Below, one piece after another: positions 1 to 64,000 of a DNA stretch of 64,000 bases. The stretch lies in the IMG/VR virus record IMGVR_UViG_3300040808_002740, positions 1 to 64,000 of that record; one strand, 5' to 3'. The translations under genes were made by a program, and so were the position numbers. Position 1 is the first letter of the stretch, and each line of letters opens with the position of its first letter. Under the pieces are notes generated by a model, which ran no database searches, was not told the DNA's origin, and saw only the letters and a list, made by a program, of their open reading frames with translations. Source of the DNA: a virus.

Positions 1-4
1 GGTG

Positions 5-38
5 AAAGAGGCGTCGGTGTTCCACTGGCGTCTCTTTT
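5..38 (+). terminator. Strong hairpin terminator before the tail chaperone gene
   Basis: Positions 5-19 pair with 23-37 around the 3-base loop TTC. All 15 pairs form, three of them G-T. The 5' arm starts with AAA and the 3' arm ends in TTTT, so it could end transcription in either direction. It sits just upstream of the chaperone start at 60, probably closing the preceding tail tube or sheath unit outside the window. Terminator function is inferred from the fold. Confidence 0.65.
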
Positions 39-59
39 GCTGTGCTAGCGTGCTTTCTT

Positions 60-575
60 ATGAGTGATGAACTTTACGAAATGAACAGCGGTTCTTCGGA
101 TTCGTCGTCAAGTGCGGCAACGTCTGGTTCTGCTTCGGTTCTTGATCAGTTGAAAGAAACACTGAGCAAGAAGATTGAGCGCCCTGAGGTTTTCATTGAG
201 GTTCCGGAGCGTCCTGGTGTGACTGTTCGGGTTTCTCCGAATGTGACTCAGGGGCAGATGCGTGCATGGCGTAAGCAGTCTGGTGAGGACACTAAGAACG
301 GCATGGATGCGACGAAGTTCGCTGCTTGCGTTGTTGGGCACACTTGCACCGGTATTGCTTTCAATAACGAGATTGCAGAGGATGAGCAGGGACGTCCTTA
401 CACGTTTGGTTCATCTGCGATTTTGGAAATGGTGGGTGCTTCTCGACCGATTCCGGATGGCGTGTTGGCGTTTTTCGGTATTGAACCTCATGTTGAGTCT
501 GCTGCTTTGGCGATCCTTGATGCAGCAGGGTTTGGGGACACAGTTGAGACTGTGGACCCTACGAAGATCTCCTAG
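60..575 (+). CDS. Tail assembly chaperone, short form
   Basis: A 171-residue protein immediately upstream of the tape measure gene, the standard place for the tail assembly chaperone (lambda gpG type) that coats the tape measure during tail assembly. The N-terminus is Ser-rich and acidic (MSDELYEMNSG); the rest is a small mixed fold with no enzyme motif. ATG at 60 is preferred to the GTG at 42, which would add six unlikely residues; neither has a clear ribosome site, and a terminator hairpin ends at 38. The -1 frame stays open past the stop at 573-575 and encodes a charged helical extension. The call rests on position and the overlap architecture, not on recognised sequence similarity. Confidence 0.7.
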   Translation: MSDELYEMNSGSSDSSSSAATSGSASVLDQLKETLSKKIERPEVFIEVPERPGVTVRVSPNVTQGQMRAWRKQSGEDTKNGMDATKFAACVVGHTCTGIAFNNEIAEDEQGRPYTFGSSAILEMVGASRPIPDGVLAFFGIEPHVESAALAILDAAGFGDTVETVDPTKIS

Positions 576-757
576 ACGAACTGGTCGATGATCCGCGCAT
601 TAAAAGCGCGGCACGTTTAGGGGAGTTGTTTGGCACAGACCCAATTCGCATTTTAGATAGTAGCGATGAGGAATGGTTGCTCAGGTATGCGTGTGCTAAA
701 GTTATACAGGAAGATCGTGAGGAAATTGAGCGCAAACGTGCTCAAAATCGGTCTTAG
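548..757 (+). CDS. Tail assembly chaperone -1 frameshift extension (long form, gpGT-like)
   Basis: Reading in the -1 frame across the end of the upstream gene gives an open frame from 548 to the TAG at 755-757. It encodes a charged, mostly helical segment beginning YEDLLDELVDDPRIKS and ending EREEIERKRAQNRS-like (ends ERKRAQNRS). No credible start codon or ribosome site lies at its beginning. The last -1 frame stop is TGA at 545-547, so a slip must occur between about 548 and 575. CCT at 558-560, which can re-pair as CCC one base back, is the best candidate; no canonical X-XXY-YYZ heptamer was found. Tail chaperones with programmed frameshifts before the tape measure are known from lambda and many other phages. 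Product existence is inferred from frame, length and position. Confidence 0.65.
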   Translation, partial: DCGPYEDLLDELVDDPRIKSAARLGELFGTDPIRILDSSDEEWLLRYACAKVIQEDREEIERKRAQNRS

Positions 758-791
758 TAATCGACACCTGTAGCCCTGATGGAGCCCGTTC

Positions 792-3700
792 ATGGCGGAC
801 CAAGAACGTGTAACAATTAAGATCAATGTCAGGGCTGATACTTCTGCTATTGATCGGGTTCAACGCAAACTTGCTGCGATGTGCGCTCAGGCTGAGGCGT
901 GTGAGAAAACGTTTAGCGATTTGAATGACCGGTTTGACGCTATGGAGAAGCGTCAGCGAAGTCTGAATAAATCCATTAGCGATAACGACAAAGAGTTACG
1001 TAAATACAATAAGACAACTAAAGATGCCGAGCGCGACACGGATAGGTATAACCGTTCTCACAATCGCCTGAACCGAACTTTTGGTGCCGGTAAAAAGGGA
1101 GCCAAGGGCTTACAAGGCATGATGAAGTTGTTGACGTTCGCGTTCAAGGCTGCTGGTATTGAAACTCTTGCTTATGCTGCGGCTTTGTCTTCGGTGAACT
1201 TGCTGTTGAAGACAGGTCAGCTCTTGTCAAGGGGCTATCAGGCGTCTGTTCGTGGTGTCGGTGTTGCTGCTGCTAACGCTGCCGCTGGGGTTGCTGCTTT
1301 GGCTGCAACGTTTGCTGCGGCTATGCGTCAGTTCGCTGCCGCTCAGAGTGTCGGTTCGTATGGCGGTCAGTTTGCGTCTGCTAGCCGTGGTTTGCGGGCG
1401 ATGCAGGGTGACGCTCAGTTGGCTGTTTTTGGTGTCCAGGCTTTGACAGGTGCTTTTGCTGCTGCTTCCAAGAATGCTCGAGTTACGGGTCAGACGGTTA
1501 CTGGTTTGCGTGGTTTGGCTGACTTTGCTGCTACGTCAGGTGACATGGAGAAGGGTTTGCAAGCGGCTGCTCAGGTTATTTCTTTGTTGCAGGCTGGTAA
1601 GGCTTCTGGTGGCGAGCAGATGTTGACTGCTGCTCGAGAGTTGGGGCCAGAGTTTGAAAAGTCTTATAAGGCGATGATTGAGGGCGGCAAGAAGTCCAAC
1701 GAGGAAATCATTGCTGCTATTTCTTCTGGCGAGTTGGCTCGTCAGGCTGGTATTGAGGGTGCTGCGGGCACTGTTTCAGGCACGCTGATTGGACAGTTGA
1801 AGTCTTTCGGCACTGAGATACAAGTGCTGTTTGGTGACATTGGTAATAACTTTTTGCCTCAGGTGCAGGAGGCGTTTGAGGATATTCGCCGGATAATTTT
1901 CCGGACAGTTGTTTCAATCACTGGCAATTTGCAGGCGTTTGCGTCTGGTCCGTTTGTTGAGACACTTGTGGGAGCGATTGACAAACTTGGTTTGTTCACC
2001 GCCAAGTTGTTCAACGAGTATCTACCTAAAACTGAAGAAGTTATGACTAACTTCGTTAACGGCTGGCGCAGATTCACTGGTTTTTTCTCTGACACATCTG
2101 AGCGTTTCAGCAAGTTTTTGAACGAGTTCAGTGAAGCGTCAAGTGTCATCAATGAATTCTTCGGCGAGATCCTTCGCGCTATTGGTGGCGGGTTGTCTCA
2201 AGGCTTTGAAAACTTCGCTGATCTGGTGGTGGACAATAAAGAGCAGTTGCTGGAGTTCGGTTCTGCTCTAGGTGGCCTTATTGACAACATCTTTGAGTTA
2301 TTCCGTGCTATTCGTGAAGCGTTCTTCAAAGTTCTTCCTATTCTCACTCAGATTGTTGATGTCATCTCTTCGCTTGTTGCCGGTTTGTCTAACTTAATTG
2401 GCACTTTAGGTGCTCTTGGTCCGGCTGGTGCTGCCGCTGGTTTTGCTCTTCCATTTGTAGGTAGAGCGGCTTCTGGTAGTGGACGTCTGGGTCAGGCGAT
2501 GAGGACTGGCGCAGCGGGAAGAGCCACTGGTGCTTTGGCTGTTGGTGCCGGTTCGTATATGGCTGGTTCGGCTATCGGTAATTTCTTTATGCGATCTGGT
2601 GGCGGAACAACTGGCGCAGTTTTGGGTGGCGCAGGTGGCGGTGCTTTGACTGGTGCTGCTCTTGGTTCGGTTATCCCTGGTTTGGGTACTGCTGTTGGTG
2701 CTATTGGTGGTGCGATAGTTGGTGGAATCGCTGGATATTTTGGCGGTCAAAGTTTCAAGAATGATATTAAGGACGCTGCGTCTAATTTTGCTAAGGGGTA
2801 TGGGGAACAAGTTCAGGATGTTTTTGTTTCTCGTAACTATTTTGATGCCGCCGAAGATCGGATGGGCGAGTTCAGTCAGATCGCTTATGAAGTTGCTAAT
2901 GGGCTTTCTGAAAGTGAGTTGTTTACTCAGGAGGGTGCCAGGGCGTGGCTTGAAGAGAGCGGCAAGTTGAATGAGTCAATTGATTTGGGTCGTCGCCGAT
3001 CAAGAGATCTCGCAAAAATGCTCGGCATGACAGAAGGCGAGATACAGGCAGTTGCTCGAGCAGCCGACGTTGATCTGAGTGACAAGTTCATTTCGTTGCA
3101 AGAAATCATGATTGAAACCGGCTTGGTTGTTGGCAAGTGGGGTGACGAGTTTAATGCTTCAATTTCAAACGCTTTCGCAAGTTCTTTATCAAGTGTGCGT
3201 CAACGTAGCGCGCTCATTGAGAGCGAAGCGGCAATTGATGAGGTAACTCGCACATTTGCTGAAAAGGTTGCTGCTGGTGCTGTTACTGACGCAGATCGCC
3301 TGGCTGTTATTGAGGCTGCTGGTGTGCAGGCTTCTTTGGTCGGTGAAGGTGATCCGTTGCGGGCACTCCAGTACTTTGCTGCCAACATCGGTGAAGGTGG
3401 TGTCCAGTTTGGACAAGGTGGCGCTCTTGCCGGAATGCAAGGAGATTTGCTCGCTGGTGTAGGTGGTCAAGCAATCCAAGATGTGATCGGTGGAACGTCC
3501 GGCGCTGTTATTGATCAGTTGCTGGCAAATGTTATTACCGAAGCTACGGCTATCGGTGTTGCTGTTGATGCCGGGTCTATTCGATCCCAGTTGGAAGCCA
3601 TGAGTGTAAGTGAGTTGGTTCAAGCCGGGAATATCCTCAGGGAACAACAAATTCAGGAGAATTTTGCGACGGAGAGGGCTTTGGGTGTCGCTAGTCCACA

Positions 3701-4466
3701 ATTCGCAGTTAGCAATGTGCTTGAAAGTGCTGGATTGAACGTAGACAATCTGGAGTTGCTTGAAACCCAAAAAGAGCAGGAACAAATATTTCTGGACAAC
3801 ATGGCTGAACTGCTCGGCAAGGACATGATTGAACCGTTTGATCAAGCAGTTCAGAACTTCAACGATTCAATCAACGAGTTCCGCACCACTATCCAGCAGG
3901 AGTTTGGAAGTAACGGCGGTTTCTGGTCATCTTTCGGTAATGGTCTAGGGAAAATCGGTAGTTTCCTGAACCCATTTGATGGCGATACGTGGTTTGACGA
4001 CGGCAACTGGCTTGGCTGGGCAAACCCATTCAACTGGGGTGACACCGCTACATCGCGTTACGATCAAACACTAAGCACTCACAATCGTCTCTCCGGTGGG
4101 ATTGCAGGCAAGAGAACGATCACTTCTGGTTTGCGTTCATTCAACCTTGGCTCCATGTCATCCGATCATGCAACAGGTAATGCCATTGACATGGTGGGTA
4201 ATAACCTTGGTTTGTATCAGCAGGCGATGAAGAACGCTGGCGGATACGCAGAGTTCCACGGTGGAACAACTAACCGTCATCTTCACGTCGTGCCACCTCA
4301 CGGCGATACGTATTCACCTGCAAATGTTTCTTCCGGCATGGGTGGTGGTGCGTCAACTATCAACGTGACTGTGAATGCTGCACCGGGCATGAATGAGGAA
4401 GCGGTTGCGATGGCTGTTGCTCGACGGATTGAGCGTCAGGCGCAGATGATGAGGGAGCGTTCCTGA
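792..4466 (+). CDS. Tail tape measure protein with C-terminal M15-type peptidase domain
   Basis: A 1,224-residue protein that sets tail length and occupies the tail tube. The N-terminal ~110 residues are a charged coiled coil; the centre holds long Ala/Gly-rich hydrophobic stretches (about 115-215 and 535-650) typical of tape measures. Near the C-terminus is a zinc-peptidase signature of the M15 family: S-D-H at 1124-1126, G at 1129, D at 1133 and HLH at 1163-1165. The expected ligands are H1126, D1133 and H1165. Such domains in tape measures cut peptidoglycan cross-bridges during infection (family knowledge). GGAG at 781-784 supports the ATG at 792. The stop TGA shares its A with the next ATG, so the genes are translationally coupled. 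Confidence 0.92.
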   Translation: MADQERVTIKINVRADTSAIDRVQRKLAAMCAQAEACEKTFSDLNDRFDAMEKRQRSLNKSISDNDKELRKYNKTTKDAERDTDRYNRSHNRLNRTFGAGKKGAKGLQGMMKLLTFAFKAAGIETLAYAAALSSVNLLLKTGQLLSRGYQASVRGVGVAAANAAAGVAALAATFAAAMRQFAAAQSVGSYGGQFASASRGLRAMQGDAQLAVFGVQALTGAFAAASKNARVTGQTVTGLRGLADFAATSGDMEKGLQAAAQVISLLQAGKASGGEQMLTAARELGPEFEKSYKAMIEGGKKSNEEIIAAISSGELARQAGIEGAAGTVSGTLIGQLKSFGTEIQVLFGDIGNNFLPQVQEAFEDIRRIIFRTVVSITGNLQAFASGPFVETLVGAIDKLGLFTAKLFNEYLPKTEEVMTNFVNGWRRFTGFFSDTSERFSKFLNEFSEASSVINEFFGEILRAIGGGLSQGFENFADLVVDNKEQLLEFGSALGGLIDNIFELFRAIREAFFKVLPILTQIVDVISSLVAGLSNLIGTLGALGPAGAAAGFALPFVGRAASGSGRLGQAMRTGAAGRATGALAVGAGSYMAGSAIGNFFMRSGGGTTGAVLGGAGGGALTGAALGSVIPGLGTAVGAIGGAIVGGIAGYFGGQSFKNDIKDAASNFAKGYGEQVQDVFVSRNYFDAAEDRMGEFSQIAYEVANGLSESELFTQEGARAWLEESGKLNESIDLGRRRSRDLAKMLGMTEGEIQAVARAADVDLSDKFISLQEIMIETGLVVGKWGDEFNASISNAFASSLSSVRQRSALIESEAAIDEVTRTFAEKVAAGAVTDADRLAVIEAAGVQASLVGEGDPLRALQYFAANIGEGGVQFGQGGALAGMQGDLLAGVGGQAIQDVIGGTSGAVIDQLLANVITEATAIGVAVDAGSIRSQLEAMSVSELVQAGNILREQQIQENFATERALGVASPQFAVSNVLESAGLNVDNLELLETQKEQEQIFLDNMAELLGKDMIEPFDQAVQNFNDSINEFRTTIQQEFGSNGGFWSSFGNGLGKIGSFLNPFDGDTWFDDGNWLGWANPFNWGDTATSRYDQTLSTHNRLSGGIAGKRTITSGLRSFNLGSMSSDHATGNAIDMVGNNLGLYQQAMKNAGGYAEFHGGTTNRHLHVVPPHGDTYSPANVSSGMGGGASTINVTVNAAPGMNEEAVAMAVARRIERQAQMMRERS

Positions 4467-5182
4467 TGGCTAGGTCTGATACTCGTTCGTTACGTTTGAC
4501 TCCTGCTGCGCGTAATTCGTCTGCGGCTGGTGCGGCTATTACTCCTAGTGGCTCAACAGTTACTCGTAGTGATGATGTTCGATATTTGGAGATGATTGCG
4601 GCGTTTGGTTCGTTGACTGATCAGCCGCTTGAGTTCAAGTTTGCGTTTCCGCCTCAACAGATTTCGTATTCGGAGATGTCTCCGGAGATCACTCAGATTC
4701 GTCGTCCTGGCAGGAAGCCTTTGGTTGCTTTCTCTGCGTACCGTTCTCGTCAGGTGTCTATTGAGTTTTTGATTGCTGTTCCGTTTGATGGAATGTTTTT
4801 GGATGTTGAAGGCGATTTGGATTTGGTGCGTCGTATTTCTCAGAGTGGGCGACCTGTAACGTTTGTGTACGCCGATCAGTTTTTGGGTAGCGAGTTCGCT
4901 GAGACTGTTTCTGAGTCTGCGCCGTTCTGGTCAATCACTGATCTATCGTTTGAATCTATGCGCCGCAATGCTGCTGGAAAGATTGTTTCTGCTCAGGTAA
5001 GTATGAGTTTGGTTGAGAACATCAACCCTGACATTTCAATTGTTGAACTCCCTCCGATTGAATACACGGATGATCCTAAGCCTCAGAATCCTGACGGCAG
5101 TGGCGGTAGCAAGGAAGAAGATTTCATTAAGTGGACTGATGCGTGGGCGGAACAGGGTGGTCCTTTGATCGGTGATCAGTAA
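4466..5182 (+). CDS. Baseplate or tail-end protein after the tape measure (LysM/XkdP-position protein)
   Basis: A 238-residue protein between tape measure and baseplate hub. After an unstructured Ser/Thr/Arg-rich start, residues about 50-185 form a beta-rich domain with FPPQQISY, the sequence of a family often found joining tail tube to hub (XkdP/gp53-like position in contractile tails). The C-terminal 40 residues are acidic and Pro/Gly-rich and include a DGSGGSKEED linker. No LysM repeat is clearly visible. The start overlaps the tape measure stop by one base and the end overlaps the hub start by one base, so it is part of a tightly coupled operon. Assignment is by order and general fold only. 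Confidence 0.6.
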   Translation: MARSDTRSLRLTPAARNSSAAGAAITPSGSTVTRSDDVRYLEMIAAFGSLTDQPLEFKFAFPPQQISYSEMSPEITQIRRPGRKPLVAFSAYRSRQVSIEFLIAVPFDGMFLDVEGDLDLVRRISQSGRPVTFVYADQFLGSEFAETVSESAPFWSITDLSFESMRRNAAGKIVSAQVSMSLVENINPDISIVELPPIEYTDDPKPQNPDGSGGSKEEDFIKWTDAWAEQGGPLIGDQ

Positions 5183-6735
5183 TGGCGACGTTTGACCTTA
5201 TTGATTCCGACATCATTTCAATTGGTGAGACCTCCACGCAGAACGCTGGTGACATCTCGCCGTTCATTACTCAGATGTCTGTTTCTTTGACGATGGATGC
5301 GTCAAGTGAAATTCAGTTCACTGTCATTGACAAAGATTTCGGTTTTGGTGCTAACAACTATTTCCAGTTGCGTAGGAACGTTTACTACCGCGATCTCATG
5401 TTTGAGATTTCTCGAGTTGAGGTTTCTCAAGATCAGAGCTCGTATCCGGTTTACACGATTGCTGCTCGTTCTAAGAATATCCAGTTGATGAAGCGTGACA
5501 AAGATCCGGAGGCTTTTTCTGGATTGTCACCTACCGAGTTTGCAAGCACGATTGCTGCTCGTTTCAACATGGAATTTTTTGGTCAGGAAACGAACGAGGC
5601 GAAAAACATTGTTAAAGGCTCAAGTAGCAGGGTTGACGAGTCGGTTTGGGACGTGTTGAACCGTGTCGCTGGAGAAAACCAGTTCACCGTCTTTGAGACA
5701 CAAAACATTTTATTTTTCACGTCGCAGGAACATTTGCTTGGCAAGTGGGGTGATCCGTCGTACGTTTATGGTGATAACCAGTTCATACCGATTCAGTGGC
5801 CATCACCTCCAGAATCAAAATTTCCTGGTGCATCTTCTCGTTACCGGTTGATTGGTATGCCTTCGGTGTCCAAGTCTGATGATGATTGGAAACTTGGAGA
5901 GGGCTCTTTTGAAATTGAGCGTGTCAACGGTGTGAAGTTGCGACCAGGTATGACTATTTCTTTGCTGGGTATACCTGATTTTGAAGCTTTGTATTTGATC
6001 ACTGCTGTTGAGTTTGATGAGGGTGTACCTGATCCTGTACGGGTTCAATTTAGAAGCCCTGATGATCCTGATCCTCCTCAGTCTGGTTCTGGGGTTGGTG
6101 GCAATAGTAGTCCTTCCGATTACAACAACAATCTTGGTTTGCCTGATTCAATCAAGAACAAGATTTCTGACTACGTCAAGAAATATTACTCTCCGTCTGC
6201 CCCTCCGCCTTCTGCTGCCAACGTTTCGCGAGCCGAGTATCAGATGAAAGAGACAAAGAACGTTATTGATTACACCCTGCGTCAGGCGGACAGTATTTGG
6301 CAGACAGCAACAACTGAGCAGCAGGTTGACGAAATGATCGCTGCTGTAGTTAGCAATTCGACCAACAAGGGGTACAAGTACATTCCTGGCAGGGCGTTAG
6401 GTCACGTGAGGGCTGATTTGAAAGCAAAGCAGGGGTTGATTAGAGGTTTGTCGTTGCCGTCAAAACTCAAGACCGACATGCGGAATTATTACATTCAATT
6501 ACTTGGAGTTAGCATTGTTGGCGTTGACAGCAGTTTGAATAAGATTTATGAGACTGCTTTAGCGGTTTACAATCTGAACAATACGTCAGCCAAAAATAAG
6601 GCGATGGATAAGGCTCTTGCTGATTATGGTTCAAGCAGCATTGAGTACCGGGTTCTCACCTATTTCAGGTCGCGTATCATTCCGTCATCACTCGCCGTGT
6701 TCGACGGTCAGTATTTTCCTTCTACCCCGATTTGA
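5182..6735 (+). CDS. Baseplate hub protein (gpD/gp27/XkdQ-like)
   Basis: A 517-residue protein placed between the post-tape-measure gene and an OB-fold spike-like gene, as in P2-like and PBSX-like tails. Residues 1-300 show the alternating beta pattern of late-control D family hubs, including the RRNVYYRDLMFEISRVEV-type strand region near 64-82 and the SSRVDESVWDVLNRVAGENQ-type helix region near 146-165. In this family that helix is where the protein binds the spike. After a Gly/Ser/Pro linker (about 295-320) comes a C-terminal helical region of about 195 residues that I do not recognise. ATG at 5182 overlaps the previous stop. Hub role is established for the family; identity here is from pattern and order. 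Confidence 0.75.
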   Translation: MATFDLIDSDIISIGETSTQNAGDISPFITQMSVSLTMDASSEIQFTVIDKDFGFGANNYFQLRRNVYYRDLMFEISRVEVSQDQSSYPVYTIAARSKNIQLMKRDKDPEAFSGLSPTEFASTIAARFNMEFFGQETNEAKNIVKGSSSRVDESVWDVLNRVAGENQFTVFETQNILFFTSQEHLLGKWGDPSYVYGDNQFIPIQWPSPPESKFPGASSRYRLIGMPSVSKSDDDWKLGEGSFEIERVNGVKLRPGMTISLLGIPDFEALYLITAVEFDEGVPDPVRVQFRSPDDPDPPQSGSGVGGNSSPSDYNNNLGLPDSIKNKISDYVKKYYSPSAPPPSAANVSRAEYQMKETKNVIDYTLRQADSIWQTATTEQQVDEMIAAVVSNSTNKGYKYIPGRALGHVRADLKAKQGLIRGLSLPSKLKTDMRNYYIQLLGVSIVGVDSSLNKIYETALAVYNLNNTSAKNKAMDKALADYGSSSIEYRVLTYFRSRIIPSSLAVFDGQYFPSTPI

Positions 6736-6741
6736 TAAACT

Positions 6742-7059
6742 ATGGCTAATTCTTACACCTCCAGAAATAGGACTGCGTCAACGTCTCTTACGACAAACGG
6801 CTTTTATGTGGGCATTGTCCGAAAAGTTGATGGCAAGCAGGTTTGGGTGGAGATCCCTGCGGTTTCTCCAGGTTTCGCTTTCGGACCTTCATCGGTTCTC
6901 GCCGGGGTTGCTTCCTACAGTTCAACGACCGCCCTAACTGGAGATTCTTCTCCCGTAGTGACTGACATTGATCAGGTTCCAGCAGTAGGAAGAAATGTCC
7001 TATGCGCCTTTATTAACAATTCTTTAGATGAGGTTGTTGTTCTTGGTGCCATCCTCTGA
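6742..7059 (+). CDS. Small OB-fold baseplate/spike protein
   Basis: A 105-residue beta-rich protein. The pattern FYVGIVRKVDGKQVWVEIPA followed by a closing strand ending LDEVVVLGAIL resembles the OB fold of gp5/gpV baseplate spikes, where P-x-V-G-x-x-V-L-x-x-F marks the domain end; here PAVGRNVLCAF at about residues 80-90 fits. It is far shorter than a full gpV, having no triple-helix needle or lysozyme part, so the puncturing tip may be separate. It lies between the hub and the gp25-like wedge gene. No ribosome site is seen in the six bases between genes; TAAACT directly precedes the ATG. Confidence 0.6.
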   Translation: MANSYTSRNRTASTSLTTNGFYVGIVRKVDGKQVWVEIPAVSPGFAFGPSSVLAGVASYSSTTALTGDSSPVVTDIDQVPAVGRNVLCAFINNSLDEVVVLGAIL

Positions 7060-7088
7060 TGCGCCTGTAAGCGTGGCAAAATATAACA

Positions 7089-7388
7089 ATGGACTCATTG
7101 CGTTTCCCTATCCGGTTTGAGAAAAACGGTGAAATCAGCAAGCTTGTTGACGGTAGTGATGAGTACTATGCCCAAATTTTGGCGTTGACAGCACAGATTC
7201 AGCCTGGTGAGTTGCCGCTGACGCCAACTTATGGGGTGACTGACGCAACATTTTCGGAAAGTTTGACTCGACAACTGGCTTTGAACGCCGCGACTCAGAT
7301 CCCAGAGATCTTTATCAGAACGTCTGAAGTTAGGGTGTCTGAAAACGGGGAAACCCAAGTTGACATCCAATTCGGAGTGAGGAACTAA
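7089..7388 (+). CDS. Baseplate wedge protein, gp25/W-like
   Basis: A 99-residue protein with the size and layout of gp25-like wedge proteins: a first strand (LRFPIRFE), a central helix, a loop, then RQLALNAATQIPEIFIRTSEV and a final strand. The core between residues 45 and 75 fits the family, although the E-P-R signature of gp25 is not obvious. In contractile tails this protein sits where sheath meets baseplate and helps start sheath assembly (family knowledge). It lies two bases before the J-like gene, the usual order in P2-like tails. No clear ribosome site is present, but AATATAAC just upstream is AT-rich. Confidence 0.68.
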   Translation: MDSLRFPIRFEKNGEISKLVDGSDEYYAQILALTAQIQPGELPLTPTYGVTDATFSESLTRQLALNAATQIPEIFIRTSEVRVSENGETQVDIQFGVRN

Positions 7389-7389
7389 G

Positions 7390-8820
7390 ATGGCATCTCC
7401 AGATTTCAGCGACTTCGTTGATTTGACGATTAATGACGTTCAACCTGACGATATTTATCAGGGAGCGGTGACATATGCCCGTACGGCGTTGCCTGAGTTT
7501 TCTCCTCGAACCGGAACGGTTGAAGATGCTCTGTTGCAGGCGTTTTCATATGTCGGCGGGGTGATGAGTGGTGCTATTAACCGTTTGCCCGACGGTCTGA
7601 TGGAGGGTATCCTCCGTCTACTTGAATTTGAACGAACAGAAGCCACTTTTGCTACTGGTGCAGTAATTTTCACAGCCATTGACGATGCTGGTGTCACTAT
7701 TCCTGCCGGAACACAGGTCGTGTACCGCGAGGTTGTTGACACTGGAACGATTAACCACGTGTTTTCAACCGACACTGCGATAACTATCACTTCTGGCAAC
7801 ACGCAGTCAGCGGCTGTAGCAATGACGGCAGCGTTGTCAGGCCAGAAACCGACCATATCTAATGGTGACACGCTACTGATTGCCACCGCCAGCAACCGTT
7901 TGCTGTCAGCCCAGTTCAGCGGCACGCTCACCCAAGGTGGAGCAAGCGAGTCTGATGCCGACTATTTCACCCGTGGTCGAGCATATTTGGCAACTCTCAA
8001 CTCGTCGCTTGCTACGGCTTCTCAGATCACTAACTACGTTTTGGTGAATTATCCGGATGTGTTCAGAGCGAAAACGCTAGATACCACGTTCTTGTTGTCT
8101 GGTTTGGCGAACGCTGCAACGGAAAGCAGCGGGTCTATAACGTTTGATCTTGATTTTGACCCAACTGCACTCGTCCCTGCACCACAGTCTGGTGACATCA
8201 TCCGTGTGTATGGTTGTTCGGAAACACAATTCAACACGAACTACAACGTGACGTCTACTACGTCATCCACGGTGGTTGTAGGCACTCCTACAAGTGTCAC
8301 CGGTGGAGCTAGCGTGACTGGGGACTCTTTCACTGTTGAATTTTTGGACAGTTTGGCTACGTCTGCTTCTGCGACCGGTGGTTATGTCACTTGTGTTGTG
8401 GCTGGCGAAGAAGGGGCGGCTGTTGATGGCACTGACCGTGTTGCAATTGAGTTGGACGTCAGCGGGAAAGTTGTTGCGGGTCTAATTTTTGACACCACGG
8501 ATGCTTTGATTGTTCCTGTTGAGGCAACGATTGATATTTCCGTTCTTGCAGATTTTGAAGAAGTTAGTGTCCGAGCCGCTGTTGATACTGCGGTGACGAG
8601 CATGCTGAGTCCAGATGTTTGGGATTGGGGTAGCAGAATTCGAGCAAACTCTGTTTTGAGCCGGGCATCACAGGTTGCTGGCGTTGAATATGTTGACAGC
8701 GTTACGTTGGCTCTTGAGAGTGGTGAACTTCTTGCTGTGGTGGACGGCGGAACTGGTGACATTGTTTTCAACTATCGGGGGATTCTGCCTGAGGCAACTG
8801 TGACGGTAGGAGCCATCTGA
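7390..8820 (+). CDS. Baseplate wedge protein J-like
   Basis: A 476-residue protein of the baseplate J family (P2 gpJ, T4 gp6 wedge role). Residues about 60-110 carry the family core with RLPDGLMEGILRLLEFER, then PAGTQVVYR typical of the first beta domain. The middle (about 185-340) includes ASESDADYFTRGRAYLATL, the ESDEDxxxRxxxAL-type signature, and an inserted beta domain. The C-terminus (390-476) has EEVSVRAAVDTAVTSML and the closing VEYVDSVTLALESG region. A GAGG ribosome site precedes the ATG at 7390. The gene overlaps the I-like gene by one base. gpJ and gpI act together in wedge assembly. Confidence 0.88.
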   Translation: MASPDFSDFVDLTINDVQPDDIYQGAVTYARTALPEFSPRTGTVEDALLQAFSYVGGVMSGAINRLPDGLMEGILRLLEFERTEATFATGAVIFTAIDDAGVTIPAGTQVVYREVVDTGTINHVFSTDTAITITSGNTQSAAVAMTAALSGQKPTISNGDTLLIATASNRLLSAQFSGTLTQGGASESDADYFTRGRAYLATLNSSLATASQITNYVLVNYPDVFRAKTLDTTFLLSGLANAATESSGSITFDLDFDPTALVPAPQSGDIIRVYGCSETQFNTNYNVTSTTSSTVVVGTPTSVTGGASVTGDSFTVEFLDSLATSASATGGYVTCVVAGEEGAAVDGTDRVAIELDVSGKVVAGLIFDTTDALIVPVEATIDISVLADFEEVSVRAAVDTAVTSMLSPDVWDWGSRIRANSVLSRASQVAGVEYVDSVTLALESGELLAVVDGGTGDIVFNYRGILPEATVTVGAI

Positions 8821-10541
8821 TGGCTCATGGTGAAGAACTCAGGAATCTTGCTTACTTTGCTGTAAACAAGTTGCCGGATGCGGACTACATGTTTGCGTCT
8901 TCGCCTGGGTCTTGGGCTGTGTCTGCTGGTAGCGCAACGATTTCTGTTGATGCCGAGGAGATTCCGTATTCTGGTGGTCAGAACTCTTTACGTATCGTTC
9001 CAGCAAATACTTCAGATTTCACCGTTGTCTTTGACGATGTGACAACTGATTTGGACGATAGGCGTGATGACATCATGTTTCACGCTTTGTTTAAATCAAA
9101 TTCTCCGTTTCGGGTGCAAATAGATATTTCTAGTTCTGGTTTGACTGATGTTTCTCGGACAGTAAGCGTCCCTGCGGGTCGTTGGGTTACTGTCCGAAGT
9201 TTAGGTATTGACATTCCTGATACTGAAGGTCAGAACTTTGATTTGTCATTCAGTTTGACTTTTTCGGATCATTCTTCTTCCACTCCTATCTATTTGGCAT
9301 ATCCGACCGTTATGCCTGATTTTGCGTTTATGGACAATTTGTTTGTTCGGGAGTCCATTCCGTTGTTGCCTGAAGTTCTGGTTGTAAAGGATTCCGAACA
9401 GACGTTCCCTTCTTTTCCAATGTCACGACTTGCTGATGTAGGTGCAACGTATTCAGGATTAGCTTTTGAGCAGTTTTTACATTTTCGCTATCGTGATTTG
9501 GCTTCTGGGAAGAATGTGAATGATCAGGAGACGTTGAGTGGTCTCGTTGATGTTGATGTTTCTGATGGTGATTATTTGCCTTGGTTGTCTCAGTTTGTTG
9601 GAGTGAATTTGACTGGCGCAAAGTCTGGTACTACGCCATGGGACAACTTGGTTGGTACAAGTGATACGGCGTTGACCACTTGGGCTGATTTGATGGCGGA
9701 AGCAGATACTGATGGTTTTGATTCAATTGATCTGACTGATATTGATCGTGTTGCTGGTGGTGATGTTACGGCGACCGTTGCATCTGGTGATTGGCCAAGT
9801 CCTGCTCCTGAAGTTGGTGACACGGTGATTATTGCTGGCACGACAAGTTTTGATGGCCAGTATGAAATAAATTCTGTTTCTGCTGGCACCTACGAGGTTG
9901 TGTTTAACGATGGTGTTGAGTGGGGATCCTTGACACGAGATGCTTCAGGTGACGTTGTCGGCTACATAAAGTCTGATGGGGCGACTAAGTATCTTGGGTA
10001 TCCTCCGAATTGGGCTCAGGTGGGAACGTTAATCACGATTTCTGGCGTCGCGGATACATCATTCAATGGAACGTTCACTATTACCGCTGTGAACGATTCT
10101 GCTAACACGATTGAGTGGAATGACGGGCAGACGTCTGCTGCTAGTGATTCAACTGGGTATGGCTCATACGTGGTTTCTGAAGCGGCGACTGGTTCGATCA
10201 CTCAGGTTGATTCATCTTGGCTTGATCTTGAGTTGTATGACTTGGCTACTTCGTCGTTGGTGGAGTTCCATAGAGATCAAATCAAGTATGCATATGGTGG
10301 TTTTAAGGGCGGGTCTTTAGATTCTTTGACGCAGGCGGTGAAGCAGTTTTTGCGTGACACGAAGACTGTTGAGATCACTCAGCATTATGGTGGCGACGAG
10401 TGGGCGATACTTGTTGAGACTTTGACTGCGGAAACACCTAATGGTTTGGACGATACCGCTGCTGAAGTTGTGACAGATTTGATTGACCTTAGTAAACCTG
10501 CTGGCTATGTTGTTACACATTTTTGTAGAGCATCGCTGTGA
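8820..10541 (+). CDS. Baseplate/tail protein I-like with inserted domains
   Basis: A 573-residue protein downstream of the J-like gene. Two blocks match the tail protein I family: DGDYLPWLSQFVGV near residues 248-261 and the end block YGGFKGGSLDSLTQAVKQFL at about 496-515, closing with KPAGYVVTHF. Between them lies a roughly 200-residue Gly/Thr/Asp-rich beta insertion with two similar halves (FDGQYEINSVSAGTYEVVF and FNGTFTITAVNDSANTIEW). The N-terminal 180 residues form another beta domain, probably a carbohydrate-binding-like jelly roll. It is much longer than P2 gpI, so it probably also carries surface-exposed decoration. AGGAG precedes the start inside the J-like gene. Confidence 0.72.
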   Translation: MAHGEELRNLAYFAVNKLPDADYMFASSPGSWAVSAGSATISVDAEEIPYSGGQNSLRIVPANTSDFTVVFDDVTTDLDDRRDDIMFHALFKSNSPFRVQIDISSSGLTDVSRTVSVPAGRWVTVRSLGIDIPDTEGQNFDLSFSLTFSDHSSSTPIYLAYPTVMPDFAFMDNLFVRESIPLLPEVLVVKDSEQTFPSFPMSRLADVGATYSGLAFEQFLHFRYRDLASGKNVNDQETLSGLVDVDVSDGDYLPWLSQFVGVNLTGAKSGTTPWDNLVGTSDTALTTWADLMAEADTDGFDSIDLTDIDRVAGGDVTATVASGDWPSPAPEVGDTVIIAGTTSFDGQYEINSVSAGTYEVVFNDGVEWGSLTRDASGDVVGYIKSDGATKYLGYPPNWAQVGTLITISGVADTSFNGTFTITAVNDSANTIEWNDGQTSAASDSTGYGSYVVSEAATGSITQVDSSWLDLELYDLATSSLVEFHRDQIKYAYGGFKGGSLDSLTQAVKQFLRDTKTVEITQHYGGDEWAILVETLTAETPNGLDDTAAEVVTDLIDLSKPAGYVVTHFCRASL

Positions 10542-10585
10542 TGGTGACGTAGTACAATTAGTGTTGACCTGACTTTGGAGTTGTC

Positions 10586-11707
10586 ATGACGGTATCTCAA
10601 ACAGAACGCTTACAAATTTATCGGTGGACTCAGGACACCGATGCGTTTACTCGTCTCCAGATGGACGAGTCTCACGAGAACCTTGAGGATCGTGTTGCTC
10701 GGTATGTGCGTTCGGATAGTCAGCCGGTCGCTGTTGCTAACGAATGGGCTCGATCTTTTTGGCTAGATCAAACAACCAATGTTGTTTATTTTTATACCGC
10801 CGAAGATGAGAACGGTTCTTGGAAACCCTTAAACCTTTACGGCACCGCCGCCCAAATGTCTACGACTTCGGGTTCCATTGTTGGATATCTGTCTGGAACT
10901 TTGCGTCAAACTAATTCTGCTGGTACCCGTGACGAGTTTGCTCGCATTGACCACCAGCATGAACTTCCCGCACCTGACTTGAGTGGCGTTGCCGCTAAGA
11001 GCACGCTCACTGGGAAGGGTTCAATTTATGCTGCTACTGGAGCTTCCACGCCAGGGAACTTGTCTGTTGGCTCAAACAACTATGTGTTGGTCGCTGACAG
11101 TTCAACTTCTACGGGTTTGAAGTGGGATCAGGTCAAGGGTGCAAACATTGCATCTAGTACAATCACGTACGACAAGTTGAGTTTGACCCAGTTGTCTGTT
11201 GCCGGAAACTTGTCCACGACTGGTACTGGTTCACTTACGATTGCTGGCCCTTCCACTCTTACTGGGAATGTTACGGCTAGTGGCACGATGTCTGTTGCTG
11301 GTGATTTGGCTGTTGATTCTGACACGTTGTTTGTTGATGTTTCTGCGGATCGCGTGGGCATCAATAAAAGCAATCCGTCAACGGCATTGGATGTTTCTGG
11401 AACGGTCACCGCTACAGCGTTTGCTGGCCCTTTGACTGGTGCTGTGACTGGCAATGCGTCTACGGCAACCAAGTTGGAAACTGCCAGAACGATCACGTTC
11501 CCGACCTCGGGTGATGTTAGTGGGAGTTTCACTTTTGATGGTAGTGCCAACAAAACCGTCACCCTGACCGTGAAAGACGATAGTCACACTCATGACGGCA
11601 GATACTATACAGAGACCGAAATTAACGATCTGGGGTTGAGGCGTATCCATATTTCAACGAGCGCTCCCAGCGATACGAACGCTCTTTGGATTGATACGGA
11701 CGGCTGA
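10586..11707 (+). CDS. Tail fibre protein with Mtd-like collar and repeat module
   Basis: A 373-residue fibre protein. The first 90 residues (RLQIYRWTQDTDAFTRLQMD) form a baseplate-anchoring part. Residues about 100-280 are Ser/Thr/Gly-rich beta sequence. Residues about 290-345 contain ETARTITFPTSGDVSGSFTF, the same module that recurs in the 2,094-residue fibre downstream. The end DSHTHDGRYYTETEINDLG is a common phage fibre tip sequence with a His-x-His-like element. GGAG precedes the ATG at 10586. TACAAT at 10552-10557 could be a -10 box but no convincing -35 is seen. Confidence 0.75.
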   Translation: MTVSQTERLQIYRWTQDTDAFTRLQMDESHENLEDRVARYVRSDSQPVAVANEWARSFWLDQTTNVVYFYTAEDENGSWKPLNLYGTAAQMSTTSGSIVGYLSGTLRQTNSAGTRDEFARIDHQHELPAPDLSGVAAKSTLTGKGSIYAATGASTPGNLSVGSNNYVLVADSSTSTGLKWDQVKGANIASSTITYDKLSLTQLSVAGNLSTTGTGSLTIAGPSTLTGNVTASGTMSVAGDLAVDSDTLFVDVSADRVGINKSNPSTALDVSGTVTATAFAGPLTGAVTGNASTATKLETARTITFPTSGDVSGSFTFDGSANKTVTLTVKDDSHTHDGRYYTETEINDLGLRRIHISTSAPSDTNALWIDTDG

Positions 11708-11709
11708 TC

Positions 11710-12723
11710 ATGGCTGCTATTAAGTACCATAATGGTTCTGGCTGGGTGACCATTCTTGATGGTCAACAGAAAATCAAGTACTACAACGGTTCTAGTTGGG
11801 TTGTGCCTCAACGAGTGAAATATTATTCAGGTGGCTGGCAGACCGCTTGGGTGAACGATGTTAGCGGTCCGACAGGTGGATCAGTTTACGCTGCCACTTG
11901 GAGTGACTCTGTTCGAGGGTTCAACGTTTCTTACAATGCTGCGTCTGACCCGAGCGGAATTGCGGTCGCAAAACTACAGTACTCACCTTATTATCCTTGG
12001 GCTTTTACAGACGTTGCAGATATCTCAATTTCTGGAGGAACCGCCCCTCACACCGTAAGCACGAGCGATAGACAGAATTACAGCACTGCTTGGTATCGAA
12101 CTATGTACATTGACAGTTTAGGTAACCCGAGTTACACGACGCCTCAGGCGTATACGACGAAACCTTGGGGATCTTTTTCCGCTGATCCGATCAGCACTTC
12201 TTTGAACGTCGGTTGGGGTACGTGGGCTACAGGATTTAACACCCCTTGGCGTACAGGCATTTCAGATGTTATCTCGGGGTGGATTGGCAGTTCTTCTAGC
12301 TACCAGTACGGGTACGTGTTTTATGGCAACAACACTATTGGGGGTGCGTCTGGGTCTTCTCGCGGGTATGCGCCGGATTCTGCGACTGTGAGTGTCAGTA
12401 AGTCGTCTTCAAGTGGTTGTGGTGGTGTCCTTACTTTTGCCACCCATAACTATGGCACTCGACCAACGACACCTGATCTTGCTACTCCTAATGGTTTTTC
12501 TAGCGGAATTATCAATTTTGGCGGTCACGAAACTGTTGCTTTCAGTTCTGGGGCGCGTTCTGCTGTGGGAACTAATTCTGGTTTTGGGTTGCTTATTTAC
12601 CCGAACAGCAGCCTGCAATCTACTTCTTGTGCGGGTGGTTCTACATATCGGCAGACGGCTCCTCCGGGGGATACCACCTATGATACTGACCCTTGGCGTA
12701 TTTATATTCACTACACGGTATAG
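11710..12723 (+). CDS. Tail fibre or receptor-binding protein
   Basis: A 337-residue Tyr/Ser/Gly/Trp-rich beta protein. Its start has three YxNGSxWV-type repeats (KYHNGSGWV, KYYNGSSWV, KYYSGGW), a short motif found at the beginning of phage fibre subunits. Residues 50-130 look like a fibronectin-type or Ig-like domain (SVRGFNVSYNAASDPSG). The rest is Gly/Ser-rich, with five cysteines in total, and could be a receptor-binding head. It lies two bases after the preceding fibre gene with no visible ribosome site, so it is probably coupled. Role inferred from composition and location. Confidence 0.6.
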   Translation: MAAIKYHNGSGWVTILDGQQKIKYYNGSSWVVPQRVKYYSGGWQTAWVNDVSGPTGGSVYAATWSDSVRGFNVSYNAASDPSGIAVAKLQYSPYYPWAFTDVADISISGGTAPHTVSTSDRQNYSTAWYRTMYIDSLGNPSYTTPQAYTTKPWGSFSADPISTSLNVGWGTWATGFNTPWRTGISDVISGWIGSSSSYQYGYVFYGNNTIGGASGSSRGYAPDSATVSVSKSSSSGCGGVLTFATHNYGTRPTTPDLATPNGFSSGIINFGGHETVAFSSGARSAVGTNSGFGLLIYPNSSLQSTSCAGGSTYRQTAPPGDTTYDTDPWRIYIHYTV

Positions 12724-12725
12724 AC

Positions 12726-12983
12726 GTGGATAAAGACGACGAGTTTGACTTCGCGAAGATGGTGGAAGAGGCTCTTCCGCAGCGTCTAATCACCAATTGG
12801 ATCATTGTTGCTGAGTCTGCTGATTCGTCTGGCCAGGACCTGCATGTGGTGTCGAGTCCGGGTATGAGCTCGTGGCTGGCTCAAGGAATGATAAACTGTG
12901 CAGGAGATATTATTCTCACTAACAGTTATTCGACCTATCAGGGAGAAACAGATGAAGAAGGTCAACAAGAAGCAGACGAGTGA
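12726..12983 (+). CDS. Small acidic protein of unknown function in the fibre region
   Basis: An 85-residue acidic protein starting at a GTG (MDKDDEFDFAKMVEEALPQR) three bases after the fibre gene stop. It has a helical N-terminus, a central beta segment (NWIIVAESADSSGQDLHVV) and an acidic tail (GETDEEGQQEADE). No enzyme motif is visible. Its last 32 bases overlap the start of the probable holin gene, which suggests coupling; it could be a lysis-associated or host-interaction factor, but this is not shown. A longer reading from 12693 would overlap the fibre gene and is less likely. Confidence 0.5.
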   Translation: MDKDDEFDFAKMVEEALPQRLITNWIIVAESADSSGQDLHVVSSPGMSSWLAQGMINCAGDIILTNSYSTYQGETDEEGQQEADE

Positions 12984-13161
12984 TCAAGTTGCCAAAGGCG
13001 GCATCATGGGTCTTTTCGTCTACGCAGCAAACAAGTGGAACATGGATCCGGGCTTGGTGGCAATCCTGCTGCCGATGATCGGTGCTGTTCTAGCCGTTGC
13101 TTCACAGAAGATTGGCGATCCGACGATTGCCTCTTTCTTCGACACCGATAGCGAGGACTGA
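12952..13161 (+). CDS. Probable holin (small membrane protein)
   Basis: A 69-residue protein with a strongly basic start (MKKVNKKQTSDQ), a hydrophobic region (GGIMGLFVYAANKW, then LVAILLPMIGAVLAVASQK) that can form one or two membrane helices, and a short acidic tail (FFDTDSED). This size and charge pattern matches phage holins, which form inner-membrane holes at lysis. GGGAG lies seven bases before the ATG, and a strong terminator follows the stop. No endolysin gene was recognised next to it; the M15-like domain of the tape measure is the only lytic candidate in the window. Confidence 0.5.
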   Translation: MKKVNKKQTSDQVAKGGIMGLFVYAANKWNMDPGLVAILLPMIGAVLAVASQKIGDPTIASFFDTDSED

Positions 13162-13187
13162 TTCTTTAGTTCCTCCCGACAAGGAGT

Positions 13188-13218
13188 GAAGTGGGGCGGT
13201 GTTGAGCCGCCCCACTTT
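13188..13218 (+). terminator. GC-rich hairpin terminator
   Basis: Positions 13188-13199 pair with 13207-13218 around a 7-base loop: 12 pairs, core GTGGGGCGG with CCGCCCCAC, and one G-T pair. AA precedes and TTT follows the core, giving a typical if short-tailed intrinsic terminator after the probable holin gene. Confidence 0.65.
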
Positions 13219-13230
13219 GCATTCCAGACC

Positions 13231-13258
13231 CCGACAGCGGCAAGATATGCGCTAAAAT
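13231..13258 (+). promoter_or_regulatory. Candidate promoter for the second fibre operon
   Basis: CCGACA at 13231-13236 and TAAAAT at 13253-13258 are separated by 16 bases and resemble a sigma-70-type promoter. It lies between the terminator at 13188-13218 and the next gene at 13291, where a fresh promoter is expected. Only the box sequences and the position support it. Confidence 0.35.
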
Positions 13259-13290
13259 CGTGGTAGTTCTTGTTGTTCGGAGGCGGAATC

Positions 13291-13638
13291 GTGATCGCAG
13301 GCGTCTATAACTTCACAATTTATCAGGGCGCTACGTTCAGTAGGGAAATCACTGTCCGGGATTCAGATAACGATCTTTTTGATTTCACTAATTACACGGC
13401 AAGAATGCACATTCGAGCCGAAATTGACAGCACTGAAACAATGGTTGAATTAACAACCGAAAACGGAATGATTGAGCTGGGTGGAACTGATGGGACTGTC
13501 ACTCTGACTATTTCATCCGCCGATACCGCATCAATGTCAACTGATGGTGTCTATGACTTGGAAATCATCAACAACGGGGGGCGTGTAGATCGGCTCTTGA
13601 AGGGTGCGGTGACATTAGATCTTGAGGTGACCCGGTGA
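13291..13638 (+). CDS. Small baseplate/fibre protein, BppU-N-terminal-like
   Basis: A 115-residue beta protein starting at GTG 13291, with GGAGG at 13279-13283 giving good spacing. The pattern YNFTIYQGATFSREITVRD, then FTNYTARMHIR, DGTVTLTISSADTASM and DGVYDLEI matches a small Ig-like domain that occurs at the N-terminus of upper-baseplate or fibre proteins in many phages, where it anchors adhesins. First gene after terminator and candidate promoter; overlaps the following gene by four bases. A longer start at 13270 lacks a ribosome site. Confidence 0.6.
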   Translation: MIAGVYNFTIYQGATFSREITVRDSDNDLFDFTNYTARMHIRAEIDSTETMVELTTENGMIELGGTDGTVTLTISSADTASMSTDGVYDLEIINNGGRVDRLLKGAVTLDLEVTR

Positions 13639-14117
13639 GCGATGAGGTTTACGTCAAGGTAACTGAACCAGACAAAGTAACTCTTGAGGTAGATGAACTT
13701 CGAAACAAAGTAAGTATCTCAGAAGATCAACTTAGTGTTGTCGTTTCTCTACTGGGTGCTCAGGGTTCTGCCGGTGGAACAATTATTTCCGGCACTGGAG
13801 ATCCCACTTCGTTGCTAGGTAACGCTGGCGATATTTACATTGATACCGAGGCTCCAGCACGTTTCTGGGGACCTAAAGGTGACGCTGATTGGCCAGAAAG
13901 CCCGTTCTTCACGCTCACGACCAGTAGACGTTACGTGTTTAATCAAGTTTCGCCTAGCGCGTCCTGGGAAATTACCCATCCATTAGGCGGTTTTCCCTCT
14001 GTAACCATTGTGGATAGTGCGAACTCTGTGGTTATTGGTGATGTAACATATATTGACGACGAAAACGTAGTAGTCGAGTTTTCTGGGGCTTTTTCCGGGA
14101 AAGCGTATCTTACCTGA
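13635..14117 (+). CDS. Fibre-associated protein
   Basis: A 160-residue protein with a GTG start inside the stop of the preceding gene (GTGA overlap) and GAGGTGA upstream. Residues 1-55 are beta/acidic. Residues 58-85 include GDPTSLLGNAGDIYIDTEA and RFWGPKGDADWP, a Gly-rich element seen in collagen-like and tail-spike linkers. The C-terminal 60 residues (SPSASWEITHPLGGFPSVTI, ending GKAYLT) match the small domain that ends many phage fibre-associated proteins. The same class of end domain is found in the following 397-residue fibre (VTHNMGSSDVIVQVFE and ISSGDYRIVV). Likely a short fibre or adaptor. Confidence 0.55.
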   Translation: MSDEVYVKVTEPDKVTLEVDELRNKVSISEDQLSVVVSLLGAQGSAGGTIISGTGDPTSLLGNAGDIYIDTEAPARFWGPKGDADWPESPFFTLTTSRRYVFNQVSPSASWEITHPLGGFPSVTIVDSANSVVIGDVTYIDDENVVVEFSGAFSGKAYLT

Positions 14118-14130
14118 TCGAGGGATCTAA

Positions 14131-15324
14131 ATGGCAACTAAATTTGTGACAAATTTGGATCTCAATCAGAATGAACTCCAAAATGCTGCTATCCAGAACC
14201 TGGCTTCTGCCCCTGTCAGCCCAACAACGGGTCAAATCTATTACAACACTTCAAATGACACGCTTTTCCTGTACAACGGAACTTCGTGGACAGATTTAAG
14301 TGGTGACATTCAGTCAATCATTGCTGGAACAGGTTTAGACGGTGGCGGTAATGATGGCGACGTCACTATTGATCTTGCTGATACTTCGGTAACACCTGGC
14401 TCATACGGTTCCGCTACTGCGATCCCAAGTTTCACTGTTGATCAGCAGGGTCGCCTGACAGCGGCAAGCGAAGTAAGCGTTGCCACGATCCTCAACATCT
14501 CTGCTGACACGGGAACAGATGGCGTCAGCCTCCTTAGCGACACACTGAACTTTACTGGTGGCGTAGGGGTAACGACTGTTGCTTCCGATAATGACATTGA
14601 GATCTATATCGGGCAAGACGTTGGAACTTCCGCGAGTGTCACGTTTGCAGAAGTTGAAACAACTGGAAATGTCACTATCGGTGGCGATCTTACGGTCAAT
14701 GGGACGACAACGACCGTCAACTCGACTACCGTCACGATTGATGACCCGATCTTCACGCTGGGCGGCGACTCAACTCCGTCGTCTGATGACGACAAAGATC
14801 GCGGTATTGAGTTCAAGTGGCATGACGGAGCCAGCGCGAAAGTCGGTTTCTTCGGGTACGACGACTCAACCGGACGTTTCACGTTTATTCCGGATTCCAC
14901 GAACACATCCGAAGTTTTCTCGGGGACGCTGGGCGACGTTGATTTCAGCGCCTACTACGTCAACGGAACTGAAGTCCTTAGTGACACCGTTGACCTTCCC
15001 GTTGCTTACGGCGGTACTGGAGCCAGCACAGCGGCAAATGCTCGTGACAATCTGGCTGAAACAAGTTCAAGTGGTCTAACGACCAGCACGCCAACTCTTG
15101 CCCGTGTCGCTGCGCAGGACTGCGCGGCATCTGCGGGTAGCACCAGCACGACAACGGTCACTCACAATATGGGTAGCTCTGATGTGATCGTGCAAGTTTT
15201 TGAGGCAGCAACAAACGCAACCGTTGTGGCGGATGTGGTTCGCACCTCAATTGACGTTGTCACCGTCACGATAAACGGTGCCAGCATTTCATCCGGGGAC
15301 TACAGAATCGTAGTTACTGGCTAG
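14131..15324 (+). CDS. Tail fibre protein
   Basis: A 397-residue fibre. It begins with ATKFVTNLDLNQNELQNAAI, then TGQIYYNTSNDTLFLYNGTS, a fibre shaft start common in aquatic phages. The middle contains GNVTIGGDLTVNGTTTTVNS, a module shared with the 2,094-residue fibre (GGNLTVNGTTTTLN), and a following beta domain (FKWHDGASAKVGFFGYD). The end, from VAYGGTGASTAANARDNL, has the fibre-tip motif GGTGA and a small closing domain with HNMGSSDVIVQ. A GAGGGAT ribosome site precedes the ATG. It is one of six or more consecutive fibre genes. Confidence 0.75.
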   Translation: MATKFVTNLDLNQNELQNAAIQNLASAPVSPTTGQIYYNTSNDTLFLYNGTSWTDLSGDIQSIIAGTGLDGGGNDGDVTIDLADTSVTPGSYGSATAIPSFTVDQQGRLTAASEVSVATILNISADTGTDGVSLLSDTLNFTGGVGVTTVASDNDIEIYIGQDVGTSASVTFAEVETTGNVTIGGDLTVNGTTTTVNSTTVTIDDPIFTLGGDSTPSSDDDKDRGIEFKWHDGASAKVGFFGYDDSTGRFTFIPDSTNTSEVFSGTLGDVDFSAYYVNGTEVLSDTVDLPVAYGGTGASTAANARDNLAETSSSGLTTSTPTLARVAAQDCAASAGSTSTTTVTHNMGSSDVIVQVFEAATNATVVADVVRTSIDVVTVTINGASISSGDYRIVVTG

Positions 15325-15364
15325 GTAAACAAAAACCCCGAGGGGTAACAACAAGGAACGAGTC

Positions 15365-15892
15365 GTGGCTCAGAAATTCACCGTACCAATTTCAGTACGG
15401 CAGTTATCATCTGCCGGTTCTGATGGCATCAGCGTAGCCGTTGATGGTGATTCTGACGTTCGTATCAAGGTTGAAGCAGGCGGTCGAATCTCTTGGGGTT
15501 CTGGATCAACTTCAACTGATACAAATCTTTACCGTTCTGGTTCTGACTCTCTGAAGACCGATGACATTTTTGAGGCTGCTTCCGGTCTTGTAACTCTTAC
15601 CACTAATGGTATTCCGACCGATGTGCTGGCAGACGGCGCTTTGGCTGTTGACACAACTAATGATTCGTTTTACTTCAGATCGGGAAGCACTTGGCGCACA
15701 CTGACAGCAGTTTTGTCAGGTTTGGAAGATGTGAACCTTACATCTTTACAGGACGGTCAAATACTAAAATATGACTCAAGTGCCAGTGAATGGTACAACG
15801 AGTACGAAATTCCACATAACATTGATGGTGGCTTGGCAGACTCCGTGTATGGAGGAATTGTAGCCATTAGCGGTGGAGGAGCAGCAGGCTAA
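15365..15892 (+). CDS. Fibre or adaptor protein preceding the giant fibre
   Basis: A 175-residue protein starting at GTG 15365 with AAGGA about eight bases upstream. Sequence is fibre-like: FTVPISVRQLSSAGSDGISV, then a Gly/Ser/Asp region, FYFRSGSTWRTL and LEDVNLTSLQDGQILKYDSS, a motif that recurs in the giant fibre (SDVDMTTLAPSEGDV and LKYNGTNWVN). The end is Gly/Ala-rich (VYGGIVAISGGGAAG). Its stop overlaps the ATG of the giant fibre, so the two are coupled. It may be the shaft base or a partner of the giant fibre. Confidence 0.6.
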   Translation: MAQKFTVPISVRQLSSAGSDGISVAVDGDSDVRIKVEAGGRISWGSGSTSTDTNLYRSGSDSLKTDDIFEAASGLVTLTTNGIPTDVLADGALAVDTTNDSFYFRSGSTWRTLTAVLSGLEDVNLTSLQDGQILKYDSSASEWYNEYEIPHNIDGGLADSVYGGIVAISGGGAAG

Positions 15893-18800
15893 TGGCAACA
15901 AGAATTCAGCTACGCCGAGATACAGCGGCGAATTGGACAAGTGAAGATCCAACTCTTGCTCAAGGCGAACTTGGGTACGAGACGGACACTGGGAAACTCA
16001 AACTTGGTGATGGTCTTACTGCATGGACTTCGCTTGACTATTACTACACAACGGCAACACTTGACGAAATTTCTGATGTAACCATCACATCTGCTGCTGA
16101 TGGCGATTTCTTGCGTTGGAATGGTGTTGCGTGGATCAATGACGCTGTAAATCTTGGCACCGACTCGGTTGGTGACTACGTTGAGAGCGTTACCGCAGGT
16201 ACCGGAGTCACCATTTTGGGTGGAACCGGTGAAGGCGCAGCAGCGTCAGTTTCAATCGGTCAGGAAGTTGAAACCACGTCAGATGTCACGTTCAACACTG
16301 TGACGGCAGACATTGTCGGTAATGCTGATTCGGCAAGCATCCTTGAAACCGCTCGAATCATTCAACTCTCTGGAGATGTGGCGGGATCTGTAAGTTTTGA
16401 CGGGTCCACGGATGTCAATATCGCGGCGACAGTTCAGCCTGACTCGGTGGCTTTGGGTGCTGACACAACTGGTGACTATGTCCAGAATTTGGTTGCTGGT
16501 ACCGGTGTAAACCTGGCAGACAATTCTGGTGAGGGTTCAACCCCGACGATTGCTATTGGTCAGTCGGTTGGGACTGGCGATGATGTCACTTTCAATTCTG
16601 TCACTGCTTCTCTGACAGGCAATGTTACGGGTGATGTGTCTGGCAACGCTGGAACGGCTTCCGCCTTGCAGACACCTCGAGTTTTCACTGTTGACGGAGA
16701 CGTTGCTGGTTCGGTTTCTTTTGATGGATCTGCCGATGTCACGATCACGACCACGGTGCAACCTGACAGTGTTGCTCTTGGGACGGACACAACTGGGGAT
16801 TACACCGAAGGTGTTAGCGGCGGAACAGGTGTAACTGTTACTGGTGGTTCCGGAGAAGGAAACACGCCTTCTATCGCTATTGGTCAAGACGTTTCAACAA
16901 CGTCAAACGTGACTTTCAACTCTGTTGCGACAACTGCTGATCTAACTGTCGGCGGTAACCTCACGGTCAACGGAACAACAACAACTCTGAACACCGCAAA
17001 CCTGTACGTTGAAGACAACATCATCAACCTTAACAGCGGTGTTACTGGCGCCCCATCGCTGAATGCTGGCATTGAGGTCACACGTGGAACCTCTAACAAC
17101 GTTTCTGTTCGTTGGGATGAAACGCAAGATGTTTGGGAGTTCACCAACGACGGGGTCACGTACTACCCGCTGCCGACAGAAATTGATGACATTCCTGGCG
17201 TAAACATTGTTTCTGTTTCTAACGATGACATTATTGCGTGGGATTCAACGGCGGGAGAGTGGCGCAACATTGCACCAACTGTCGCTGGTCTGACAGATAC
17301 CACGGTCGCAACTCCAGCATCTAACGACTTTCTTCGCTACAACGGAGCGGAGTGGATCAATGCTGCGATCACTCTTGGTGATCACACTGTTGGGTCGTTT
17401 GTGCAGAATCTCGTTGCTGGCACTGGTATCACGCTCAGCAATAATTCAGGAGAAAAAGCAACTCCCACTATTGAAATCGGCCAGTCGGTTGGAACAACTG
17501 ATGACGTAACTTTCAACACTGTTACAGGCGATTTGGTTGGTAATGCTGATACGGCAACAGCGTTGGAAACGGCTCGAACGATCCAAGTTTCTGGTGATGT
17601 GGTTGGTTCTGCATCATTTGATGGCACAGCAAATATAAATATTGCGGCGACAATTCAGCCTGATTCTGTCACTCTTGGTACTGATACGACCGGCGACTAT
17701 GTTCAGAACCTGGTTGCAGGCAACGGGGTCACGCTCACCAATAACTCTGGAGAAGGCGCAACTCCAACCATCACTCTTGACAGTACGGCAAGCGTAACTT
17801 TTGAAGATGTGACGGTAAACGGTCTTCTTGACGCTGGCCATATTCACGGTGAACTTGCTGGACCTGTATATGTTCATGTTAAGAACACATCGGGTTCCAC
17901 CATTGCTAAAGGTACGCCTGTTTATGCGACAGGTTCGGTTGGTGCGAGTGGCAAAACAGAAGTGTCGCCTTCGGATGCGGCAACATCTTCAACAATGCCC
18001 GCACTGGGAATCACGACCGCTGAACTGACAGCAAACGCAGAAGGTCACGCCGTCATCCTCGGCGTTATCAAACACATGAATACGTCGTCGTACGACGTCA
18101 ACGATGTTCTGTATGTTGATGAAGGTGGCGGACTGACACGTACCCGTCCGACGGCTATCGGGTCAAAAGTTCAAGCCATCGGTCGAGTCATCCGTAAGGA
18201 TGCATCTACTGGCGAAATTCTTATCCTCGGTGCAGGACGCGCAAACGACACGCCGAACGATATTGAAGCCGTTCGGGTTTATGCGTCGTATTACGACGTT
18301 GCGGCTTCAACCTACACTCCTGATTCAACGCCAACATATGAAGAAGGTCGAATCTGGTACGACTCGGCTAACAAAGCGCTACGTGCATTTACGAGCACGA
18401 CTGGTGTTGATATTGCTCTCGGTCAAGAGCAGGCGTTGTACGTTCATAACGATTCAGGTGTAAGTATTCCGGCAGGTTCGGCTGTCTATTTCACTGGTGA
18501 AACGGCGGCTATCCCAACCATCGCTCTGGCTGATGCTAGCGATGGAGATAAAGTCAACGTTGGTGGTGTCGCCAAAAGCACTATCGCTGATGGCGCTTAC
18601 GGATTCATTATTGAATCTGGTGTTTTGCTCGGTGTTGACCTCAGCGGTTTCTCCGTCGGGGACAGGCTTCACCTATCAGCAACAACACCAGGTGCTTTAA
18701 CCACGGCTGTTCCGACCTACCCGAACTATGCAATTGGGATTGCTGAGGTGCTTCTCGCTCAGGATCCAGGTTGTTTCCGGGTCAAAGTTGTTTCAGAGGT

Positions 18801-21800
18801 ATTTGATGATATTCGTGTTCGTAACGATGCGCGTATCAGCGGAGATCTTACTGTTGCTGGCAACCTGACAATCCTTGGAACACAGTCAGAAGTTTCTGTC
18901 AACAACCTGAGTGTTGATGACTCGTGGATCTATCTGAATGGCGGCGACACCATCGCCACAACGTCATTCTCGGGTACGGGTCTTAATGACGGAACGTTGA
19001 CCGGTCACTACTCTGGAACTGGTAGCACAACCTATTACGTCAGGATTGACGGGGTTGGTGCTGGAACCGGCGGGGTGGACACCTTTGAATGGTCAAAGGA
19101 CAACTTCTCAACAACAGAAGCCACTGGCGTTGATATTGACACTGACGGTGTAACGCTTGATAACGGCATTTCAATCACATTTATTGCCGCGACTGGTCAC
19201 ACAAGTGGGGACACATGGTCGGGTACCGCTTCACCGGTAAACGTTGATATTGGTTTCGCTGGCAACTACAACGACAGCGGCTACAACCACACTGGTCTTT
19301 TCCGCGACACCGATGACGCTCGATGGAAGTTCTTCAATGCTTACGACCCAGAACTCTCAGGGAACGTTAACACTAGCGACGCATCGTTTGAATTAGCAGA
19401 TGTTCAAGCAAGCACCTTCTACGGAGCTTTAAGTGGTAATGCTACTACTGCTTCAACATTGCAGACTCCTCGGACAATTTCGCTTACTGGCGACGTGGCT
19501 GGTTCTGTCAGTTTCAACGGTTCTGGTGATGTCTCAATTTCAACGACTATCCAAGCAGATTCGGTCGCACTTGGAACTGACACGACAGGTAACTATGTTG
19601 CCGAGTTGGCTGAAAGCACCGGTGTAACAATCACCAATCCTACGGGAGAAGGTCAAACTGCCACTATCGCAATCGGGCAGGCTGTTGGCACCACAGATGA
19701 CGTCACTTTCAACACCGTCACGGCTGCTCTTACCGGTAACGTCACAGGAAACCTAACCGGCAATGTCACTGGGAACGCTGACACCGCTACTGCTCTTGCG
19801 ACTGCTCGCACCATTCAGATTTCTGGCGACGTTGCTGGTTCTGCCTCATTTGACGGAACTGGCGATATCAACATCAGCGCAACAGTTCAAGCCGACAGTG
19901 TGGCTCTTGGAACCGACACGACAGGTAATTACACCGTCAGTGTTTCTGGGGGTACAGGTGTCACAGTTACTGGCGGAACTGGCGAAGGCAATACCCCATC
20001 CGTTGCTATTGGTCAGGCGGTGGGAACGTCAGATGACGTTACGTTCAACACGGTCAGCCTTGGCACGGCACCAACTCAAGCAGGTCATGCGGTAACTAAA
20101 TCTTACGTGGACAACATTGCTGCTGGCATTGACTGGCATGAAGCGGTTCGTTTGGCTACTGCAACAACCCTTCCCGACACGCCATCTTACGACAACGGAT
20201 CAAGTGGTGTGGGGGCGACGCTTACCGCAACAAGCCAGGTCCGTCTGGTCATTGACGGAGCTAACGCAAACACTGGGGACCGTGTTCTTGTTAAAGATCA
20301 AGCAACAAGTTCTCATAACGGCATCTATGTCGTAACGAATCAAGGGGCATCAGGCACTGCGTACTGGATTCTTACAAGGGCAGATGATTTTGACGGTAGC
20401 GACGCCGACGTTAACCCTGGTGAAGCCGTTTTCGTTCTTGCCGGTAGCACGAATGTCCGACAGGGCTTCGTTGTTACGTCAACATCGTCGCCGCATTCAA
20501 TTGGGTCGGATGCACTTTCGTTCACCCAGTTCACTGGAACCCAAGCATTCACTGCCGGTACGGGTCTTGCCCAGACAGGCAACACACTGAATGTTGGAAC
20601 AGCCGATGTTTCTCGAATTGTCGTCAATGCCGACGATATTGACTTGGCTACTGTTTCAGTTGGTTCCACATCCGGTTCCGCTACCTCAACATTCGTGTCA
20701 AGTGTTACGACTGATTCGTACGGTCGTGTCACCAGCGTTGAAACCTCTGATCTTATTCAGGGTCTTGCCACGACGGATTCACCAACGTTCGTGACGGTCA
20801 CTGCTGCTTTGTCAGGAAATGCAACAACGGCTACGACTCTGCAAAATGCCCGCACCATCGCTTTGAGTGGCGATGTGACTGCTGCTGGTGTTTCGTTTGA
20901 TGGTTCCGGGAACATCACTCTGACGACGGCAATGGCTAACGACAGTGTTGATCTGGGAACGCATACCACGGGCGACTATGTCGCATCTGTCGGTGTTTCT
21001 GGAACTGGTCTGACTGTCGTTGGAACAGGTGAGGGCGCTGCGGTCACGGTCACTTCTAATGCCACGAACCTGAATACCGCAGGGACGATTGTTGCTCGTG
21101 ATGGAACGGGCAACTTCTCTGCGGGAACCATCACGGCATCTTTGACTGGCAATGTGACCGGTGATGTAACCGGTGATGTGACAGGCACGGTTTCGGACGT
21201 GTCTAATCACAGTATTGGTGGATTGAGCGATGTTGATATGACAACTCTCGCTCCTTCAGAGGGTGACGTTGCCTACTTTGATGGAACTAATTGGGTTCCC
21301 TATCCGCTTACAATCCAGAACTCTGGTGGTGTTTCAACATCAAGTGAAACGTCCGGCGACATTCTTCTCTACAACGGAACGAACTACGTCAACACGGCGC
21401 ACACTCTGGCAAACATCACCAATGTAACGCTGACATCTGAGGCTGATGGCGAGTTCTTGAAGTACAACGGAACTAACTGGGTGAACGCGAACGTTCCGAT
21501 TATTTCCGCTCTTGAAGATATTGGCGACGTTTCATTTACTTCTCTTTCCAGCGGTGAAGCAATCAGGTATGACGGAGCGAACTGGGTTAACTATGACCCG
21601 TTGGCTAGCCCTGCTTTGACTGGCACACCTACCGCACCTACGGCGGCTACAACAACGAACACCACACAGTTGGCGACGACTGCGTTTGTTCAGCAGGAAT
21701 TGTCCGCTTTGGTTGATTCTGCTCCGGCAACTTTGGATACGTTGAATGAGTTGGCTGCGGCTCTGGGTGATGACGCTAACTTCTCGACGACGGTCACGAA

Positions 21801-22176
21801 CTCGTTGGCGTTGAAAGCTCCGTTGGCTTCGCCGACATTTACCGGCACGGTTACATTGCCTGCTGGTACAAGTGTTCTCCACGATTATGACACTTACAGT
21901 TCAAACATGACTCTAAATGCCGCCCACGAAGGTCACACCTTGGAATTTTCATCGACGGGAACCATTAATGTTCCAACAAACGCCAGTGTCGCATTCCCTA
22001 TCGGAACAGTTATCAATATTGTGCAGACAGGCACAGGCACCGCAACAGTTAACGCACTCTCAGGGGTAACAATTAACGCTGCGGTTGGTCTTAAAACCCG
22101 CGAACAATGGTCTATGATAACGTTGCATAAGCGAGGCACTGACACATGGCTCGTAACTGGTGATGCAAAGGCGTGA
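15892..22176 (+). CDS. Giant repeat tail fibre (2,094 residues) with Mtd-N-like start
   Basis: A very long fibre. Residues 1-55 (IQLRRDTAANWTSEDPTLAQ, then GELGYETDTGKLKLGDG) match the N-terminal domain of major tropism determinants. A module of about 95 residues with SGDVAGSVSFDGS, TVQPDSVALGTDTTGDYV and AGTGVTL recurs at nucleotides about 16,340, 16,660, 17,540, 19,440, 19,790 and 20,810. Non-repeat beta domains separate the copies (about 17,820-18,800, 18,900-19,400, 20,050-20,550). The C-terminus has APTAATTTNTTQLATTAFV and the LDTLNELAAALGDD element typical of long fibre distal ends. GGAGGAG precedes the ATG. A host-recognition role is inferred from domain types. Confidence 0.85.
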   Translation: MATRIQLRRDTAANWTSEDPTLAQGELGYETDTGKLKLGDGLTAWTSLDYYYTTATLDEISDVTITSAADGDFLRWNGVAWINDAVNLGTDSVGDYVESVTAGTGVTILGGTGEGAAASVSIGQEVETTSDVTFNTVTADIVGNADSASILETARIIQLSGDVAGSVSFDGSTDVNIAATVQPDSVALGADTTGDYVQNLVAGTGVNLADNSGEGSTPTIAIGQSVGTGDDVTFNSVTASLTGNVTGDVSGNAGTASALQTPRVFTVDGDVAGSVSFDGSADVTITTTVQPDSVALGTDTTGDYTEGVSGGTGVTVTGGSGEGNTPSIAIGQDVSTTSNVTFNSVATTADLTVGGNLTVNGTTTTLNTANLYVEDNIINLNSGVTGAPSLNAGIEVTRGTSNNVSVRWDETQDVWEFTNDGVTYYPLPTEIDDIPGVNIVSVSNDDIIAWDSTAGEWRNIAPTVAGLTDTTVATPASNDFLRYNGAEWINAAITLGDHTVGSFVQNLVAGTGITLSNNSGEKATPTIEIGQSVGTTDDVTFNTVTGDLVGNADTATALETARTIQVSGDVVGSASFDGTANINIAATIQPDSVTLGTDTTGDYVQNLVAGNGVTLTNNSGEGATPTITLDSTASVTFEDVTVNGLLDAGHIHGELAGPVYVHVKNTSGSTIAKGTPVYATGSVGASGKTEVSPSDAATSSTMPALGITTAELTANAEGHAVILGVIKHMNTSSYDVNDVLYVDEGGGLTRTRPTAIGSKVQAIGRVIRKDASTGEILILGAGRANDTPNDIEAVRVYASYYDVAASTYTPDSTPTYEEGRIWYDSANKALRAFTSTTGVDIALGQEQALYVHNDSGVSIPAGSAVYFTGETAAIPTIALADASDGDKVNVGGVAKSTIADGAYGFIIESGVLLGVDLSGFSVGDRLHLSATTPGALTTAVPTYPNYAIGIAEVLLAQDPGCFRVKVVSEVFDDIRVRNDARISGDLTVAGNLTILGTQSEVSVNNLSVDDSWIYLNGGDTIATTSFSGTGLNDGTLTGHYSGTGSTTYYVRIDGVGAGTGGVDTFEWSKDNFSTTEATGVDIDTDGVTLDNGISITFIAATGHTSGDTWSGTASPVNVDIGFAGNYNDSGYNHTGLFRDTDDARWKFFNAYDPELSGNVNTSDASFELADVQASTFYGALSGNATTASTLQTPRTISLTGDVAGSVSFNGSGDVSISTTIQADSVALGTDTTGNYVAELAESTGVTITNPTGEGQTATIAIGQAVGTTDDVTFNTVTAALTGNVTGNLTGNVTGNADTATALATARTIQISGDVAGSASFDGTGDINISATVQADSVALGTDTTGNYTVSVSGGTGVTVTGGTGEGNTPSVAIGQAVGTSDDVTFNTVSLGTAPTQAGHAVTKSYVDNIAAGIDWHEAVRLATATTLPDTPSYDNGSSGVGATLTATSQVRLVIDGANANTGDRVLVKDQATSSHNGIYVVTNQGASGTAYWILTRADDFDGSDADVNPGEAVFVLAGSTNVRQGFVVTSTSSPHSIGSDALSFTQFTGTQAFTAGTGLAQTGNTLNVGTADVSRIVVNADDIDLATVSVGSTSGSATSTFVSSVTTDSYGRVTSVETSDLIQGLATTDSPTFVTVTAALSGNATTATTLQNARTIALSGDVTAAGVSFDGSGNITLTTAMANDSVDLGTHTTGDYVASVGVSGTGLTVVGTGEGAAVTVTSNATNLNTAGTIVARDGTGNFSAGTITASLTGNVTGDVTGDVTGTVSDVSNHSIGGLSDVDMTTLAPSEGDVAYFDGTNWVPYPLTIQNSGGVSTSSETSGDILLYNGTNYVNTAHTLANITNVTLTSEADGEFLKYNGTNWVNANVPIISALEDIGDVSFTSLSSGEAIRYDGANWVNYDPLASPALTGTPTAPTAATTTNTTQLATTAFVQQELSALVDSAPATLDTLNELAAALGDDANFSTTVTNSLALKAPLASPTFTGTVTLPAGTSVLHDYDTYSSNMTLNAAHEGHTLEFSSTGTINVPTNASVAFPIGTVINIVQTGTGTATVNALSGVTINAAVGLKTREQWSMITLHKRGTDTWLVTGDAKA
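16330..21070 (+). repeat. Six imperfect fibre repeat modules within the giant fibre gene
   Basis: Protein-level modules of roughly 85-100 residues, each containing ARTI-x-x-SGDV, FDGS/T, DSVALGTDTTG and GTGVT, recur with substitutions and different spacing at about 16,340, 16,660, 17,540, 19,440, 19,790 and 20,810. The DNA copies have diverged, so these are old duplications and not recent copies. A related module is in the fibre gene at 10586-11707. Confidence 0.75.
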
Positions 22177-22182
22177 TGACTG

Positions 22183-22770
22183 ATGGCAGGTAACAAAGGC
22201 GGAAGCGGACTACCTTTAGGTACGTTCACGTATACCGATCTCACAGACGCTGGCAATTTCGTGGTGTCGTTGCAGAATCTCGGGTTTTCCGCCGTTTCTG
22301 AAGCTGTCGATACGCTAAACACGAGTGTTTTAGGTGATGTCGGTAAAGCGCATGACATCATTGTTGACGGTCAGGAATACAACCTCACAACCACTTTCAC
22401 TGAAATTCCTTTGGGAACAACTATTTCTGTTCGCGCAATCGGACCGTTTTTCCCGCCTCACTTTCCGCCACACTTTCCGCCATTCTTCCCTCCGCACTTT
22501 CCACCCCACTTCCCGCCGTTTTTCCCTCCCCATTTCCCTCCGCATTTTCCACCATTTTTCCCTCCTCACTTCCCTCCGCACTTCCCACCGTTTTTCCCAC
22601 CTCACTTCCCTCCACACTTCCCACCTCACTTCCCGCCACATTTCCCGCCGTTCTTCCCTCCACACTTCCCACCACATTTCCCACCGTTCTTCCCACCACA
22701 CTTCCCACCGTGGTTCCCGCCTCACTTCCCACCACACTTCCCGCCTTTCTTCCCGCCGAGCTTTAAGTAG
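22183..22770 (+). CDS. Fibre-tip-like protein ending in 26 FPPX repeats
   Basis: A 195-residue protein with two parts. Residues 1-89 form a small domain (PLGTFTYTDLTDAGNFVVSL) resembling fibre-associated proteins. Residues 90-193 are 26 uninterrupted FPPX tetrapeptides (X is His 17 times, Phe 7, Trp 1, Ser 1), mostly in the order FPPH-FPPH-FPPF, ending SFK. Such a sequence would favour a polyproline-II helix with regularly spaced aromatic and His side chains that could bind metal, host surface or partner chains. It is the last gene of the fibre block, six bases after the giant fibre, and a hairpin separates it from a run of 2OG oxygenases, several of them prolyl-hydroxylase-like. Function unknown; a fibre-tip role is inferred. 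Confidence 0.7.
   Translation: MAGNKGGSGLPLGTFTYTDLTDAGNFVVSLQNLGFSAVSEAVDTLNTSVLGDVGKAHDIIVDGQEYNLTTTFTEIPLGTTISVRAIGPFFPPHFPPHFPPFFPPHFPPHFPPFFPPHFPPHFPPFFPPHFPPHFPPFFPPHFPPHFPPHFPPHFPPFFPPHFPPHFPPFFPPHFPPWFPPHFPPHFPPFFPPSFK
22450..22761 (+). repeat. Tandem FPPX-coding repeat (26 units of 12 bases)
   Basis: Twenty-six consecutive 12-base units encode Phe-Pro-Pro-X, with a 36-base higher-order period for FPPHFPPHFPPF. Synonymous differences (TTC/TTT, CCT/CCA/CCG, CAC/CAT) break up DNA identity while the protein is nearly perfectly kept, which suggests selection on the peptide rather than recent slippage alone. Confidence 0.9.
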
Positions 22771-22787
22771 GAAAAACAAGAGGAGTG

Positions 22788-22832
22788 ACATAGATCCCTT
22801 GACTGCCAACGTGGTGGACGAGGGATCTATGT
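22788..22832 (+). terminator. Long hairpin between the FPPX gene and the oxygenase cluster
   Basis: A perfect 12-base arm at 22788-22799 (ACATAGATCCCT) pairs with 22821-22832, and the interior can extend the stem by about eight more pairs, including G-T pairs, around one mismatch to the loop ACG. TTTA follows. It is preceded by an orphan GAGGAG at 22780-22785. It may terminate the fibre operon, or it may bring that ribosome site next to the ATG at 22835; the sequence cannot decide. Confidence 0.55.
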
Positions 22833-22836
22833 TTAT

Positions 22837-22852
22837 GGTAAGTTCGCTTACC
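22837..22852 (+). promoter_or_regulatory. UUCG-tetraloop hairpin directly before the first oxygenase start
   Basis: GGTAAG (22837-22842) pairs with CTTACC (22847-22852) around TTCG. UUCG tetraloops are unusually stable in RNA. The hairpin ends two bases before the ATG at 22855, where no ribosome site is present. It lies inside a 6-codon mini-frame (MVSSLT, 22835-22855) whose TGA overlaps the ATG. Confidence 0.5.
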
Positions 22853-22854
22853 TG

Positions 22855-23487
22855 ATGGAACAAGTTGAAGAAAAATCGCTAGTTGAACCAGGTCACTTCG
22901 GAACAACAGCAGAGAACATCACAGTCATTGAAAACTTCGTAGATCTAGATGATCTGAAAACCCTGCAAAAGTTTTTCCCGACTATTGAAGAGTGGGAAAA
23001 TCCTATGGGTGACGAATTTGATGAAGATGGCACGTGTATTTACGACGCCTCCTATTGGTGGGATCGAATGTGTAGTGGCGAAATCCTCAAACGCATCTCC
23101 CCAGATATATTTAATCTGATTGATAAATATATTGACAAGATGCAAAAAGTGTTGGAGGACAAATTCAACGTTGCTCTATACAAGCGCCCGCCAGTACTTA
23201 TCAGATGGCTTCCAGGCAATGAGCAGCAACCACACGCGGATAAACAGTTGAATGACGGAAAGCCAAATCCTTTCCCTCTGTATGACCTGAACTCAATCAT
23301 TTACTGGAACGAAGATTTTGATGGTGGCGAGTTTTATTACCCTGAGTTCGATATTGAAATTCCGATAAAACCAGGCTTAGCGGTAGCACATCCAGGTGAT
23401 GTCCACTATCTTCATGGTGTAAAACAAATTACCCGTGGAGAAAGATGGACTACCCCTTCTTTCTACACAATCACTGAACTGAGGTAA
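22855..23487 (+). CDS. Fe(II)/2OG dioxygenase, prolyl-4-hydroxylase-like (first of cluster)
   Basis: A 210-residue single-domain enzyme of the P4H/2OG-Fe(II) oxygenase superfamily. The iron ligands are H127-x-D129 (QPHADKQ) and H187, with R197 (RGERW) as the expected 2OG carboxylate binder. The intervening strand region IIYWNEDFDGGEFYYPE (about 148-164) is the usual NxDFEGGE-type core. Family chemistry is oxygen-dependent hydroxylation coupled to 2OG decarboxylation; the substrate is unknown. It follows the FPPX-repeat gene after two hairpins, and the next oxygenase starts four bases after its stop. The start at 22855 lacks a ribosome site; the overlapping mini-frame MVSSLT may feed ribosomes to it. 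Confidence 0.85.
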   Translation: MEQVEEKSLVEPGHFGTTAENITVIENFVDLDDLKTLQKFFPTIEEWENPMGDEFDEDGTCIYDASYWWDRMCSGEILKRISPDIFNLIDKYIDKMQKVLEDKFNVALYKRPPVLIRWLPGNEQQPHADKQLNDGKPNPFPLYDLNSIIYWNEDFDGGEFYYPEFDIEIPIKPGLAVAHPGDVHYLHGVKQITRGERWTTPSFYTITELR

Positions 23488-23490
23488 ATA

Positions 23491-24192
23491 ATGAGAATTG
23501 GCGGATACTTGGGCAACCCGACCGACGGCATCATGCTGTACAAAGACGTTTGGGCACCTGACTCAAACTTCATCGCTCGACTTGAAACCGGTCTCGCTGA
23601 GAGCACCCACGAATACTTCTCATGGAAGCAGGCGACAGTTGGAGACTACGAGGTGATGAAGGATTACAGAGATTGCGTTGACTTCAAGTTGCGTCAAGCA
23701 GACATCCCTGTTCCTGAAGAGTTCGCAGATCTTGGACGGGTGTACGAGGAAGTTATTTCTGGTGTACGCCAGTGCGTGCAGCACTACTCGTCAATGTACA
23801 ACTTGCAACTTGACTATGAAGAAGCCACCAACTTCGTTCGCTATGGCGAGGGGCAGCATTTCTCAGTTCATCCTGACTCTGGGTTTTCTTATTCTTGCGC
23901 CGTGTCTGCTATTGGGTATTTGAATGACGACTACGAAGGCGGCGAGTACATCATGCCGTACAAAAACCTTCAGTTTGTCCCCGAAGCAGGTGATGTCATT
24001 GTCCATCCAAGTGATTTCATTTACGCTCATGCTTCTCAGCCTGTAAAGAGTGGAATCAAGTATTCTGCCGTCACCATGTATGACTACAACGACCGTAACC
24101 ACCAGAGCCACGGCGGAGGTGGGTACTCGGCGCAGCAAGATACGACAATGGGAATTCCTGTTGCCAGCGGTCAGACGATGGCTATTCAGTGA
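23491..24192 (+). CDS. Fe(II)/2OG dioxygenase, prolyl-4-hydroxylase-like
   Basis: A 233-residue P4H-like enzyme. Ligands H127-P-D129 (SVHPDSG) and H180, with K190 (SGIKY) in the usual basic 2OG-binding position; Lys there is typical of collagen-type prolyl hydroxylases. The YLNDDYEGGEYIMPYKNL block (about 143-160) is the family core. The final ~35 residues are Gly/Gln-rich and low complexity (HGGGGYSAQQDTTMG), perhaps an assembly or interaction tail. GAGGT precedes the ATG, and its stop shares a base with the next gene. Same operon as the flanking oxygenases; substrate unknown. Confidence 0.88.
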   Translation: MRIGGYLGNPTDGIMLYKDVWAPDSNFIARLETGLAESTHEYFSWKQATVGDYEVMKDYRDCVDFKLRQADIPVPEEFADLGRVYEEVISGVRQCVQHYSSMYNLQLDYEEATNFVRYGEGQHFSVHPDSGFSYSCAVSAIGYLNDDYEGGEYIMPYKNLQFVPEAGDVIVHPSDFIYAHASQPVKSGIKYSAVTMYDYNDRNHQSHGGGGYSAQQDTTMGIPVASGQTMAIQ

Positions 24193-24914
24193 TGGATGTA
24201 ACTCTCACTAGAACACATCAAAATCCACCTGAGATAAAGCAAGCGTCAGTTCGACGCGACTGGATGGATGACACCTACAAGAAGCATGCATACAAGTGTC
24301 TTCCCCTGACTGAAGCAAACGTCAACGGTTGGGAGGTTCTTCTCCAACAAGATGTTGTTATTCAATGGGACGGGGGGCTGACTGTTCCTCGTGTCCTGTC
24401 CGGCGAGAAGATGACGTTTGAGACAAATGGTCAGACTTACGAACGTGACATTGTTATGCCCAGCATTGTTGGGATTATGTCGTTCACTGTTGGGTGGACG
24501 TTCTCAACGCCTCCAGGAGTGTCCACGTGGATAAGCGGGTCACCTAACTATTTTGTTGATGGGGCTGTTCCTTTAACGGCGCACATTCCATCTGACTGGT
24601 GGCCAGACGAGTTCAACATGAACTGGAAGATCACAAAAATTGGTCAGCCAGTTATTTTTCCTGCTGGTTCACCTTTTATGTTTTTCCAGTTTTACGACAA
24701 CTCTCTGATGCCAAGCGTTGAGTTCACAGTTGAGAACTACTGGGACAAGCCAGATTTGTCTGCTGCTCGACAGTCGTACGGTGATGCAAAGATGAAGAAG
24801 TTGCAAGAACAGCCTTGGACTTGGATGGGTGGCATCCGAACTGGGCTAGACGAAAACGGTAATCGTATTGGCCCCGCATTTGAGGGTCACCCACAACTGA
24901 AGGAGCCTTCATGA
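24192..24914 (+). CDS. DUF6065-like protein
   Basis: A 240-residue protein of unknown function. The layout resembles the DUF6065 family: an N-terminal beta part, TPPGVSTWISGSPNYFVDG near 111-129, then PLTAHIPSDWWPDEFNMNWK and GSPFMFFQFY, a beta-barrel-like pattern. No metal-ligand triad is clear. Members of this family are often encoded beside 2OG oxygenases (recollection, not checked). The ATG at 24192 shares its A with the previous stop, and its end overlaps the next start by four bases, so it is translationally coupled to two oxygenases. It could be a partner or small-molecule binder in the same modification system. Family assignment is from memory of sequence style. Confidence 0.5.
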   Translation: MDVTLTRTHQNPPEIKQASVRRDWMDDTYKKHAYKCLPLTEANVNGWEVLLQQDVVIQWDGGLTVPRVLSGEKMTFETNGQTYERDIVMPSIVGIMSFTVGWTFSTPPGVSTWISGSPNYFVDGAVPLTAHIPSDWWPDEFNMNWKITKIGQPVIFPAGSPFMFFQFYDNSLMPSVEFTVENYWDKPDLSAARQSYGDAKMKKLQEQPWTWMGGIRTGLDENGNRIGPAFEGHPQLKEPS

Positions 24915-26479
24915 AAGGTTTTGGCGGAATCGCCTTAGGACTGAAACTAGGCAACCTCGGTTTCAAGATGAGAGGCATCACTGCCCGGCAAGTTCTTGAT
25001 GACCCAGAGTATTTCAAGTTGATTTTCAACAAGAACAAGATGGTTGGTTTCATCGGCATGAACCCAACCGACCAGGAGCACATGAAACTGGTCAACGCTA
25101 TCTACACAGGCGAAGTTGATGAAGATTTCAACGGTGGTCTTCTTGCGGGCGTAAATCACCCAACGGTCAAGAATGTTGAAGATAAAACGGATCCTGAACA
25201 GTTTCTGAAAGAGAACTGGCATGTAGATAACCCGTTCTTGGAAGCTCCTCCTGCGGTTACTTCCATCCATATGACGACCTACCGTGTTGATAAAGATTTC
25301 GGTCACACATTCTGGGTGAGTCTTGTAAATCTGTACGAAGAGTGTCCTGAGCACATTAAGGAACACCTGCCGACGGCTCGTTTCGTGGCGGAGACTGGAG
25401 CCGCAGGACGTGACGTTGTCAGCCATCCCGCCTTGCGAACACATCCGGATACTGGAGAAACTCTTCTTTACTGGACCGGACCAGGCACCCAACTTGACGG
25501 GGGGAGCACCCCATGGTTTGAAGAACTCTACGACTGGGTTGAGGAGTATTGCCGAACAGAAGCTAATCGTTACAAGTGGACGTGGCAAGAAGGCGACGTA
25601 GTCATCTGGGACAATCGTGCCGTAATGCACGGTTTTTACAATGGCTGGGAGCGAGAGGATAGGGTCTTCCAGCGGGTAGAGGTAGGGAAGGAGAAGCCTT
25701 TCTACGATCCCGAGTACAAGGTTGATGGTAACGAGAACTTTGGTGACGTACAGTCATACCCTGGCGTTGATAAGGACAAGTCAAAAGGTCCGAACCCTGA
25801 CCACATTCCTCTTGTCTTCACAAAGGGAATCTATGCCCTTGAGGGACTTGAGTGTCTATTTCAGAAGGTAACGCTTTTCATCTTCACCAAGGATGGGAAC
25901 ATTCCTGAGCGTGGCGTCAAGTTGAAAGAGTTTTTTGACAATGAACCGTTTGGCGAGGACTTCCATGTCTACCCAGTGAAGATGGATCCGGAGGATCGAA
26001 TTTTCGCTAACTTGATGCGTTACAGCAAAGCCCACATGGAAGGGTTTGATCTTGAGGGTCAGTCGTTCCTGTTTTCTCGCAACGGGGACATGCATGGCGG
26101 GTTCCCTCCGCATCAAGACTTCATGAAGCAAGCACCAAATGACGACGACACGTTGACAGTCATTGAGAAGGTTCGTGCGTATCTGCGTTGGCATCCAGAC
26201 ATGCGGCACGCCGGACATGCATGGCATTATCCCGATTGGTTCCCACACCAGCCTTTGCAGTTTCGCCCATGGGACTTCCATAATTTGTCTTTCATGACAT
26301 ACGAAGGCTTCAGGGGTCACGATCCTCCCGAGGATTTCTTGGTTCAGTTTGCTATTGACACCATCTACGGTTGTTTCAATCATCTTCGAGATAACGATGA
26401 CCGGAAGCGGATCATTGAGCGCATCCACGACTATGTTGGATACATGCTTGAACTGGGGGAACATGAATATGAGCGATAA
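24911..26479 (+). CDS. TauD-like Fe(II)/2OG dioxygenase with long C-terminal extension
   Basis: A 522-residue protein. Residues 1-260 are TauD/TfdA-like: H104-V-D106 (NWHVDNPF), the HPALRTHPDTG substrate/2OG loop at about 172-182, and the distal H240 (AVMHGF) with R251/R255 (EREDRVFQRV). Enzymes of this family hydroxylate small molecules such as taurine, but also larger targets. The C-terminal ~260 residues are not recognised; they are rich in His/Trp/Phe (HAGHAWHYPDWFPHQ, RPWDFHNLSF). AAGGAG precedes the ATG; it overlaps the previous gene by four bases, and the next oxygenase gene starts inside its end. Length is about twice that of typical TauD, so a fused function is possible. Confidence 0.85.
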   Translation: MKGFGGIALGLKLGNLGFKMRGITARQVLDDPEYFKLIFNKNKMVGFIGMNPTDQEHMKLVNAIYTGEVDEDFNGGLLAGVNHPTVKNVEDKTDPEQFLKENWHVDNPFLEAPPAVTSIHMTTYRVDKDFGHTFWVSLVNLYEECPEHIKEHLPTARFVAETGAAGRDVVSHPALRTHPDTGETLLYWTGPGTQLDGGSTPWFEELYDWVEEYCRTEANRYKWTWQEGDVVIWDNRAVMHGFYNGWEREDRVFQRVEVGKEKPFYDPEYKVDGNENFGDVQSYPGVDKDKSKGPNPDHIPLVFTKGIYALEGLECLFQKVTLFIFTKDGNIPERGVKLKEFFDNEPFGEDFHVYPVKMDPEDRIFANLMRYSKAHMEGFDLEGQSFLFSRNGDMHGGFPPHQDFMKQAPNDDDTLTVIEKVRAYLRWHPDMRHAGHAWHYPDWFPHQPLQFRPWDFHNLSFMTYEGFRGHDPPEDFLVQFAIDTIYGCFNHLRDNDDRKRIIERIHDYVGYMLELGEHEYER

Positions 26480-27293
26480 TCCTGTTGGTACACACCTCGG
26501 TGGTGGTGTCGTCCTCTTTGAGAACGTGTTCAACCTTGACTGGGATTGGATGCGTGAATACTGCAAGGACGTTTTGCAGGCAGAGCGCGAGACCATGTAC
26601 ACGCCAGGTGTTGACCCGATTACTGGTGAGGACGGCTACATCAATCGGAGCGGATATTTCTTTAAGAAAGATTCGTTGGATGAGATGCCGTGGCGTGGGA
26701 GTTTCGTTCATCAGGACAGCCGCTCTGAAGTAATTGATGTCCTTGACTACATTGAGGAGCGCCGAGATGCGTGTCTTCTCTCGTATCTAGAAATGTTCCC
26801 AATTGCCGGTAAGTGCATTTGGTGGAAGATCAAAAGCCACATTGTTGCTTATCCGGTTGGCGGGTTTTTAGGAATGCACGCAGATGTGAGTACTGACTAC
26901 GAGTACGGCAAGCCTCATCCTCGTGATCAGTTGGCCACTCGCAACAGCGTTTCGGTTGTGGCTTACCTGAACGACAACGTCAAGTCGGAGGATGAGCTTG
27001 ACGGAACGAACTTCACTGGTGGTGCTCATAACTTCGAATACCTAGATATCAAACACGAAGACATAAAGAAAGGCGACATGCTTTTCTTCCCGTCTAATTA
27101 TGTTGCAGCGCATGAAGTGCAGCCCGTGACTGGCGGGTGGCGCTACTCTTACTTGGGGTGGTATTGTCAAGGTACGCCAAACCCTGATGTTTGCGAAAAT
27201 GTGGTTGACCCACAAGAACACCCTACCCTTGCCCGAATCTCAACGAATGTGTACATGGAAGATGGATACTCAATACTCCCCCCAGTCGGATAA
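26469..27293 (+). CDS. Fe(II)/2OG dioxygenase, P4H-like, IWWK subfamily
   Basis: A 274-residue P4H-like enzyme. Ligands H137-x-D139 (LGMHADVS) and H215 (AAHEVQPV), with R225 (GGWRYSY). The element IWWKIKSHIVAYPVGGFLGM (about 117-136) precedes the first ligand and is shared with the oxygenases at 27843 and 28489 (IWWR...), marking a paralogous subfamily. An insert of about 20 residues (KSEDELDGTNFTGGAHNFEY) sits in the core. ATG 26469 is chosen because GGGGA lies eight bases upstream; ATG 26463 is too close to it. It overlaps the preceding oxygenase gene by 11 bases. Substrate unknown. Confidence 0.85.
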   Translation: MSDNPVGTHLGGGVVLFENVFNLDWDWMREYCKDVLQAERETMYTPGVDPITGEDGYINRSGYFFKKDSLDEMPWRGSFVHQDSRSEVIDVLDYIEERRDACLLSYLEMFPIAGKCIWWKIKSHIVAYPVGGFLGMHADVSTDYEYGKPHPRDQLATRNSVSVVAYLNDNVKSEDELDGTNFTGGAHNFEYLDIKHEDIKKGDMLFFPSNYVAAHEVQPVTGGWRYSYLGWYCQGTPNPDVCENVVDPQEHPTLARISTNVYMEDGYSILPPVG

Positions 27294-27843
27294 AACAATT
27301 GGAATTGCCCACCCAGGAAAGATGGGCGGCACCCTTGCCTATGCTTTGTGTAAGAGCGGGCACAGGGTTGTCTGGGCATCGGCTGATCGCTCTGAGGCAA
27401 CACACGAACGTGCAGCAGAGTTTGATCTCACTGATCTCGTGACCCTTGATGCGATGCTCGCAAAATGCGACATCATTTTCTGCATTGCTTTTGGTGGCGC
27501 TCCACTTGAGATTGCGAACTATGTTGCATCTCGTGGCTACAACGGACTTTACGTTGACGCCAACGGTCTCTGGGGCGAAGAGTCCGAACAGGAAATTGCA
27601 TCCATCATCACCGGAGCAGGCATTGATTATGTTGAAGCCGGACTTTATGGATGGCCATATCCCGGTCGTGAAGGCTACACAAATGAGCACACCCTGTACC
27701 TGTCAGGAGATAGGGCTCAGGAGGTTGCTGATCTTTTCACTGACGGGTACTGGACACCCGAGGTTCATGAAACCTCAGCCAAAGAGGTGAAGCGTCTCCG
27801 CAATGACCGCGAGCGTGGAACCGAATTCCCTGACGAGAAGTAA
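27262..27843 (+). CDS. Short NAD(P)-binding beta-hydroxyacid-dehydrogenase-like protein
   Basis: About 193 residues. Residues 12-35 (TIGIAHPGKMGGTLAYAL) form a Rossmann nucleotide-binding loop of the 6-phosphogluconate/3-hydroxyisobutyrate dehydrogenase type, with G14 and M21-G-G23 kept. CDIIFCIAFGGAPLEIANYV and YVDANGLWGEESEQEIA continue the fold. The protein ends near residue 190, so the usual helical C-terminal dimerisation/catalytic domain is missing. The start is uncertain: ATG 27262 is used, ATG 27247 is possible, and neither has a good ribosome site. It overlaps the upstream oxygenase and its stop overlaps the next start. A redox role beside the oxygenases is plausible but unproven. 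Confidence 0.7.
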   Translation: MDTQYSPQSDKTIGIAHPGKMGGTLAYALCKSGHRVVWASADRSEATHERAAEFDLTDLVTLDAMLAKCDIIFCIAFGGAPLEIANYVASRGYNGLYVDANGLWGEESEQEIASIITGAGIDYVEAGLYGWPYPGREGYTNEHTLYLSGDRAQEVADLFTDGYWTPEVHETSAKEVKRLRNDRERGTEFPDEK

Positions 27844-28514
27844 TGGAAGCAATCCATCACGGCTTTGGGATCGTTGAGTATCGAAATGTCCTAGACATTG
27901 ATGCTTCGTTTTTTGAAGGATGGCTTGAACGCCGTCGCGAACAAGAACCAAGCGACTACACCTTGCAGGATGATGGCACGTACATGAATAGGGGTGGCTA
28001 CATCTTCACAGAGGAGCAGGTCAATGCTTCCCCAGGTCGTCTTCTGCAACTTAAAGTGAACACCACTGACGACGATCTGAAGTTTGCAGAACTTCTTGAA
28101 AAATCAATGGGTGAATGTGTCACCAAATATTTCAATTTCTTCCCTGACGCAAAAGAAAACATTTGGTGGAGAGCCGTGCCTCATGTCGCTACCTACAAAC
28201 CGGGTGGATACATGGGATATCACAACGACAACTTAGTTGGTGCTGGTTCGGAAAGCGAAAAAGCGATCTACAGCGTCCTGACCGGATCTCTGATTCTGAA
28301 AGATGATTGCGTCGGTGGCGATCTTGGATTCAAATACATCGACAAGCATTTCGCCCCCGAAGCGGGAACAGCATTTGTTTATCCTGCCGGTTTCTTAGGC
28401 ACTCACGAAGTTGTGCCAGTAACGTCAGGGGAACGTATTTCCTATCTGGAGTTCTTTGGTCATGGAACTCTGATAGGAACTATTCCTTTCACTCCTCTTC
28501 GTACGGAATCTTAG
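27843..28514 (+). CDS. Fe(II)/2OG dioxygenase, P4H-like, IWWR subfamily
   Basis: A 223-residue enzyme. Ligands H127-N-D129 (MGYHNDNL) and H188 (GTHEVVPV), with R198 (SGERISYLE). The IWWRAVPHVATYKPGGYMGY block (about 107-126) and NRGGYIFTEEQ match the enzymes at 26469 and 28489, so they are paralogs. The core lacks the GGE triplet of other P4Hs, having GGDLGFKYIDKHF, a milder variant. TAATG joins it to the upstream dehydrogenase-like gene. Its last bases overlap the end of the opposite-strand oxygenase gene (convergent, 28489-28514). Confidence 0.85.
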   Translation: MEAIHHGFGIVEYRNVLDIDASFFEGWLERRREQEPSDYTLQDDGTYMNRGGYIFTEEQVNASPGRLLQLKVNTTDDDLKFAELLEKSMGECVTKYFNFFPDAKENIWWRAVPHVATYKPGGYMGYHNDNLVGAGSESEKAIYSVLTGSLILKDDCVGGDLGFKYIDKHFAPEAGTAFVYPAGFLGTHEVVPVTSGERISYLEFFGHGTLIGTIPFTPLRTES

Positions 28515-29487
28515 TTCCGACTGGAGCGCCCTCTTTTGAGCGTTGCTGCGTCTCAATAGTTGAGGCGTGGAAACCTAACGCTGAGTCTTTTGACGTGTCC
28601 AGGTGCGAGTAGCCCGAATGGGAGAACTTGACGTGATCTTGGTACAGGTAAGGCACATACACCGGAGCTAGCCACATGTCGCTTTCCTGAGGCTCCAGTA
28701 CTTCGTATTTGTGCTCTCCGCCATGACCGAACTGCGTCAGGTAGGTGTATCGAGGTGCTCCTTCTCCAACTTGCGCCACTCCATGAGTTCCAACATAGTT
28801 GGCAGGGAAAAGAATGATGTCTCCGGTTTTTGGTTTTACCGTGATGTCTAAGTAGGGGAAGTGCATTTCTCCACCTTCATAGTCATCGTTGAAATAAGCC
28901 AGACCGTTCACGACTTGGTACATAGCGATCTCTCGTTCGCTGTAGTACCTCTGCCCATCAATGGTGAAGGTGTTGGTGTCGTTGTCGTTGTGGAGACCCA
29001 GATTCGCTCCTGGCATGTACTTGAGACAGTGTCCTCTCATTCGCCACCAAATTGAGTTGACGATAAGTGGGTAAATATCACAGTACCTGATTAGGCAGTG
29101 ATACAAACTTTCCTCAACACCCTCAAAAAAGTTTCTGACGTCGTGTGGCGTGCTTGGGTTGACTGGTTCAGGCATCCCCATACCGCCGACCCGCATTGGT
29201 AGTGCGAGTAGATCTTTCATGTCCACGATTTTGCCGTCAAAAGTTTCGCCGTGGAGCATGTTGCCTTCGTCGTCTTTGATGATTTCAAGACCACATGATG
29301 GCACGTATGCCATTTCGTCAATGTATGGCAAAATTACGTCTCGGTCAACGTTGAAAACGTTGTGGAAGTGGATTACTCCACCTTTGTAATTTGTGTACTC
29401 AATCTCGTTGACAGTTTTGCAGTCGTTTTCGTCAAGACTGTAATAGGCGTACTTGTCTCGAGTTGGAGGTCCGAATCTTGCGGGCAT
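28489..29487 (-). CDS. Fe(II)/2OG dioxygenase, P4H-like, IWWR subfamily (opposite strand)
   Basis: A 332-residue enzyme. Ligands H166-N-D168 (LGLHNDND) and H235 (GTHGVAQV), with R246 (GAPRYTYL). IWWRMRGHCLKYMPGANLGL (about 146-165) marks it as a paralog of the two + strand enzymes. The core YFNDDYEGGEMHFPYLDIT (about 198-216) is canonical. The last ~80 residues are an extra unrecognised tail. It is the most downstream gene of a six-gene minus-strand island (28489-31524), convergent with the oxygenase at 27843. TAATAT lies six bases before the ATG and there is no ribosome site, which would fit a leaderless transcript. Confidence 0.85.
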   Translation of the reverse strand: MPARFGPPTRDKYAYYSLDENDCKTVNEIEYTNYKGGVIHFHNVFNVDRDVILPYIDEMAYVPSCGLEIIKDDEGNMLHGETFDGKIVDMKDLLALPMRVGGMGMPEPVNPSTPHDVRNFFEGVEESLYHCLIRYCDIYPLIVNSIWWRMRGHCLKYMPGANLGLHNDNDTNTFTIDGQRYYSEREIAMYQVVNGLAYFNDDYEGGEMHFPYLDITVKPKTGDIILFPANYVGTHGVAQVGEGAPRYTYLTQFGHGGEHKYEVLEPQESDMWLAPVYVPYLYQDHVKFSHSGYSHLDTSKDSALGFHASTIETQQRSKEGAPVGTKIPYEEE

Positions 29488-29499
29488 GTATTTATATTA
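29485..29499 (-). promoter_or_regulatory. Candidate -10 element for a leaderless start of the minus-strand oxygenase
   Basis: On the minus strand TAATAT (29499-29494) is followed by six bases and the ATG at 29487. No Shine-Dalgarno sequence is present. This spacing would place the transcript start at or near the ATG. A weak call from sequence alone. Confidence 0.3.
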
Positions 29500-30270
29500 G
29501 CCGATGCGGTAGGCAAGAACTGTACCGATCTCGTCGTGTGCCAAGTGATACACCTCGTAGTCTTCACGTTGGGCAATACGGCGGTTGATCCGGTGCATTC
29601 GCTCTTCGTGGGCGCGCATGCCGTCTTCGTACAAAGCGCCGAATTCAGCAAGATCGTAAATCATCATGATTCCGCCTACCCTGATTGAGTCAAGCATGTT
29701 GTCAACCAGATTTAGGTTCGGGGTCAGGAAGTCATGGGTGTGCAGGCGGGCTGAATCAAAAAATTCCGTTACTGTGCCTTGCTCAAAGTCTTCAAAGTCA
29801 ATGATTTTGTAGGAGCACTCTGGTTGATTGGGGATGGTTCCGTTCTCGTTCAGCGTGTCTTCCATGATTCTGGTTTCAAGTGAGTTCAACCAGTAATAAT
29901 CTTTTGTCCCTGCCTGCATGTGTGCCGTGTGCATCTGGATGGGGAAAGATCCAGAGATGAGAATTTTCTCAGTTGTTTCCAAGTCTCTTGGCTTCAGAAC
30001 GCCATATAGAGATTTAACTGCTACGTAGTTGCGCCAAGCGTATTCAAGCCATGTGTTGTCTTGTTCACCTAGCCACGTGGAATATTTCCAGAAGTACCAG
30101 TCTCGACCAACGGCAGCTTGTCGCATGTCAGCGTTGGCGGCAGTAATTGCCGCATCGGCGAGGCGGGAGTAGTCGCGCACAACGCTCAACTCGTCTTCCC
30201 AAGTGGTTCCAGTTTGGTTAGTGGAAAGGCTTCGAGCAACGACGCCTTTATGGAAAATGCTGCTAGACAC
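29497..30270 (-). CDS. Unknown protein, possibly methyltransferase-fold
   Basis: A 257-residue protein starting at GTG. The middle contains TEKILISGSFPIQMHTAHM and later DNMLDSIRVGGIMMIYDLAE, which resembles strands beta-1 and beta-4 to beta-5 of class I SAM-dependent methyltransferases, but the glycine loop is poor. The N-terminal ~80 residues are helical and Trp/Tyr-rich (GRDWYFWKYSTWLGEQDN). I do not recognise the family. It overlaps the upstream 111-residue gene by eight bases and lies nine bases before the minus-strand oxygenase gene, suggesting one operon. A modifying role is conceivable, not shown. Confidence 0.55.
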   Translation of the reverse strand: MSSSIFHKGVVARSLSTNQTGTTWEDELSVVRDYSRLADAAITAANADMRQAAVGRDWYFWKYSTWLGEQDNTWLEYAWRNYVAVKSLYGVLKPRDLETTEKILISGSFPIQMHTAHMQAGTKDYYWLNSLETRIMEDTLNENGTIPNQPECSYKIIDFEDFEQGTVTEFFDSARLHTHDFLTPNLNLVDNMLDSIRVGGIMMIYDLAEFGALYEDGMRAHEERMHRINRRIAQREDYEVYHLAHDEIGTVLAYRIG

Positions 30271-30598
30271 CGCTGTTCACCTCGTACTGCGAAATATGGC
30301 GACGACGCCAGAACCTTCTGACTAGGAGAACCATCCAACTGCGCTGTTTTCTGCCGAAAGAAAATCCGGGGTCGTATGATCTTTCTTTACCTAAGACAGT
30401 CAGGTAAGCCTCAAGGGTGTGTGGCTCAAACATCCAAGTGCAACGATCAACCAGGTCGTCAATGGTGTATGTATCCATATCATCTTCTGTGAGACCCAAG
30501 ATGTAGAAGCATGACAGCAAGTGTGTGCTTGTCCAGTCAAGTTCCGCCTGAGGGCTATAAACCTTGCCTGATGTTGGAGTTGAGGTCCTGATGGCCAT
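30263..30598 (-). CDS. Unknown small protein
   Basis: A 111-residue protein beginning MAIRTSTPTSGKVYSPQAEL. The first half is helical and acidic (LGLTEDDMDTYTIDDLVDR), the second basic and aromatic (RKQRSWMVLLVRRFWRRRH), which could contact membrane or nucleic acid. No family recognised. Its ATG overlaps the stop of the upstream gene and its end overlaps the downstream gene, so it is expressed with the minus-strand island ending in an oxygenase. Confidence 0.55.
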   Translation of the reverse strand: MAIRTSTPTSGKVYSPQAELDWTSTHLLSCFYILGLTEDDMDTYTIDDLVDRCTWMFEPHTLEAYLTVLGKERSYDPGFSFGRKQRSWMVLLVRRFWRRRHISQYEVNSGV

Positions 30599-30828
30599 TA
30601 GGTGTCTTTTCTAACTTTTTCGCAGATGATGACTGCACCTTCTTCGGCAAGTTCAAGCGCTCCAACGGAAGGGTTGAAGGTGATTGCGGCTCCCATGTTG
30701 TTGTTGACGCTTTCCGATTCGGGTGTTTCTTCCTCAGGCACGAAGCGTCCAGTTGATGTAGCGATTTCGCTTGGATGTCGATCATCCCCATCCAGAACGG
30801 CTCGAAGGTGAGGTGACGAAAACTTCAT
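30598..30828 (-). CDS. Unknown small acidic protein
   Basis: A 76-residue protein (MKFSSPHLRAVLDGDD...). The first 45 residues look disordered and acidic (PEEETPESESVNNN); the last 30 form a short beta/helix unit (ITFNPSVGALELAEEGAVII). No family recognised. Overlaps the upstream gene by four bases and the downstream gene by one base, in a tightly packed minus-strand operon. Confidence 0.5.
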   Translation of the reverse strand: MKFSSPHLRAVLDGDDRHPSEIATSTGRFVPEEETPESESVNNNMGAAITFNPSVGALELAEEGAVIICEKVRKDT

Positions 30829-31037
30829 GCCGTTAGAGCCTCAAATGCCGACAATTGTCGCTTCAGCGAGACGTAGTTGTAATAGTTTAGATCTGCTTCG
30901 GAAACGGGGATTTCCATTGCGGACGTTGCTGTTTCTGGGTCAACTTCCAGAAACGTGCAAAGCACGAAGATTGAGTACTCCAAGAAGTCTTGGGCTTCGC
31001 TTCTCGCTTGAGCGATTTGAGCTGCTGACAATGCCAT
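30825..31037 (-). CDS. Small helical protein, member of a local three-gene family (copy 1)
   Basis: A 70-residue protein. A helix with EAQDFLEYSIFVLCTFLEVD, then PETATSAMEI, an acidic loop, and a C-terminal helix (YVSLKRQLSAFEALTA). The same layout (hydrophobic helix, then DP or NP plus a short loop, an acidic loop with a late Asp/Tyr, and a closing helix) recurs in the two genes upstream at 31053 and 31273, so these are probably tandem paralogs. Function unknown; could be phage-specific binding modules. Confidence 0.5.
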   Translation of the reverse strand: MALSAAQIAQARSEAQDFLEYSIFVLCTFLEVDPETATSAMEIPVSEADLNYYNYVSLKRQLSAFEALTA

Positions 31038-31052
31038 TTTGTGCTCCTAGCG

Positions 31053-31265
31053 TCAGAGTGCTGCCAAGTACGCCTTTGCGTCTCGGAGTTTTTGCATTGC
31101 ATCTGACAATACTTCGTAGGAGGGGTCATCGCTGGAATAGTCGTCAGCAACTGATACTGGATCGATGTTGAGTGACATGCAAGCCATGAATACGTCTTCT
31201 TCGCATGCGGCAACACCATTGAGTGCGGCGCTTCTTTTCTTTTCGTTGGAGATTGAGAAAATCAT
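31053..31265 (-). CDS. Small helical protein, local three-gene family (copy 2)
   Basis: A 70-residue protein starting MIFSISNEKKRSAALNG. The central ACEEDVFMACMSLNIDPVSV aligns in layout with copies 1 and 3, followed by an acidic loop (DDYSSDDPSYEVLSD) and a closing helix (AMQKLRDAKAYLAAL). ATG 31265 is used in preference to far upstream codons that would overlap copy 3. Function unknown. Confidence 0.5.
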   Translation of the reverse strand: MIFSISNEKKRSAALNGVAACEEDVFMACMSLNIDPVSVADDYSSDDPSYEVLSDAMQKLRDAKAYLAAL

Positions 31266-31272
31266 TTTGACC

Positions 31273-31524
31273 TCAGAGTGAGTTGATTCGCGTGACGAGA
31301 TCGTTGTACTGCTTGACCCGTTCCGCCAGGTTGACGTCCAGTTGGTTGAAGTCTTCTGCCTCTGTGTCAAAACTGTCGGGCAGTGGGTGCGTGCCAGTGT
31401 CAATGGTTTCTGGGTTTACTCCAGCGTGAAGCGCTGCAACGATAATCAACTCTTCAGCAGACTCTTTGATAAGATTCAAATGATAGAGTTTTTGGTCATT
31501 GTTGATATTGTTGAGAGCTACCAT
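31273..31524 (-). CDS. Small helical protein, local three-gene family (copy 3)
   Basis: An 83-residue protein (MVALNNINNDQKLYHLNLIK...). ESAEELIIVAALHAGVNPET matches the helix-then-PET pattern of copy 1; an acidic loop (DSFDTEAEDFNQLD) and a closing helix (LAERVKQYNDLVTRI) follow. A GGAG ribosome site is at good distance. It is the first gene of the minus-strand island, divergent from the peroxidase-like gene, so the 31525-31615 gap probably holds its promoter. Confidence 0.55.
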   Translation of the reverse strand: MVALNNINNDQKLYHLNLIKESAEELIIVAALHAGVNPETIDTGTHPLPDSFDTEAEDFNQLDVNLAERVKQYNDLVTRINSL

Positions 31525-31600
31525 CTTCGTCTCCTACAGAACACTGGTGCAACACCGATTGTAGCATATTTTGGGGTTTTATCGCCGAGGAGCAAGGGAA

Positions 31601-31616
31601 TGGTATTATCCCTGCA
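31601..31616 (+). promoter_or_regulatory. Extended -10 candidate before the peroxidase-like gene
   Basis: TGGTATTAT at 31601-31609 is an extended -10 element (TGn plus TATTAT). The ATG at 31616 begins seven bases after it, so the transcript would be leaderless or nearly so. GAGGAG-like sequence is present but too far upstream (about 24 bases) to serve as a ribosome site. No convincing -35 box. Confidence 0.4.
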
Positions 31617-32284
31617 TGGCGAAAATTGAGTCAATTTCACAAGAAATGATGGATCTACTCGTCTCCGAACATGATCTTGGCCCAACTGCTGACGGGGAAA
31701 GCGTTTACGACATTCCGCTTTTGCCTTTTGACAGCGAAGAAGGCGATCTGATCACTAATCAACGCGGTAACGTCACCATGATTGTCAACGTGACAGGAGA
31801 GTGCGGAAACTCAATGCAGTATCCGATGCTTCAGGTTCTGCAATACGACTATGAAGATCAGGGTTTTCAAATTGTTTGCGTGCCAACTAACGACTATTGC
31901 GAGTTCGCGTATGGCGACTTTGCAAACAACTCGACGAGCACGGCTGAAGAGGCTTACAACTACGCCTTTTACAACTACCGAGTCCGTCTACCGTTCACCG
32001 AGTTGGTTAAATCTCGTTACAGCCGAGAAGACGACGACCGCTCATTTGAGCCACACCCCATCTATAAGAGGCTTGGTATTGATCCAGGTTCGTTGATTTT
32101 GGGCAACTTTGAGAAGTTTATTGTTTCCCGTGACGGCAAGCGGCGAGCACGATTCACTAACGGGTGCCTGCTGCCAGCAAACTTTGAGACCGGCTACGAC
32201 GAATACGGTCCAAAAGAAGGGTTGAAACGTATTCGAGCAGCGATTGAGTACTTCTTGGCTGAGGAATACGACGACGAAAAATGA
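31616..32284 (+). CDS. Glutathione-peroxidase-like (thioredoxin-fold) protein
   Basis: A 222-residue protein. Residues 50-101 (QRGNVTMIVNVTGECGNSMQ, then PMLQVLQYDY and IVCVPTNDYCEF) follow the glutathione peroxidase pattern with the peroxidatic Cys at C63. The block LGNFEKFIVSRDGKRRARF (about 162-180) fits the later family region with FEKF-x-V-x-x-DG. Two usual catalytic partners look lost: the Trp before NFEKF is Gly here, and the NQFG glutamine region is replaced by NDYC. Activity may be altered, or it may be a thioredoxin-fold binding protein. Its stop overlaps the next oxygenase gene. Detoxifying peroxide from uncoupled oxygenase turnover is one possible role. Confidence 0.65.
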   Translation: MAKIESISQEMMDLLVSEHDLGPTADGESVYDIPLLPFDSEEGDLITNQRGNVTMIVNVTGECGNSMQYPMLQVLQYDYEDQGFQIVCVPTNDYCEFAYGDFANNSTSTAEEAYNYAFYNYRVRLPFTELVKSRYSREDDDRSFEPHPIYKRLGIDPGSLILGNFEKFIVSRDGKRRARFTNGCLLPANFETGYDEYGPKEGLKRIRAAIEYFLAEEYDDEK

Positions 32285-33846
32285 TTGTTGAATTTGATCA
32301 ACACACAGTTGAGCAAGTAGTTGAAAACCCATCTTTGTACGCCGCTGCTTACAAGCAGCATGGAATGATCGTTTTCAAAAAAGCGTACTTCTCTGACGCT
32401 GAAGTAGTGAAAATCTTTAGAGCGCTTGGCCCCGAGTTGAACTTCACTGCTTTCGCAACTGATGACAACGGACCTCGCGAAGACACTCTTAGTTGGCCAT
32501 ACATGCAGGATCACGATAAGGCGATCAGGCAGGACGAAGAGGATGGCGTCAACTCACCTGAAAAAGATCTAATCCAATGGCATGTAGAAGGCGTTGCTAT
32601 GCGGTGGCCACAGTATGCCGCCGGGTGGAACATGGAGCTTTTTGCGTGCAGTAGCGAATTCGGGAAAACCGGGCTCGTTGATATGTGCAAGATGTACGAC
32701 GATCTTGCTGAGCCGGAAAAAGAATTCCTAAAAAAGTCCAGGATCATTCACGTTCCCAACTGGCAACAAGGCGACCCCTACAAACTGAGTCGAAAATTCA
32801 TAGAGGCAATTTATGAAGCCCCCTATGACGAAAACCTGTCCATGGCAGATCTTTTTGTGCAGGCAAAACGCGACAAAGTCACCATGATTGATGGCGACTC
32901 TTACATCAATTCTTACTCCAGGCAAGCCGTAGACCCTCACCCCGCATCAGGCAGAGACACGCTGCGCGTTTGCCCATGTAGTGCGCCTTGGGGCATCCAA
33001 GATCATCTAGTTCTCTTTGACGGCAGGCAACCCACAAAAGAAGAAATTGAATTTTTCGATCGCCTGATGGTGAAGATCACTGAAGAAATTACTTACAACA
33101 ACGACATCCAGATGTGGCATAAATGGGATGAAGGTGATTTTGCGTTGCCTGACCTGTTCCGAATGGCTCACGGAGTCAGGGGTGGAATGCAGGAGGGGCA
33201 ACGACGCTTCCGTGGAAACTGGTGTTTCGCTGTTGGCACACAGGCGGATCCGATGGAAAGACGACTTGTTGATTCATCTCTTGTGAAGAAAGACAAAACA
33301 ATGCGTTTAAAGACACCTGAAGTTGAAGGCGTACTCATCATTGAGGAATGCTTTGACTCTTCAGAGATTTACCCAAACCTAAAATCAGCAGAATGGCAAA
33401 ATCTGCGTCCGGACTCACCTCCCGAGTCAACACATCTACACCTCGTAAACGAAGCGCATTACTCAAATGTTTTGTATGAAAACATCGGCGATTCAATAGC
33501 TCAAGTAATCAAACATGCAGATGAATTCTTTGGATGTAGGCATCTTGCTTACGACCTGGGTAATTCCTTGTCGCACATGAAGTTCGTTGAAGGATCTGGT
33601 GCTGGTGCGCCAGAAGGTGAAACATATAACGTTGAGATGGCGGGAACGACGACACTGATTTTCTTCTTGAACGACGATTACAAAAATGGAAACATTGTGA
33701 TACGCGAAAAAGAAGGCACAACAATTTTAGATAAGCCCTGCTCTGGGGATGCAATGTTGATTGATGGTAGTCTCGTGTACGAATCTCTCGCATGCACCGA
33801 TGGAGAAAAAATTGTCGCAATCGTCCACCTTGACAGGCAAAACTGA
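32281..33846 (+). CDS. Two-part 2OG oxygenase: TauD-like with HxE motif plus degenerate C-terminal domain
   Basis: A 521-residue protein. Residues 1-320 are TauD-like with H101-V-E103 (QWHVEGVA), the DPHPASGRDTLRV loop (about 218-230), and H297 (RMAHGV) followed by R308/R309/R311. HxE instead of HxD occurs in clavaminate-synthase-type members. Residues 340-521 look like a second double-stranded beta-helix domain: IFFLNDDYKNGNIVIREKEG and GDAMLIDGSL, but the His ligands are not clear, so it may be inactive or structural. It overlaps both neighbours. The pairing resembles the long oxygenase at 24911. Substrate unknown. Confidence 0.78.
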   Translation: MIVEFDQHTVEQVVENPSLYAAAYKQHGMIVFKKAYFSDAEVVKIFRALGPELNFTAFATDDNGPREDTLSWPYMQDHDKAIRQDEEDGVNSPEKDLIQWHVEGVAMRWPQYAAGWNMELFACSSEFGKTGLVDMCKMYDDLAEPEKEFLKKSRIIHVPNWQQGDPYKLSRKFIEAIYEAPYDENLSMADLFVQAKRDKVTMIDGDSYINSYSRQAVDPHPASGRDTLRVCPCSAPWGIQDHLVLFDGRQPTKEEIEFFDRLMVKITEEITYNNDIQMWHKWDEGDFALPDLFRMAHGVRGGMQEGQRRFRGNWCFAVGTQADPMERRLVDSSLVKKDKTMRLKTPEVEGVLIIEECFDSSEIYPNLKSAEWQNLRPDSPPESTHLHLVNEAHYSNVLYENIGDSIAQVIKHADEFFGCRHLAYDLGNSLSHMKFVEGSGAGAPEGETYNVEMAGTTTLIFFLNDDYKNGNIVIREKEGTTILDKPCSGDAMLIDGSLVYESLACTDGEKIVAIVHLDRQN

Positions 33847-34585
33847 AACACTTCTCCAAACATTTCAAAAAAACGGGGTAGTTGAATGCCCTGGTTTGGT
33901 GCCGCATGCGGTCATTGATGACTACGTCAACAACTTTTGGCACAAAACCTTCACCTTTGACGATAACCATCAGCGCTTCACCGGCATTGACCAGATGTAC
34001 TTGGAGTATCCGGAGATTCGAGATCTGCTTCTTCATCAGTCAATTTCGGACACCTTCACAAAACTTGACATGTGCCTTGCCTTGCACTCCGATCTGACCT
34101 ACTGGAGATCGTCAAACACCGGATGGCACGTTGATGAACTCAACGACAATCCCAACGGTGCAGATCAATATCTTGGAGTGTGGATCGCTTTGGCTGACAT
34201 TGATGAGGGTTCAGGTCCATTCCAATACCTGAAGGGTTCTCATCGCTGGGATCTTGACATATCGTTCGGCAAAGACAATCGCTTGGGGATGCTCCACATG
34301 TGTCAAATGGCGATGGATAATAACGAACATGAGGTCACAACTTTCATGCCGAAGAAGGGCGATGCGCTGTTCTGGAACAGCAGGGTAATTCATCGCGGTT
34401 CTCCGCCACGTAGGAACATTCCGAGACCAGCATTGATTGGGCATTTTTCCAATCATTGGACTTGGTCAGAGTCAACAGAACGACCACAACTTAGTGAAGT
34501 AGTCGAATCAATGGAACGCGATCCAGATATGCGGTGGCACGGTTCCGGCTGGTATCGAGCCAACATGCATAACTCGGGAGAATGA
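33800..34585 (+). CDS. PhyH-like Fe(II)/2OG dioxygenase
   Basis: About 261 residues of the phytanoyl-CoA dioxygenase (PhyH) family. Ligands H110-V-D112 (TGWHVDELN) and H198 (VIHRGSP), with R209 (PRPALIGHF). The block ALADIDEGSGPFQYLKGSHR is a PhyH hallmark. The start is uncertain: ATG 33800 overlaps the previous gene by 47 bases and lacks a ribosome site; later TTG codons at 33812 and 33830 are alternatives. The stop overlaps the start of a second PhyH-like gene. Family members hydroxylate small molecules or lipids and occasionally larger targets; the substrate here is unknown. Confidence 0.82.
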   Translation: MEKKLSQSSTLTGKTETLLQTFQKNGVVECPGLVPHAVIDDYVNNFWHKTFTFDDNHQRFTGIDQMYLEYPEIRDLLLHQSISDTFTKLDMCLALHSDLTYWRSSNTGWHVDELNDNPNGADQYLGVWIALADIDEGSGPFQYLKGSHRWDLDISFGKDNRLGMLHMCQMAMDNNEHEVTTFMPKKGDALFWNSRVIHRGSPPRRNIPRPALIGHFSNHWTWSESTERPQLSEVVESMERDPDMRWHGSGWYRANMHNSGE

Positions 34586-35334
34586 TGAACGACAAAAGAA
34601 GCGTTGCGGAGCAGTACGAGCAAGACGGATTTTTTGTGTTGCAAAGCGCTATCCCTGGGGAGGTTATTGATTCATATTTGGAGATGTACCAACATAACCA
34701 TGGTGAATCTCTTGACGGATGGGGACGTAGCACGAAATACTTGGAGCACCCGGAAATTCTTGACGTGCTTTGCCATCAAGCCATTGAAAGTGCCTTTGAA
34801 GAAATTGAGATGGCGGCAGCTCTGCACGTAGAAATGACCATGCAGAGATCCACCCAGTGCGGCTGGCACAAGGACGCTTTGCTGCCTGATCCTCATGCCA
34901 ACTCAACTTATGTTGGCGTGATTGTCGCTTTGGGTGAACTTGACGACCAGTCTGGACCTTTTGAGTTGATCGTTGGTTCTCACAAGTGGGAACATATTTC
35001 TTTTGACGGAGAAAATCACAAAGACGCTGAGGACGAGATTGTCAATCAAAGAATCTTGGTTGAAATTGCGGAGAAGAAGCCAAAGATTTATCGTTTTGAA
35101 GGCAGCAAGGGTGATGTCGTAGGTTGGCACTCCCAGACCTACCACCGTGGATCTCGAGTTAGATCAAACCCACATCGGCCAACTTTGATCGGTCATTACT
35201 GTGGGACTTATTCTCACGAATTTCATCGCGGACCTTTACCTCCTTACGAGGTGAGGAAGTCAGAGATGGAGAGTGAAACGATGAAGGATAGATATGCTCG
35301 CCACGGCGGGTCGGGGGCTTTGTATTTCTTGTGA
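34582..35334 (+). CDS. PhyH-like Fe(II)/2OG dioxygenase (second copy)
   Basis: A 250-residue PhyH family enzyme. Ligands H96-K-D98 (CGWHKDALL) and H188 (TYHRGSRV), with R199 (PHRPTLIGHY). ALGELDDQSGPFELIVGSHK mirrors the upstream paralog, to which it is clearly related (shared YLEHPEIL/YLEYPEIR and the GHY/GHF end block). ATG 34585 has better spacing from GGGAG than 34582. Last + strand gene of the oxygenase region; the convergent glycosyltransferase gene ends only one base away, without an evident terminator. Confidence 0.84.
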   Translation: MMNDKRSVAEQYEQDGFFVLQSAIPGEVIDSYLEMYQHNHGESLDGWGRSTKYLEHPEILDVLCHQAIESAFEEIEMAAALHVEMTMQRSTQCGWHKDALLPDPHANSTYVGVIVALGELDDQSGPFELIVGSHKWEHISFDGENHKDAEDEIVNQRILVEIAEKKPKIYRFEGSKGDVVGWHSQTYHRGSRVRSNPHRPTLIGHYCGTYSHEFHRGPLPPYEVRKSEMESETMKDRYARHGGSGALYFL

Positions 35335-35335
35335 C

Positions 35336-36403
35336 CTACGTGTAGTTGCTAATTAAAGCATCCCAATCTTTGGCCATTTCACGAACGTCAAGATGCTCAC
35401 GTACCGTTTTGTAGACCTTTTCTGATTCTTCTTTCCTGACTGAGTGGTTCTTTAGTTCCGCGAGGTGTTGTTTCCACTCGTCTGATGTTGAAGCTAGACG
35501 ACCTATTCCGTATGTGGTTTGCAGACGCCGGTATTCGCTGATGTCCGAACATACGAATGGGATTCCTGCGGCGGCATATTCGATCGCTTTGATCCATGAC
35601 TTGGCGTGATTGAACGGAACATCGTTAAGAGGTGCAAGCCCGACATCAAAGGATGTGAAGGCTTTCTGACCATACTGATACGGATCGAACATCGGTGATG
35701 TTGTGACTCTTCCTGGATCAATGCCTATTTTGCTTGCCATTGTTGGTCCACCAGCGTAGCCGGTGTGGTGCATGCGGTATTCCCCGTCGGATAGTGAATC
35801 CTGCAATATCTCCAGATCCATGGAACGGTGTAGCGTTGACCCGACCCATCCAAGGATTGGCTTCTTTGATGAAATTGGTTTTCTCTTGTACTTGTCGGTA
35901 TCAACTCTGTTTTCAATCATGTGGACTTTGTCTGATCCAATACTGAATTCGTGTGCCATCTTTGAAAACAGGAAAGGTGTTGAGACAACCACTACATCTG
36001 AGAGTTTTATATTGCTTTTGTAGTAGTCAAGTGTTTCGTCGCTGTCAGCATTTTCTTGCAGTCTTTGATAAGCAAGATTGTCGCGATGCAAACCCCAGTA
36101 CCAGTCATCTAAATCATTGATAACTAATTTATTTCTGTTTTTGGGGCTCATTAGATCTTCTGTCAATTGACGATGCATGATTCGCTGCATGATCACTACA
36201 TCAATGTCGTAGTGCTGAGTTCCTCGATGGTCAACAATTCCGAAACCTTTGTTCGGGTGAGTTGCTAAAAGTCCAGAGACATACTTGTGTTCAGAGTGGC
36301 GTTGCCATTGCTGTAGGCGGATGTAGTTAGCTCCGCCTGGAACGTTTCCGTACTGATTGAAGACTGTTCGCGACCAGTCGTTGGATGCAATCCCAATTTT
36401 CAT
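35336..36403 (-). CDS. Glycosyltransferase, GT4-like
   Basis: A 355-residue glycosyltransferase of the GT-B type. The C-terminal half has KKPILGWVGSTLHRSMDLE (about 190-208, start of the nucleotide-sugar domain), then SFDVGLAPLNDVPFNHAKSW and KAIEYAAAGIPFVCSDISEY, the GT4 sugar-nucleotide binding region with the E at the E-x7-E-like site replaced by a K-x-x-E pattern. No signal peptide or membrane segment. It is the last gene of the minus-strand replication/packaging block but lies next to the oxygenase cluster, so it could glycosylate a phage or host surface molecule, including a hydroxylated fibre. Acceptor not determinable from sequence. Confidence 0.8.
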   Translation of the reverse strand: MKIGIASNDWSRTVFNQYGNVPGGANYIRLQQWQRHSEHKYVSGLLATHPNKGFGIVDHRGTQHYDIDVVIMQRIMHRQLTEDLMSPKNRNKLVINDLDDWYWGLHRDNLAYQRLQENADSDETLDYYKSNIKLSDVVVVSTPFLFSKMAHEFSIGSDKVHMIENRVDTDKYKRKPISSKKPILGWVGSTLHRSMDLEILQDSLSDGEYRMHHTGYAGGPTMASKIGIDPGRVTTSPMFDPYQYGQKAFTSFDVGLAPLNDVPFNHAKSWIKAIEYAAAGIPFVCSDISEYRRLQTTYGIGRLASTSDEWKQHLAELKNHSVRKEESEKVYKTVREHLDVREMAKDWDALISNYT

Positions 36404-36444
36404 TAACCAATGCTTTCAGGTGCGAGTATCAAATCACCTTAGCA

Positions 36445-36633
36445 TCAGATTTCGTCGCCACCGCGACCTGCACCGCCGAATCTGCGGGGGGCGAGATCTC
36501 GGAACTGACCTGGGCGACTTGTTCTGCCAAGTGAACGCAGAAGTGCTGCAAGGGCACGACGCCACCAAGAAGGACGACGACGTCGATCTCCTGGGCTTAC
36601 TTCTTCGTCAGGTAAAAAGGATGGAGTTGGCAT
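36445..36633 (-). CDS. Small arginine-rich protein, high GC
   Basis: A possible 62-residue protein, very Arg/Pro/Gly-rich (SPGDRRRRPSWWRRALAALL, then RFGGAGRGGDEI). Its base composition is clearly richer in G and C than its neighbours, which suggests different origin or selection for a nucleic-acid-binding tail. No ribosome site is visible; a GATAAAAT-like sequence lies just upstream. It could be real or a chance frame. No family recognised. Confidence 0.4.
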   Translation of the reverse strand: MPTPSFLPDEEVSPGDRRRRPSWWRRALAALLRSLGRTSRPGQFRDLAPRRFGGAGRGGDEI

Positions 36634-36648
36634 AACTTCTAAATTTTA

Positions 36649-37206
36649 TCATCTATCCGCATTTGGTGGGCGTTCAATAATTGATGCCGTTTCGGTTGCA
36701 TCTGCGGGCGCTTCAACTGGTATCCAAGCGTTTGAATACTTGTGATCAGCGATATTCCTACTCTTCAGAAGGGTTCCATCAACCATAATGTCAATTTCGT
36801 CATAGTGCATTGCAAGTAAACGCTTGAAATCTTTTTCATCGTACTTGCGTGACATTTTTACTTTTCTGATGATTCGTGCCATCTGTTTGCCTGCAACAGA
36901 CCCCCGACCCCTGTTGAGTCGCAGGTGCATCATCATTGCCTCTGTGTCACTACAGTCTTCGTAGACCACGGGTACAAGGGACTTGTATTTCTTTTCAAAC
37001 GGTTTCAGGGAGCCAGCAATTTCCCACCTGTAGTGACCGTCAATGATCACGTTGGTTTTCTTTTGGACAATGATTGGTTGGATCCAGCCGTAATCTTTCA
37101 TGCTTTGGTAGAGCACGCGAAGATCTGGTTGCAAAACGTAGTTTGCTCGCCACTCTGCGGCGTTAAGGTCTTGTCCGTTAACCCATTGAATTTCTAACAT
37201 ATTCAT
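36649..37206 (-). CDS. ParB/sulfiredoxin-like domain protein (IbrB-like)
   Basis: A 185-residue protein with a ParB-like fold: YGWIQPIIVQKKTNVIIDGH near residues 39-58, with GHYRW matching the G-[HE]-x-R nucleotide-binding box. The C-terminal part (about 95-145) is helical and basic (GKQMARIIRKVKMSRKY). It overlaps the PAPS-reductase-like gene upstream by four bases (ATGA). ParB-like plus PAPS-reductase-like pairs are known as IbrB/IbrA in enterobacterial mobile elements, where they act in regulation by an unclear mechanism. Nuclease, CTP-binding or regulatory function is not decided by sequence. Confidence 0.75.
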   Translation of the reverse strand: MNMLEIQWVNGQDLNAAEWRANYVLQPDLRVLYQSMKDYGWIQPIIVQKKTNVIIDGHYRWEIAGSLKPFEKKYKSLVPVVYEDCSDTEAMMMHLRLNRGRGSVAGKQMARIIRKVKMSRKYDEKDFKRLLAMHYDEIDIMVDGTLLKSRNIADHKYSNAWIPVEAPADATETASIIERPPNADR

Positions 37207-38372
37207 CGGCTGTCATCCTGATAGTCAAGTGCATCCAAGGCTGCGAGTTCGTTGGCTTCCTCTTCTGCGATTCGTACGGTATGGGCTCGAGTTTTTGGTC
37301 CAACAGGGCTCACTGATGAGATGTTGAACTCGTTGAGAAGCAGGTTGCGAATCAGCCAAGAGATCGGATACGAGTACGGATCCTTTGTGTGCTTCTTTCT
37401 AAATTCGGCAGAAAACGCTAAAGCTCGTTTCCTGATGCCTGGCGTGAGCATGTTGTCGTCAATGCATAACTTGACGCCCTCCCACCCGAGAGTTGCATAC
37501 GTTTTTATCATGTTCTCAATGTCAAACTCTGGCCACCAGCGACGTTGCGTGTCAATTTGCGGGAAGCATTCGTATAGCCGGTCGTAGAATTCGGGCTCGG
37601 TGGCGACCACATCGCCTATCCGCCGGATTGCTACTGCATGCAGAGGGATACCAACACGAGTATTTGATTTGGTGATCGCAGCAAGGTCGTAGTATTCGCA
37701 GTAGGAAGCATTGTGTTCTTCACTGATGAATTTCAACACATCATCTGTAGTCCAGTCATAAATGATTTTGGCGAACCGAAGCGGTATTGATTTTTTCATC
37801 CTGTAAGGGATGTTGATGTAGTTTTCGTGGAGTTTCTGAACACATGACCTGTACCTAATCATGGACTCATTCGCACGAACACCAGTGAGGAATGCGGTTC
37901 TTCCCTTCTTCCCCTGCATCGTGTAGTAGTCAATTGATTGAGTGATGGTTTTACTCGGATCCAGACCGAAGTGTTCTGCGCGGATAGCCCAATCCGGCAT
38001 CTCCCGGTACAGGCGACCTTCTTTTGCGCGTTTTTCTGACCAAAGCAAGCAGTACTCTCTTCGACCTAGAACCCAGATCTCTTGACCCTGTGGCAAGCAG
38101 TACCACTCCATGTCCACCCAGTCGTAATTTCTTACTTCTTCAAGATATTTAACCACCACGGGTGAGACCATTTCTTCATCTCTGAAGATGACTTTGACTG
38201 GTCCGAGGTTTCGTTCTTCGTGGATTTCTTTCGCTAGGTACAGGACGGCAGTTGAATCTTTGCCTCCTGAAAACTGGACGCATACTGTGTCAAAGGTGTC
38301 GTAGACGTGTCGGATACGCTCGCGTGCAGCGTCAACACATGTCATGTCAAGAAACATTCGTTGGCGTGTCAT
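37203..38372 (-). CDS. PAPS-reductase/ATP-pyrophosphatase-like protein (IbrA/DUF3440-like)
   Basis: A 389-residue protein of the PP-loop superfamily. SGGKDST at 35-41 is the ATP pyrophosphatase P-loop. DEEMVSPVVVKYLEEVRNYD follows as in IbrA-type PAPS-reductase homologs, with YCLPQGQEIW (about 92-101) and GVRANESMIRYRSC (about 173-186, a conserved R-x-x-E-S loop). It lacks the KRT-ECGLH tail of true PAPS reductase. It is coupled on both sides, to the HTH-like gene upstream and the ParB-like gene downstream. Possible roles: sulfur transfer, nucleotide modification or regulation; related DndC-like proteins act in DNA phosphorothioation. No other Dnd gene is in the window. Confidence 0.78.
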   Translation of the reverse strand: MTRQRMFLDMTCVDAARERIRHVYDTFDTVCVQFSGGKDSTAVLYLAKEIHEERNLGPVKVIFRDEEMVSPVVVKYLEEVRNYDWVDMEWYCLPQGQEIWVLGRREYCLLWSEKRAKEGRLYREMPDWAIRAEHFGLDPSKTITQSIDYYTMQGKKGRTAFLTGVRANESMIRYRSCVQKLHENYINIPYRMKKSIPLRFAKIIYDWTTDDVLKFISEEHNASYCEYYDLAAITKSNTRVGIPLHAVAIRRIGDVVATEPEFYDRLYECFPQIDTQRRWWPEFDIENMIKTYATLGWEGVKLCIDDNMLTPGIRKRALAFSAEFRKKHTKDPYSYPISWLIRNLLLNEFNISSVSPVGPKTRAHTVRIAEEEANELAALDALDYQDDSR

Positions 38373-38968
38373 ATTGCGTAGTATCCCTTCCTGCGTGAAC
38401 CCTTCGGCTTCTCTGCTTTGATTGGCCTACGGAGCAAATAGAAGTGGAGCGCCTCAATCTTACGTTCTTGCTTGAGGCGGATTCGTTTTCCGTTTACCAG
38501 TTTTTGGTGTGGCATTTTGTTGCCGAGAATTTCGTTTATCTGCCTGAGTGTGTAACCGGCGTCAAATATTTCCTGGGCAACTTCTTTGGCGTAGTCAGAA
38601 GGAACAGTGTGATCCTTGGAGTACGAGTCGGCTGTGATCGCTAGAAGTTTTTGCTCCGTGCTGGGGAGAACTTTTTTCTGTTGTCCGTTTGCGATCTTCG
38701 ATAGGTTCGCCCGAGAGAAACCCATCTTTTGTTCAATTGCTCGATACCCAATTCCATGTTCTCTCAGGTAGTTGATGTGTCTACGGGAACCTTCCGCTGA
38801 AATTAAACGAGGTTCTACGGGAGGTCCGGTTCCTTGCTTCGCTCTGCTGATTTTCCGCTTACGTTCACGAATGTAGATCCGGTGACCTTCTCTACATTCG
38901 TCGCATCTACAACCACCTGAGTATCTGCTGTGAGTTCCATGTGGTGATTTGGGTCTTGTGTTAGCCAT
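38369..38968 (-). CDS. HTH protein with N-terminal zinc-knuckle-like motif
   Basis: A 199-residue basic protein. Residues 10-38 (HGTHSRYSGGCRCDECREGH) form a probable zinc-binding knuckle common in actinophages, with H and four-Cys-like spacing (C-R-C-x-x-C). Residues about 66-95 (LREHGIGYRAIEQKMGFSRA) form a helix-turn-helix, and a second HTH-like unit lies at 128-152 (AQEIFDAGYTLRQINEILGN). Likely DNA-binding regulator or small-terminase-like factor; the large terminase lies upstream in the same strand block, but no partner relation is shown. Overlaps the PAPS-reductase-like gene by four bases. Confidence 0.65.
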   Translation of the reverse strand: MANTRPKSPHGTHSRYSGGCRCDECREGHRIYIRERKRKISRAKQGTGPPVEPRLISAEGSRRHINYLREHGIGYRAIEQKMGFSRANLSKIANGQQKKVLPSTEQKLLAITADSYSKDHTVPSDYAKEVAQEIFDAGYTLRQINEILGNKMPHQKLVNGKRIRLKQERKIEALHFYLLRRPIKAEKPKGSRRKGYYAI

Positions 38969-38970
38969 AG

Positions 38971-39765
38971 TTAAAAGTTTGAGTGAGCATCAATGAAGCT
39001 CATGAGCCTTTCAGCCGTTGTGGATCCGTCATAACCTGGATCCATCCTCAGCCATCTAATAAACGAGTACCATTTTCTTTGTTGATCTGGGTCATCAAAA
39101 ACAAGCGTGTATTGAACGACTGCTTTGCTTGAGCCTGATTGCCCAATTGCAGTGCTGCCGCTTACTACTGCTTCTTTCTGGTCAACTTCCCCAGATGGGA
39201 CAAGTCTACTCTCCCCAGAACTATTGTCAACAGTTGGGGTGAGGTTTGCTTGCTTGTCGCGTTCTGGTTCCTCAAGTTCGGGATTAATGATGACAGGAGC
39301 GATGTAGCCAGATTCCTCTTCAGAAATTGCTGTCAGACGTGCCGCCTGTTCGTCAAGAGCCGCTAGTTCAAATTCGTCCCAACCCAAACCGTCCCACAAG
39401 TCGGAGAAATCAGAAACAACTTCGCTCAACAGTTCGTTCAGAAGTTCAGGATCCGTATGACCCATCTCTGTGGTGCGGTTGTCGGCAAGAGCGAATGCGA
39501 CAGCAGTTGATTCATCAACTTTCATTTGTACTGCTGCGATTTTGCTCCATCCTAAGCGTCGTGCTGCTTCGACTTGATGGTTTCCAGCAATGACGGTGTA
39601 TGTGGAGTCGTCATTGGGACGAACGACAACGGGCTTGACCTGTCCGAACTGTTCGTAGGAAGCCATGATGGCGTCTACGTTGCCTTTACGTGGATTGCCA
39701 TCAAGTGGAACCAGGTCATCAAGGTTGACCAAAAGGTTTTTTAGAGACTTGTCAATTTTTTCCAT
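38971..39765 (-). CDS. ParB-like nuclease-domain protein
   Basis: A 264-residue protein. Residues 10-80 carry the ParB/Srx domain: LVPLDGNPRKGNVDAIMASY, then FGQVKPVVVRPND and VIAGNHQVEAARRLGW with the G-N-H-Q box. An ALADNRTTEM motif (about 91-101) is typical of phage ParB proteins that lie next to terminases and methylases. The region after 140 is acidic and low complexity, and the C-terminal ~50 residues form a small domain (VQYTLVFDDPDQQRKWYSFI) commonly attached to phage ParB proteins. It overlaps the dCMP deaminase gene by 14 bases. Role: DNA-binding or nuclease; not decided. Confidence 0.8.
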   Translation of the reverse strand: MEKIDKSLKNLLVNLDDLVPLDGNPRKGNVDAIMASYEQFGQVKPVVVRPNDDSTYTVIAGNHQVEAARRLGWSKIAAVQMKVDESTAVAFALADNRTTEMGHTDPELLNELLSEVVSDFSDLWDGLGWDEFELAALDEQAARLTAISEEESGYIAPVIINPELEEPERDKQANLTPTVDNSSGESRLVPSGEVDQKEAVVSGSTAIGQSGSSKAVVQYTLVFDDPDQQRKWYSFIRWLRMDPGYDGSTTAERLMSFIDAHSNF

Positions 39766-40252
39766 TGTTCAATACCACTTCTTTATTTACTTCAATTACT
39801 TTTATGCCTGCGGAAAGTAAAAATTGCCTAACGGTAAACCAGTCCTCATAACTGTCGTCCGAAAAGCAGACCACCCTTTTTATCCCACTTGACGCAATTT
39901 GCTTTGCGCATCCGAAACAGGGGGGACCATTCACGATCAGTGTCGCGTCTTTTCTTTGAGCAGGGTCACTCCACAGTAATGCGTTCGCTTCCGCATGTTG
40001 AGCAATGCAGTTGTCGTAGACCGCTCCATTCGGTGACTGTTCATGAAGTCGGGGGCAGTGCCCTTCATTGCAATGCTTCATTCCGGGTGGGGAACCGTTG
40101 TAACCGAATCCAAGAACCCTGCCTTCTTCGTTCAGGATCACCGCACCATATTGCCTTTTAGCGCAAGTCGAGAACGTCGCCGCAATCTCAGGCAATACTT
40201 GAAGCCATTTGATCTCACGACGGTTCACGTCAGTGACAATATCATGGTTCAT
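39752..40252 (-). CDS. Deoxycytidylate (dCMP) deaminase
   Basis: A 166-residue enzyme from ATG 40252 (a TTG at 40267 is an alternative; neither has a good ribosome site). Zinc site: H86-A-E88 (QHAEANAL) and PPC112-FGC115. The inserted HCNEGHCPRLHE segment is the usual second zinc or allosteric region of dCMP deaminases. It converts dCMP to dUMP, feeding dTMP synthesis for phage DNA replication. It lies between ParB-like and RuvC-region genes. Function secure by motif; allosteric control by dCTP is family knowledge only. Confidence 0.92.
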   Translation of the reverse strand: MNHDIVTDVNRREIKWLQVLPEIAATFSTCAKRQYGAVILNEEGRVLGFGYNGSPPGMKHCNEGHCPRLHEQSPNGAVYDNCIAQHAEANALLWSDPAQRKDATLIVNGPPCFGCAKQIASSGIKRVVCFSDDSYEDWFTVRQFLLSAGIKVIEVNKEVVLNNGKN

Positions 40253-40329
40253 GTCAGTCAATTTCAAGAGTAGGGCGGGCGTGGTAGACGCTCCAGTAGG
40301 CGTTGAGGTTGATGAGGTTAACTTCTTTG

Positions 40330-40348
40330 ACCTGAATCATTGTCAGGT
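40330..40348 (-). terminator. Weak hairpin overlapping the end of the coiled-coil gene
   Basis: ACCTGA (40330-40335) and TCAGGT (40343-40348) form a 6-pair stem with a 7-base loop. It overlaps the stop codon of the gene starting at 40681 and precedes the 90-base gap before the deaminase gene. Short, with no T run; a possible weak terminator or processing site. Confidence 0.25.
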
Positions 40349-40681
40349 TTGCGCCCTCACATTTGCTGCCAGTGTACGCAAAGCGTCAATCGAGGTTCGC
40401 AAAGAGGACAGCCGTTCACGTTTAGCCTTCACTAGGGCTTCTGCGATCTTGTGCTGATGTATTTCTGCTTCCAACTTGTAGTCAGACCAGGCTTCGCGTT
40501 CTTTGATTGAACCTTTAGCCGACAGGTACTCTCTTGCCCATAGGTTTTTATAATTGGCTTCTTTTTCCGCTGCGTCAACTGCAAGAGCTTCAAAGGTTTC
40601 CGTTTCGTCTTCAAGCATTGATGTGAGCCGGATTATTTCCTGCTCAATCTCCACTTGACTAATTGGCGCATTTCTAGCCAT
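40343..40681 (-). CDS. Coiled-coil protein of unknown function
   Basis: A 112-residue, almost wholly helical, charged protein (ISQVEIEQEIIRLTSMLEDE and later AEALVKAKRERLSSL). Likely a coiled coil. Similar short coiled-coil genes occur near the resolvase and nuclease genes of many actinophages, but I do not assign a function. ATG 40681 overlaps the end of the RuvC-like gene by eight bases; longer readings from 40939 would overlap it in full and are rejected. Confidence 0.6.
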   Translation of the reverse strand: MARNAPISQVEIEQEIIRLTSMLEDETETFEALAVDAAEKEANYKNLWAREYLSAKGSIKEREAWSDYKLEAEIHQHKIAEALVKAKRERLSSLRTSIDALRTLAANVRAQT

Positions 40682-41204
40682 AGTATTTCTCCAATTCTGA
40701 CCAGTTGATTTTGTCAAGGGCTTTCTTGTTTTCGGATGGCCAGTCGTATCGGTTATCACCGACGACGGTACGCCCCATCTCCTCAAGGATGAATGCGTCG
40801 CAAAGGTCGTCTGCTCCTGCTCCGCTCCAAACGATTCCTGTTCTTGCCGATACTGCTGAAACAACTTCGTTTTTGCTGGCGTTACCTTTCCCTGTTGCAA
40901 ACTTTGCCCGAACTGTTGGTGGTACTTCGACATACCCAACTCCTAACATATGTAATTGCAAACGAATAACTCCGCCCAGTTCACCAATTTTGTGTGCCTG
41001 CGAATTTTTGCTTGCAAACGAGTAGCCCTCAATCACACAAAATGGAAAGTCGTTGCTGCTTATCCATGTTCTGAAATATGACTGTATCTCAAATAATCTT
41101 GCCGTTTCTTTGAGTTTGGAGTTAATTACTGTGCGGTCGTCTCCGCAGGACAGACCCGTGGAAGTCAACGACAGATCAACACCAGCAATTGGCTTACTGC
41201 TCAT
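40674..41204 (-). CDS. RuvC-like Holliday junction resolvase
   Basis: A 176-residue RNase H-fold nuclease. D10 in GVDLSLT, E59 in VIEGYSF, and the D132-D133-x-x-D136 cluster (GADDLCDAF) form the acidic metal site of RuvC-type enzymes. KFATGKGNASKNEV (about 101-114) is the usual basic loop region. It probably resolves branched DNA before packaging. It lies beside the HNH, RecB-like and Rad52-like genes, forming a recombination block. Confidence 0.88.
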   Translation of the reverse strand: MSSKPIAGVDLSLTSTGLSCGDDRTVINSKLKETARLFEIQSYFRTWISSNDFPFCVIEGYSFASKNSQAHKIGELGGVIRLQLHMLGVGYVEVPPTVRAKFATGKGNASKNEVVSAVSARTGIVWSGAGADDLCDAFILEEMGRTVVGDNRYDWPSENKKALDKINWSELEKYYG

Positions 41205-41556
41205 TTTCCCAACTCCGTTTCGCTAAACCTAGCGAGAAAGCCAGCGCAGGATAATCCCCAATACGCCGATGGCAAGGGCGGCACACAGCCATAAGATTGT
41301 CTTCTTCAAGAATCGAACCACCTTGGCTCCTTCGTACTATTTCGTGTATGTCTACGCTGGCGTTTGAGACGTACGTGACTTTGCCGTCGTGGACAGCGAA
41401 AACTCTGCACGCTTCACAAACCGGACGCTCTTGCAACAGTCGTTGTACTAGAGGTCGTCGCTCCTCGTAAACTTTTTTTGTTTTTGCGGAGCGTTGATTC
41501 AGTTTGCCAGACCGTTTCAGGGGAGTTTTCTGCTGAAGCGGTTTGCGCCTTTTCAT
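41194..41556 (-). CDS. HNH endonuclease
   Basis: A 120-residue HNH nuclease. Zinc cysteines: VCEAC and VCRPCHRRI; the HNH core is VDIHEIVRRSQGGSILEEDN with the catalytic H in DIHEI, N in DNL and H in CHR. The N-terminus is basic (MKRRKPLQQKTPLKRSGKLN). HNH enzymes often aid packaging or act as homing nucleases; its place inside a tight operon (overlapping both neighbours) favours a packaging or recombination role. ATG 41556 overlaps the preceding zinc-knuckle gene (ATGA). Confidence 0.88.
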   Translation of the reverse strand: MKRRKPLQQKTPLKRSGKLNQRSAKTKKVYEERRPLVQRLLQERPVCEACRVFAVHDGKVTYVSNASVDIHEIVRRSQGGSILEEDNLMAVCRPCHRRIGDYPALAFSLGLAKRSWENEQ

Positions 41557-41717
41557 TGAGTAGCAGGAGTCTCGGCTAATGCTCGACGTTGTGTCCGTTT
41601 CCGAATACGCCACTGACGCATGTATTCCTTCTGATACTGGTTATTTGCGTCAACGCAGATTTCGCAACGGCATCCTCGTACGTAGCCGGTTCGGCTGTGC
41701 TTAGTTGGTTCAGTCAT
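41553..41717 (-). CDS. Small zinc-knuckle protein
   Basis: A 54-residue protein (MTEPTKHSRTGYVRGCRCEI...). HSRTGYVRGCRCEICVDANN is a zinc-knuckle motif of the same type as the start of the HTH protein at 38369-38968. The rest is a basic helix (QKEYMRQWRIRKRTQRRA). Likely nucleic-acid binding. It begins one base after the upstream stop and overlaps the HNH gene by four bases. Confidence 0.65.
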   Translation of the reverse strand: MTEPTKHSRTGYVRGCRCEICVDANNQYQKEYMRQWRIRKRTQRRALAETPATQ

Positions 41718-41718
41718 T

Positions 41719-42228
41719 TCAGATGTCACTTTCTTTAATTGAGTCGAATGTCCATTTGCCATCCAGGAGATCCCAGAGAGCCCGGTCAATTGCTGTGTCT
41801 TCCAAGTCGTGCTCTTCAAGCATTTCTCGGTGTCGCTTAATGCCATTTTTTAGCATGATGATTTGCTTTGCCATGTCATCTTCAAATCGTGCGCCTGTCA
41901 CGATCATTTTGCTGACTTGGGTTAGGCGCGAGTTGACGTGGAACTTGAAGCGCTCAATCTTCTTTGTTTGCTTCTCGTAATACGCAAGCGCTTCGCTAAG
42001 CAAAGCTTCGCCGCCGTCAATCGCTGAGTACCTTTCGGTATCCGAGTCAATGTCCGCCTGAATGCGTTCAAGTTGACTCTCAAGGTTCTGGACTAGGGCA
42101 ATGAGAGCGCGCTCCCAGCGATCCCAGTTTTCCTGCTGGAAAAGAGTTTCCCGTACGTCTGCGCTTACTCGGTTCTTGACCTCTTCAGCAACAAACTTAG
42201 CGAATGCGTCGTCAGTGAGGGTTTTCAT
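41719..42228 (-). CDS. Coiled-coil protein in the recombination block
   Basis: A 169-residue helical, charged protein. Residues 20-100 form a long coiled coil (ALIALVQNLESQLERIQADI) and 100-165 further helices. GGAGG ahead of ATG 42228 gives a clear start. No family recognised; proteins of this kind beside Cas4/RecB-like nuclease genes are common in phages and may be a nuclease partner, but this is not shown. Confidence 0.65.
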   Translation of the reverse strand: MKTLTDDAFAKFVAEEVKNRVSADVRETLFQQENWDRWERALIALVQNLESQLERIQADIDSDTERYSAIDGGEALLSEALAYYEKQTKKIERFKFHVNSRLTQVSKMIVTGARFEDDMAKQIIMLKNGIKRHREMLEEHDLEDTAIDRALWDLLDGKWTFDSIKESDI

Positions 42229-42229
42229 T

Positions 42230-42988
42230 TCACCTCCACGCAGGGCACTGCTTCTTGAAGTAACACCAGTTGCATAGGAACGCTTTTCGTGCTTCAAATT
42301 GTTCGTTGTTACAGGACTCATCTATTTCTTTCTTTACTTGCACGACATCAGCCGTGATTGCTTCAATTTTGTCGTCTGTTACTTTTCTACTGATTACTTT
42401 CGGTGCTTTCAGATAGATAAGGTCTAGACGTTTTGCTTCACCTATTTCTAACTCACGGCAAAGCGCAGCATAAATAAACAACTGTGAGAATTTGTCGTCT
42501 TCCCATTTCGGTGCAGGAACTTTTCCTGTCTTGTAGTCGCCGATAATGATTGAACCATCATCGTCAAAGCACAGCCGGTCAATGAAACCTTTAAGTTGAA
42601 CTCCTCCTAGTTTTCCGTTGAGTTCAAGTTCGATCTCATCAACTGTCGTCTCGGTGGGTTCTTCAATGCCCCAGAGATTTTCAATGCAAAACCAAGAATT
42701 CCACCGGAAGGTGTTGTGCTTGTCCTTACTGAGGATGAACGCAACTTCTTCTTCGTACTTTTCGTTCCATAACTTCCGTGACAGCATGCGCGCTGTGTCA
42801 AGCGTCCTGTCATCGGGGTCAGTTGCATACAGTTCTTCAAAGACCTCGTGGACGAAGTTTCCCATCAGGGTTGCTTCTGTCGGAGGTTCTCTGAGACCGT
42901 CAATCTTTTGATACTTGAATTTCAGTGGACACTGCTTCCAAGTACCTATTGAAGAAGGGGAGAGATGAGGGGGAGGGGTGAATGTCAC
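42230..42988 (-). CDS. RecB/Cas4-like PD-(D/E)XK nuclease
   Basis: A 252-residue nuclease. HLSPSSIGTWKQCPLKFKYQ (about 8-27) starts the RecB/Cas4 fold. GNFVHEVFEELY carries the His of motif I, GFIDRL the motif II Asp (about 134-139), and IIIGDYKTGK (about 147-156) the D-x-K core. Three Cys near the end (CNWCYFKKQC), with the early Cys (QC), give the four ligands of an iron-sulfur cluster as in Cas4 and AddB. Acts as a DNA exonuclease, probably with the Rad52-like annealing protein encoded just upstream. GTG 42988 overlaps its stop (GTGA). Confidence 0.88.
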   Translation of the reverse strand: MTFTPPPHLSPSSIGTWKQCPLKFKYQKIDGLREPPTEATLMGNFVHEVFEELYATDPDDRTLDTARMLSRKLWNEKYEEEVAFILSKDKHNTFRWNSWFCIENLWGIEEPTETTVDEIELELNGKLGGVQLKGFIDRLCFDDDGSIIIGDYKTGKVPAPKWEDDKFSQLFIYAALCRELEIGEAKRLDLIYLKAPKVISRKVTDDKIEAITADVVQVKKEIDESCNNEQFEARKAFLCNWCYFKKQCPAWR

Positions 42989-43659
42989 GCCTCTGACTCT
43001 TCCTCACCTCGAATGATGATTTTTGCATCAAACGCTATGCGGATGCACTCAACGAGAAGAGCGTCAAGTTGCTCTTCGGTGAACTCATGCGCCTTAGGTA
43101 CAGGCTTGCCCCCGCTGTAGTCGTTCCAGAATTCTCGGATCTGACTGACCTGGTCGTCATCAAACTCGTTGCGATACTTCAGGAACTCTTCGTACTTGGG
43201 GTTGACGGCGGGCTGTTGTTCTGCTTCATCTTGAGCGTACTCAAGCTCAATGGCGTCAATGTCGCGAGCCAAATACAAGCCGACGCCGAACTGTTGAACT
43301 GCTTTCTTCAAAGCATCAGATACGGCACCTTTCATTTCGTCGCCGAGATCTACGATGTCACCGCTTTTGGTTCGCTTGATCTTTTGACCACCGATGCCGT
43401 CCTTCTCCACGACTCGGCCACCGATGACGGCATCAACCCGGACGTGGGCGACGATGTAGTCGGGATCTAGTTGATCGCGGTAGCAGGAAACAATTGTGCT
43501 GTTCCAGTTCTCCACACCCAACACGCGATTCAAGCGTGTGATGACTTCGGATACAGGAATGTAGGTGAGGCGTGCTCCGCCCTTGCTGAGTGTCTTTTCC
43601 ATTTCCTCGGGAAAAGGTTCAGACAGTTTCTCGTAGATATGCTTACTGGAATCAGTCAT
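42985..43659 (-). CDS. Rad52-like single-strand annealing protein
   Basis: A 224-residue protein. Residues 1-130 follow the Rad52/Sak family: LSKGGARLTYIPVSEVITRL and NRVLGVENWNSTIV, then VSDALKKAVQQFGVGLYL (about 114-131), the conserved core that forms the annealing ring. The C-terminal ~90 residues are acidic and include a short helical unit (FTEEQLDALLVECIRIAF). With the RecB-like exonuclease gene at its end it forms a phage recombination pair. ATG 43659 has only a weak ribosome site. Confidence 0.85.
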   Translation of the reverse strand: MTDSSKHIYEKLSEPFPEEMEKTLSKGGARLTYIPVSEVITRLNRVLGVENWNSTIVSCYRDQLDPDYIVAHVRVDAVIGGRVVEKDGIGGQKIKRTKSGDIVDLGDEMKGAVSDALKKAVQQFGVGLYLARDIDAIELEYAQDEAEQQPAVNPKYEEFLKYRNEFDDDQVSQIREFWNDYSGGKPVPKAHEFTEEQLDALLVECIRIAFDAKIIIRGEEESEA

Positions 43660-43670
43660 TTTCTTGCTTT

Positions 43671-44174
43671 CTACTTGTTATTACGGATGTTGATTTTCTC
43701 TACCGGCTCGCCGGTTTCACAGTATTCATCTGCAAGGATTCCAAGAGAAGACAAAGCGCCGACCCTCCAGTAGGAAGGTTGAACATATTTGAGCATCTCT
43801 TTCATCATGTCTTCGTTTGACATGGTTACTTCGCCAGTGTCTAGGTCAATGGCGGATCTGCTAATGCGTGACGCTACGACGTTTGCTAGTTCGTCATGTT
43901 GCCATGCTTTTCTCGGCTTCGACCATCGCCGTTCAACGGTGTAGCCGTTATCAAGGTCAACGATCTCCTGTTCGGCCATCGCTGCTTGAGTTTTCTTGGA
44001 CATCTCTTCAAAGATGATGCCCATGTCTGATCGGACAATGCTCAACGACACCAAGATCTCGCACATCTGTGCAAGGTCAAAGTCTTCGGAGTTCACTTCC
44101 TTGACGTGATCGTAGAGAGCCATCACGTGACGTTTGTGTTCTTGTAGCCAGTTAGGGATATTTTCAGTAGTCAA
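43671..44174 (-). CDS. Unknown protein between terminase and Rad52-like genes
   Basis: A 167-residue helical protein starting at TTG 44174, with AAGGTG at good spacing (no ATG fits). It includes a short beta unit (VDLDNGYTVERRWSKPRKAW) and later DLDTGEVTMSNEDMMKEM. This type of gene is usual before annealing proteins in actinophages. No function is known; a ssDNA-annealing accessory is conceivable. Confidence 0.6.
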   Translation of the reverse strand: MTTENIPNWLQEHKRHVMALYDHVKEVNSEDFDLAQMCEILVSLSIVRSDMGIIFEEMSKKTQAAMAEQEIVDLDNGYTVERRWSKPRKAWQHDELANVVASRISRSAIDLDTGEVTMSNEDMMKEMLKYVQPSYWRVGALSSLGILADEYCETGEPVEKINIRNNK

Positions 44175-44206
44175 CTCATCACCTTAATAATTGGTGGACA
44201 TGTATG

Positions 44207-45511
44207 TCAGATGATGATAGCGGCTCTTTTCCGTTGAGGCAATCCTAGTCCGGTGAGGTGTGTGAATGCTCCTACGGCGGAGTCAACTTGGTCGTCGTGG
44301 TTTGCTGCCTCTGGGAATGACGCAAACTCGTCCAACCATTCTGTTAGCCATGATCCACGTACAACTCTGACGTTCCCATTTGCTACCGCTGCGGCGAATG
44401 GGCGAGAGCGTGTGACTTTGTCGCCAGTTGATCGGATGCCAGCGAAGTCGTATCCTGGAAGTACGTAGCGGGCATATTGATCAAGTAGGGCTTTGCCTGA
44501 TGAACCTGGCTCTTGCTCCATCCTGATGGCAACCGCATGTCCGTCTTCGTAGGCTGTTTGAGAGATGAGGTGCTCCACTTGGTGACCGTTAACTCGCGCC
44601 TTTTTGACATCCAAGATGTATGCAACGCCTTGGTCAAAAAGCATTAGTGTTCCGACTGTCCAGTCAGGGTCAGGGTTTGATTGAGATGGCTCCGTGGCTG
44701 CTAAGTCCCAGAAACGTACGACTCGGGCAGCGTTGGTGACTTCAGGTACATCTAGCGGGTCAATGATGATGAATGATTCTCTTTCAAAGAGACTTCCGAG
44801 ACTGGTTGTCCACCAGTCACCTTCTTCAAGACGGCGGCGTTCAACTGGATCCAGTGCTTGTAGCGACTGACGGTATGAACTGGCGTCGATGCCTGGGTTG
44901 TCGGTCAACTTGGACGGCACAAAAATGCGACCGTGTTCTCTTCCCTCAACAATGAATCGTTGCCTAACCCAGTTGGGGGCTGGGTTTGATGCGGCTCGCA
45001 TGCGGAGAGGAACCTGAGACAGTGGACCAGACGCTGGGCGACGGAGACGAGAGAATAGGTAGCGGTAATCGGACTCTCTGATTTCGGTAACCTCGTCCAT
45101 CCCGATGAATTGGAACTCGGCACCTTTGTAGCGCAAGTAGTCTTGGCTGTTGTTGAGGTATCCAAAAGATATGCGAGCACCAGATGGGAAAACAGCGGTG
45201 TAGTTGTTGCTGTTCCAGCGAACGTCAGAGTAGGGGGCCATCCACGATACAAAACGGTCCATGATTGCTCCGGGGAGAGCCAGGTCGGCGTAGGTGCGCC
45301 TGAACAGGATCGCAGAGTAGTTGGGTACGTCAACGTACTGAAGTGCTGCCATCAGAAGGGCGGATGACTTGCCACCACCTGCGGCTCCGCCGAAAAGTGC
45401 TTCAAGGGCGTAGGTTCGAAGGAAAACTTTTTGAGTGACAGAGGCGTCTTCTGGGCAGAACTCCGACATTTTTGGTTCTAAGTATTCTAAGACTTTTTTC
45501 CAGTCACTCAT
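44207..45511 (-). CDS. terL: Terminase large subunit
   Basis: A 434-residue packaging motor. Walker A GGAAGGGKSS (about 41-50), Walker B FIGMDE (135-140), and the nuclease Asp in RFWDLAAT (about 268-275) with NHDDQVDS (about 411-418) near the end. It pumps DNA into proheads and cuts concatemers. ATG 45511 is used: GGAG lies six bases upstream inside the alternative GTG start at 45523. It reads away from the portal gene, so large terminase and head genes are divergent here, which is unusual since they are normally in one operon. No small subunit was recognised. Confidence 0.95.
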   Translation of the reverse strand: MSDWKKVLEYLEPKMSEFCPEDASVTQKVFLRTYALEALFGGAAGGGKSSALLMAALQYVDVPNYSAILFRRTYADLALPGAIMDRFVSWMAPYSDVRWNSNNYTAVFPSGARISFGYLNNSQDYLRYKGAEFQFIGMDEVTEIRESDYRYLFSRLRRPASGPLSQVPLRMRAASNPAPNWVRQRFIVEGREHGRIFVPSKLTDNPGIDASSYRQSLQALDPVERRRLEEGDWWTTSLGSLFERESFIIIDPLDVPEVTNAARVVRFWDLAATEPSQSNPDPDWTVGTLMLFDQGVAYILDVKKARVNGHQVEHLISQTAYEDGHAVAIRMEQEPGSSGKALLDQYARYVLPGYDFAGIRSTGDKVTRSRPFAAAVANGNVRVVRGSWLTEWLDEFASFPEAANHDDQVDSAVGAFTHLTGLGLPQRKRAAIII

Positions 45512-45521
45512 GCGGTGCTCC

Positions 45522-45543
45522 ACTACTTGATCTATGAAGTAGT
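45522..45543. promoter_or_regulatory. Inverted repeat in the divergent terminase/portal region
   Basis: ACTACTT (45522-45528) and AAGTAGT (45537-45543) form a perfect 7-base inverted repeat with an 8-base spacer. It lies between the divergent terminase and small-membrane-protein genes, where promoters for both sides are expected, so it is a candidate operator. No regulator or direct test is available. Confidence 0.4.
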
Positions 45544-45568
45544 ATAGGTTGTTGGAATAGAGGTCAAT

Positions 45569-45748
45569 GTGAAGAAACTGTTCAGCTGGCTGAAATCACG
45601 AGATTTACGTGCAGCAACCGCCAATATCATGATGCTGTCATTTATACTATTGACATCGGTAGGTGCTGCTTTGTTGTTGCCTGCTGCTGGTTTTATAACC
45701 GCAGGTGTCGCCTGTGGTGTTTTCGGCTACCTACTGGGGTCTGATTAA
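45569..45748 (+). CDS. Small membrane protein ahead of the portal gene
   Basis: A 59-residue protein starting GTG (MKKLFSWLKSRDLRAATANI). A basic amphipathic start is followed by MMLSFILLTSVGAALLLPAA and GFITAGVACGVFGYLLGS, two probable membrane helices. AGAGG at 45559-45563 is a ribosome site five bases before the GTG. The stop is two bases before the portal start. Function unknown: possibly a lysis, membrane-docking or head-membrane factor. Confidence 0.6.
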   Translation: MKKLFSWLKSRDLRAATANIMMLSFILLTSVGAALLLPAAGFITAGVACGVFGYLLGSD

Positions 45749-45750
45749 AG

Positions 45751-47967
45751 ATGGCATGGAATTCTAGACAGACCAAGGATTTGGCATCAGGTTCTCCTGA
45801 TATGAAAGCCGCATCCCTGAGTCCGGGGGCTCCAGTCGCCTACAACACGGCAGTTGCCGGTAAGCCATATCGTGATTCATGGGATATTGAGCGTGCATAC
45901 CGAGAAGGAATGCAGCGTGTTGTTTGGGTTTCCCGTTGCATTGACGCCATTTCGGGCAACCAAGCGCGCCTCCCGATGATTCTCCGCGACAACAACAGTC
46001 CTGTTGGTCAAGTTATTGACAAGGACAACAGCATTCTTGACATTCTGAATACAAAGAGCAACCCTGCGGAAAACTCTTTTGTGTTTAGGTATCGTCTATC
46101 CAGCCAACTTTTGATGTCGAGCCGTGGTGTTTTCATTGAGAAAGTTCGCGGCAGGGACGGACGAATCATCGCCCTTCAACTGCTTCCACCACAAAGCACG
46201 GCTCCAATCCCAGACCCAAAGACGTTTGTTTCAGGTTTTGAGGTTTCTCTTTCCCAAGGGAAAACTGTTCGGCTGAAGCCAGAAGACGTGATCTGGTTGC
46301 GACGCCCCCACCCTCTGGATCCTTACTTGTCAATGACCCCGATGGAGTCTGCTGGTATTGCAATTGAAATTGAGAACCTTGCTCGGGTCTACAACCGCAA
46401 TTTCCTTCTAAATGATGGTCGCCCAGGTGGATTGCTCGTCGTTCGAGGAGAGATTGACGACGACGACAAAGACGAACTCCGTAGTCGTTTCCGTGGAAAT
46501 CTAAACAAAGCAGGCGCTGTTAGTGTCATTGCTGCCGATGACGGTGTTGATTTCGTAGATACCGGAAGCAACCCTCGTGATGCTGCTTACGCTCAGATGC
46601 GTCAGTTGACCAAAGAGGAAATCCTTGCCTCTTTCGGTGTCCCCGAGTCAGTGATTGGCAATGCTGCTGGGCGAACTTTCTCAAATGCCGCTGAAGAACT
46701 GCGTGTCTTCTGGATGGAGACAATGCTTCCCCACTTAGAGCCAATTGCTCGAGGTTTGGATGAGCTTGATCCGCAGTACTACTTGGACTTTGATACGTCA
46801 ACGGTTCCAATCCTGATTATCTCCAAGCAGGAACGTCAGCGTTATTTGATGGATGAGTTCCAGCAAGGTCTGATTAGCGTCAACGAGTTCCGTGAGCAGA
46901 CTGGTCGCAATAAGGTTGAGTCCGAGATTGCCGATCAGTTGTTGTCGAATCCGAACTTGGTTCCGATTGCTAACACCGAGAAGCCTTTTGCTGTGGAGGA
47001 ACAGCAACCTGTTGCTGCTGGTGGCGCTGTTCCTGCTGGACCTGAAGGTGCAGCTCCTGAGCAGGGTGCTCCAGCGGAGAGCGCTCCTGCTGGTGCCCCT
47101 GGCGAGCAACAACCCGCCGCACCCGAAGAGGGCGTAGTCGCTGCCGTTGAGCCCGTTCCGGAGGGACAACTTTCTGCTTCTGGACATGGATCGTACGCCA
47201 CGAAAATGAACACCCAAGCGCTTTCCGATTGGGATTCAAAGTCGGATAAGGCAACTGAGCGTTGGACGGACATTATTGATCGGGCGTTTGAGCGTCTATT
47301 TGAGCGTCAGCAACGTGTGGTGATTGAGAAAGCCATGGGAGTGAAGGCACGTCGTGCTATGGCTGATGGGTCTTTGACTGTGGATCAGATTTTTGATCTT
47401 GATGTTTGGGATCGCCAGTTGAAAGATGATCTTGAGCCGCTTTTCCGTGCGGTGCTAGAGGAGTCTGTGGGGTTGATCTCTGAGGAGTCAGGCATGGACG
47501 CTACGCCTGATGCTGATGAGGTTAAGGAATACCTTGACAATCAGGTCGCTCGCTCCCAGAAGGTGAACGAGTCAACCCGTGAAGAGGTTGCAGCGGCTCT
47601 CATTGTGGCGATGGCTTTGACCGCTGATTCTGATGAGGATCGGTCAAGTTTGTTGCGTGCGGCTATTACTGCAATCTTCGCCAACTTGCTTGGTAAAAGA
47701 AAGCGTATTGCTGCGGAGCATGAGACTCAGACGGCTATGAATGCCGGTACTTATTTCGGTAGCAGAATGATTGGTGCTCCTACAAAGACGTGGAAGACCC
47801 GTAAGGATGCTCGAGTTCGGCAGGCGCACTCGCTGCTAGATAACAAGACCGTTGGCATCGCTGATGGGTTTGCTGCCGGGGATACGGTTCTTCGTTTCCC
47901 TGGAGATCCTTTGGCTCCGCCTCATTTGACGATCAACTGCCGTTGCAAGTTGAATTTTGACTCCTGA
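45751..47967 (+). CDS. Portal protein fused to a MuF-like minor head domain
   Basis: A 738-residue protein. Residues 1-400 are HK97-type portal: RVVWVSRCIDAISGNQARLP, EDVIWLRRPHPLDPYLSMTP, FSNAAEELRVFWMETMLPHL and a C-terminal stalk/wing region. Residues about 400-480 are a Pro/Ala/Glu-rich linker (EQQPVAAGGAVPAGPEGA). Residues 490-738 are a helical domain ending with TKTWKTRKDARVRQAHSLLD and APPHLTINCRCKLNF, the MuF/SPP1 gp7 minor-head signature. Fusion of portal with MuF is known in some phages and places the minor protein at the portal vertex. ATG 45751 follows the small membrane protein. Confidence 0.88.
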   Translation: MAWNSRQTKDLASGSPDMKAASLSPGAPVAYNTAVAGKPYRDSWDIERAYREGMQRVVWVSRCIDAISGNQARLPMILRDNNSPVGQVIDKDNSILDILNTKSNPAENSFVFRYRLSSQLLMSSRGVFIEKVRGRDGRIIALQLLPPQSTAPIPDPKTFVSGFEVSLSQGKTVRLKPEDVIWLRRPHPLDPYLSMTPMESAGIAIEIENLARVYNRNFLLNDGRPGGLLVVRGEIDDDDKDELRSRFRGNLNKAGAVSVIAADDGVDFVDTGSNPRDAAYAQMRQLTKEEILASFGVPESVIGNAAGRTFSNAAEELRVFWMETMLPHLEPIARGLDELDPQYYLDFDTSTVPILIISKQERQRYLMDEFQQGLISVNEFREQTGRNKVESEIADQLLSNPNLVPIANTEKPFAVEEQQPVAAGGAVPAGPEGAAPEQGAPAESAPAGAPGEQQPAAPEEGVVAAVEPVPEGQLSASGHGSYATKMNTQALSDWDSKSDKATERWTDIIDRAFERLFERQQRVVIEKAMGVKARRAMADGSLTVDQIFDLDVWDRQLKDDLEPLFRAVLEESVGLISEESGMDATPDADEVKEYLDNQVARSQKVNESTREEVAAALIVAMALTADSDEDRSSLLRAAITAIFANLLGKRKRIAAEHETQTAMNAGTYFGSRMIGAPTKTWKTRKDARVRQAHSLLDNKTVGIADGFAAGDTVLRFPGDPLAPPHLTINCRCKLNFDS

Positions 47968-47993
47968 TTTACTGAAAGTAGTTTTTCAGTAAA
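47968..47993 (+). promoter_or_regulatory. Hairpin with embedded promoter-like boxes after the portal gene
   Basis: TTTACTGAAA (47968-47977) and TTTCAGTAAA (47984-47993) form a perfect 10-base inverted repeat with a 6-base loop, starting one base after the portal stop codon. It contains TTTACT and overlaps TAAAAT (47990-47995), spaced 16 bases, which resemble -35 and -10 boxes. It may be an operator over a promoter for the protease gene or a weak terminator; AT-rich stem makes the latter less likely. Confidence 0.4.
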
Positions 47994-48059
47994 ATATGTC
48001 CACTTGTTGGTGCTCTTTGTGAACTATTATTTAAGAGCGTTACGACAAGAGGAGTTGAA

Positions 48060-49703
48060 ATGCAGATCTCAAATGCATCCGCACATGCCACAGAATTCAA
48101 GGCGATCTCTGGACAAATCAATGTAGACGAAGCACAGGGAATCGTTGAGTGCTTCGTTTCCGGAGTTGGCAACAAGGACAGCGTCGGCGACATTGTCCTT
48201 CCTGGCGCTTTTACTGAAAGTTTGAAGCGTCGCAAGCCTCGCGTGGTGTGGGGACACGACTGGAACCACCCAATTGGGAAAGTTCTTGAGATTTACGAAG
48301 TTGGACCAGCCGACAGGCGTTTGCCATCAAAAATGAAGCAAGCAGGAATTGGCGGTCTCTACGCTCGCGTCCAATTCAACCTCAAGTCCGAAAAGGGGCG
48401 AGAGGCTTTCACCAACGTGTCTTTCTACGGAGAAGAGCAGGAGTGGTCAATCGGCTACAAGACGCTTGAAGCCACGTACGACAACGAGCGCAAAGCGAAT
48501 TTGTTGCGGGAAGTTGAACTTTATGAAGTTTCCCCAGTCCTTCACGGAGCGAACCAGCTAACTGGTACCATTTCTATCAAGTCAGATAAAACTGACGATG
48601 AAGTATCTTCGTTTGGTAAAAGCAAATGGAAGATGTTTGATAGGGAATTTGCCGCTCGGATCAAAGAGGACTACCCAGAGATTTGGAAAAAAGGCGGGAA
48701 CATCAAAGGCAACGCTCAATATGCGATTCTGACAAAAATCGCAGAAGAGGGCGGGGTCGCAAAGACTCAAGATCAGATCAACGCTCTCGAATTGCGCGAG
48801 GCGTGGGTGGCCCGCCACGAGGGAGACTTTCGCCTTCCAGGCGTGATCGCTCAGATCAAGTGGTTAGCGATAGGGGGCAGGGGCGAGGACTACATGAAGA
48901 ACGTAGTCCGGGAAGCGATGAAGAAAGTTGATGAGCGCAAAAAGAAAGATGCTCTTGACGATCTAGATGAACTTGAAACCGTGATGGCTGAAGAAAAAGG
49001 TCATGGCGGGATGGAGTATCACTCGCTGAAAGTAGAGCTCGCCAAGCGTTTTGGTGGCCCCATCCGTGTTCGTGAAATCCGTGGCGGGAAAGTCACGTTT
49101 GATCACATGCATGATGGCGAACCAATGACAATGCGTGTCGGATTCCGTTACGTTGATGGGGAGTGGATGTTCGGAGAGCCTGAAAAAGTTGTTGTCCGAA
49201 CGATTTATGTGACTGCCGAAGACGGCGACGACGAAGGCGGGAACCCGACAGAAGAGGGCGAAACCCCAACTCCTGATACTTACGGAAGTTCTCCCACTGA
49301 AAAAGATTGTGGCTGCGGATGTGGGGGCAGTGGCTCAGGAGACACCATGTCTCGTGTGCGTCAAATGCTTGACCTCATCAAGTCTGACGTGTCCGATGAA
49401 TTGGAGGAAAAGGTCGGACGTGTCATCAGCGCGGGCAATCTTGAGAAACTCCAGACGGCAATGAATCTGTTGCAAGAAGTGATCGCCGCTGGTGGTCGTG
49501 CAGAGATTGAAATGAAACTTCGAGCGCCAGCAGAGAAGTTGTTTGCAATCAAGTCTCACATTGATCCCGTTTTGCAGCATTACTCGGCAATTACTGAGGT
49601 TCACGAAGACGGAATCGCTATCAAATCTATTGACGGTGACGTGGCGAACTTCAAGAATGCGCTCAAGACAGCAACCGAGTCGTACATCTCCAAGAATAGT
49701 TGA
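48060..49703 (+). CDS. Prohead protease (HK97 family) with extra C-terminal domains
   Basis: A 547-residue protein. Residues 1-175 are the HK97-type serine protease: H66 (WGHDWNHPIGK) and S130 (EEQEWSIGYK) are the expected catalytic pair; LYEVSPVLHGANQLT closes the domain. Residues about 185-300 are a helical, charged domain (GNIKGNAQYAILTKIAEEGG). Residues 310-400 are a small beta domain (KRFGGPIRVREIRGGKVTFD). Then DCGCGCGGSGSG near 420 and a final helical part (SRVRQMLDLIKSDVSDELEE). The last part may act as scaffold. GAGGAG precedes the ATG. The protease role is secure; the added domains are unrecognised. Confidence 0.88.
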   Translation: MQISNASAHATEFKAISGQINVDEAQGIVECFVSGVGNKDSVGDIVLPGAFTESLKRRKPRVVWGHDWNHPIGKVLEIYEVGPADRRLPSKMKQAGIGGLYARVQFNLKSEKGREAFTNVSFYGEEQEWSIGYKTLEATYDNERKANLLREVELYEVSPVLHGANQLTGTISIKSDKTDDEVSSFGKSKWKMFDREFAARIKEDYPEIWKKGGNIKGNAQYAILTKIAEEGGVAKTQDQINALELREAWVARHEGDFRLPGVIAQIKWLAIGGRGEDYMKNVVREAMKKVDERKKKDALDDLDELETVMAEEKGHGGMEYHSLKVELAKRFGGPIRVREIRGGKVTFDHMHDGEPMTMRVGFRYVDGEWMFGEPEKVVVRTIYVTAEDGDDEGGNPTEEGETPTPDTYGSSPTEKDCGCGCGGSGSGDTMSRVRQMLDLIKSDVSDELEEKVGRVISAGNLEKLQTAMNLLQEVIAAGGRAEIEMKLRAPAEKLFAIKSHIDPVLQHYSAITEVHEDGIAIKSIDGDVANFKNALKTATESYISKNS

Positions 49704-49756
49704 CAAGCAAGTTCTTAGGGAATATCAGTAAAGTCGGATTTTACGTCACAGCGAAA

Positions 49757-49772
49757 TGAAGTCGTTACTTCA
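49757..49772. promoter_or_regulatory. Small inverted repeat in the gap before the acidic head protein
   Basis: TGAAGT (49757-49762) and ACTTCA (49767-49772) pair around CGTT. It lies in the 107-base gap 49704-49810, which has no gene. TAGACT and TAAACT follow at 49787-49797 and could be -10-like, but no clear -35 is present. Low weight. Confidence 0.25.
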
Positions 49773-49810
49773 GAACACTGGTTGCGTAGACTAAACTAAA
49801 TGAGCAACAC

Positions 49811-51430
49811 ATGGACAGAGAAAAGTCTTTAGTGAAAATCACCAACAAGTACCTTTGCATGGTTTCAGGTCAGAAACGAATGGAACCATGTTCTGGGTGC
49901 TCTAATCCCAAAGGCTGCTTGTCACGAGCAATGCAGTACAAGGAGACAGAGGAAATGGAAAGCACCGAAGAAAAAGCCGTCGTCAAGATCAGTGCAGATG
50001 GCGATGTTATGAAATGTGCCAAAGGCATGGACATCAAAGAGTGTGGTTACAAGGGCGGCAAAGTATGTGGCGCTTGTGGAGCCATGGCTGTTGAGGCTAA
50101 AGACGATTCTCAAGATCTGGCTGAAGATGCGACAGAGGTCGCCGAGCTAGAGATTTCTGAGAAGGACGCAGAAGAGATCATCGAAGCAAAATCCGAAGAT
50201 GCTCCTGCTGAAGAAGACGACGCTGATGCCGAAGAGGCAACCGAGGCTGATGCCGAGGAGAAAAGCGCTGACAGCATTGAAATTGAAATCGTTGACGCTG
50301 CTGACGTTGAGGAGAAGGCATTCGGTGCGCCCGCTCCTGTTCGCGGCGACGAGGACGAGGACGAGGAAGAGGACGAAGCTGAAGAGGCTGCTCCTGACGC
50401 AGAGATGGAAGACGAAGACGACGAGGACGGCAAGGGTTACGGGATGATGAAGCCCGGCAAGCGTTCACGTCGCATGGCGATGAAGTCACTTGGCGTTGCC
50501 GAGGAAGAGGACGTGTTCCTCTGCCAAATGGAACGTAAGGTTTACTCAGCCAAAGACGACGTCTGCGCCAACTGCCCTGGCGGTTGCGCCCCCGAAGAGG
50601 GCATGCCCGGAATCCTTGATATTGAAGGTGTCGCTCTTGACATGTTCGGCGGCAAAGTTCTTTCTTCTGGCTATGCAGACGAAGCGGATCTGTTCATCGT
50701 TGACGTGATGGGCAAGGACGGGCGAGCATTTGAGATCCTCGCTGACGGTCAGACTGGTGAAGTTGTTAACTTCCATCGCCTGACAACGTCTGATCTTGAG
50801 AGCGCCATGGGTCAGAAGTCTCTTGAAGACGCAGAGAGCGCCTTGGTTGATATCAAGAGCGCCGAGCGTATTGCTTTGGAGATGCTGAAAGACGAACTGG
50901 GAATTGAAGGCAAAGTTCTTGAAGCCGACTCCGACCTCTTTGAGGGGTATGACTCGTACGTCTTTGAGATTGACGGCGAGAACGGCAAGTCGTACGACGC
51001 TTTCGTTGGTCTCGGCGGTGAGCGTTTCGGCTACGACGAGTACGACGCCTCTGAAGTTGTTGATATTGAAGCCGAAGCGGCTGAACTTGCGCTGAAGCGG
51101 ATGTATTCAGACGACGAGCGTGAGAAACTCGCTGAGAGCGGCATGGCGATGGAAGACGGTTCGTTCCCAATCAAGGACGTTGAGGACTTGAAGAACGCTA
51201 TTCAAGCGTATGGTCGAGCCAAGGACAAAGACAAGGCTAAAGCACACATCATCAAGCGTGCGATGGATCTTGACTCTGCTGACCTCATCCCAGAGAACTG
51301 GGTGCCAAAGAAGATCGCTGAAGAGGCTGAGGCTGCCGAGTCCGACGAGAAGAGCGCAGAAGACGACTTCATGGCAAAGATCATGGAGTTTGAAATGCTT
51401 TCCGTTGAGGACGAAATCGGCGAAGTCTGA
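49811..51430 (+). CDS. Acidic head protein with cysteine clusters and a DUF6582-like motif
   Basis: A 539-residue, strongly acidic protein. N-terminus has Cys clusters (MEPCSGCSNPKGCLSR, then KGMDIKECGYKGGKVCGACG) and there is a later one (CANCPGGCAPEE) that may bind metal. Residues about 100-210 are a long Glu/Asp/Ala-rich stretch (DEDEDEEEDEAEE). Residues about 270-330 (FEILADGQTGEVVNFH) look PepSY-like. SDDEREKLAESGMAMEDGSF at about 436-455 and IQAYGRAKDKDKAKAHIIKR match a DUF6582-like element found in phage head proteins. An internal ATG at 49955 has a strong AGGAG and could start a shorter form. A scaffold or capsid-inner role is likely; not proven. Confidence 0.65.
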   Translation: MDREKSLVKITNKYLCMVSGQKRMEPCSGCSNPKGCLSRAMQYKETEEMESTEEKAVVKISADGDVMKCAKGMDIKECGYKGGKVCGACGAMAVEAKDDSQDLAEDATEVAELEISEKDAEEIIEAKSEDAPAEEDDADAEEATEADAEEKSADSIEIEIVDAADVEEKAFGAPAPVRGDEDEDEEEDEAEEAAPDAEMEDEDDEDGKGYGMMKPGKRSRRMAMKSLGVAEEEDVFLCQMERKVYSAKDDVCANCPGGCAPEEGMPGILDIEGVALDMFGGKVLSSGYADEADLFIVDVMGKDGRAFEILADGQTGEVVNFHRLTTSDLESAMGQKSLEDAESALVDIKSAERIALEMLKDELGIEGKVLEADSDLFEGYDSYVFEIDGENGKSYDAFVGLGGERFGYDEYDASEVVDIEAEAAELALKRMYSDDEREKLAESGMAMEDGSFPIKDVEDLKNAIQAYGRAKDKDKAKAHIIKRAMDLDSADLIPENWVPKKIAEEAEAAESDEKSAEDDFMAKIMEFEMLSVEDEIGEV

Positions 51431-51459
51431 CCTCTACAATTTAAAAGAGGTATGGGGAC

Positions 51460-51744
51460 ATGGACCCTGTTACTGCTAGTCAAAAAGTGAATATTGCTAT
51501 TCGTCGTGCCAAAGATCTAAGCGCATCAGCGAAGGCACACCCACTTCTTGACCGGCATAGGGAGCCAGAGTACGTCTACACGCCTTACGAGTTTCGCGGC
51601 ACTCACGTAAAAAGGGTCATTGCTGATCCCGAGCGTGAACTGGCTAACAAGGTAAGAAATGCTATTGCCGCTTCTCGTGCAGATATTTACGAACGTTTGC
51701 GTTCTCAATTTGCGAGCGATGACGATTGCGGATGCGAGAGTTGA
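51460..51744 (+). CDS. Small head-region protein with C-terminal CGC motif
   Basis: A 94-residue mostly helical, basic protein (ASQKVNIAIRRAKDLSASAK) ending FASDDDCGCES. The short acidic tail plus C-G-C is shared with neighbouring head proteins. No family recognised. Only a weak ribosome site (GGGGAC) is present. Between the acidic head protein and the next unknown gene, so probably a virion or assembly factor. Confidence 0.55.
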   Translation: MDPVTASQKVNIAIRRAKDLSASAKAHPLLDRHREPEYVYTPYEFRGTHVKRVIADPERELANKVRNAIAASRADIYERLRSQFASDDDCGCES

Positions 51745-51752
51745 GGTAACCG

Positions 51753-52364
51753 ATGGAAGAAAAAGCTCCTACCCCTCCGGCGTTGCAGTCGGTTTTAGAT
51801 CTGCCCCAAGAGCGGATCTCTGGTGACATTCTTCGTGGCTATGGACCTCGTCGTGGAAACTTGGAGCGTCTTCTCCGCTACTGGCGTCCGATTATGCGTA
51901 AACCTGGCGGTTTCCGTCGCTGTCGCCGAATTCTTGCAAATCACCCCGAGTTGTACCCGTTGGAGCGGATCTGCGCTTGGCTCCACCACGAAACAACTGG
52001 CTTGTGGCCAAATGAGGGATGCCATCATCCTGGCATGAAGAACTGTCGAGGCAAGCCTCGCAAGGGTCGTCGTGGTTCTTTGTGGACGGACAAAGAGTGG
52101 GAGCGTCGTTTGGCTCGCCGTTTCCGTCGGGGCAAAAAAGGGGCGTTGACCCCTCAAGAGAATTATGTTGTCACTGAAGGTGACTACACCTACGCCATGA
52201 AAGTCCTGAGCGAGTTCATGGAGATGGAGAAAGGTTTTGTTGACTATCTGCGAGATGACAAAAACTGGATCCATATTGGTGAAGACGAAAACGGCAACGA
52301 AGTAGAGCATGAATGGATGAAAGCCGACTCTGACGGCTGTGGCTGCGGGTGCGGCGATGGCTGA
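51753..52364 (+). CDS. Unknown basic head-region protein with terminal CGCGCG motif
   Basis: A 203-residue basic protein. RRGNLERLLRYWRPIMRKPG and GGFRRCRRILANHPELYPLE are followed by CAWLHHETTGLWPNEGCHHP, a Cys/His-rich region that could bind zinc, then a strongly basic region (GKPRKGRRGSL). The end is DSDGCGCGCGDG. Similar small basic proteins accompany head genes in actinophages; function not known. GAGGT precedes the ATG, and the next gene starts inside its end (overlap of eight bases). Confidence 0.55.
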   Translation: MEEKAPTPPALQSVLDLPQERISGDILRGYGPRRGNLERLLRYWRPIMRKPGGFRRCRRILANHPELYPLERICAWLHHETTGLWPNEGCHHPGMKNCRGKPRKGRRGSLWTDKEWERRLARRFRRGKKGALTPQENYVVTEGDYTYAMKVLSEFMEMEKGFVDYLRDDKNWIHIGEDENGNEVEHEWMKADSDGCGCGCGDG

Positions 52365-54408
52365 TCGTCTGCCTCGCCCGCTTTCTTTCATTCGTCATTT
52401 CGTTCTTGACGACGAGCGGAAGCCAGCAACGGGGTTGTTTTATTTCCCTTTGCTCGGTTCTAAGGTGTTGGCTGAGCATAAGGGTCGCTTGTACCGCAAC
52501 CAAAGCGTTAAGCGTGTTGGGGCACTCGGAGGTGGGCGGGCATCGCAGGCTGCTCAAGCCGCTGGCTCAATGCTTGCTCCAGGGAACGTGAGTCCTGCTC
52601 GTTCGCCTATTAGGTCTGGAATTTCTCGAGCTTTGACCCCTGGTGGTGGTCGTGGACGTGGATCTGTCCCACAGAAACCTGAGCGCGGCTACCGTTGCCC
52701 AGAAGGTTTCCAGTTTGGTGGACGTTTCACTGATGAGAACTTCACAACTTGCGGTAAGCAGTTGTTTGACATTCCTTCATTACGGGAAACTCTCGCTCAG
52801 GCGATTTACCGTACCCGTGGCACTCGTTCCGTTGGATCTGGTGCTCCCTCTACGTCTACTGACGCTGAGGTTATTGAAGGTGGAGCGGATGACGCTACAG
52901 CACAGTTGATGGTTCAACGTGCCGCAAATGTTCCTCGTGTTGGGAACGAGGATAACAAGGCTCGTTCTGAAGGTATCAAACAGGCTGTTGATGCTGTTGC
53001 GAATCAAGATGCCGAATCGGGCGTGTTGGTACGTCGTGACGGATTTTTGATGGTTCCTGTGGTTTCTGCTCAGGAACTGCGTGATGTTCCTGATAACAGG
53101 AACATGGAAGAAGCGGCGTACGTGATGTCGGCACGCTCTGCCGAACAACTTGGTGGCGACGAGCTGAAGTTCTTGTCAAACACGGGTGTCACATCTCTGG
53201 TGTACGTGACTCCTAACGGGGTGCAGTTGCGTTTGGATAAGAAACGTGATCTGTCCACGGGTGAGCGTCGTCAGTTGGGTAAGGACGTGGCTGATGCGAA
53301 GAAGCAGGATGTCTCTACAGATCCTACGGCTCGACTGAAGTTTATTGCTGAGAAAACTGACGGGTCATTTGAATTCAGTCAAGATATCGGTGACGTCAAA
53401 GACGGGGATGAAACTATCTCGTCAGGTAAAAACAAGGGCATGCCTCGTTGGGCTGTTGGTGCGTTTGTAGAGCAGCCGGATGAACGAGTTGAAGATGCTG
53501 TTGATGATGATGGAGAGGTCACTGCTGCTGTACCAACTGCGGATGGTGATGCAGTTGCTCCGGATACTGAGGAGCGGATTGCCACGGTTAAAGGCGCTGT
53601 AGAGCATTTGAATAACGGTGGTCTTCTGTCTCAGTTAGATCCTTCTGTCGTGTTTGAAGCATTGAAGAGAAGCGACCGGTACAAGGAGCGCGAACTTCGT
53701 GAAGACATCACTTTGTTTGAACCTGAAGAAGGCGCAAAGATTATTGTCAAAACCAACAACACTGATTTTGAACATCTGAGCGCACACTTCTCATCAGAGG
53801 TATTGCGGTCGCTTGGTGTGCAGGCTCCAGCAGTCAAGTTCGCTGGCGAAGGTGACGACAAGCCATTTGCTTACCGTTCTCCTGACGGGGTGATTGAAGG
53901 CACGTTTATTGACAGAAACTTGAGCCCTGGTGATCTTCCTCCTGAGCGAATTATTGGCGTTCAGATTGCGGACTGGCTGTCCGACACCCGTGACCGTTCT
54001 CCTGCCTCAATCATCGGCGTTCGCCAAGAGGAAAATGAGGATGAGTTTGATCTCGTTGCAGGTATTGGTCCTGCTTCTGCCCTGATTGGGTTGAGTGCTG
54101 AAGAGTTGGAAGAGCGTCGATCTTTGGATATCCCGGCTTTCTTTGAGTCAACGAAAACCTCTTACGGTCAAGATTTCTCTGAGGCGACAGATCAGCAACG
54201 TGACATTCTGATCCAGGTTCTCAATGCTCTTATTGATAGAGCACGTGAATTTGATTGGACGGAGTACCGCGAGAAATTAGCTGTTGACGGTAAACTAAGT
54301 GAAGGCGAAGAGCAACACTTGGAGATTGTTGAAACTCTTTTCAATGATCGTCTGAATAAGTTAGAGAACTCTCGTGAAGCACTGCTAGCGATCTTGGGTA
54401 TTCAGTGA
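52357..54408 (+). CDS. Head-region protein with pseudokinase-like C-terminus (paralog of giant protein)
   Basis: A 683-residue protein from ATG 52357. Residues about 108-132 have RGYRCPEGFQFGGRFTDENF, a motif shared with the giant protein next door (WRCPDGSLYGGRITD). The C-terminal ~230 residues (from about 455) follow the kinase-like part of that protein: IIVKTNNTDFEHLSAHFSSE aligns with its KKYIIKTEDRNHMGH region. Where the giant has DRTPGN and IDHGNAF, this has DRSPASI and VAGIGPASALIG, so catalytic Asn and metal Asp are lost. A pseudokinase or purely structural role is likely. It overlaps the giant gene by one base. Kinase-like relation is my reading of patterns. Confidence 0.55.
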   Translation: MADRLPRPLSFIRHFVLDDERKPATGLFYFPLLGSKVLAEHKGRLYRNQSVKRVGALGGGRASQAAQAAGSMLAPGNVSPARSPIRSGISRALTPGGGRGRGSVPQKPERGYRCPEGFQFGGRFTDENFTTCGKQLFDIPSLRETLAQAIYRTRGTRSVGSGAPSTSTDAEVIEGGADDATAQLMVQRAANVPRVGNEDNKARSEGIKQAVDAVANQDAESGVLVRRDGFLMVPVVSAQELRDVPDNRNMEEAAYVMSARSAEQLGGDELKFLSNTGVTSLVYVTPNGVQLRLDKKRDLSTGERRQLGKDVADAKKQDVSTDPTARLKFIAEKTDGSFEFSQDIGDVKDGDETISSGKNKGMPRWAVGAFVEQPDERVEDAVDDDGEVTAAVPTADGDAVAPDTEERIATVKGAVEHLNNGGLLSQLDPSVVFEALKRSDRYKERELREDITLFEPEEGAKIIVKTNNTDFEHLSAHFSSEVLRSLGVQAPAVKFAGEGDDKPFAYRSPDGVIEGTFIDRNLSPGDLPPERIIGVQIADWLSDTRDRSPASIIGVRQEENEDEFDLVAGIGPASALIGLSAEELEERRSLDIPAFFESTKTSYGQDFSEATDQQRDILIQVLNALIDRAREFDWTEYREKLAVDGKLSEGEEQHLEIVETLFNDRLNKLENSREALLAILGIQ

Positions 54409-57400
54409 TGAAACAAATCAGTTTTGTTAAAGATGTTGAGACTGGGGATCTGTACGGTTTCATTATCCGTGACGGAGATCGCGCTACCGCTATCGGCGCT
54501 ACGCCACACGCTAAAACTTGGGCTAGTTGGGCAAATCACTCAAAGATGTTGTCTGACCAGATGACCAAGTCACTTGATGTGACGTTGCAAAAGTCTGAGT
54601 CCTTTGACTTGAACACTAAGCGTCTTGAGGTTCTCAAGTCTCGTCTCCCACGTAACTTGTTTGATCAGATTGTTGATAACGCTGATGATGAGGCAATGAT
54701 TATTCGTGGGACTCGTCACAAGACGATGGGTGCCAGGTTTATCAGTAAGTCTGTGAGCCAGCATAAACATCCTTACCAAGGTGTTGCTTCACGACCATTG
54801 AGTTCGTTCTCCCTCGCTGACCGTAAGGCTGCGATGGAATACAAAGCAGTATTTGCTGAGACTCAACAGAAGTATTCAACGCTGAATATTCAGGTAAAGA
54901 AAAACCGGGCTGTTTTTGACCCGAACATTGGTCCAGGTGGTGGATGGCGTTGTCCTGACGGATCACTTTACGGCGGTCGCATCACTGACCGTTTTGGTCG
55001 TGGATGTGGTGGGGGTCTAACTCGCCGTATCGGTCGCGCAATCATGAATGCTGGTCGTCGTCTTGACGATCTTGGCGAAACGATGGATCAGCGTCGTGCT
55101 GTTCGTCGAGCGGCTCGGGTTGAGCGTCAAGCAGATCGACGTGAGCGTGCAGCGAAAAAGATCCAGCGTGTCAGCGACTCTCTTGAGTCTTTGGCTCAGG
55201 CACTGGTTGGTGATTATCAGCCGTTGGAAGGTATTACTCCTAGACGTAAGCGTCGTCGTGGCGCTGGTGTTGTTGATGGGGATCTTCCAGATACAGACGT
55301 GCCTCGTGCGCGCCGTCGGAAGTTAGTTCCTTCTAAGCCAAAGCGGACAGTTGTTGCTGATGATTTGAAGAAGAAGCCTTCAGGTCGAAAAAAGCGTGGC
55401 GCTGAGGCTAAGCCGACAGAGTTGACTCCTCGGGTTCGTAAGTTGACTGAAAGTCTTGCTCAACGTCTCGTTGGCGACTACGAACCACTTGAAGGAATTG
55501 AAGGTCGTCCGCGACGGTCTCGTCGGTCTGACGGTGATCAGAGAACGGTAATTCAGCGGATTCAAGATGCTATTGAGCGTTTCGTTTCTCGGTTGATCGG
55601 CGACTATGAGCCGTTGGAGGGAATCTCTCCTCGTCGTGATCGTCGTCGCCGTGAGGTTGCGAAGAAAGTTCCGACTCCCGCTAAGAAGCCTTCTGGTAAG
55701 AAGACCCCGGCGAAGAAGACCCCAGCGAAGAAGCCTCGCGCCCAGAAGCCAAAGAAAAAGGATCGCGTCGCTGAGATCAATGACGAACTGAAAAAACTTA
55801 GCCAAGAGCGGATGTCAATTGAATCTAAGGAAGGCGCTTTCACCCAGAAAGAGAATGCGCGACTAAAAGAGATTGAGAAGGAACGCTCAGCTCTGCTCGT
55901 TGAGAGAGCGAAACTTGAGTCCGCCGATCCGATGCCTCAGGATATTCCAAGTCCTGATAAGCCTAAGAAGGTTAAGCCTGCTGCACCTTCAAAAGCAAAA
56001 GCCGGTAAGCAGTACGGTGGTGCCTTCAAGAACGGCGACAACGCTAAGGCTAAAGCCGTTGAGCGTTCCATGGAGACTGGCCAGTCGCTTGTTGTGGTTC
56101 GTGGCGATGACGACAAGTTCCGAATCGTGGACGCTGACCGTTTGAATGACGACGACTCCTTGATGGCGATGTTTGCTGTTACTCCTGAGGGTGGCTTTGT
56201 TGAATGGGACAACGACCTGTCGTTCGACGACAACATGAAGGTTGTCAAGGCTGCAATTGATCTTGAAGAAAAAGACATCATTGAGGAACTGAAACCTGTT
56301 CCGGTTGAAGATCTTGACCTTGAGTTGAAGAAGTCAAAGACAGGTTCTTTCTTGCCTGATGCTTTGAACTCAATCATGTTGGAAAACCATCGGAAGGGTG
56401 CTGACGCCGATTTCCGTAAGGCGTTCCACGAGCAACGGTTGAAGAACTGGTCGTTCTGGAAAAATCAAGTCGGTGACGACAAGTTTGAAGATGTCACTGA
56501 CGCTAAGGGAGCGTTGGCTCTCATTGACGCTCACTACGAGAAGGTTTCAAAAACTGAGCCTATTGACGAGGCGCTGCTTGGCATGTTGCGTGCTGAGCGT
56601 AAAAACTTTTTGGCTATGTGGGTTCCTGATGATGGAATGGACGAAGTCAATTTCTATGAGCGCTTTAACTATGTGAATCCGAAGCGGCGTCAGGCGATTA
56701 TTCAGCAAGCAAATGTTGGCGAAATGCTGGTTGGCAAGAAGAAGAAGGCTGATAAGCCGAAGACGCCGAATGTTGATGCGCCTATCAATCCGGATAAATC
56801 TGTTGTCCCTGAGGCTGATGCGCCTGAAGCACCAAAACCTCCGGATGCGCCTAAGCAACTTTCAGTGCCAGGTAAAGACGTGGAGCCTGACAAGGTTTTG
56901 AACCTTGGTGAAAACCCTGGCAAGTATGTCATGTCGTATAAGCAGGGGTTGCGTTCAACTATTGAGAACTTGCCTGAAGATAAGAAGAATAAAAATGACA
57001 TTCTCTATAAGAGCAATGACGAAATTGATGCAGCAGCGAAACTGAATGCTCAAGCTCCTGAGTTGCACGTTTTGAATTTGGAGTCTGAACAGGAGAATTT
57101 GTCTGAACTTCGTGGGGAGTTGTCAAAGAAGATAACGAATGGTGAGACGGTCACTGAAAACGATGTCATCAAGTTGATCCGAGCAGAGAATAAAGTTCGC
57201 TACTACCAGACAGCGGTGGATCAAGATAACGAAGTATATGAGGCGAGCGTTAAGGCACAAGAAGCCCAAGTGGCTGCTTTGCAAGCCAAGATTGATGCAG
57301 ACAAGACCAACGTTCAACTCACTCAGCAGAAAAATTTCACAGAGGCTGCTCAACTAGGTGCTTCTTTTGAGTTAGACAACGAGAAACTTCTGTCAAATGT

Positions 57401-60400
57401 TGACGACGTTGACGAATTGAAGGCTGACCCAGACGCATACATTGCTGCACTTGATGACGACTTGAGTTCAAAGAAATTTGAAGTCAACGCAGGATTGGCT
57501 GAGATGCACGTGAAGGTGTCTGAGGGAACTGCTACGGAGGACGACATTCAGTCGGCTCTCGCTAAGCATGCTGAAGTCCAGAAGTTGGCTGAGGTCGTGG
57601 AAGCCCTGAAGAAGAAGTCGGCGGCTGGCACGTTGTTCCCGTCAGACAGTGATGACGGCGACAGCGCAGAGTTCAACCCGTTCCGTGCAGACTTTGACAC
57701 CTATGAAGGTGACACCACTCCTTTTGACACGTTTGCGGATCGTTCTGCGTATCAGAAGAAACTTGACCAACTATTTGTTGATGCAAAGATTAAAGATGCG
57801 AACGCTCACTCGGCGGGTGAAAAAGACGGAAGCATCGTTGCGAGGTTCGGTAAAGAAGATGGAACTGTTGACGAGAAAGCAATTCTTGACAAGTTAGGCG
57901 AGCTCGGCAAGGCGTATGACGGGATAAATGCGGCGAACCTGCAAAAGATGGGTTCTGGAGAGTTAAGCCCTAACGATCTTGAGTTGAAGTATCTGGCTAT
58001 GGCCGAGATTGAGAAAACTAAACATGCTCTCACTCGGTCTTACGCAATTAACGCTGAGTTGAAGAAGAAAAACGAAGATGACAGCCTGACAACTCCAGAT
58101 TTGATGCCGGATGCTGATCTTCCAGATGATCTAACCGACGGTCTCCCTGAAGTTGACAACATGGAGTCTGCGATCAAGGACTCGATTGATAACTTCACTC
58201 CGACCAAAGCAACTATTGCCTCCGCTAAATCAAAACTGATTTCAGACGCAGAGTTCAACGACCTCAAGACGGAAGATGACGTCAACGCTTACTACGATTA
58301 CTTAGAAGCACGAATTGCTGGCTTGTCGGCACCGTTTGAAATTGTTGCTGTTGCTGATGAGCCGAACTATGAGGCGCTGAACGCTCATTTCGGAAGTGAA
58401 GAAGAGTTCAACCATGCTCTCGCTGTTCACAAGCACAAAAAGGCGTTGGAGAAGTGGGTCAAAGTATCTCGTATCAGCGCCATAGAGTCGCTTGCTGACT
58501 CTGAGAACACTGATGCGCCTGACAAGCCGAAGACGATAAATCCTGATTCACCAGGTGACGCGGCTGGCCACATTCTCTCTCACTTGAAGGCTTCTGCTCC
58601 TGACTTCAAATATGACACGCAGAAAGAAAAGCAAGAAGCCAAGGGCAAGACAATGCAGGGTCAGATCTCAAACGCTGACTATGGCACCGACTTGCTTGAC
58701 TCCCTTCCGGTTGACTTCTACGATCTTTCCGCTCAGGAACAGATTGACGTCCTCCAAAACCTGACTGGTAAAAACAACCCGAACTCTGCATTGGGTGAGA
58801 TTTACAAGACCTACATTCTCCGTGCCAACGGAGACAAGGAAAGTCTTCAGATACTCCAAACAGGCATTGACAACCCAAGCGATCAAAACCTTGTAACTCA
58901 GATCCTGCAAGCAACTGGAACAAACTCGTTGCAGGACGCTATTGATGTCGCCGCATCCGATCTTGACGCAGCAACTGACAAACTTGGTGCTGCTAACGAC
59001 GAGATCTTGAAGTTGCGCGCTATGCGTGATGTAAGCACTGCTCGTAACAAGTACATCGCTGCGCTGTCTGCTCGAATGTCAGATCCTTCACTTCCTGACA
59101 GCGAGAAGAAACTTGTCTATCAAGAACTTAAGAAGTACGCCGACTTTGTCCCAGAGGACAAGCGCTTAGCCTTCAAGCAGGGAATGCTGAACATCAAAGA
59201 TGTGCAGTCAAAACCATCCGACAAAAACACCGGCTCTGGAATGCTTTCCACTCCAGATTTTGATCCTGTTCTTCTCGGTTCAACATCTGACACTGGTGAC
59301 GCTGTCGCACAAACAATCCCAGTTGGCAACGCCGGACTCTTTGACGTTGAAGACGCTGCAACGCATGTTTCCACGGGTGGCGCTTTGTCTCAAGTCCCAG
59401 ACGATTTCTTGAAGGACTCAATTGTTGCCAACCTCGGCGAGAACAAGAGGTTCCAGCCATTTGCGATCACTCAAGGATTCAACCCCGACAACTTCGCTGT
59501 TGTTGATTCAGTGACAGGCAAGAAGTACATCATCAAAACCGAAGATCGCAACCACATGGGTCACATCCAAGAAGCTCTTGGGGCGCACTTGGCGAACGAA
59601 CTCGGGTTCCCAACTGCTGGTATCCGATTTGGTTCAGCAGTAAAAGACACGAACCTCCCTGGTCCACAGCAATCTGCGGAAGGTGTCACCCAGGGTCGCG
59701 GTCGAACAATGGTCATTGAACACCTTGAGAACCAGTTCCCCAATAATGAGGTCAAGTCTCTCCATCAGATCCCTGCGGATGCGCAGTTGACCGGAGAATC
59801 AATTGCTCGGATGATGGTTCTTGACAGGACAATGAACTACTTTGATCGCACGCCCGGCAACATGTTTGTAGTTAAAGGGTCTGACGGTAAGTGGAATCTG
59901 CATCCGATTGACCACGGTAATGCTTTCCGTGACTGGGGTGGTTCAGGTGCAGAACAAGGCGCTGGCTTCACGAAGGTCACGAAGGGCGACAACGTTGACC
60001 TCATGGGTCTTGTTGCCAAGTTGTCTCCTGAAGAGAAAGAGAAATGGGCAAACGCTCTCAACAAGGCGTCACGGAAGGTTGCAAAGTTGGACATGGATTC
60101 CGCTTTGAAAGCCAAGTTGACGTCCGGGAACGTCGTCGGTAACGAGGATGTGCAGCGCCTAGACAAGCACATCGCGTACTTGAAGACGAAACAGTCAAAC
60201 CTTGACTGGGATGCCATGACCACATCTGCTTTGGCGAAGGCTGGCTACAGCCAAGAAGAGATTTCTGACATTCTCACTGGTGGACCAGCAGTCAAGAAAT
60301 TTGCAGTGAATCAGGGTGATAGCCCTGCTGCTACAGCGGTTGAGAAAATGAAAGCCAAGTCTGGTACACGTAACTTTGGGCACGTCATGTTGTGGGACGG

Positions 60401-61664
60401 CGAAGATATTGAAGGTTTCGCTGTTCGAGCCCAAGACATCAAGACCACTGGGATGCCTGATGCGGATGGAAATGTTGGTGGTTCTGGCAAGATCGCAACG
60501 ATGCTCAACTTGAAACTCCGTGGTGACGCTCACGCCAAGATGCAGTCAGAACTTGAAAATCCTGAAGCAAATGGCTGGACGTACTTGGTTCAGGGCAAAG
60601 CAACTGCTCGGTACTCAACCCAACTTGGAGCCAAGGCAGGCGAATCCAAGAGTTTCAACTTCAACAACCCGAAGACCTCCCCTGGTGATGAAGATGTAAT
60701 GACGTATCGGAAAGTGATGCCTGATGGCACTGTCATTTTGGCGACAAAAACGTCTAATACTAAATCTTCGTACCATGCGACGTATTCGGTCATTTTGCCC
60801 GGAAAGTCGGATGACGTACTCAATGATGCAAACGTGACGTCGGCTCTTTCAAACTTGGGTGTCAAGAACCATGGCAATCCAACACCGGAGGATGTTCGCA
60901 ATTATGGCGTTATGACTGCCGGTCGCGCAGTGTTGGGTGCATCAAATCTGACTGGCAATGAGGACATTGACGACATGCTTGATGCCTTGACTAAAGCCGG
61001 TATTGACCCAGAGGGTATCTCAATGCGACCGACAACTACTGGCGAGTTGAAAGTTATGTTTTCTCCGGAGGATGCAAAGAAACTGAAAGAGAAGTACAAA
61101 CTTGGTCCGTTGTATCACGATGTGATGTACAAGTCTGACTCATCAGTTGACGAAAAATTCTTGTCAATTTTGGCAACTGGGTCTTTGGGTTCAACAACGA
61201 CTCGCTTCAACGGAGGCATTGGCAAAGCGGGTGGCTCATCAGCGGCAGACGCTAAGAACAAAGGTAGCGCTGACTATGTGTTTTTGGGTACTACCTCTGA
61301 GACTTCTGCTGGTTCGTACAGTAATGGAAAGGTTTATACGCCACCAGAGTTGATGATGGCGTATGCCGACATGTACACCCAGCAAAATGATGCTTGGGGC
61401 GAGTTGAATGCTCGATGGGGTCACGATAAAGCGTTCCAAGCCACTGCTGGCGGTAACCAGATGATGGTTCGGGATAGCGTCCCAGCGTCGTCGTCAATCT
61501 ATGTCACAAGTACTGCTAGTTCTGTGATTCAAAATTTGCAGGCGATTGGTATTACCGAAATTGACGGCGTCCCAGTTTCTGACATAGTTGTCACTCCGGC
61601 GGAAGCGGATGCAGCTTACCAGAAGTTGCTTAGTCGTTTGAAAGCAGAAGGGATCATCGCATGA
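54408..61664 (+). CDS. Giant head-region protein with kinase-like and possible ADP-ribosyltransferase-like parts
   Basis: A 2,418-residue protein. Early: RCPDGSLYGGRITDRFGRGC (about 183-202). Residues ~258-410 hold three copies of a GDY-x-PLEGI unit followed by Arg/Lys tracts, then a Lys/Pro/Ala-rich region. Long charged helical stretches follow to about 1,630. Residues ~1,660-1,850 look like a HipA/PI3K-type kinase: a Lys in YIIKTEDRNHMGH (~1,706-1,715), DRTMNYFDRTPGNMF (~1,806-1,820) and HPIDHGNAF (~1,830) fit the ATP-Lys, catalytic D..N and metal D. The C-terminus has GGSSAADAKNKGSADYVF (~2,278-2,295), which resembles a domain seen in ADP-ribosyltransferase-like proteins. Possibly ejected with DNA. 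Enzyme functions are inferred. Confidence 0.6.
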   Translation: MKQISFVKDVETGDLYGFIIRDGDRATAIGATPHAKTWASWANHSKMLSDQMTKSLDVTLQKSESFDLNTKRLEVLKSRLPRNLFDQIVDNADDEAMIIRGTRHKTMGARFISKSVSQHKHPYQGVASRPLSSFSLADRKAAMEYKAVFAETQQKYSTLNIQVKKNRAVFDPNIGPGGGWRCPDGSLYGGRITDRFGRGCGGGLTRRIGRAIMNAGRRLDDLGETMDQRRAVRRAARVERQADRRERAAKKIQRVSDSLESLAQALVGDYQPLEGITPRRKRRRGAGVVDGDLPDTDVPRARRRKLVPSKPKRTVVADDLKKKPSGRKKRGAEAKPTELTPRVRKLTESLAQRLVGDYEPLEGIEGRPRRSRRSDGDQRTVIQRIQDAIERFVSRLIGDYEPLEGISPRRDRRRREVAKKVPTPAKKPSGKKTPAKKTPAKKPRAQKPKKKDRVAEINDELKKLSQERMSIESKEGAFTQKENARLKEIEKERSALLVERAKLESADPMPQDIPSPDKPKKVKPAAPSKAKAGKQYGGAFKNGDNAKAKAVERSMETGQSLVVVRGDDDKFRIVDADRLNDDDSLMAMFAVTPEGGFVEWDNDLSFDDNMKVVKAAIDLEEKDIIEELKPVPVEDLDLELKKSKTGSFLPDALNSIMLENHRKGADADFRKAFHEQRLKNWSFWKNQVGDDKFEDVTDAKGALALIDAHYEKVSKTEPIDEALLGMLRAERKNFLAMWVPDDGMDEVNFYERFNYVNPKRRQAIIQQANVGEMLVGKKKKADKPKTPNVDAPINPDKSVVPEADAPEAPKPPDAPKQLSVPGKDVEPDKVLNLGENPGKYVMSYKQGLRSTIENLPEDKKNKNDILYKSNDEIDAAAKLNAQAPELHVLNLESEQENLSELRGELSKKITNGETVTENDVIKLIRAENKVRYYQTAVDQDNEVYEASVKAQEAQVAALQAKIDADKTNVQLTQQKNFTEAAQLGASFELDNEKLLSNVDDVDELKADPDAYIAALDDDLSSKKFEVNAGLAEMHVKVSEGTATEDDIQSALAKHAEVQKLAEVVEALKKKSAAGTLFPSDSDDGDSAEFNPFRADFDTYEGDTTPFDTFADRSAYQKKLDQLFVDAKIKDANAHSAGEKDGSIVARFGKEDGTVDEKAILDKLGELGKAYDGINAANLQKMGSGELSPNDLELKYLAMAEIEKTKHALTRSYAINAELKKKNEDDSLTTPDLMPDADLPDDLTDGLPEVDNMESAIKDSIDNFTPTKATIASAKSKLISDAEFNDLKTEDDVNAYYDYLEARIAGLSAPFEIVAVADEPNYEALNAHFGSEEEFNHALAVHKHKKALEKWVKVSRISAIESLADSENTDAPDKPKTINPDSPGDAAGHILSHLKASAPDFKYDTQKEKQEAKGKTMQGQISNADYGTDLLDSLPVDFYDLSAQEQIDVLQNLTGKNNPNSALGEIYKTYILRANGDKESLQILQTGIDNPSDQNLVTQILQATGTNSLQDAIDVAASDLDAATDKLGAANDEILKLRAMRDVSTARNKYIAALSARMSDPSLPDSEKKLVYQELKKYADFVPEDKRLAFKQGMLNIKDVQSKPSDKNTGSGMLSTPDFDPVLLGSTSDTGDAVAQTIPVGNAGLFDVEDAATHVSTGGALSQVPDDFLKDSIVANLGENKRFQPFAITQGFNPDNFAVVDSVTGKKYIIKTEDRNHMGHIQEALGAHLANELGFPTAGIRFGSAVKDTNLPGPQQSAEGVTQGRGRTMVIEHLENQFPNNEVKSLHQIPADAQLTGESIARMMVLDRTMNYFDRTPGNMFVVKGSDGKWNLHPIDHGNAFRDWGGSGAEQGAGFTKVTKGDNVDLMGLVAKLSPEEKEKWANALNKASRKVAKLDMDSALKAKLTSGNVVGNEDVQRLDKHIAYLKTKQSNLDWDAMTTSALAKAGYSQEEISDILTGGPAVKKFAVNQGDSPAATAVEKMKAKSGTRNFGHVMLWDGEDIEGFAVRAQDIKTTGMPDADGNVGGSGKIATMLNLKLRGDAHAKMQSELENPEANGWTYLVQGKATARYSTQLGAKAGESKSFNFNNPKTSPGDEDVMTYRKVMPDGTVILATKTSNTKSSYHATYSVILPGKSDDVLNDANVTSALSNLGVKNHGNPTPEDVRNYGVMTAGRAVLGASNLTGNEDIDDMLDALTKAGIDPEGISMRPTTTGELKVMFSPEDAKKLKEKYKLGPLYHDVMYKSDSSVDEKFLSILATGSLGSTTTRFNGGIGKAGGSSAADAKNKGSADYVFLGTTSETSAGSYSNGKVYTPPELMMAYADMYTQQNDAWGELNARWGHDKAFQATAGGNQMMVRDSVPASSSIYVTSTASSVIQNLQAIGITEIDGVPVSDIVVTPAEADAAYQKLLSRLKAEGIIA
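55180..55640 (+). repeat. Three GDY-x-PLEGI repeats with basic tracts
   Basis: Within the giant gene, LAQALVGDYQPLEGI, LAQRLVGDYEPLEGI and VSRLIGDYEPLEGI occur at about 55,186, 55,453 and 55,582, each followed within six residues by an Arg/Lys-rich run (PRRKRRR, RPRRSRR, PRRDRRRR). Nucleotide copies have diverged. They may bind nucleic acid or capsid partners. Confidence 0.75.
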
Positions 61665-62101
61665 TGCGCCAAATCCCGGTTTGGGTAAAGGTTGGCGAAG
61701 AAACCTTCAAGGATTTTGACGTCATGGACAAGTACCTGACCGATGAAATGAAGTCAGCCGGTGTTGTCATCGCTGGACCTGTCGTTTTATCTGGAACTAC
61801 TTCAGATAATCGTAAGTGGCTGTCTGACTACGAAACTCCAATGATGGTTTCTTTCATTAATATGGGTGACGACAAGATGATGTCGGTGTCGGATGGCTCT
61901 CGTGTTCATCCGATCATTTTGGATGGCACCGTGTACATGGACGATAAGCGCATCGCTGTGCCCACCTTGTACCACGGCTTGATTCATGTCCGGAAGTTTG
62001 ATCGATCAGATCTTGCGTCTTTGCCGGTTCCTGCTAAACACCGCAAGTCGGTTAAAGCCTATGTTGATTTTATTCGTACCCCTGACGACGAGGAAGAGTG
62101 A
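61661..62101 (+). CDS. Unknown protein after the giant gene
   Basis: A 146-residue protein (MMRQIPVWVKVGEETFKDF). Mixed alpha/beta with short strand pairs (GPVVLSGTTSDNRKWLSDYE, MVSFINMGDDKMMSVSDGSR). No family recognised. ATG 61661 overlaps the giant gene's stop by four bases; it is coupled to it and may help its folding or packaging. Confidence 0.55.
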   Translation: MMRQIPVWVKVGEETFKDFDVMDKYLTDEMKSAGVVIAGPVVLSGTTSDNRKWLSDYETPMMVSFINMGDDKMMSVSDGSRVHPIILDGTVYMDDKRIAVPTLYHGLIHVRKFDRSDLASLPVPAKHRKSVKAYVDFIRTPDDEEE

Positions 62102-62106
62102 TTTAA

Positions 62107-62454
62107 GTGAAGAAAGCTCTTCTGTATTTTGACCTCGTCAAGAACGGTGAACAAATTCCGCAAACAGTTTTCATTTATAATGACGGTGAAGTCAAAATCG
62201 TCGGCAATGAACTAACGATGGGTGGTTCAATGCAGGCAACTTCACTCAGGAACACTTTCGCGGCTTTGACTGCTAAAGAGTCCGAAGATGCTGCTCGCAT
62301 GATTTTTGACGAGTACACACCAGCCGCTCCTGGCTACACCGCACAATCCTTTGTCGTTGACTATGAAGGCGAAGGCAAAGAAATGGCGGACGACATGTTT
62401 AACAAGTTGTCCTCACGCAACTTTGATAACGCGAAGAGGAAAAAAGATGGCTAA
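62107..62454 (+). CDS. Unknown small alpha/beta protein
   Basis: A 115-residue protein starting at GTG 62107 (MKKALLYFDLVKNGEQIPQT). Beta strands then helix (TAKESEDAARMIFDEYTPAA), ending in a basic tail (NAKRKKDG). GAGGAAGAG about ten bases upstream lies at the end of the previous gene. No family recognised. Overlaps the next gene by eight bases. Confidence 0.55.
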   Translation: MKKALLYFDLVKNGEQIPQTVFIYNDGEVKIVGNELTMGGSMQATSLRNTFAALTAKESEDAARMIFDEYTPAAPGYTAQSFVVDYEGEGKEMADDMFNKLSSRNFDNAKRKKDG

Positions 62455-63556
62455 GCAAGAGGATCCAAAGAAAATGGCTTACCGGATGGCTCGCTACATG
62501 GGCTGTTCCGGTGTTCATCAGAACGACGACGGCGTCTGGATGCCTTGCAAGTCGCCTGAAGAACTAATGCGACTGTCGGAACGGGCAGAACCACAGAAAA
62601 AGTCAATGATTGTTGAGCCTGAGAAGAAACGTCGTCGCCGCAAAAAGCGTGGAAAAGACTGGGAAGAGCTAGGCGAAGGAGGTGTCGGAAGCATTGACAC
62701 CCTTCCTGGTGGCGGTCTTGTTTCTGGCACTGGTGTTGGCGGTAAAGCCGTGAAGGGATTTCTATACGGTCGAGCAAAGCCTCGCTTAGGTGACCCTGAT
62801 GTTTTTACCTCTCCGGATGGTGCCCGTTTACGGTCTCGGCAGTTGGGGTGCGTTGGTATTGCGCGTCGCCAAACCCCAGATGGTGATGTTGTATGGACTC
62901 CTTGCACGAATATGTCTGATTATCGGCGTCGGACAGGTGTCGGACCGCAGGCTCGGCGTGATCGCGAACGTGCCGAACGTCGCTTGCTCCGCCGATTGCG
63001 TCGTTTGTCTCGCAAAGAAACAACGGATAACAGTTTGCTGGGAGAACTAGAATCTCTTCAGAAGGATCTAAATGATTCTTCTTTGACTCAGGTTAAGAAA
63101 GTCCGAAAGGCTCGCTCTGACCGTGCCGCAGCAACTCCGGCTTTGCCTAGTGAAAGAATCAGTGGTTCGTCTCGGAATCCGAAGGGGAGTGCTAGTTCGG
63201 CGTCGTCTGCTTCCAAAATTACTCTGAGCGATGAAACCATCAACGCATTGCGTAATAAGGTCAAAGAACATAACGAGAAGATGCGTAAGAAGAACAAACC
63301 GCAGCACACGATGGCGAGTCTTGGTCGCTTGAAGTCGGTTTGGCGTCGTGGAGCAGGAGCGTTTTCTTCTTCCCATCGACCGGGAATGACTCGTTCCCGT
63401 TGGGCATTTGCTCGGGTGAACGCATTTTTGTACCTGTTAGATAAAGGTAAACCACGTAATTCTCGCTACACGACTGATAACGATCTGCTTCCAAAGGGTC
63501 ATCCTCGCAAGGGTGGATCAAAAAGTTTGCGTCATATCAACGAGGCGGATTTTTAA
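62447..63556 (+). CDS. Basic head-region protein with two GC-x-G/PC motifs
   Basis: A 369-residue basic protein from ATG 62447 (AGAGG upstream). Two similar units: YMGCSGVHQNDDGVWMPCKS near residues 16-36 and LGCVGIARRQTPDGDVVWTP ending PC near 130-151; each has Cys...DG-x-x-W-x-PC spacing and may bind metal or nucleic acid. A basic patch (KKRRRRKKRGKDW) and Ser/Arg-rich linkers follow. The end (HRPGMTRSRWAFARVNAFLY) is another conserved-looking block. The ending resembles proteins found ahead of capsid genes in actinophages. Function unknown. Confidence 0.6.
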   Translation: MAKQEDPKKMAYRMARYMGCSGVHQNDDGVWMPCKSPEELMRLSERAEPQKKSMIVEPEKKRRRRKKRGKDWEELGEGGVGSIDTLPGGGLVSGTGVGGKAVKGFLYGRAKPRLGDPDVFTSPDGARLRSRQLGCVGIARRQTPDGDVVWTPCTNMSDYRRRTGVGPQARRDRERAERRLLRRLRRLSRKETTDNSLLGELESLQKDLNDSSLTQVKKVRKARSDRAAATPALPSERISGSSRNPKGSASSASSASKITLSDETINALRNKVKEHNEKMRKKNKPQHTMASLGRLKSVWRRGAGAFSSSHRPGMTRSRWAFARVNAFLYLLDKGKPRNSRYTTDNDLLPKGHPRKGGSKSLRHINEADF

Positions 63557-63564
63557 CTAAAAGT

Positions 63565-63581
63565 ATCTAGTTCCACTAGAT
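63565..63581. promoter_or_regulatory. Small inverted repeat before the capsid gene
   Basis: ATCTAG (63565-63570) and CTAGAT (63576-63581) with a 5-base spacer lie in the 145-base gap 63557-63701 before the capsid gene. It could be an operator or transcript processing site. Low weight. Confidence 0.3.
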
Positions 63582-63696
63582 GCAAATGTCAATCGTTTAT
63601 CATGTAAATCAAGACAGCAAGTGGCTGGGTGCTTACCTGAGCCTAGATGTCCTAAACAACATCCAGAAAACCCAACCACAACTCTACGAGGAGTAG
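63580..63696 (+). CDS. Possible 38-residue leader protein before the capsid gene
   Basis: ATG 63580 to TAG 63694-63696 encodes MQMSIVYHVNQDSKWLGAYL and ends QPQLYEE. No ribosome site precedes it; the end overlaps the GAGGAG used by the capsid gene. It may be a translational leader or chance frame. Confidence 0.35.
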   Translation: MQMSIVYHVNQDSKWLGAYLSLDVLNNIQKTQPQLYEE

Positions 63697-63701
63697 GAAC
63701 A

Positions 63702-64000
63702 ATGTCAGTAGACGAATCACGTCTCAGCGAACTTCAAGGCGCACTCCGCCAGAAGATGGCTGACAACAAGGAAATCGCCGATTCTTTCAAGATGGAAGAC
63801 GGCGTCATGCAGGTAACTGCTGAGCAGAAGTCGGCGTTCGACAAGAACATGACCGACATCAAGGAAATCAAGAGCCTCATTGAGGGCATTGAGGGAATGC
63901 GCGAAGTTGAGCGTTGGAGCGAAGCTCCTGCCGCCGACTCGGTTGCCATGAAGGCTGACGCCCAGGCGTTCGCCACCGAGGTTGCCGACGCCGTCCGCAA
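63702..64000 (+). CDS. Major capsid protein, N-terminal part (runs off the window)
   Basis: The first ~99 residues: MSVDESRLSELQGALRQKMA and a charged coiled coil (SAFDKNMTDIKEIKSLIEGI), typical of the delta domain at the start of HK97-fold capsid proteins, which is removed by the prohead protease after assembly. GAGGAG at 63688-63693 supports ATG 63702. The HK97 lattice domain lies beyond position 64000. The head order portal, protease, others, capsid is normal for this fold. Confidence 0.75.
   Translation, partial: MSVDESRLSELQGALRQKMADNKEIADSFKMEDGVMQVTAEQKSAFDKNMTDIKEIKSLIEGIEGMREVERWSEAPAADSVAMKADAQAFATEVADAVR

Follow-up and report, generated by a model that had tools for sequence, protein, structure and literature searches.

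Linkage of an FPPX repeat protein at the end of a phage fibre block to P4H-like oxygenases suggests virus-encoded hydroxylation of the fibre tip

What does a phage do with nine Fe(II)/2OG oxygenase genes placed just behind its fibre genes, and on which molecule would these enzymes act? The question arises from the window (the whole stretch of DNA analysed, 64,000 nucleotides), which is part of a 72,462-base virus record (IMG/VR IMGVR_UViG_3300040808_002740) and belongs to a phage for which we also found a 137,166-base contig, 99.995% identical to the window over 20,267 bases. An earlier note on this DNA had described a 195-residue protein with 26 FPP units that closes the fibre block, followed by nine 2OG oxygenases in 12.5 kb, and had proposed that they form a phage self-modification system. 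Both parts of the description were confirmed: the FPPX gene (22183..22770, plus strand) is one open frame and the last gene of the fibre block, and within the next 12.5 kb all nine oxygenases have a Pfam match and carry HxD/E plus later histidines.

The FPPX protein consists of an N-terminal domain of about 89 residues and an array of 26 FPP units that runs to the C terminus (ending in FPPSFK), with the fourth letters HHFHHFHHFHHFHHHHFHHFHWHHFS. Tandem Repeats Finder scores the array at 240 and 201, far from what chance would give, and its gene uses Pro codons that differ at the third position (CCG 18, CCT 13, CCA 19, CCC 2), which indicates that the repeat is preserved at the protein level despite drift of the DNA. 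With 28% Pro, it is the most Pro-rich frame of the window's phage among frames of at least 120 residues; the array contains no Gly and thus lacks the collagen-like Gly-X-Y pattern. A Pfam search with the N-terminal domain gave no match, and a profile comparison with PASTA-type relatives gave a probability of 1%. Fn3, PASTA, and S74 domains are present in FPPX proteins of other phages. Arrays of FPP[F/Y/H/W] are widespread in uncultured viral contigs, frequently at the C terminus of the protein, and range from 4 to 34 aromatic-Pro-Pro-aromatic units. Directly upstream of FPPX lies a 2094-residue fibre protein (15892..22176, plus strand) with an Mtd_N domain and PHROG tail-fibre matches, and 73 of 93 contigs have a member of this Mtd_N-type family close to FPPX. 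The array is therefore genetically linked to fibre genes or fibre domains, as for a phage fibre or spike tip protein.

The gene most tightly linked to FPPX is the first oxygenase, w1 (22855..23487, plus strand), a P4H-like enzyme with the HAD...H...R residues (HAD at 127, H187) and a PF13640 match (8.6e-4) of 20.6 bits against a curated cut-off of 27, whereas the P4H-like enzymes at 23491..24192 (plus, 3.9e-9), 26349..27293 (plus, 2e-11), 27843..28514 (plus, 1.1e-6), and 28489..29487 (opposite strand, 1.8e-7) score above it. In the five other FPPX phages compared, matches of 47-79% to the enzyme at 23491 and of 47-83% to that at 26349 were found in all five; best matches to the enzymes at 27843 and 28489 spread over 26-79% and 32-84%, so that some of these may be paralogues. 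The listed start of the gene at 26349 overlaps the preceding gene, a TauD-type oxygenase (24911..26479, plus, 4.9e-30; match in two of the five phages), and its true start therefore probably lies downstream. Interspersed with these enzymes is a DUF6065 protein (24189..24914, plus) with a predicted dUTPase-like fold, which had been noted before and is a clear match (2e-43); its family is near FPPX in 45 of 93 contigs. The dehydrogenase-like reading of an NAD-binding protein (27187..27843, plus; match in three of the five phages) is marginal, at 25.0 bits for 2-Hacid_dh_C against a cut-off of 25.1. The peroxidase-like gene (31571..32284, plus) holds up as a GSHPx/redoxin-like protein (GSHPx 1e-9; matches of 23-65% in four of the five phages), a frequent but not constant partner; 16 of 93 contigs encode a member of such a family close to FPPX. 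The second TauD-type gene (32281..33846, plus, 5.7e-16) and the two PhyH-type genes (33761..34585, plus, 3.8e-13, and 34582..35334, plus, 9.7e-13) lie outside the conserved core and are not constant FPPX partners, in disagreement with their proposed membership of the module. At the far end, the gene described as GT4-like (35336..36403, minus strand) matches the 'glycosyltransferase' family PHROG 7162 (3.9e-37) but had no match in a Pfam search.

The catalytic residues of the P4H-like enzymes are nearly invariant. Counting those of the 443 alignment rows that have a letter at the column, the iron ligands are H in 433/436, D in 428/436, and distal H in 423/424, and the 2OG-binding basic residue after the distal His is R (255) or K (169) in 424/424. 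A profile of 35 of these enzymes matches bacterial P4H (2.7e-13), P3H1 (1.2e-12), PKHD-type enzymes (3.1e-12), LH3 (1e-9), chlorella-virus P4H (4e-8), and also Tet-like dioxygenases (3e-5), and its top PDB matches are protein hydroxylases. The predicted model of w1 (pLDDT 89.2) has a double-stranded beta-helix fold closest to prolyl hydroxylases, with P3H1 (Z 18.0, 3.1 A over 176), PHD2 (Z 17.1, 4.1 A over 179), the chlorella-virus P4H vCPH (Z 17.0, 3.2 A over 164), and Pseudomonas putida P4H (Z 16.6) tied among themselves and the PKHD-type PiuC (Z 16.3, 2.5 A over 149) slightly below. Given the near-equal scores of PKHD types and the Tet-like matches, the substrate is not settled by sequence and fold.

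The genetic linkage between array and enzymes, which the earlier note had expected of related phages, is real. For orthologues of w1 it holds in both directions, and it persists when the control is matched for clade. Of the 50 longest FPPX contigs, which include the window's own phage, 45 have PF13640 matches, versus 7 of 50 random contigs. Among 92 contigs picked without regard to FPPX, arrays are present in 3/50 random contigs, 3/31 whose terminase shares at least 80% identity with that of the window, and 2/11 of a second terminase lineage; all 8 array contigs have 8-12 PF13640 matches, as opposed to 0-4 in the 84 array-less ones, so that a count of at least eight separates them completely (8/8 versus 0/84). 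Baiting in reverse with w1-type enzymes, through an alignment that was itself built from enzymes adjoining FPPX, retrieved FPPX at 69 of 80 loci and at 36 of the 39 that have 3 kb or more of flanking sequence on each side; these values are 63/73 and 31/33 after removal of seven previously known FPPX contigs, and 28/30 when well-flanked loci are counted by distinct enzyme sequence. Ten long contigs together contain 102 P4H-like ORFs, 69 of which are no more than 10 kb away from FPPX; circular shifts gave 25.4 +/- 9.3, and none of them reached 69 (0/20,000). Moreover, the end type of FPPX goes with the subtype of the enzyme (28/1 versus 4/25). Arrays with no oxygenase nearby, which had been named as evidence against the proposal, were found in a minority: PF13640 matches are lacking in 4 of the 50 FPPX contigs (G035, G037, G046, and G049, with arrays of 11, 7, at least 8, and at least 4 units, respectively), and no P4H-like ORF was found at 4 of 25 well-flanked FPPX loci or at 34 of 121 loci overall, many of the latter being short stretches. 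FPPX is also absent from 12 of 12 named records with PF13640, which indicates that the link holds for the enzyme set of this cluster rather than for all phage 2OG genes, and that phage 2OG genes have other uses too.

We consider it likely that FPPX is a fibre-tip protein and that its array is the substrate of the co-encoded P4H-like hydroxylases; in other words, the phage most likely hydroxylates prolines of its own fibre tip. The basis for this is the observed array, its frequent terminal position, the two-way linkage, the conservation of catalytic residues, and the co-variation of subtypes, together with the predicted prolyl-hydroxylase-like fold and the absence of P4H-like genes from two relatives that keep their fibre genes and lack FPPX. 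Fibre genes, FPPX, and the oxygenase cluster would presumably be expressed together, and w1-type enzymes and their neighbours may hydroxylate the prolines of FPPX, a putative virion protein, before or during fibre assembly, at the 3- and/or 4-position and possibly on either Pro of each pair. The outcome would be a tip of polyproline-II type, stiff and more soluble, that is exposed where the fibre ends. Nine oxygenase genes exceed the number that one repeat should need, and this counts against FPPX as the substrate.

Hydroxylases of this kind might alternatively act on fibre proteins generally (collagen-like Gly-X-Y proteins, the Mtd_N fibre, lysines or asparagines), with FPPX as a fellow passenger of the cassette. 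Collagen-like proteins, found in 6 of 10 long contigs, are possible or additional substrates and weigh against FPPX as the target, the Mtd_N family is a common neighbour, the profile extends to the procollagen lysyl hydroxylase LH3, and the available excerpt of a 2022 Baltic Sea virus survey names viral tail-fibre collagen as a possible target (PMC9301287). We nevertheless regard this explanation as unlikely, since the window's phage has no collagen-like protein by the Gly-X-Y test used, enzyme subtype tracks FPPX subtype, and the relatives G110 (129 kb) and G103 (105 kb), with a terminase similar to the window's and their fibre and structural genes kept, have no P4H-like genes, just as they lack FPPX, DUF6065, and a match to the GSHPx-like gene. 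It is less probable still that the cluster serves host-directed or small-molecule metabolism (auxiliary functions, siderophore or lipid modification, or defence) and merely happens to occupy one hot spot of insertion together with FPPX. Enzymes of the TauD and PhyH families often have small-molecule substrates, hot spots are common behind phage fibre genes, PKHD-type enzymes are close in fold, and the named records have 2OG genes without FPPX; against this stand the conserved core, which holds the first P4H-like genes and not the second TauD and PhyH genes, the reverse bait, the subtype co-variation, and the protein hydroxylases at the top of the PDB matches.

The His-rich arrays of the window's phage and others bring to mind a metal-binding tip, with the Fe(II) enzymes supplying or using iron and the repeat left covalently unmodified. 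This is very improbable, as His fills only 142 of the 1071 fourth positions (F 640, Y 224) and many arrays adjoining w1-type enzymes finish with stretches made up solely of F and Y; for the same reason, the His chemistry considered earlier cannot be a general purpose of the system. Hardly more credit can be given to a full pathway in which hydroxylation is followed by glycosylation through the enzyme at 35336..36403. This gene does lie at the cluster's far end, it matches a phage glycosyltransferase family, and weaker homologues occur in the FPPX phages G125 (32%) and G007 (36%), but its closest homologues are in the FPPX-less G110 (46%) and G103 (50%) and none was found in the FPPX-bearing G001 and G119. 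Of the proposed self-modification system, then, the tie between FPPX and oxygenases stands and the glycosylation part is not supported.

Virus-encoded hydroxylation of prolines, as in the reading that we prefer, has a precedent in a chlorella virus. Proline-rich viral proteins are substrates of the chlorella-virus P4H, and the genomes studied here likewise encode P4H-like enzymes together with a proline-rich partner, as self-hydroxylation of the PBCV-1 type would require. Eriksson et al. reportedly described in 1999 both 4-hydroxyproline in viral proteins and the P4H of Paramecium bursaria chlorella virus 1. Like w1, vCPH (PDB 5c5t) is a virus-encoded enzyme of P4H type, but it comes from an alga virus, whereas the present cases are bacteriophages whose clusters each combine several P4H-like enzymes with a dedicated FPPX gene beside them. 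The procollagen lysyl hydroxylase and glycosyltransferase in PDB 6ax6, which we take to be Mimivirus L230, is a weak profile match to the P4H-like enzymes (8.3e-6). There, a viral 2OG oxygenase with a fused glycosyltransferase acts on fibre-like proteins, with collagen Lys as target; in contrast, the present module has no glycosyltransferase and we found no Gly-X-Y protein in the window's phage. T4-like cyanophages also have PF13640 oxygenases (1-11 per genome in the 12 named records), some near tail-fibre genes, but spread over the genome and without FPPX. The available excerpts interpret them as possibly substituting for DNA repair or as auxiliary metabolic genes (PMC2984593, PMC10436341).

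A phage cassette of FPPX and P4H-like hydroxylases was not found in print. In its available excerpt, the Baltic Sea survey counts the gene for prolyl 4-hydroxylase as one of the auxiliary metabolic genes with the highest abundance in the water column and states that viral use of the enzyme 'remains cryptic' (PMC9301287). The present data point to a concrete candidate substrate encoded alongside the enzymes, namely the repeat at the fibre end, whose presence and absence follow those of a set of P4H-like genes; if our interpretation is correct, part of the viral P4H genes are virion maturation enzymes and do not serve host metabolism. Plant and algal extensin-type proteins and mussel-foot proteins, which are eukaryotic and secreted and for which we claim no kinship with FPPX, likewise have Pro-Pro repeats beside aromatic residues that are hydroxylated by prolyl hydroxylases, and phage tips would then join collagen, extensins, and mussel adhesives as hydroxyproline materials. 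More tentatively, and with somewhat less than even confidence, we envisage a mobile phage cassette in which a repeat protein that serves as dedicated substrate is paired with several hydroxylases of differing position specificity. Their action would give a heavily hydroxylated adhesive or stiff tip (containing Hyp, perhaps dihydroxy-Pro or hydroxylated aromatics), a hydroxyproline-based virion structure, and would thereby assign a function to a type of 'auxiliary' gene that is common in aquatic viromes. Since the window's array has no Lys or Arg except for its last residue, tryptic proteomics would hardly detect it, and low-complexity filters hide FPPX arrays from similarity searches, which suggests a reason why such a system could be missed.

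The FPPX gene, named for its array of Phe-Pro-Pro-X repeats (22183-22770, + strand; 195 aa, 26 FPP units, C-terminal end FPPSFK), lies directly after, and on the same strand as, a fiber gene (15892-22176) whose 2,094-aa product has an Mtd_N domain and PHROG tail-fiber matches. The next 12.5 kb hold nine 2OG oxygenase genes, namely, five P4H-like genes (PF13640; named here by their starts, 22855, 23491, 26349, 27843, and 28489), two TauD genes, and two PhyH genes, and HxD/E plus later histidines are present in all nine. The earlier note had described this neighborhood, including the DUF6065, peroxidase-like (GSHPx-like), and glycosyltransferase (PHROG match; 35336-36403) genes of the cluster, and each of these components is indeed present. 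A contig of the same phage extends it to at least 137 kb, and a further PF13640-like match beyond the window (G000:71960-72154; 23.6 bits, under the cut-off) is distant from the cluster. Also in the window, at 36649-39765, are a PAPS-reductase-like gene flanked by two ParB_N genes and a small gene; the PAPS-reductase-like and both ParB_N genes were matched in 8/8 other terminase-bearing relatives compared, FPPX or not.

Our combined results favor the reading that the phage encodes the predicted hydroxylation of its own fiber tip. The earlier note had suggested correlating FPPX presence with the oxygenases, and in samples not chosen for FPPX the two are correlated: at least eight PF13640 matches occur in 8/8 contigs with FPPX and 0/84 without (pooled samples; Fisher 1e-11), and any match at all in 8/8 and 9/84, respectively. 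These counts come from contigs that are fragments, so that short ones are likely to miss both genes through physical linkage alone; the presence of the fiber region was confirmed for two relatives only (G110 and G103), and the two-unit FPPX DNA pattern is exact, so unusual arrays can escape it. A random scan gave 120 stretches, comprising 119 new loci and one FPPX locus already in hand (L056, on a 9-kb contig), and among the 50 longest of the new loci exactly three contigs have the pattern (G053, G079, and G081, with 9, 9, and 10 PF13640 matches; the latter two may be close kin, given their mirrored match patterns), while the other 47 show at most four matches. In a clade-matched sample (31 contigs out of 80 terminase loci, terminase at least 80% identical to that of the window, whose own phage, L441, was excluded), FPPX is found in exactly three contigs, G114, G119, and G125, with 8, 9, and 12 PF13640 matches; of the remaining 28, 25 lack any match and three show 1, 3, and 1. 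A second terminase lineage, represented by 11 contigs out of a further 80 loci after exclusion of the bait contig G004 (L679), is consistent with the linkage, with FPPX in G135 (8 matches) and G137 (9 matches) and 0 to 3 matches in the nine others, and offers little contrast, as it has two large contigs only.

The association is also seen when starting from either partner. Among the 50 longest contigs out of 121 FPPX loci, a set that includes the window's phage, PF13640 is matched in 45 (1 to 15 times each, commonly 5 to 10), compared with 7/50 length-weighted random contigs. The five lacking a match are G034, where the array sits at the extreme contig end, and G035, G037, G046, and G049; the array has 11 units in G035 and 7 in G037, with at least 8 in G046 and at least 4 in G049, where it runs off the stretch examined. 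Starting from the enzyme, with a bait alignment of 13 orthologues of 22855, every one from an FPPX locus, we found an FPPX gene at 69 of the best 80 loci fetched (at least 80 being available), upstream on the same strand in 47 and converging from the other side in 22. Where at least 3 kb flanked the bait on each side, FPPX was present in 36/39 loci, within 3 kb in 35; removal of seven contigs previously known for FPPX left 63/73 bait loci and 31/33 well-flanked ones, and counting by distinct enzyme sequence gave 28/30 well-flanked. One of the three misses, L624, shares a contig with L042, and FPPX lies 6.4 kb off, just beyond the stretch. From the enzyme side, this link was shown for relatives of the 22855 enzyme only. 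The FPPX pattern occurs in 0/12 named records having 1 to 11 PF13640 matches, so it is not generally true that a phage with 2OG genes also has FPPX.

P4H-like genes moreover cluster around the array. Across ten long contigs, two from the random sample and eight from the FPPX set (the window's phage among them), 69 of 102 P4H-like ORFs fall within 10 kb of FPPX, a region making up 22% of the DNA, while circular shifts expect 25.4 +/- 9.3 and 0/20,000 reach 69. A P4H-like ORF was detected at 87 of the 121 FPPX loci, many of them short, lying a median of 296 bases away, and within 3 kb at 21/25 loci with flanks of at least 3 kb, the exceptions being L008, L054, L074, and L086. The next downstream gene is a same-strand P4H-like ORF for 31/86 FPPX genes versus 150/1,821 other genes, a comparison in which the other genes come almost wholly from FPPX contigs, the window and L122 are both counted despite being one phage, and the crude longest-ORF caller took some shadow ORFs. 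The HMM used started from the five P4H-like enzymes of the window and was then iterated, so residues common among its matches are partly so by construction; across 443 aligned rows, the catalytic columns read H in 433/436, D in 428/436, H in 423/424, and R or K in 424/424.

Comparison of relatives with and without FPPX delimits what travels together. G110 (129 kb) and G103 (105 kb) retain the upstream tail/fiber genes as well as those for terminase, portal, and head, and their contigs continue for about 26 and 45 kb, respectively, past the fiber genes. Neither FPPX, nor DUF6065, nor any one of the five P4H-like genes has a match in them, and the P4H-like family HMM also found nothing in either. 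In G112 and G123, neither FPPX and the P4H-like genes nor the fiber genes were matched, and these contigs stop near the tail genes preceding the fiber genes, so the absence of FPPX there is uninformative. In the FPPX phages G001, G007, G114, G119, and G125, matches to 22855 (57-75%), 23491 (47-79%), 26349 (47-83%), and DUF6065 (51-89%) are retained, also in those whose FPPX front domain is a different one; the best matches to 27843 and 28489 fall as low as 26-32%, and these low-identity matches may be paralogues. Four of these five phages have a GSHPx-like match (23-65%), and G110 and G103 have none. The gene content of the relatives therefore defines a module of FPPX, the P4H-like set, and DUF6065, often plus a redoxin-like gene. 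The glycosyltransferase, which the earlier note had included in its possible modification system, drops out of it, since homologues occur in the FPPX-less G110 (46%) and G103 (50%), are weaker in the FPPX phages G125 (32%) and G007 (36%), and were not found in the FPPX phages G001 and G119. Neither the PhyH genes (G103 carries a PhyH-like homologue) nor the second TauD gene follows the module. GSHPx/redoxin-like proteins recur close to FPPX in 16/93 contigs, for example, at window 31571-32284 and L113:1574-2521 (-); the neighbor counts over these 93 contigs come from the same crude ORF caller, with some shadow ORFs among its calls.

The array itself is a coding feature with a preference for aromatic residues. 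Searching the viral collection with a four-unit FPPX DNA pattern gave at least 120 stretches, and the array is in an open frame at 121/121 FPPX loci, one of which was found via its N-terminal domain. In 99 distinct ORFs, there are 4 to 34 units per protein (median 12), and the fourth letter of 1,071 units, counted in the longest unbroken run per ORF, is F in 640, Y in 224, H in 142, W in 12, and another residue in 53. The last FPP unit is at most 25 aa from the frame end in 60/99, some frames ending at a contig edge. Front halves are variable, with PASTA in L113 (Pfam 1.8e-5), fibronectin III in L004, L049, and L069, and an Ig-like domain in L064. The window, PASTA, and Fn3 FPPX proteins gave zero tblastn matches in 50,697 phage records, a negative that covers the N-terminal domains only because the low-complexity filter masks the array; the window 26349 and DUF6065 proteins were likewise unmatched among named phage records. 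In bacterial and archaeal genomes, a five-unit DNA pattern gave at least 117 stretches, and arrays read by eye in the 117 listed were long and mixed aromatic in three (L162, L192, and L232), absent as an open array in two, FPPH x6 in L229, and one-letter repeats (FPPP, FPPL, FPPV, FPPR, etc.) in most others. L162, L192, and L232, binned to Verrucomicrobiales and Gammaproteobacteria MAGs, may be phage contigs inside those MAGs; the front part of the L162 protein resembles that of L113. In the window array, fourth letters recur at a period of three units (17/23 agreements), and this period is best in 16/45 distinct arrays (shuffles: mean 7.3, maximum 15 of 200), which we give no weight since it possibly stems from a 36-bp duplication.

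The enzymes resemble prolyl hydroxylases. A profile built from 35 enzymes near FPPX matched a bacterial P4H (2.7e-13), P3H1 (1.2e-12), a PKHD-type hydroxylase (3.1e-12), and PiuC (6e-11), and more weakly LH3 (1e-9), chlorella-virus P4H (4e-8), procollagen lysyl hydroxylase/glycosyltransferase (6ax6; 8e-6), and Tet-like dioxygenases (3e-5). The predicted model of 22855 (pLDDT 89.2) aligns best with P3H1 (Z 18.0, 3.1 A over 176), followed by PHD2 (Z 17.1, 4.1 A over 179), chlorella-virus P4H (Z 17.0, 3.2 A over 164), and Pseudomonas P4H (Z 16.6, 2.9 A over 165), with PiuC ranking after the P4Hs (Z 16.3, 2.5 A over 149); PKHD-type enzymes are almost as close as P4Hs, a point against the favored reading. 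Enzyme subtype and array end type vary together: at the 58 loci whose 22855-type enzyme scores above 150 bits, the enzyme exceeds 300 bits in 28/29 with FPP..FK-ended arrays and scores at most 300 in 25/29 with other ends. The 300-bit threshold was set after the scores were seen, and 250, 300, and 350 each give p < 1e-9 with phylogeny ignored.

Several enzymes could be accommodated, as two adjacent prolines with two ring positions each would leave room for several specificities, and aromatic or histidine carbons are perhaps additional targets. For an aromatic-proline array that otherwise lacks charge, hydroxylation would confer solubility and stiffness, and it may alter adhesion. A 1999 paper reportedly described hydroxyproline in the viral proteins of a chlorella virus. 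Virus-encoded prolyl hydroxylation has its known precedent there (PDB 5c5t); in the open-access library searched, we did not find a phage counterpart in which a repeat protein serves as the dedicated substrate, nor any paper on the FPPX array or its link to hydroxylases.

Some arrays are followed by a further domain. In L037:1085-1762 (-), a Peptidase_S74 chaperone domain (3.6e-11) begins a few residues past the last FPP unit, so that the array is close to the position expected for the S74 self-cleavage end. By eye, eight loci (L007, L049, L069, L072, L094, L097, L099, and L121) have a Hint-like stretch of about 120 to 190 residues beginning shortly past the last unit, three of which end in HNK; Pfam Hint_2 matched L094 only (0.0025, under the cut-off) and not L049 or L069. 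Hint (hedgehog/intein) and S74 domains are able to self-cleave, and such cleavage would again place FPPX at the mature C terminus. A self-cleaving domain after a fiber-tip repeat would be an unusual arrangement.

DUF6065 (24189-24914) was considered as an explanatory enzyme and set aside, as fold prediction gave a dUTPase-like shape (Foldseek E 1e-4, query TM-score 0.39) and no clear role. Because dUTPases are trimers, our guess from this predicted fold is that DUF6065 might act in assembly or as a scaffold of a trimeric tip. The family of L003:7416-8210 (-), near FPPX in 29/93 contigs, is a distant DUF6065 relative (hhalign 97.6%). Collagen-like proteins occur in 6/10 long contigs and may also be hydroxylated, which again counts against the favored reading. 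Gly-X-Y proteins of this kind were seen in G001, G002, G004, G006, G008, and G053, as well as at L021, L038, L050, L054, L064, L074, and L094, where some adjoin the FPPX gene. Finally, a protein of about 200 aa with a signal-like start and, by eye, a lysozyme/transglycosylase-type look recurs near FPPX in nine contigs (G053:100772-101377, L054, L060, L074, L094, and others).
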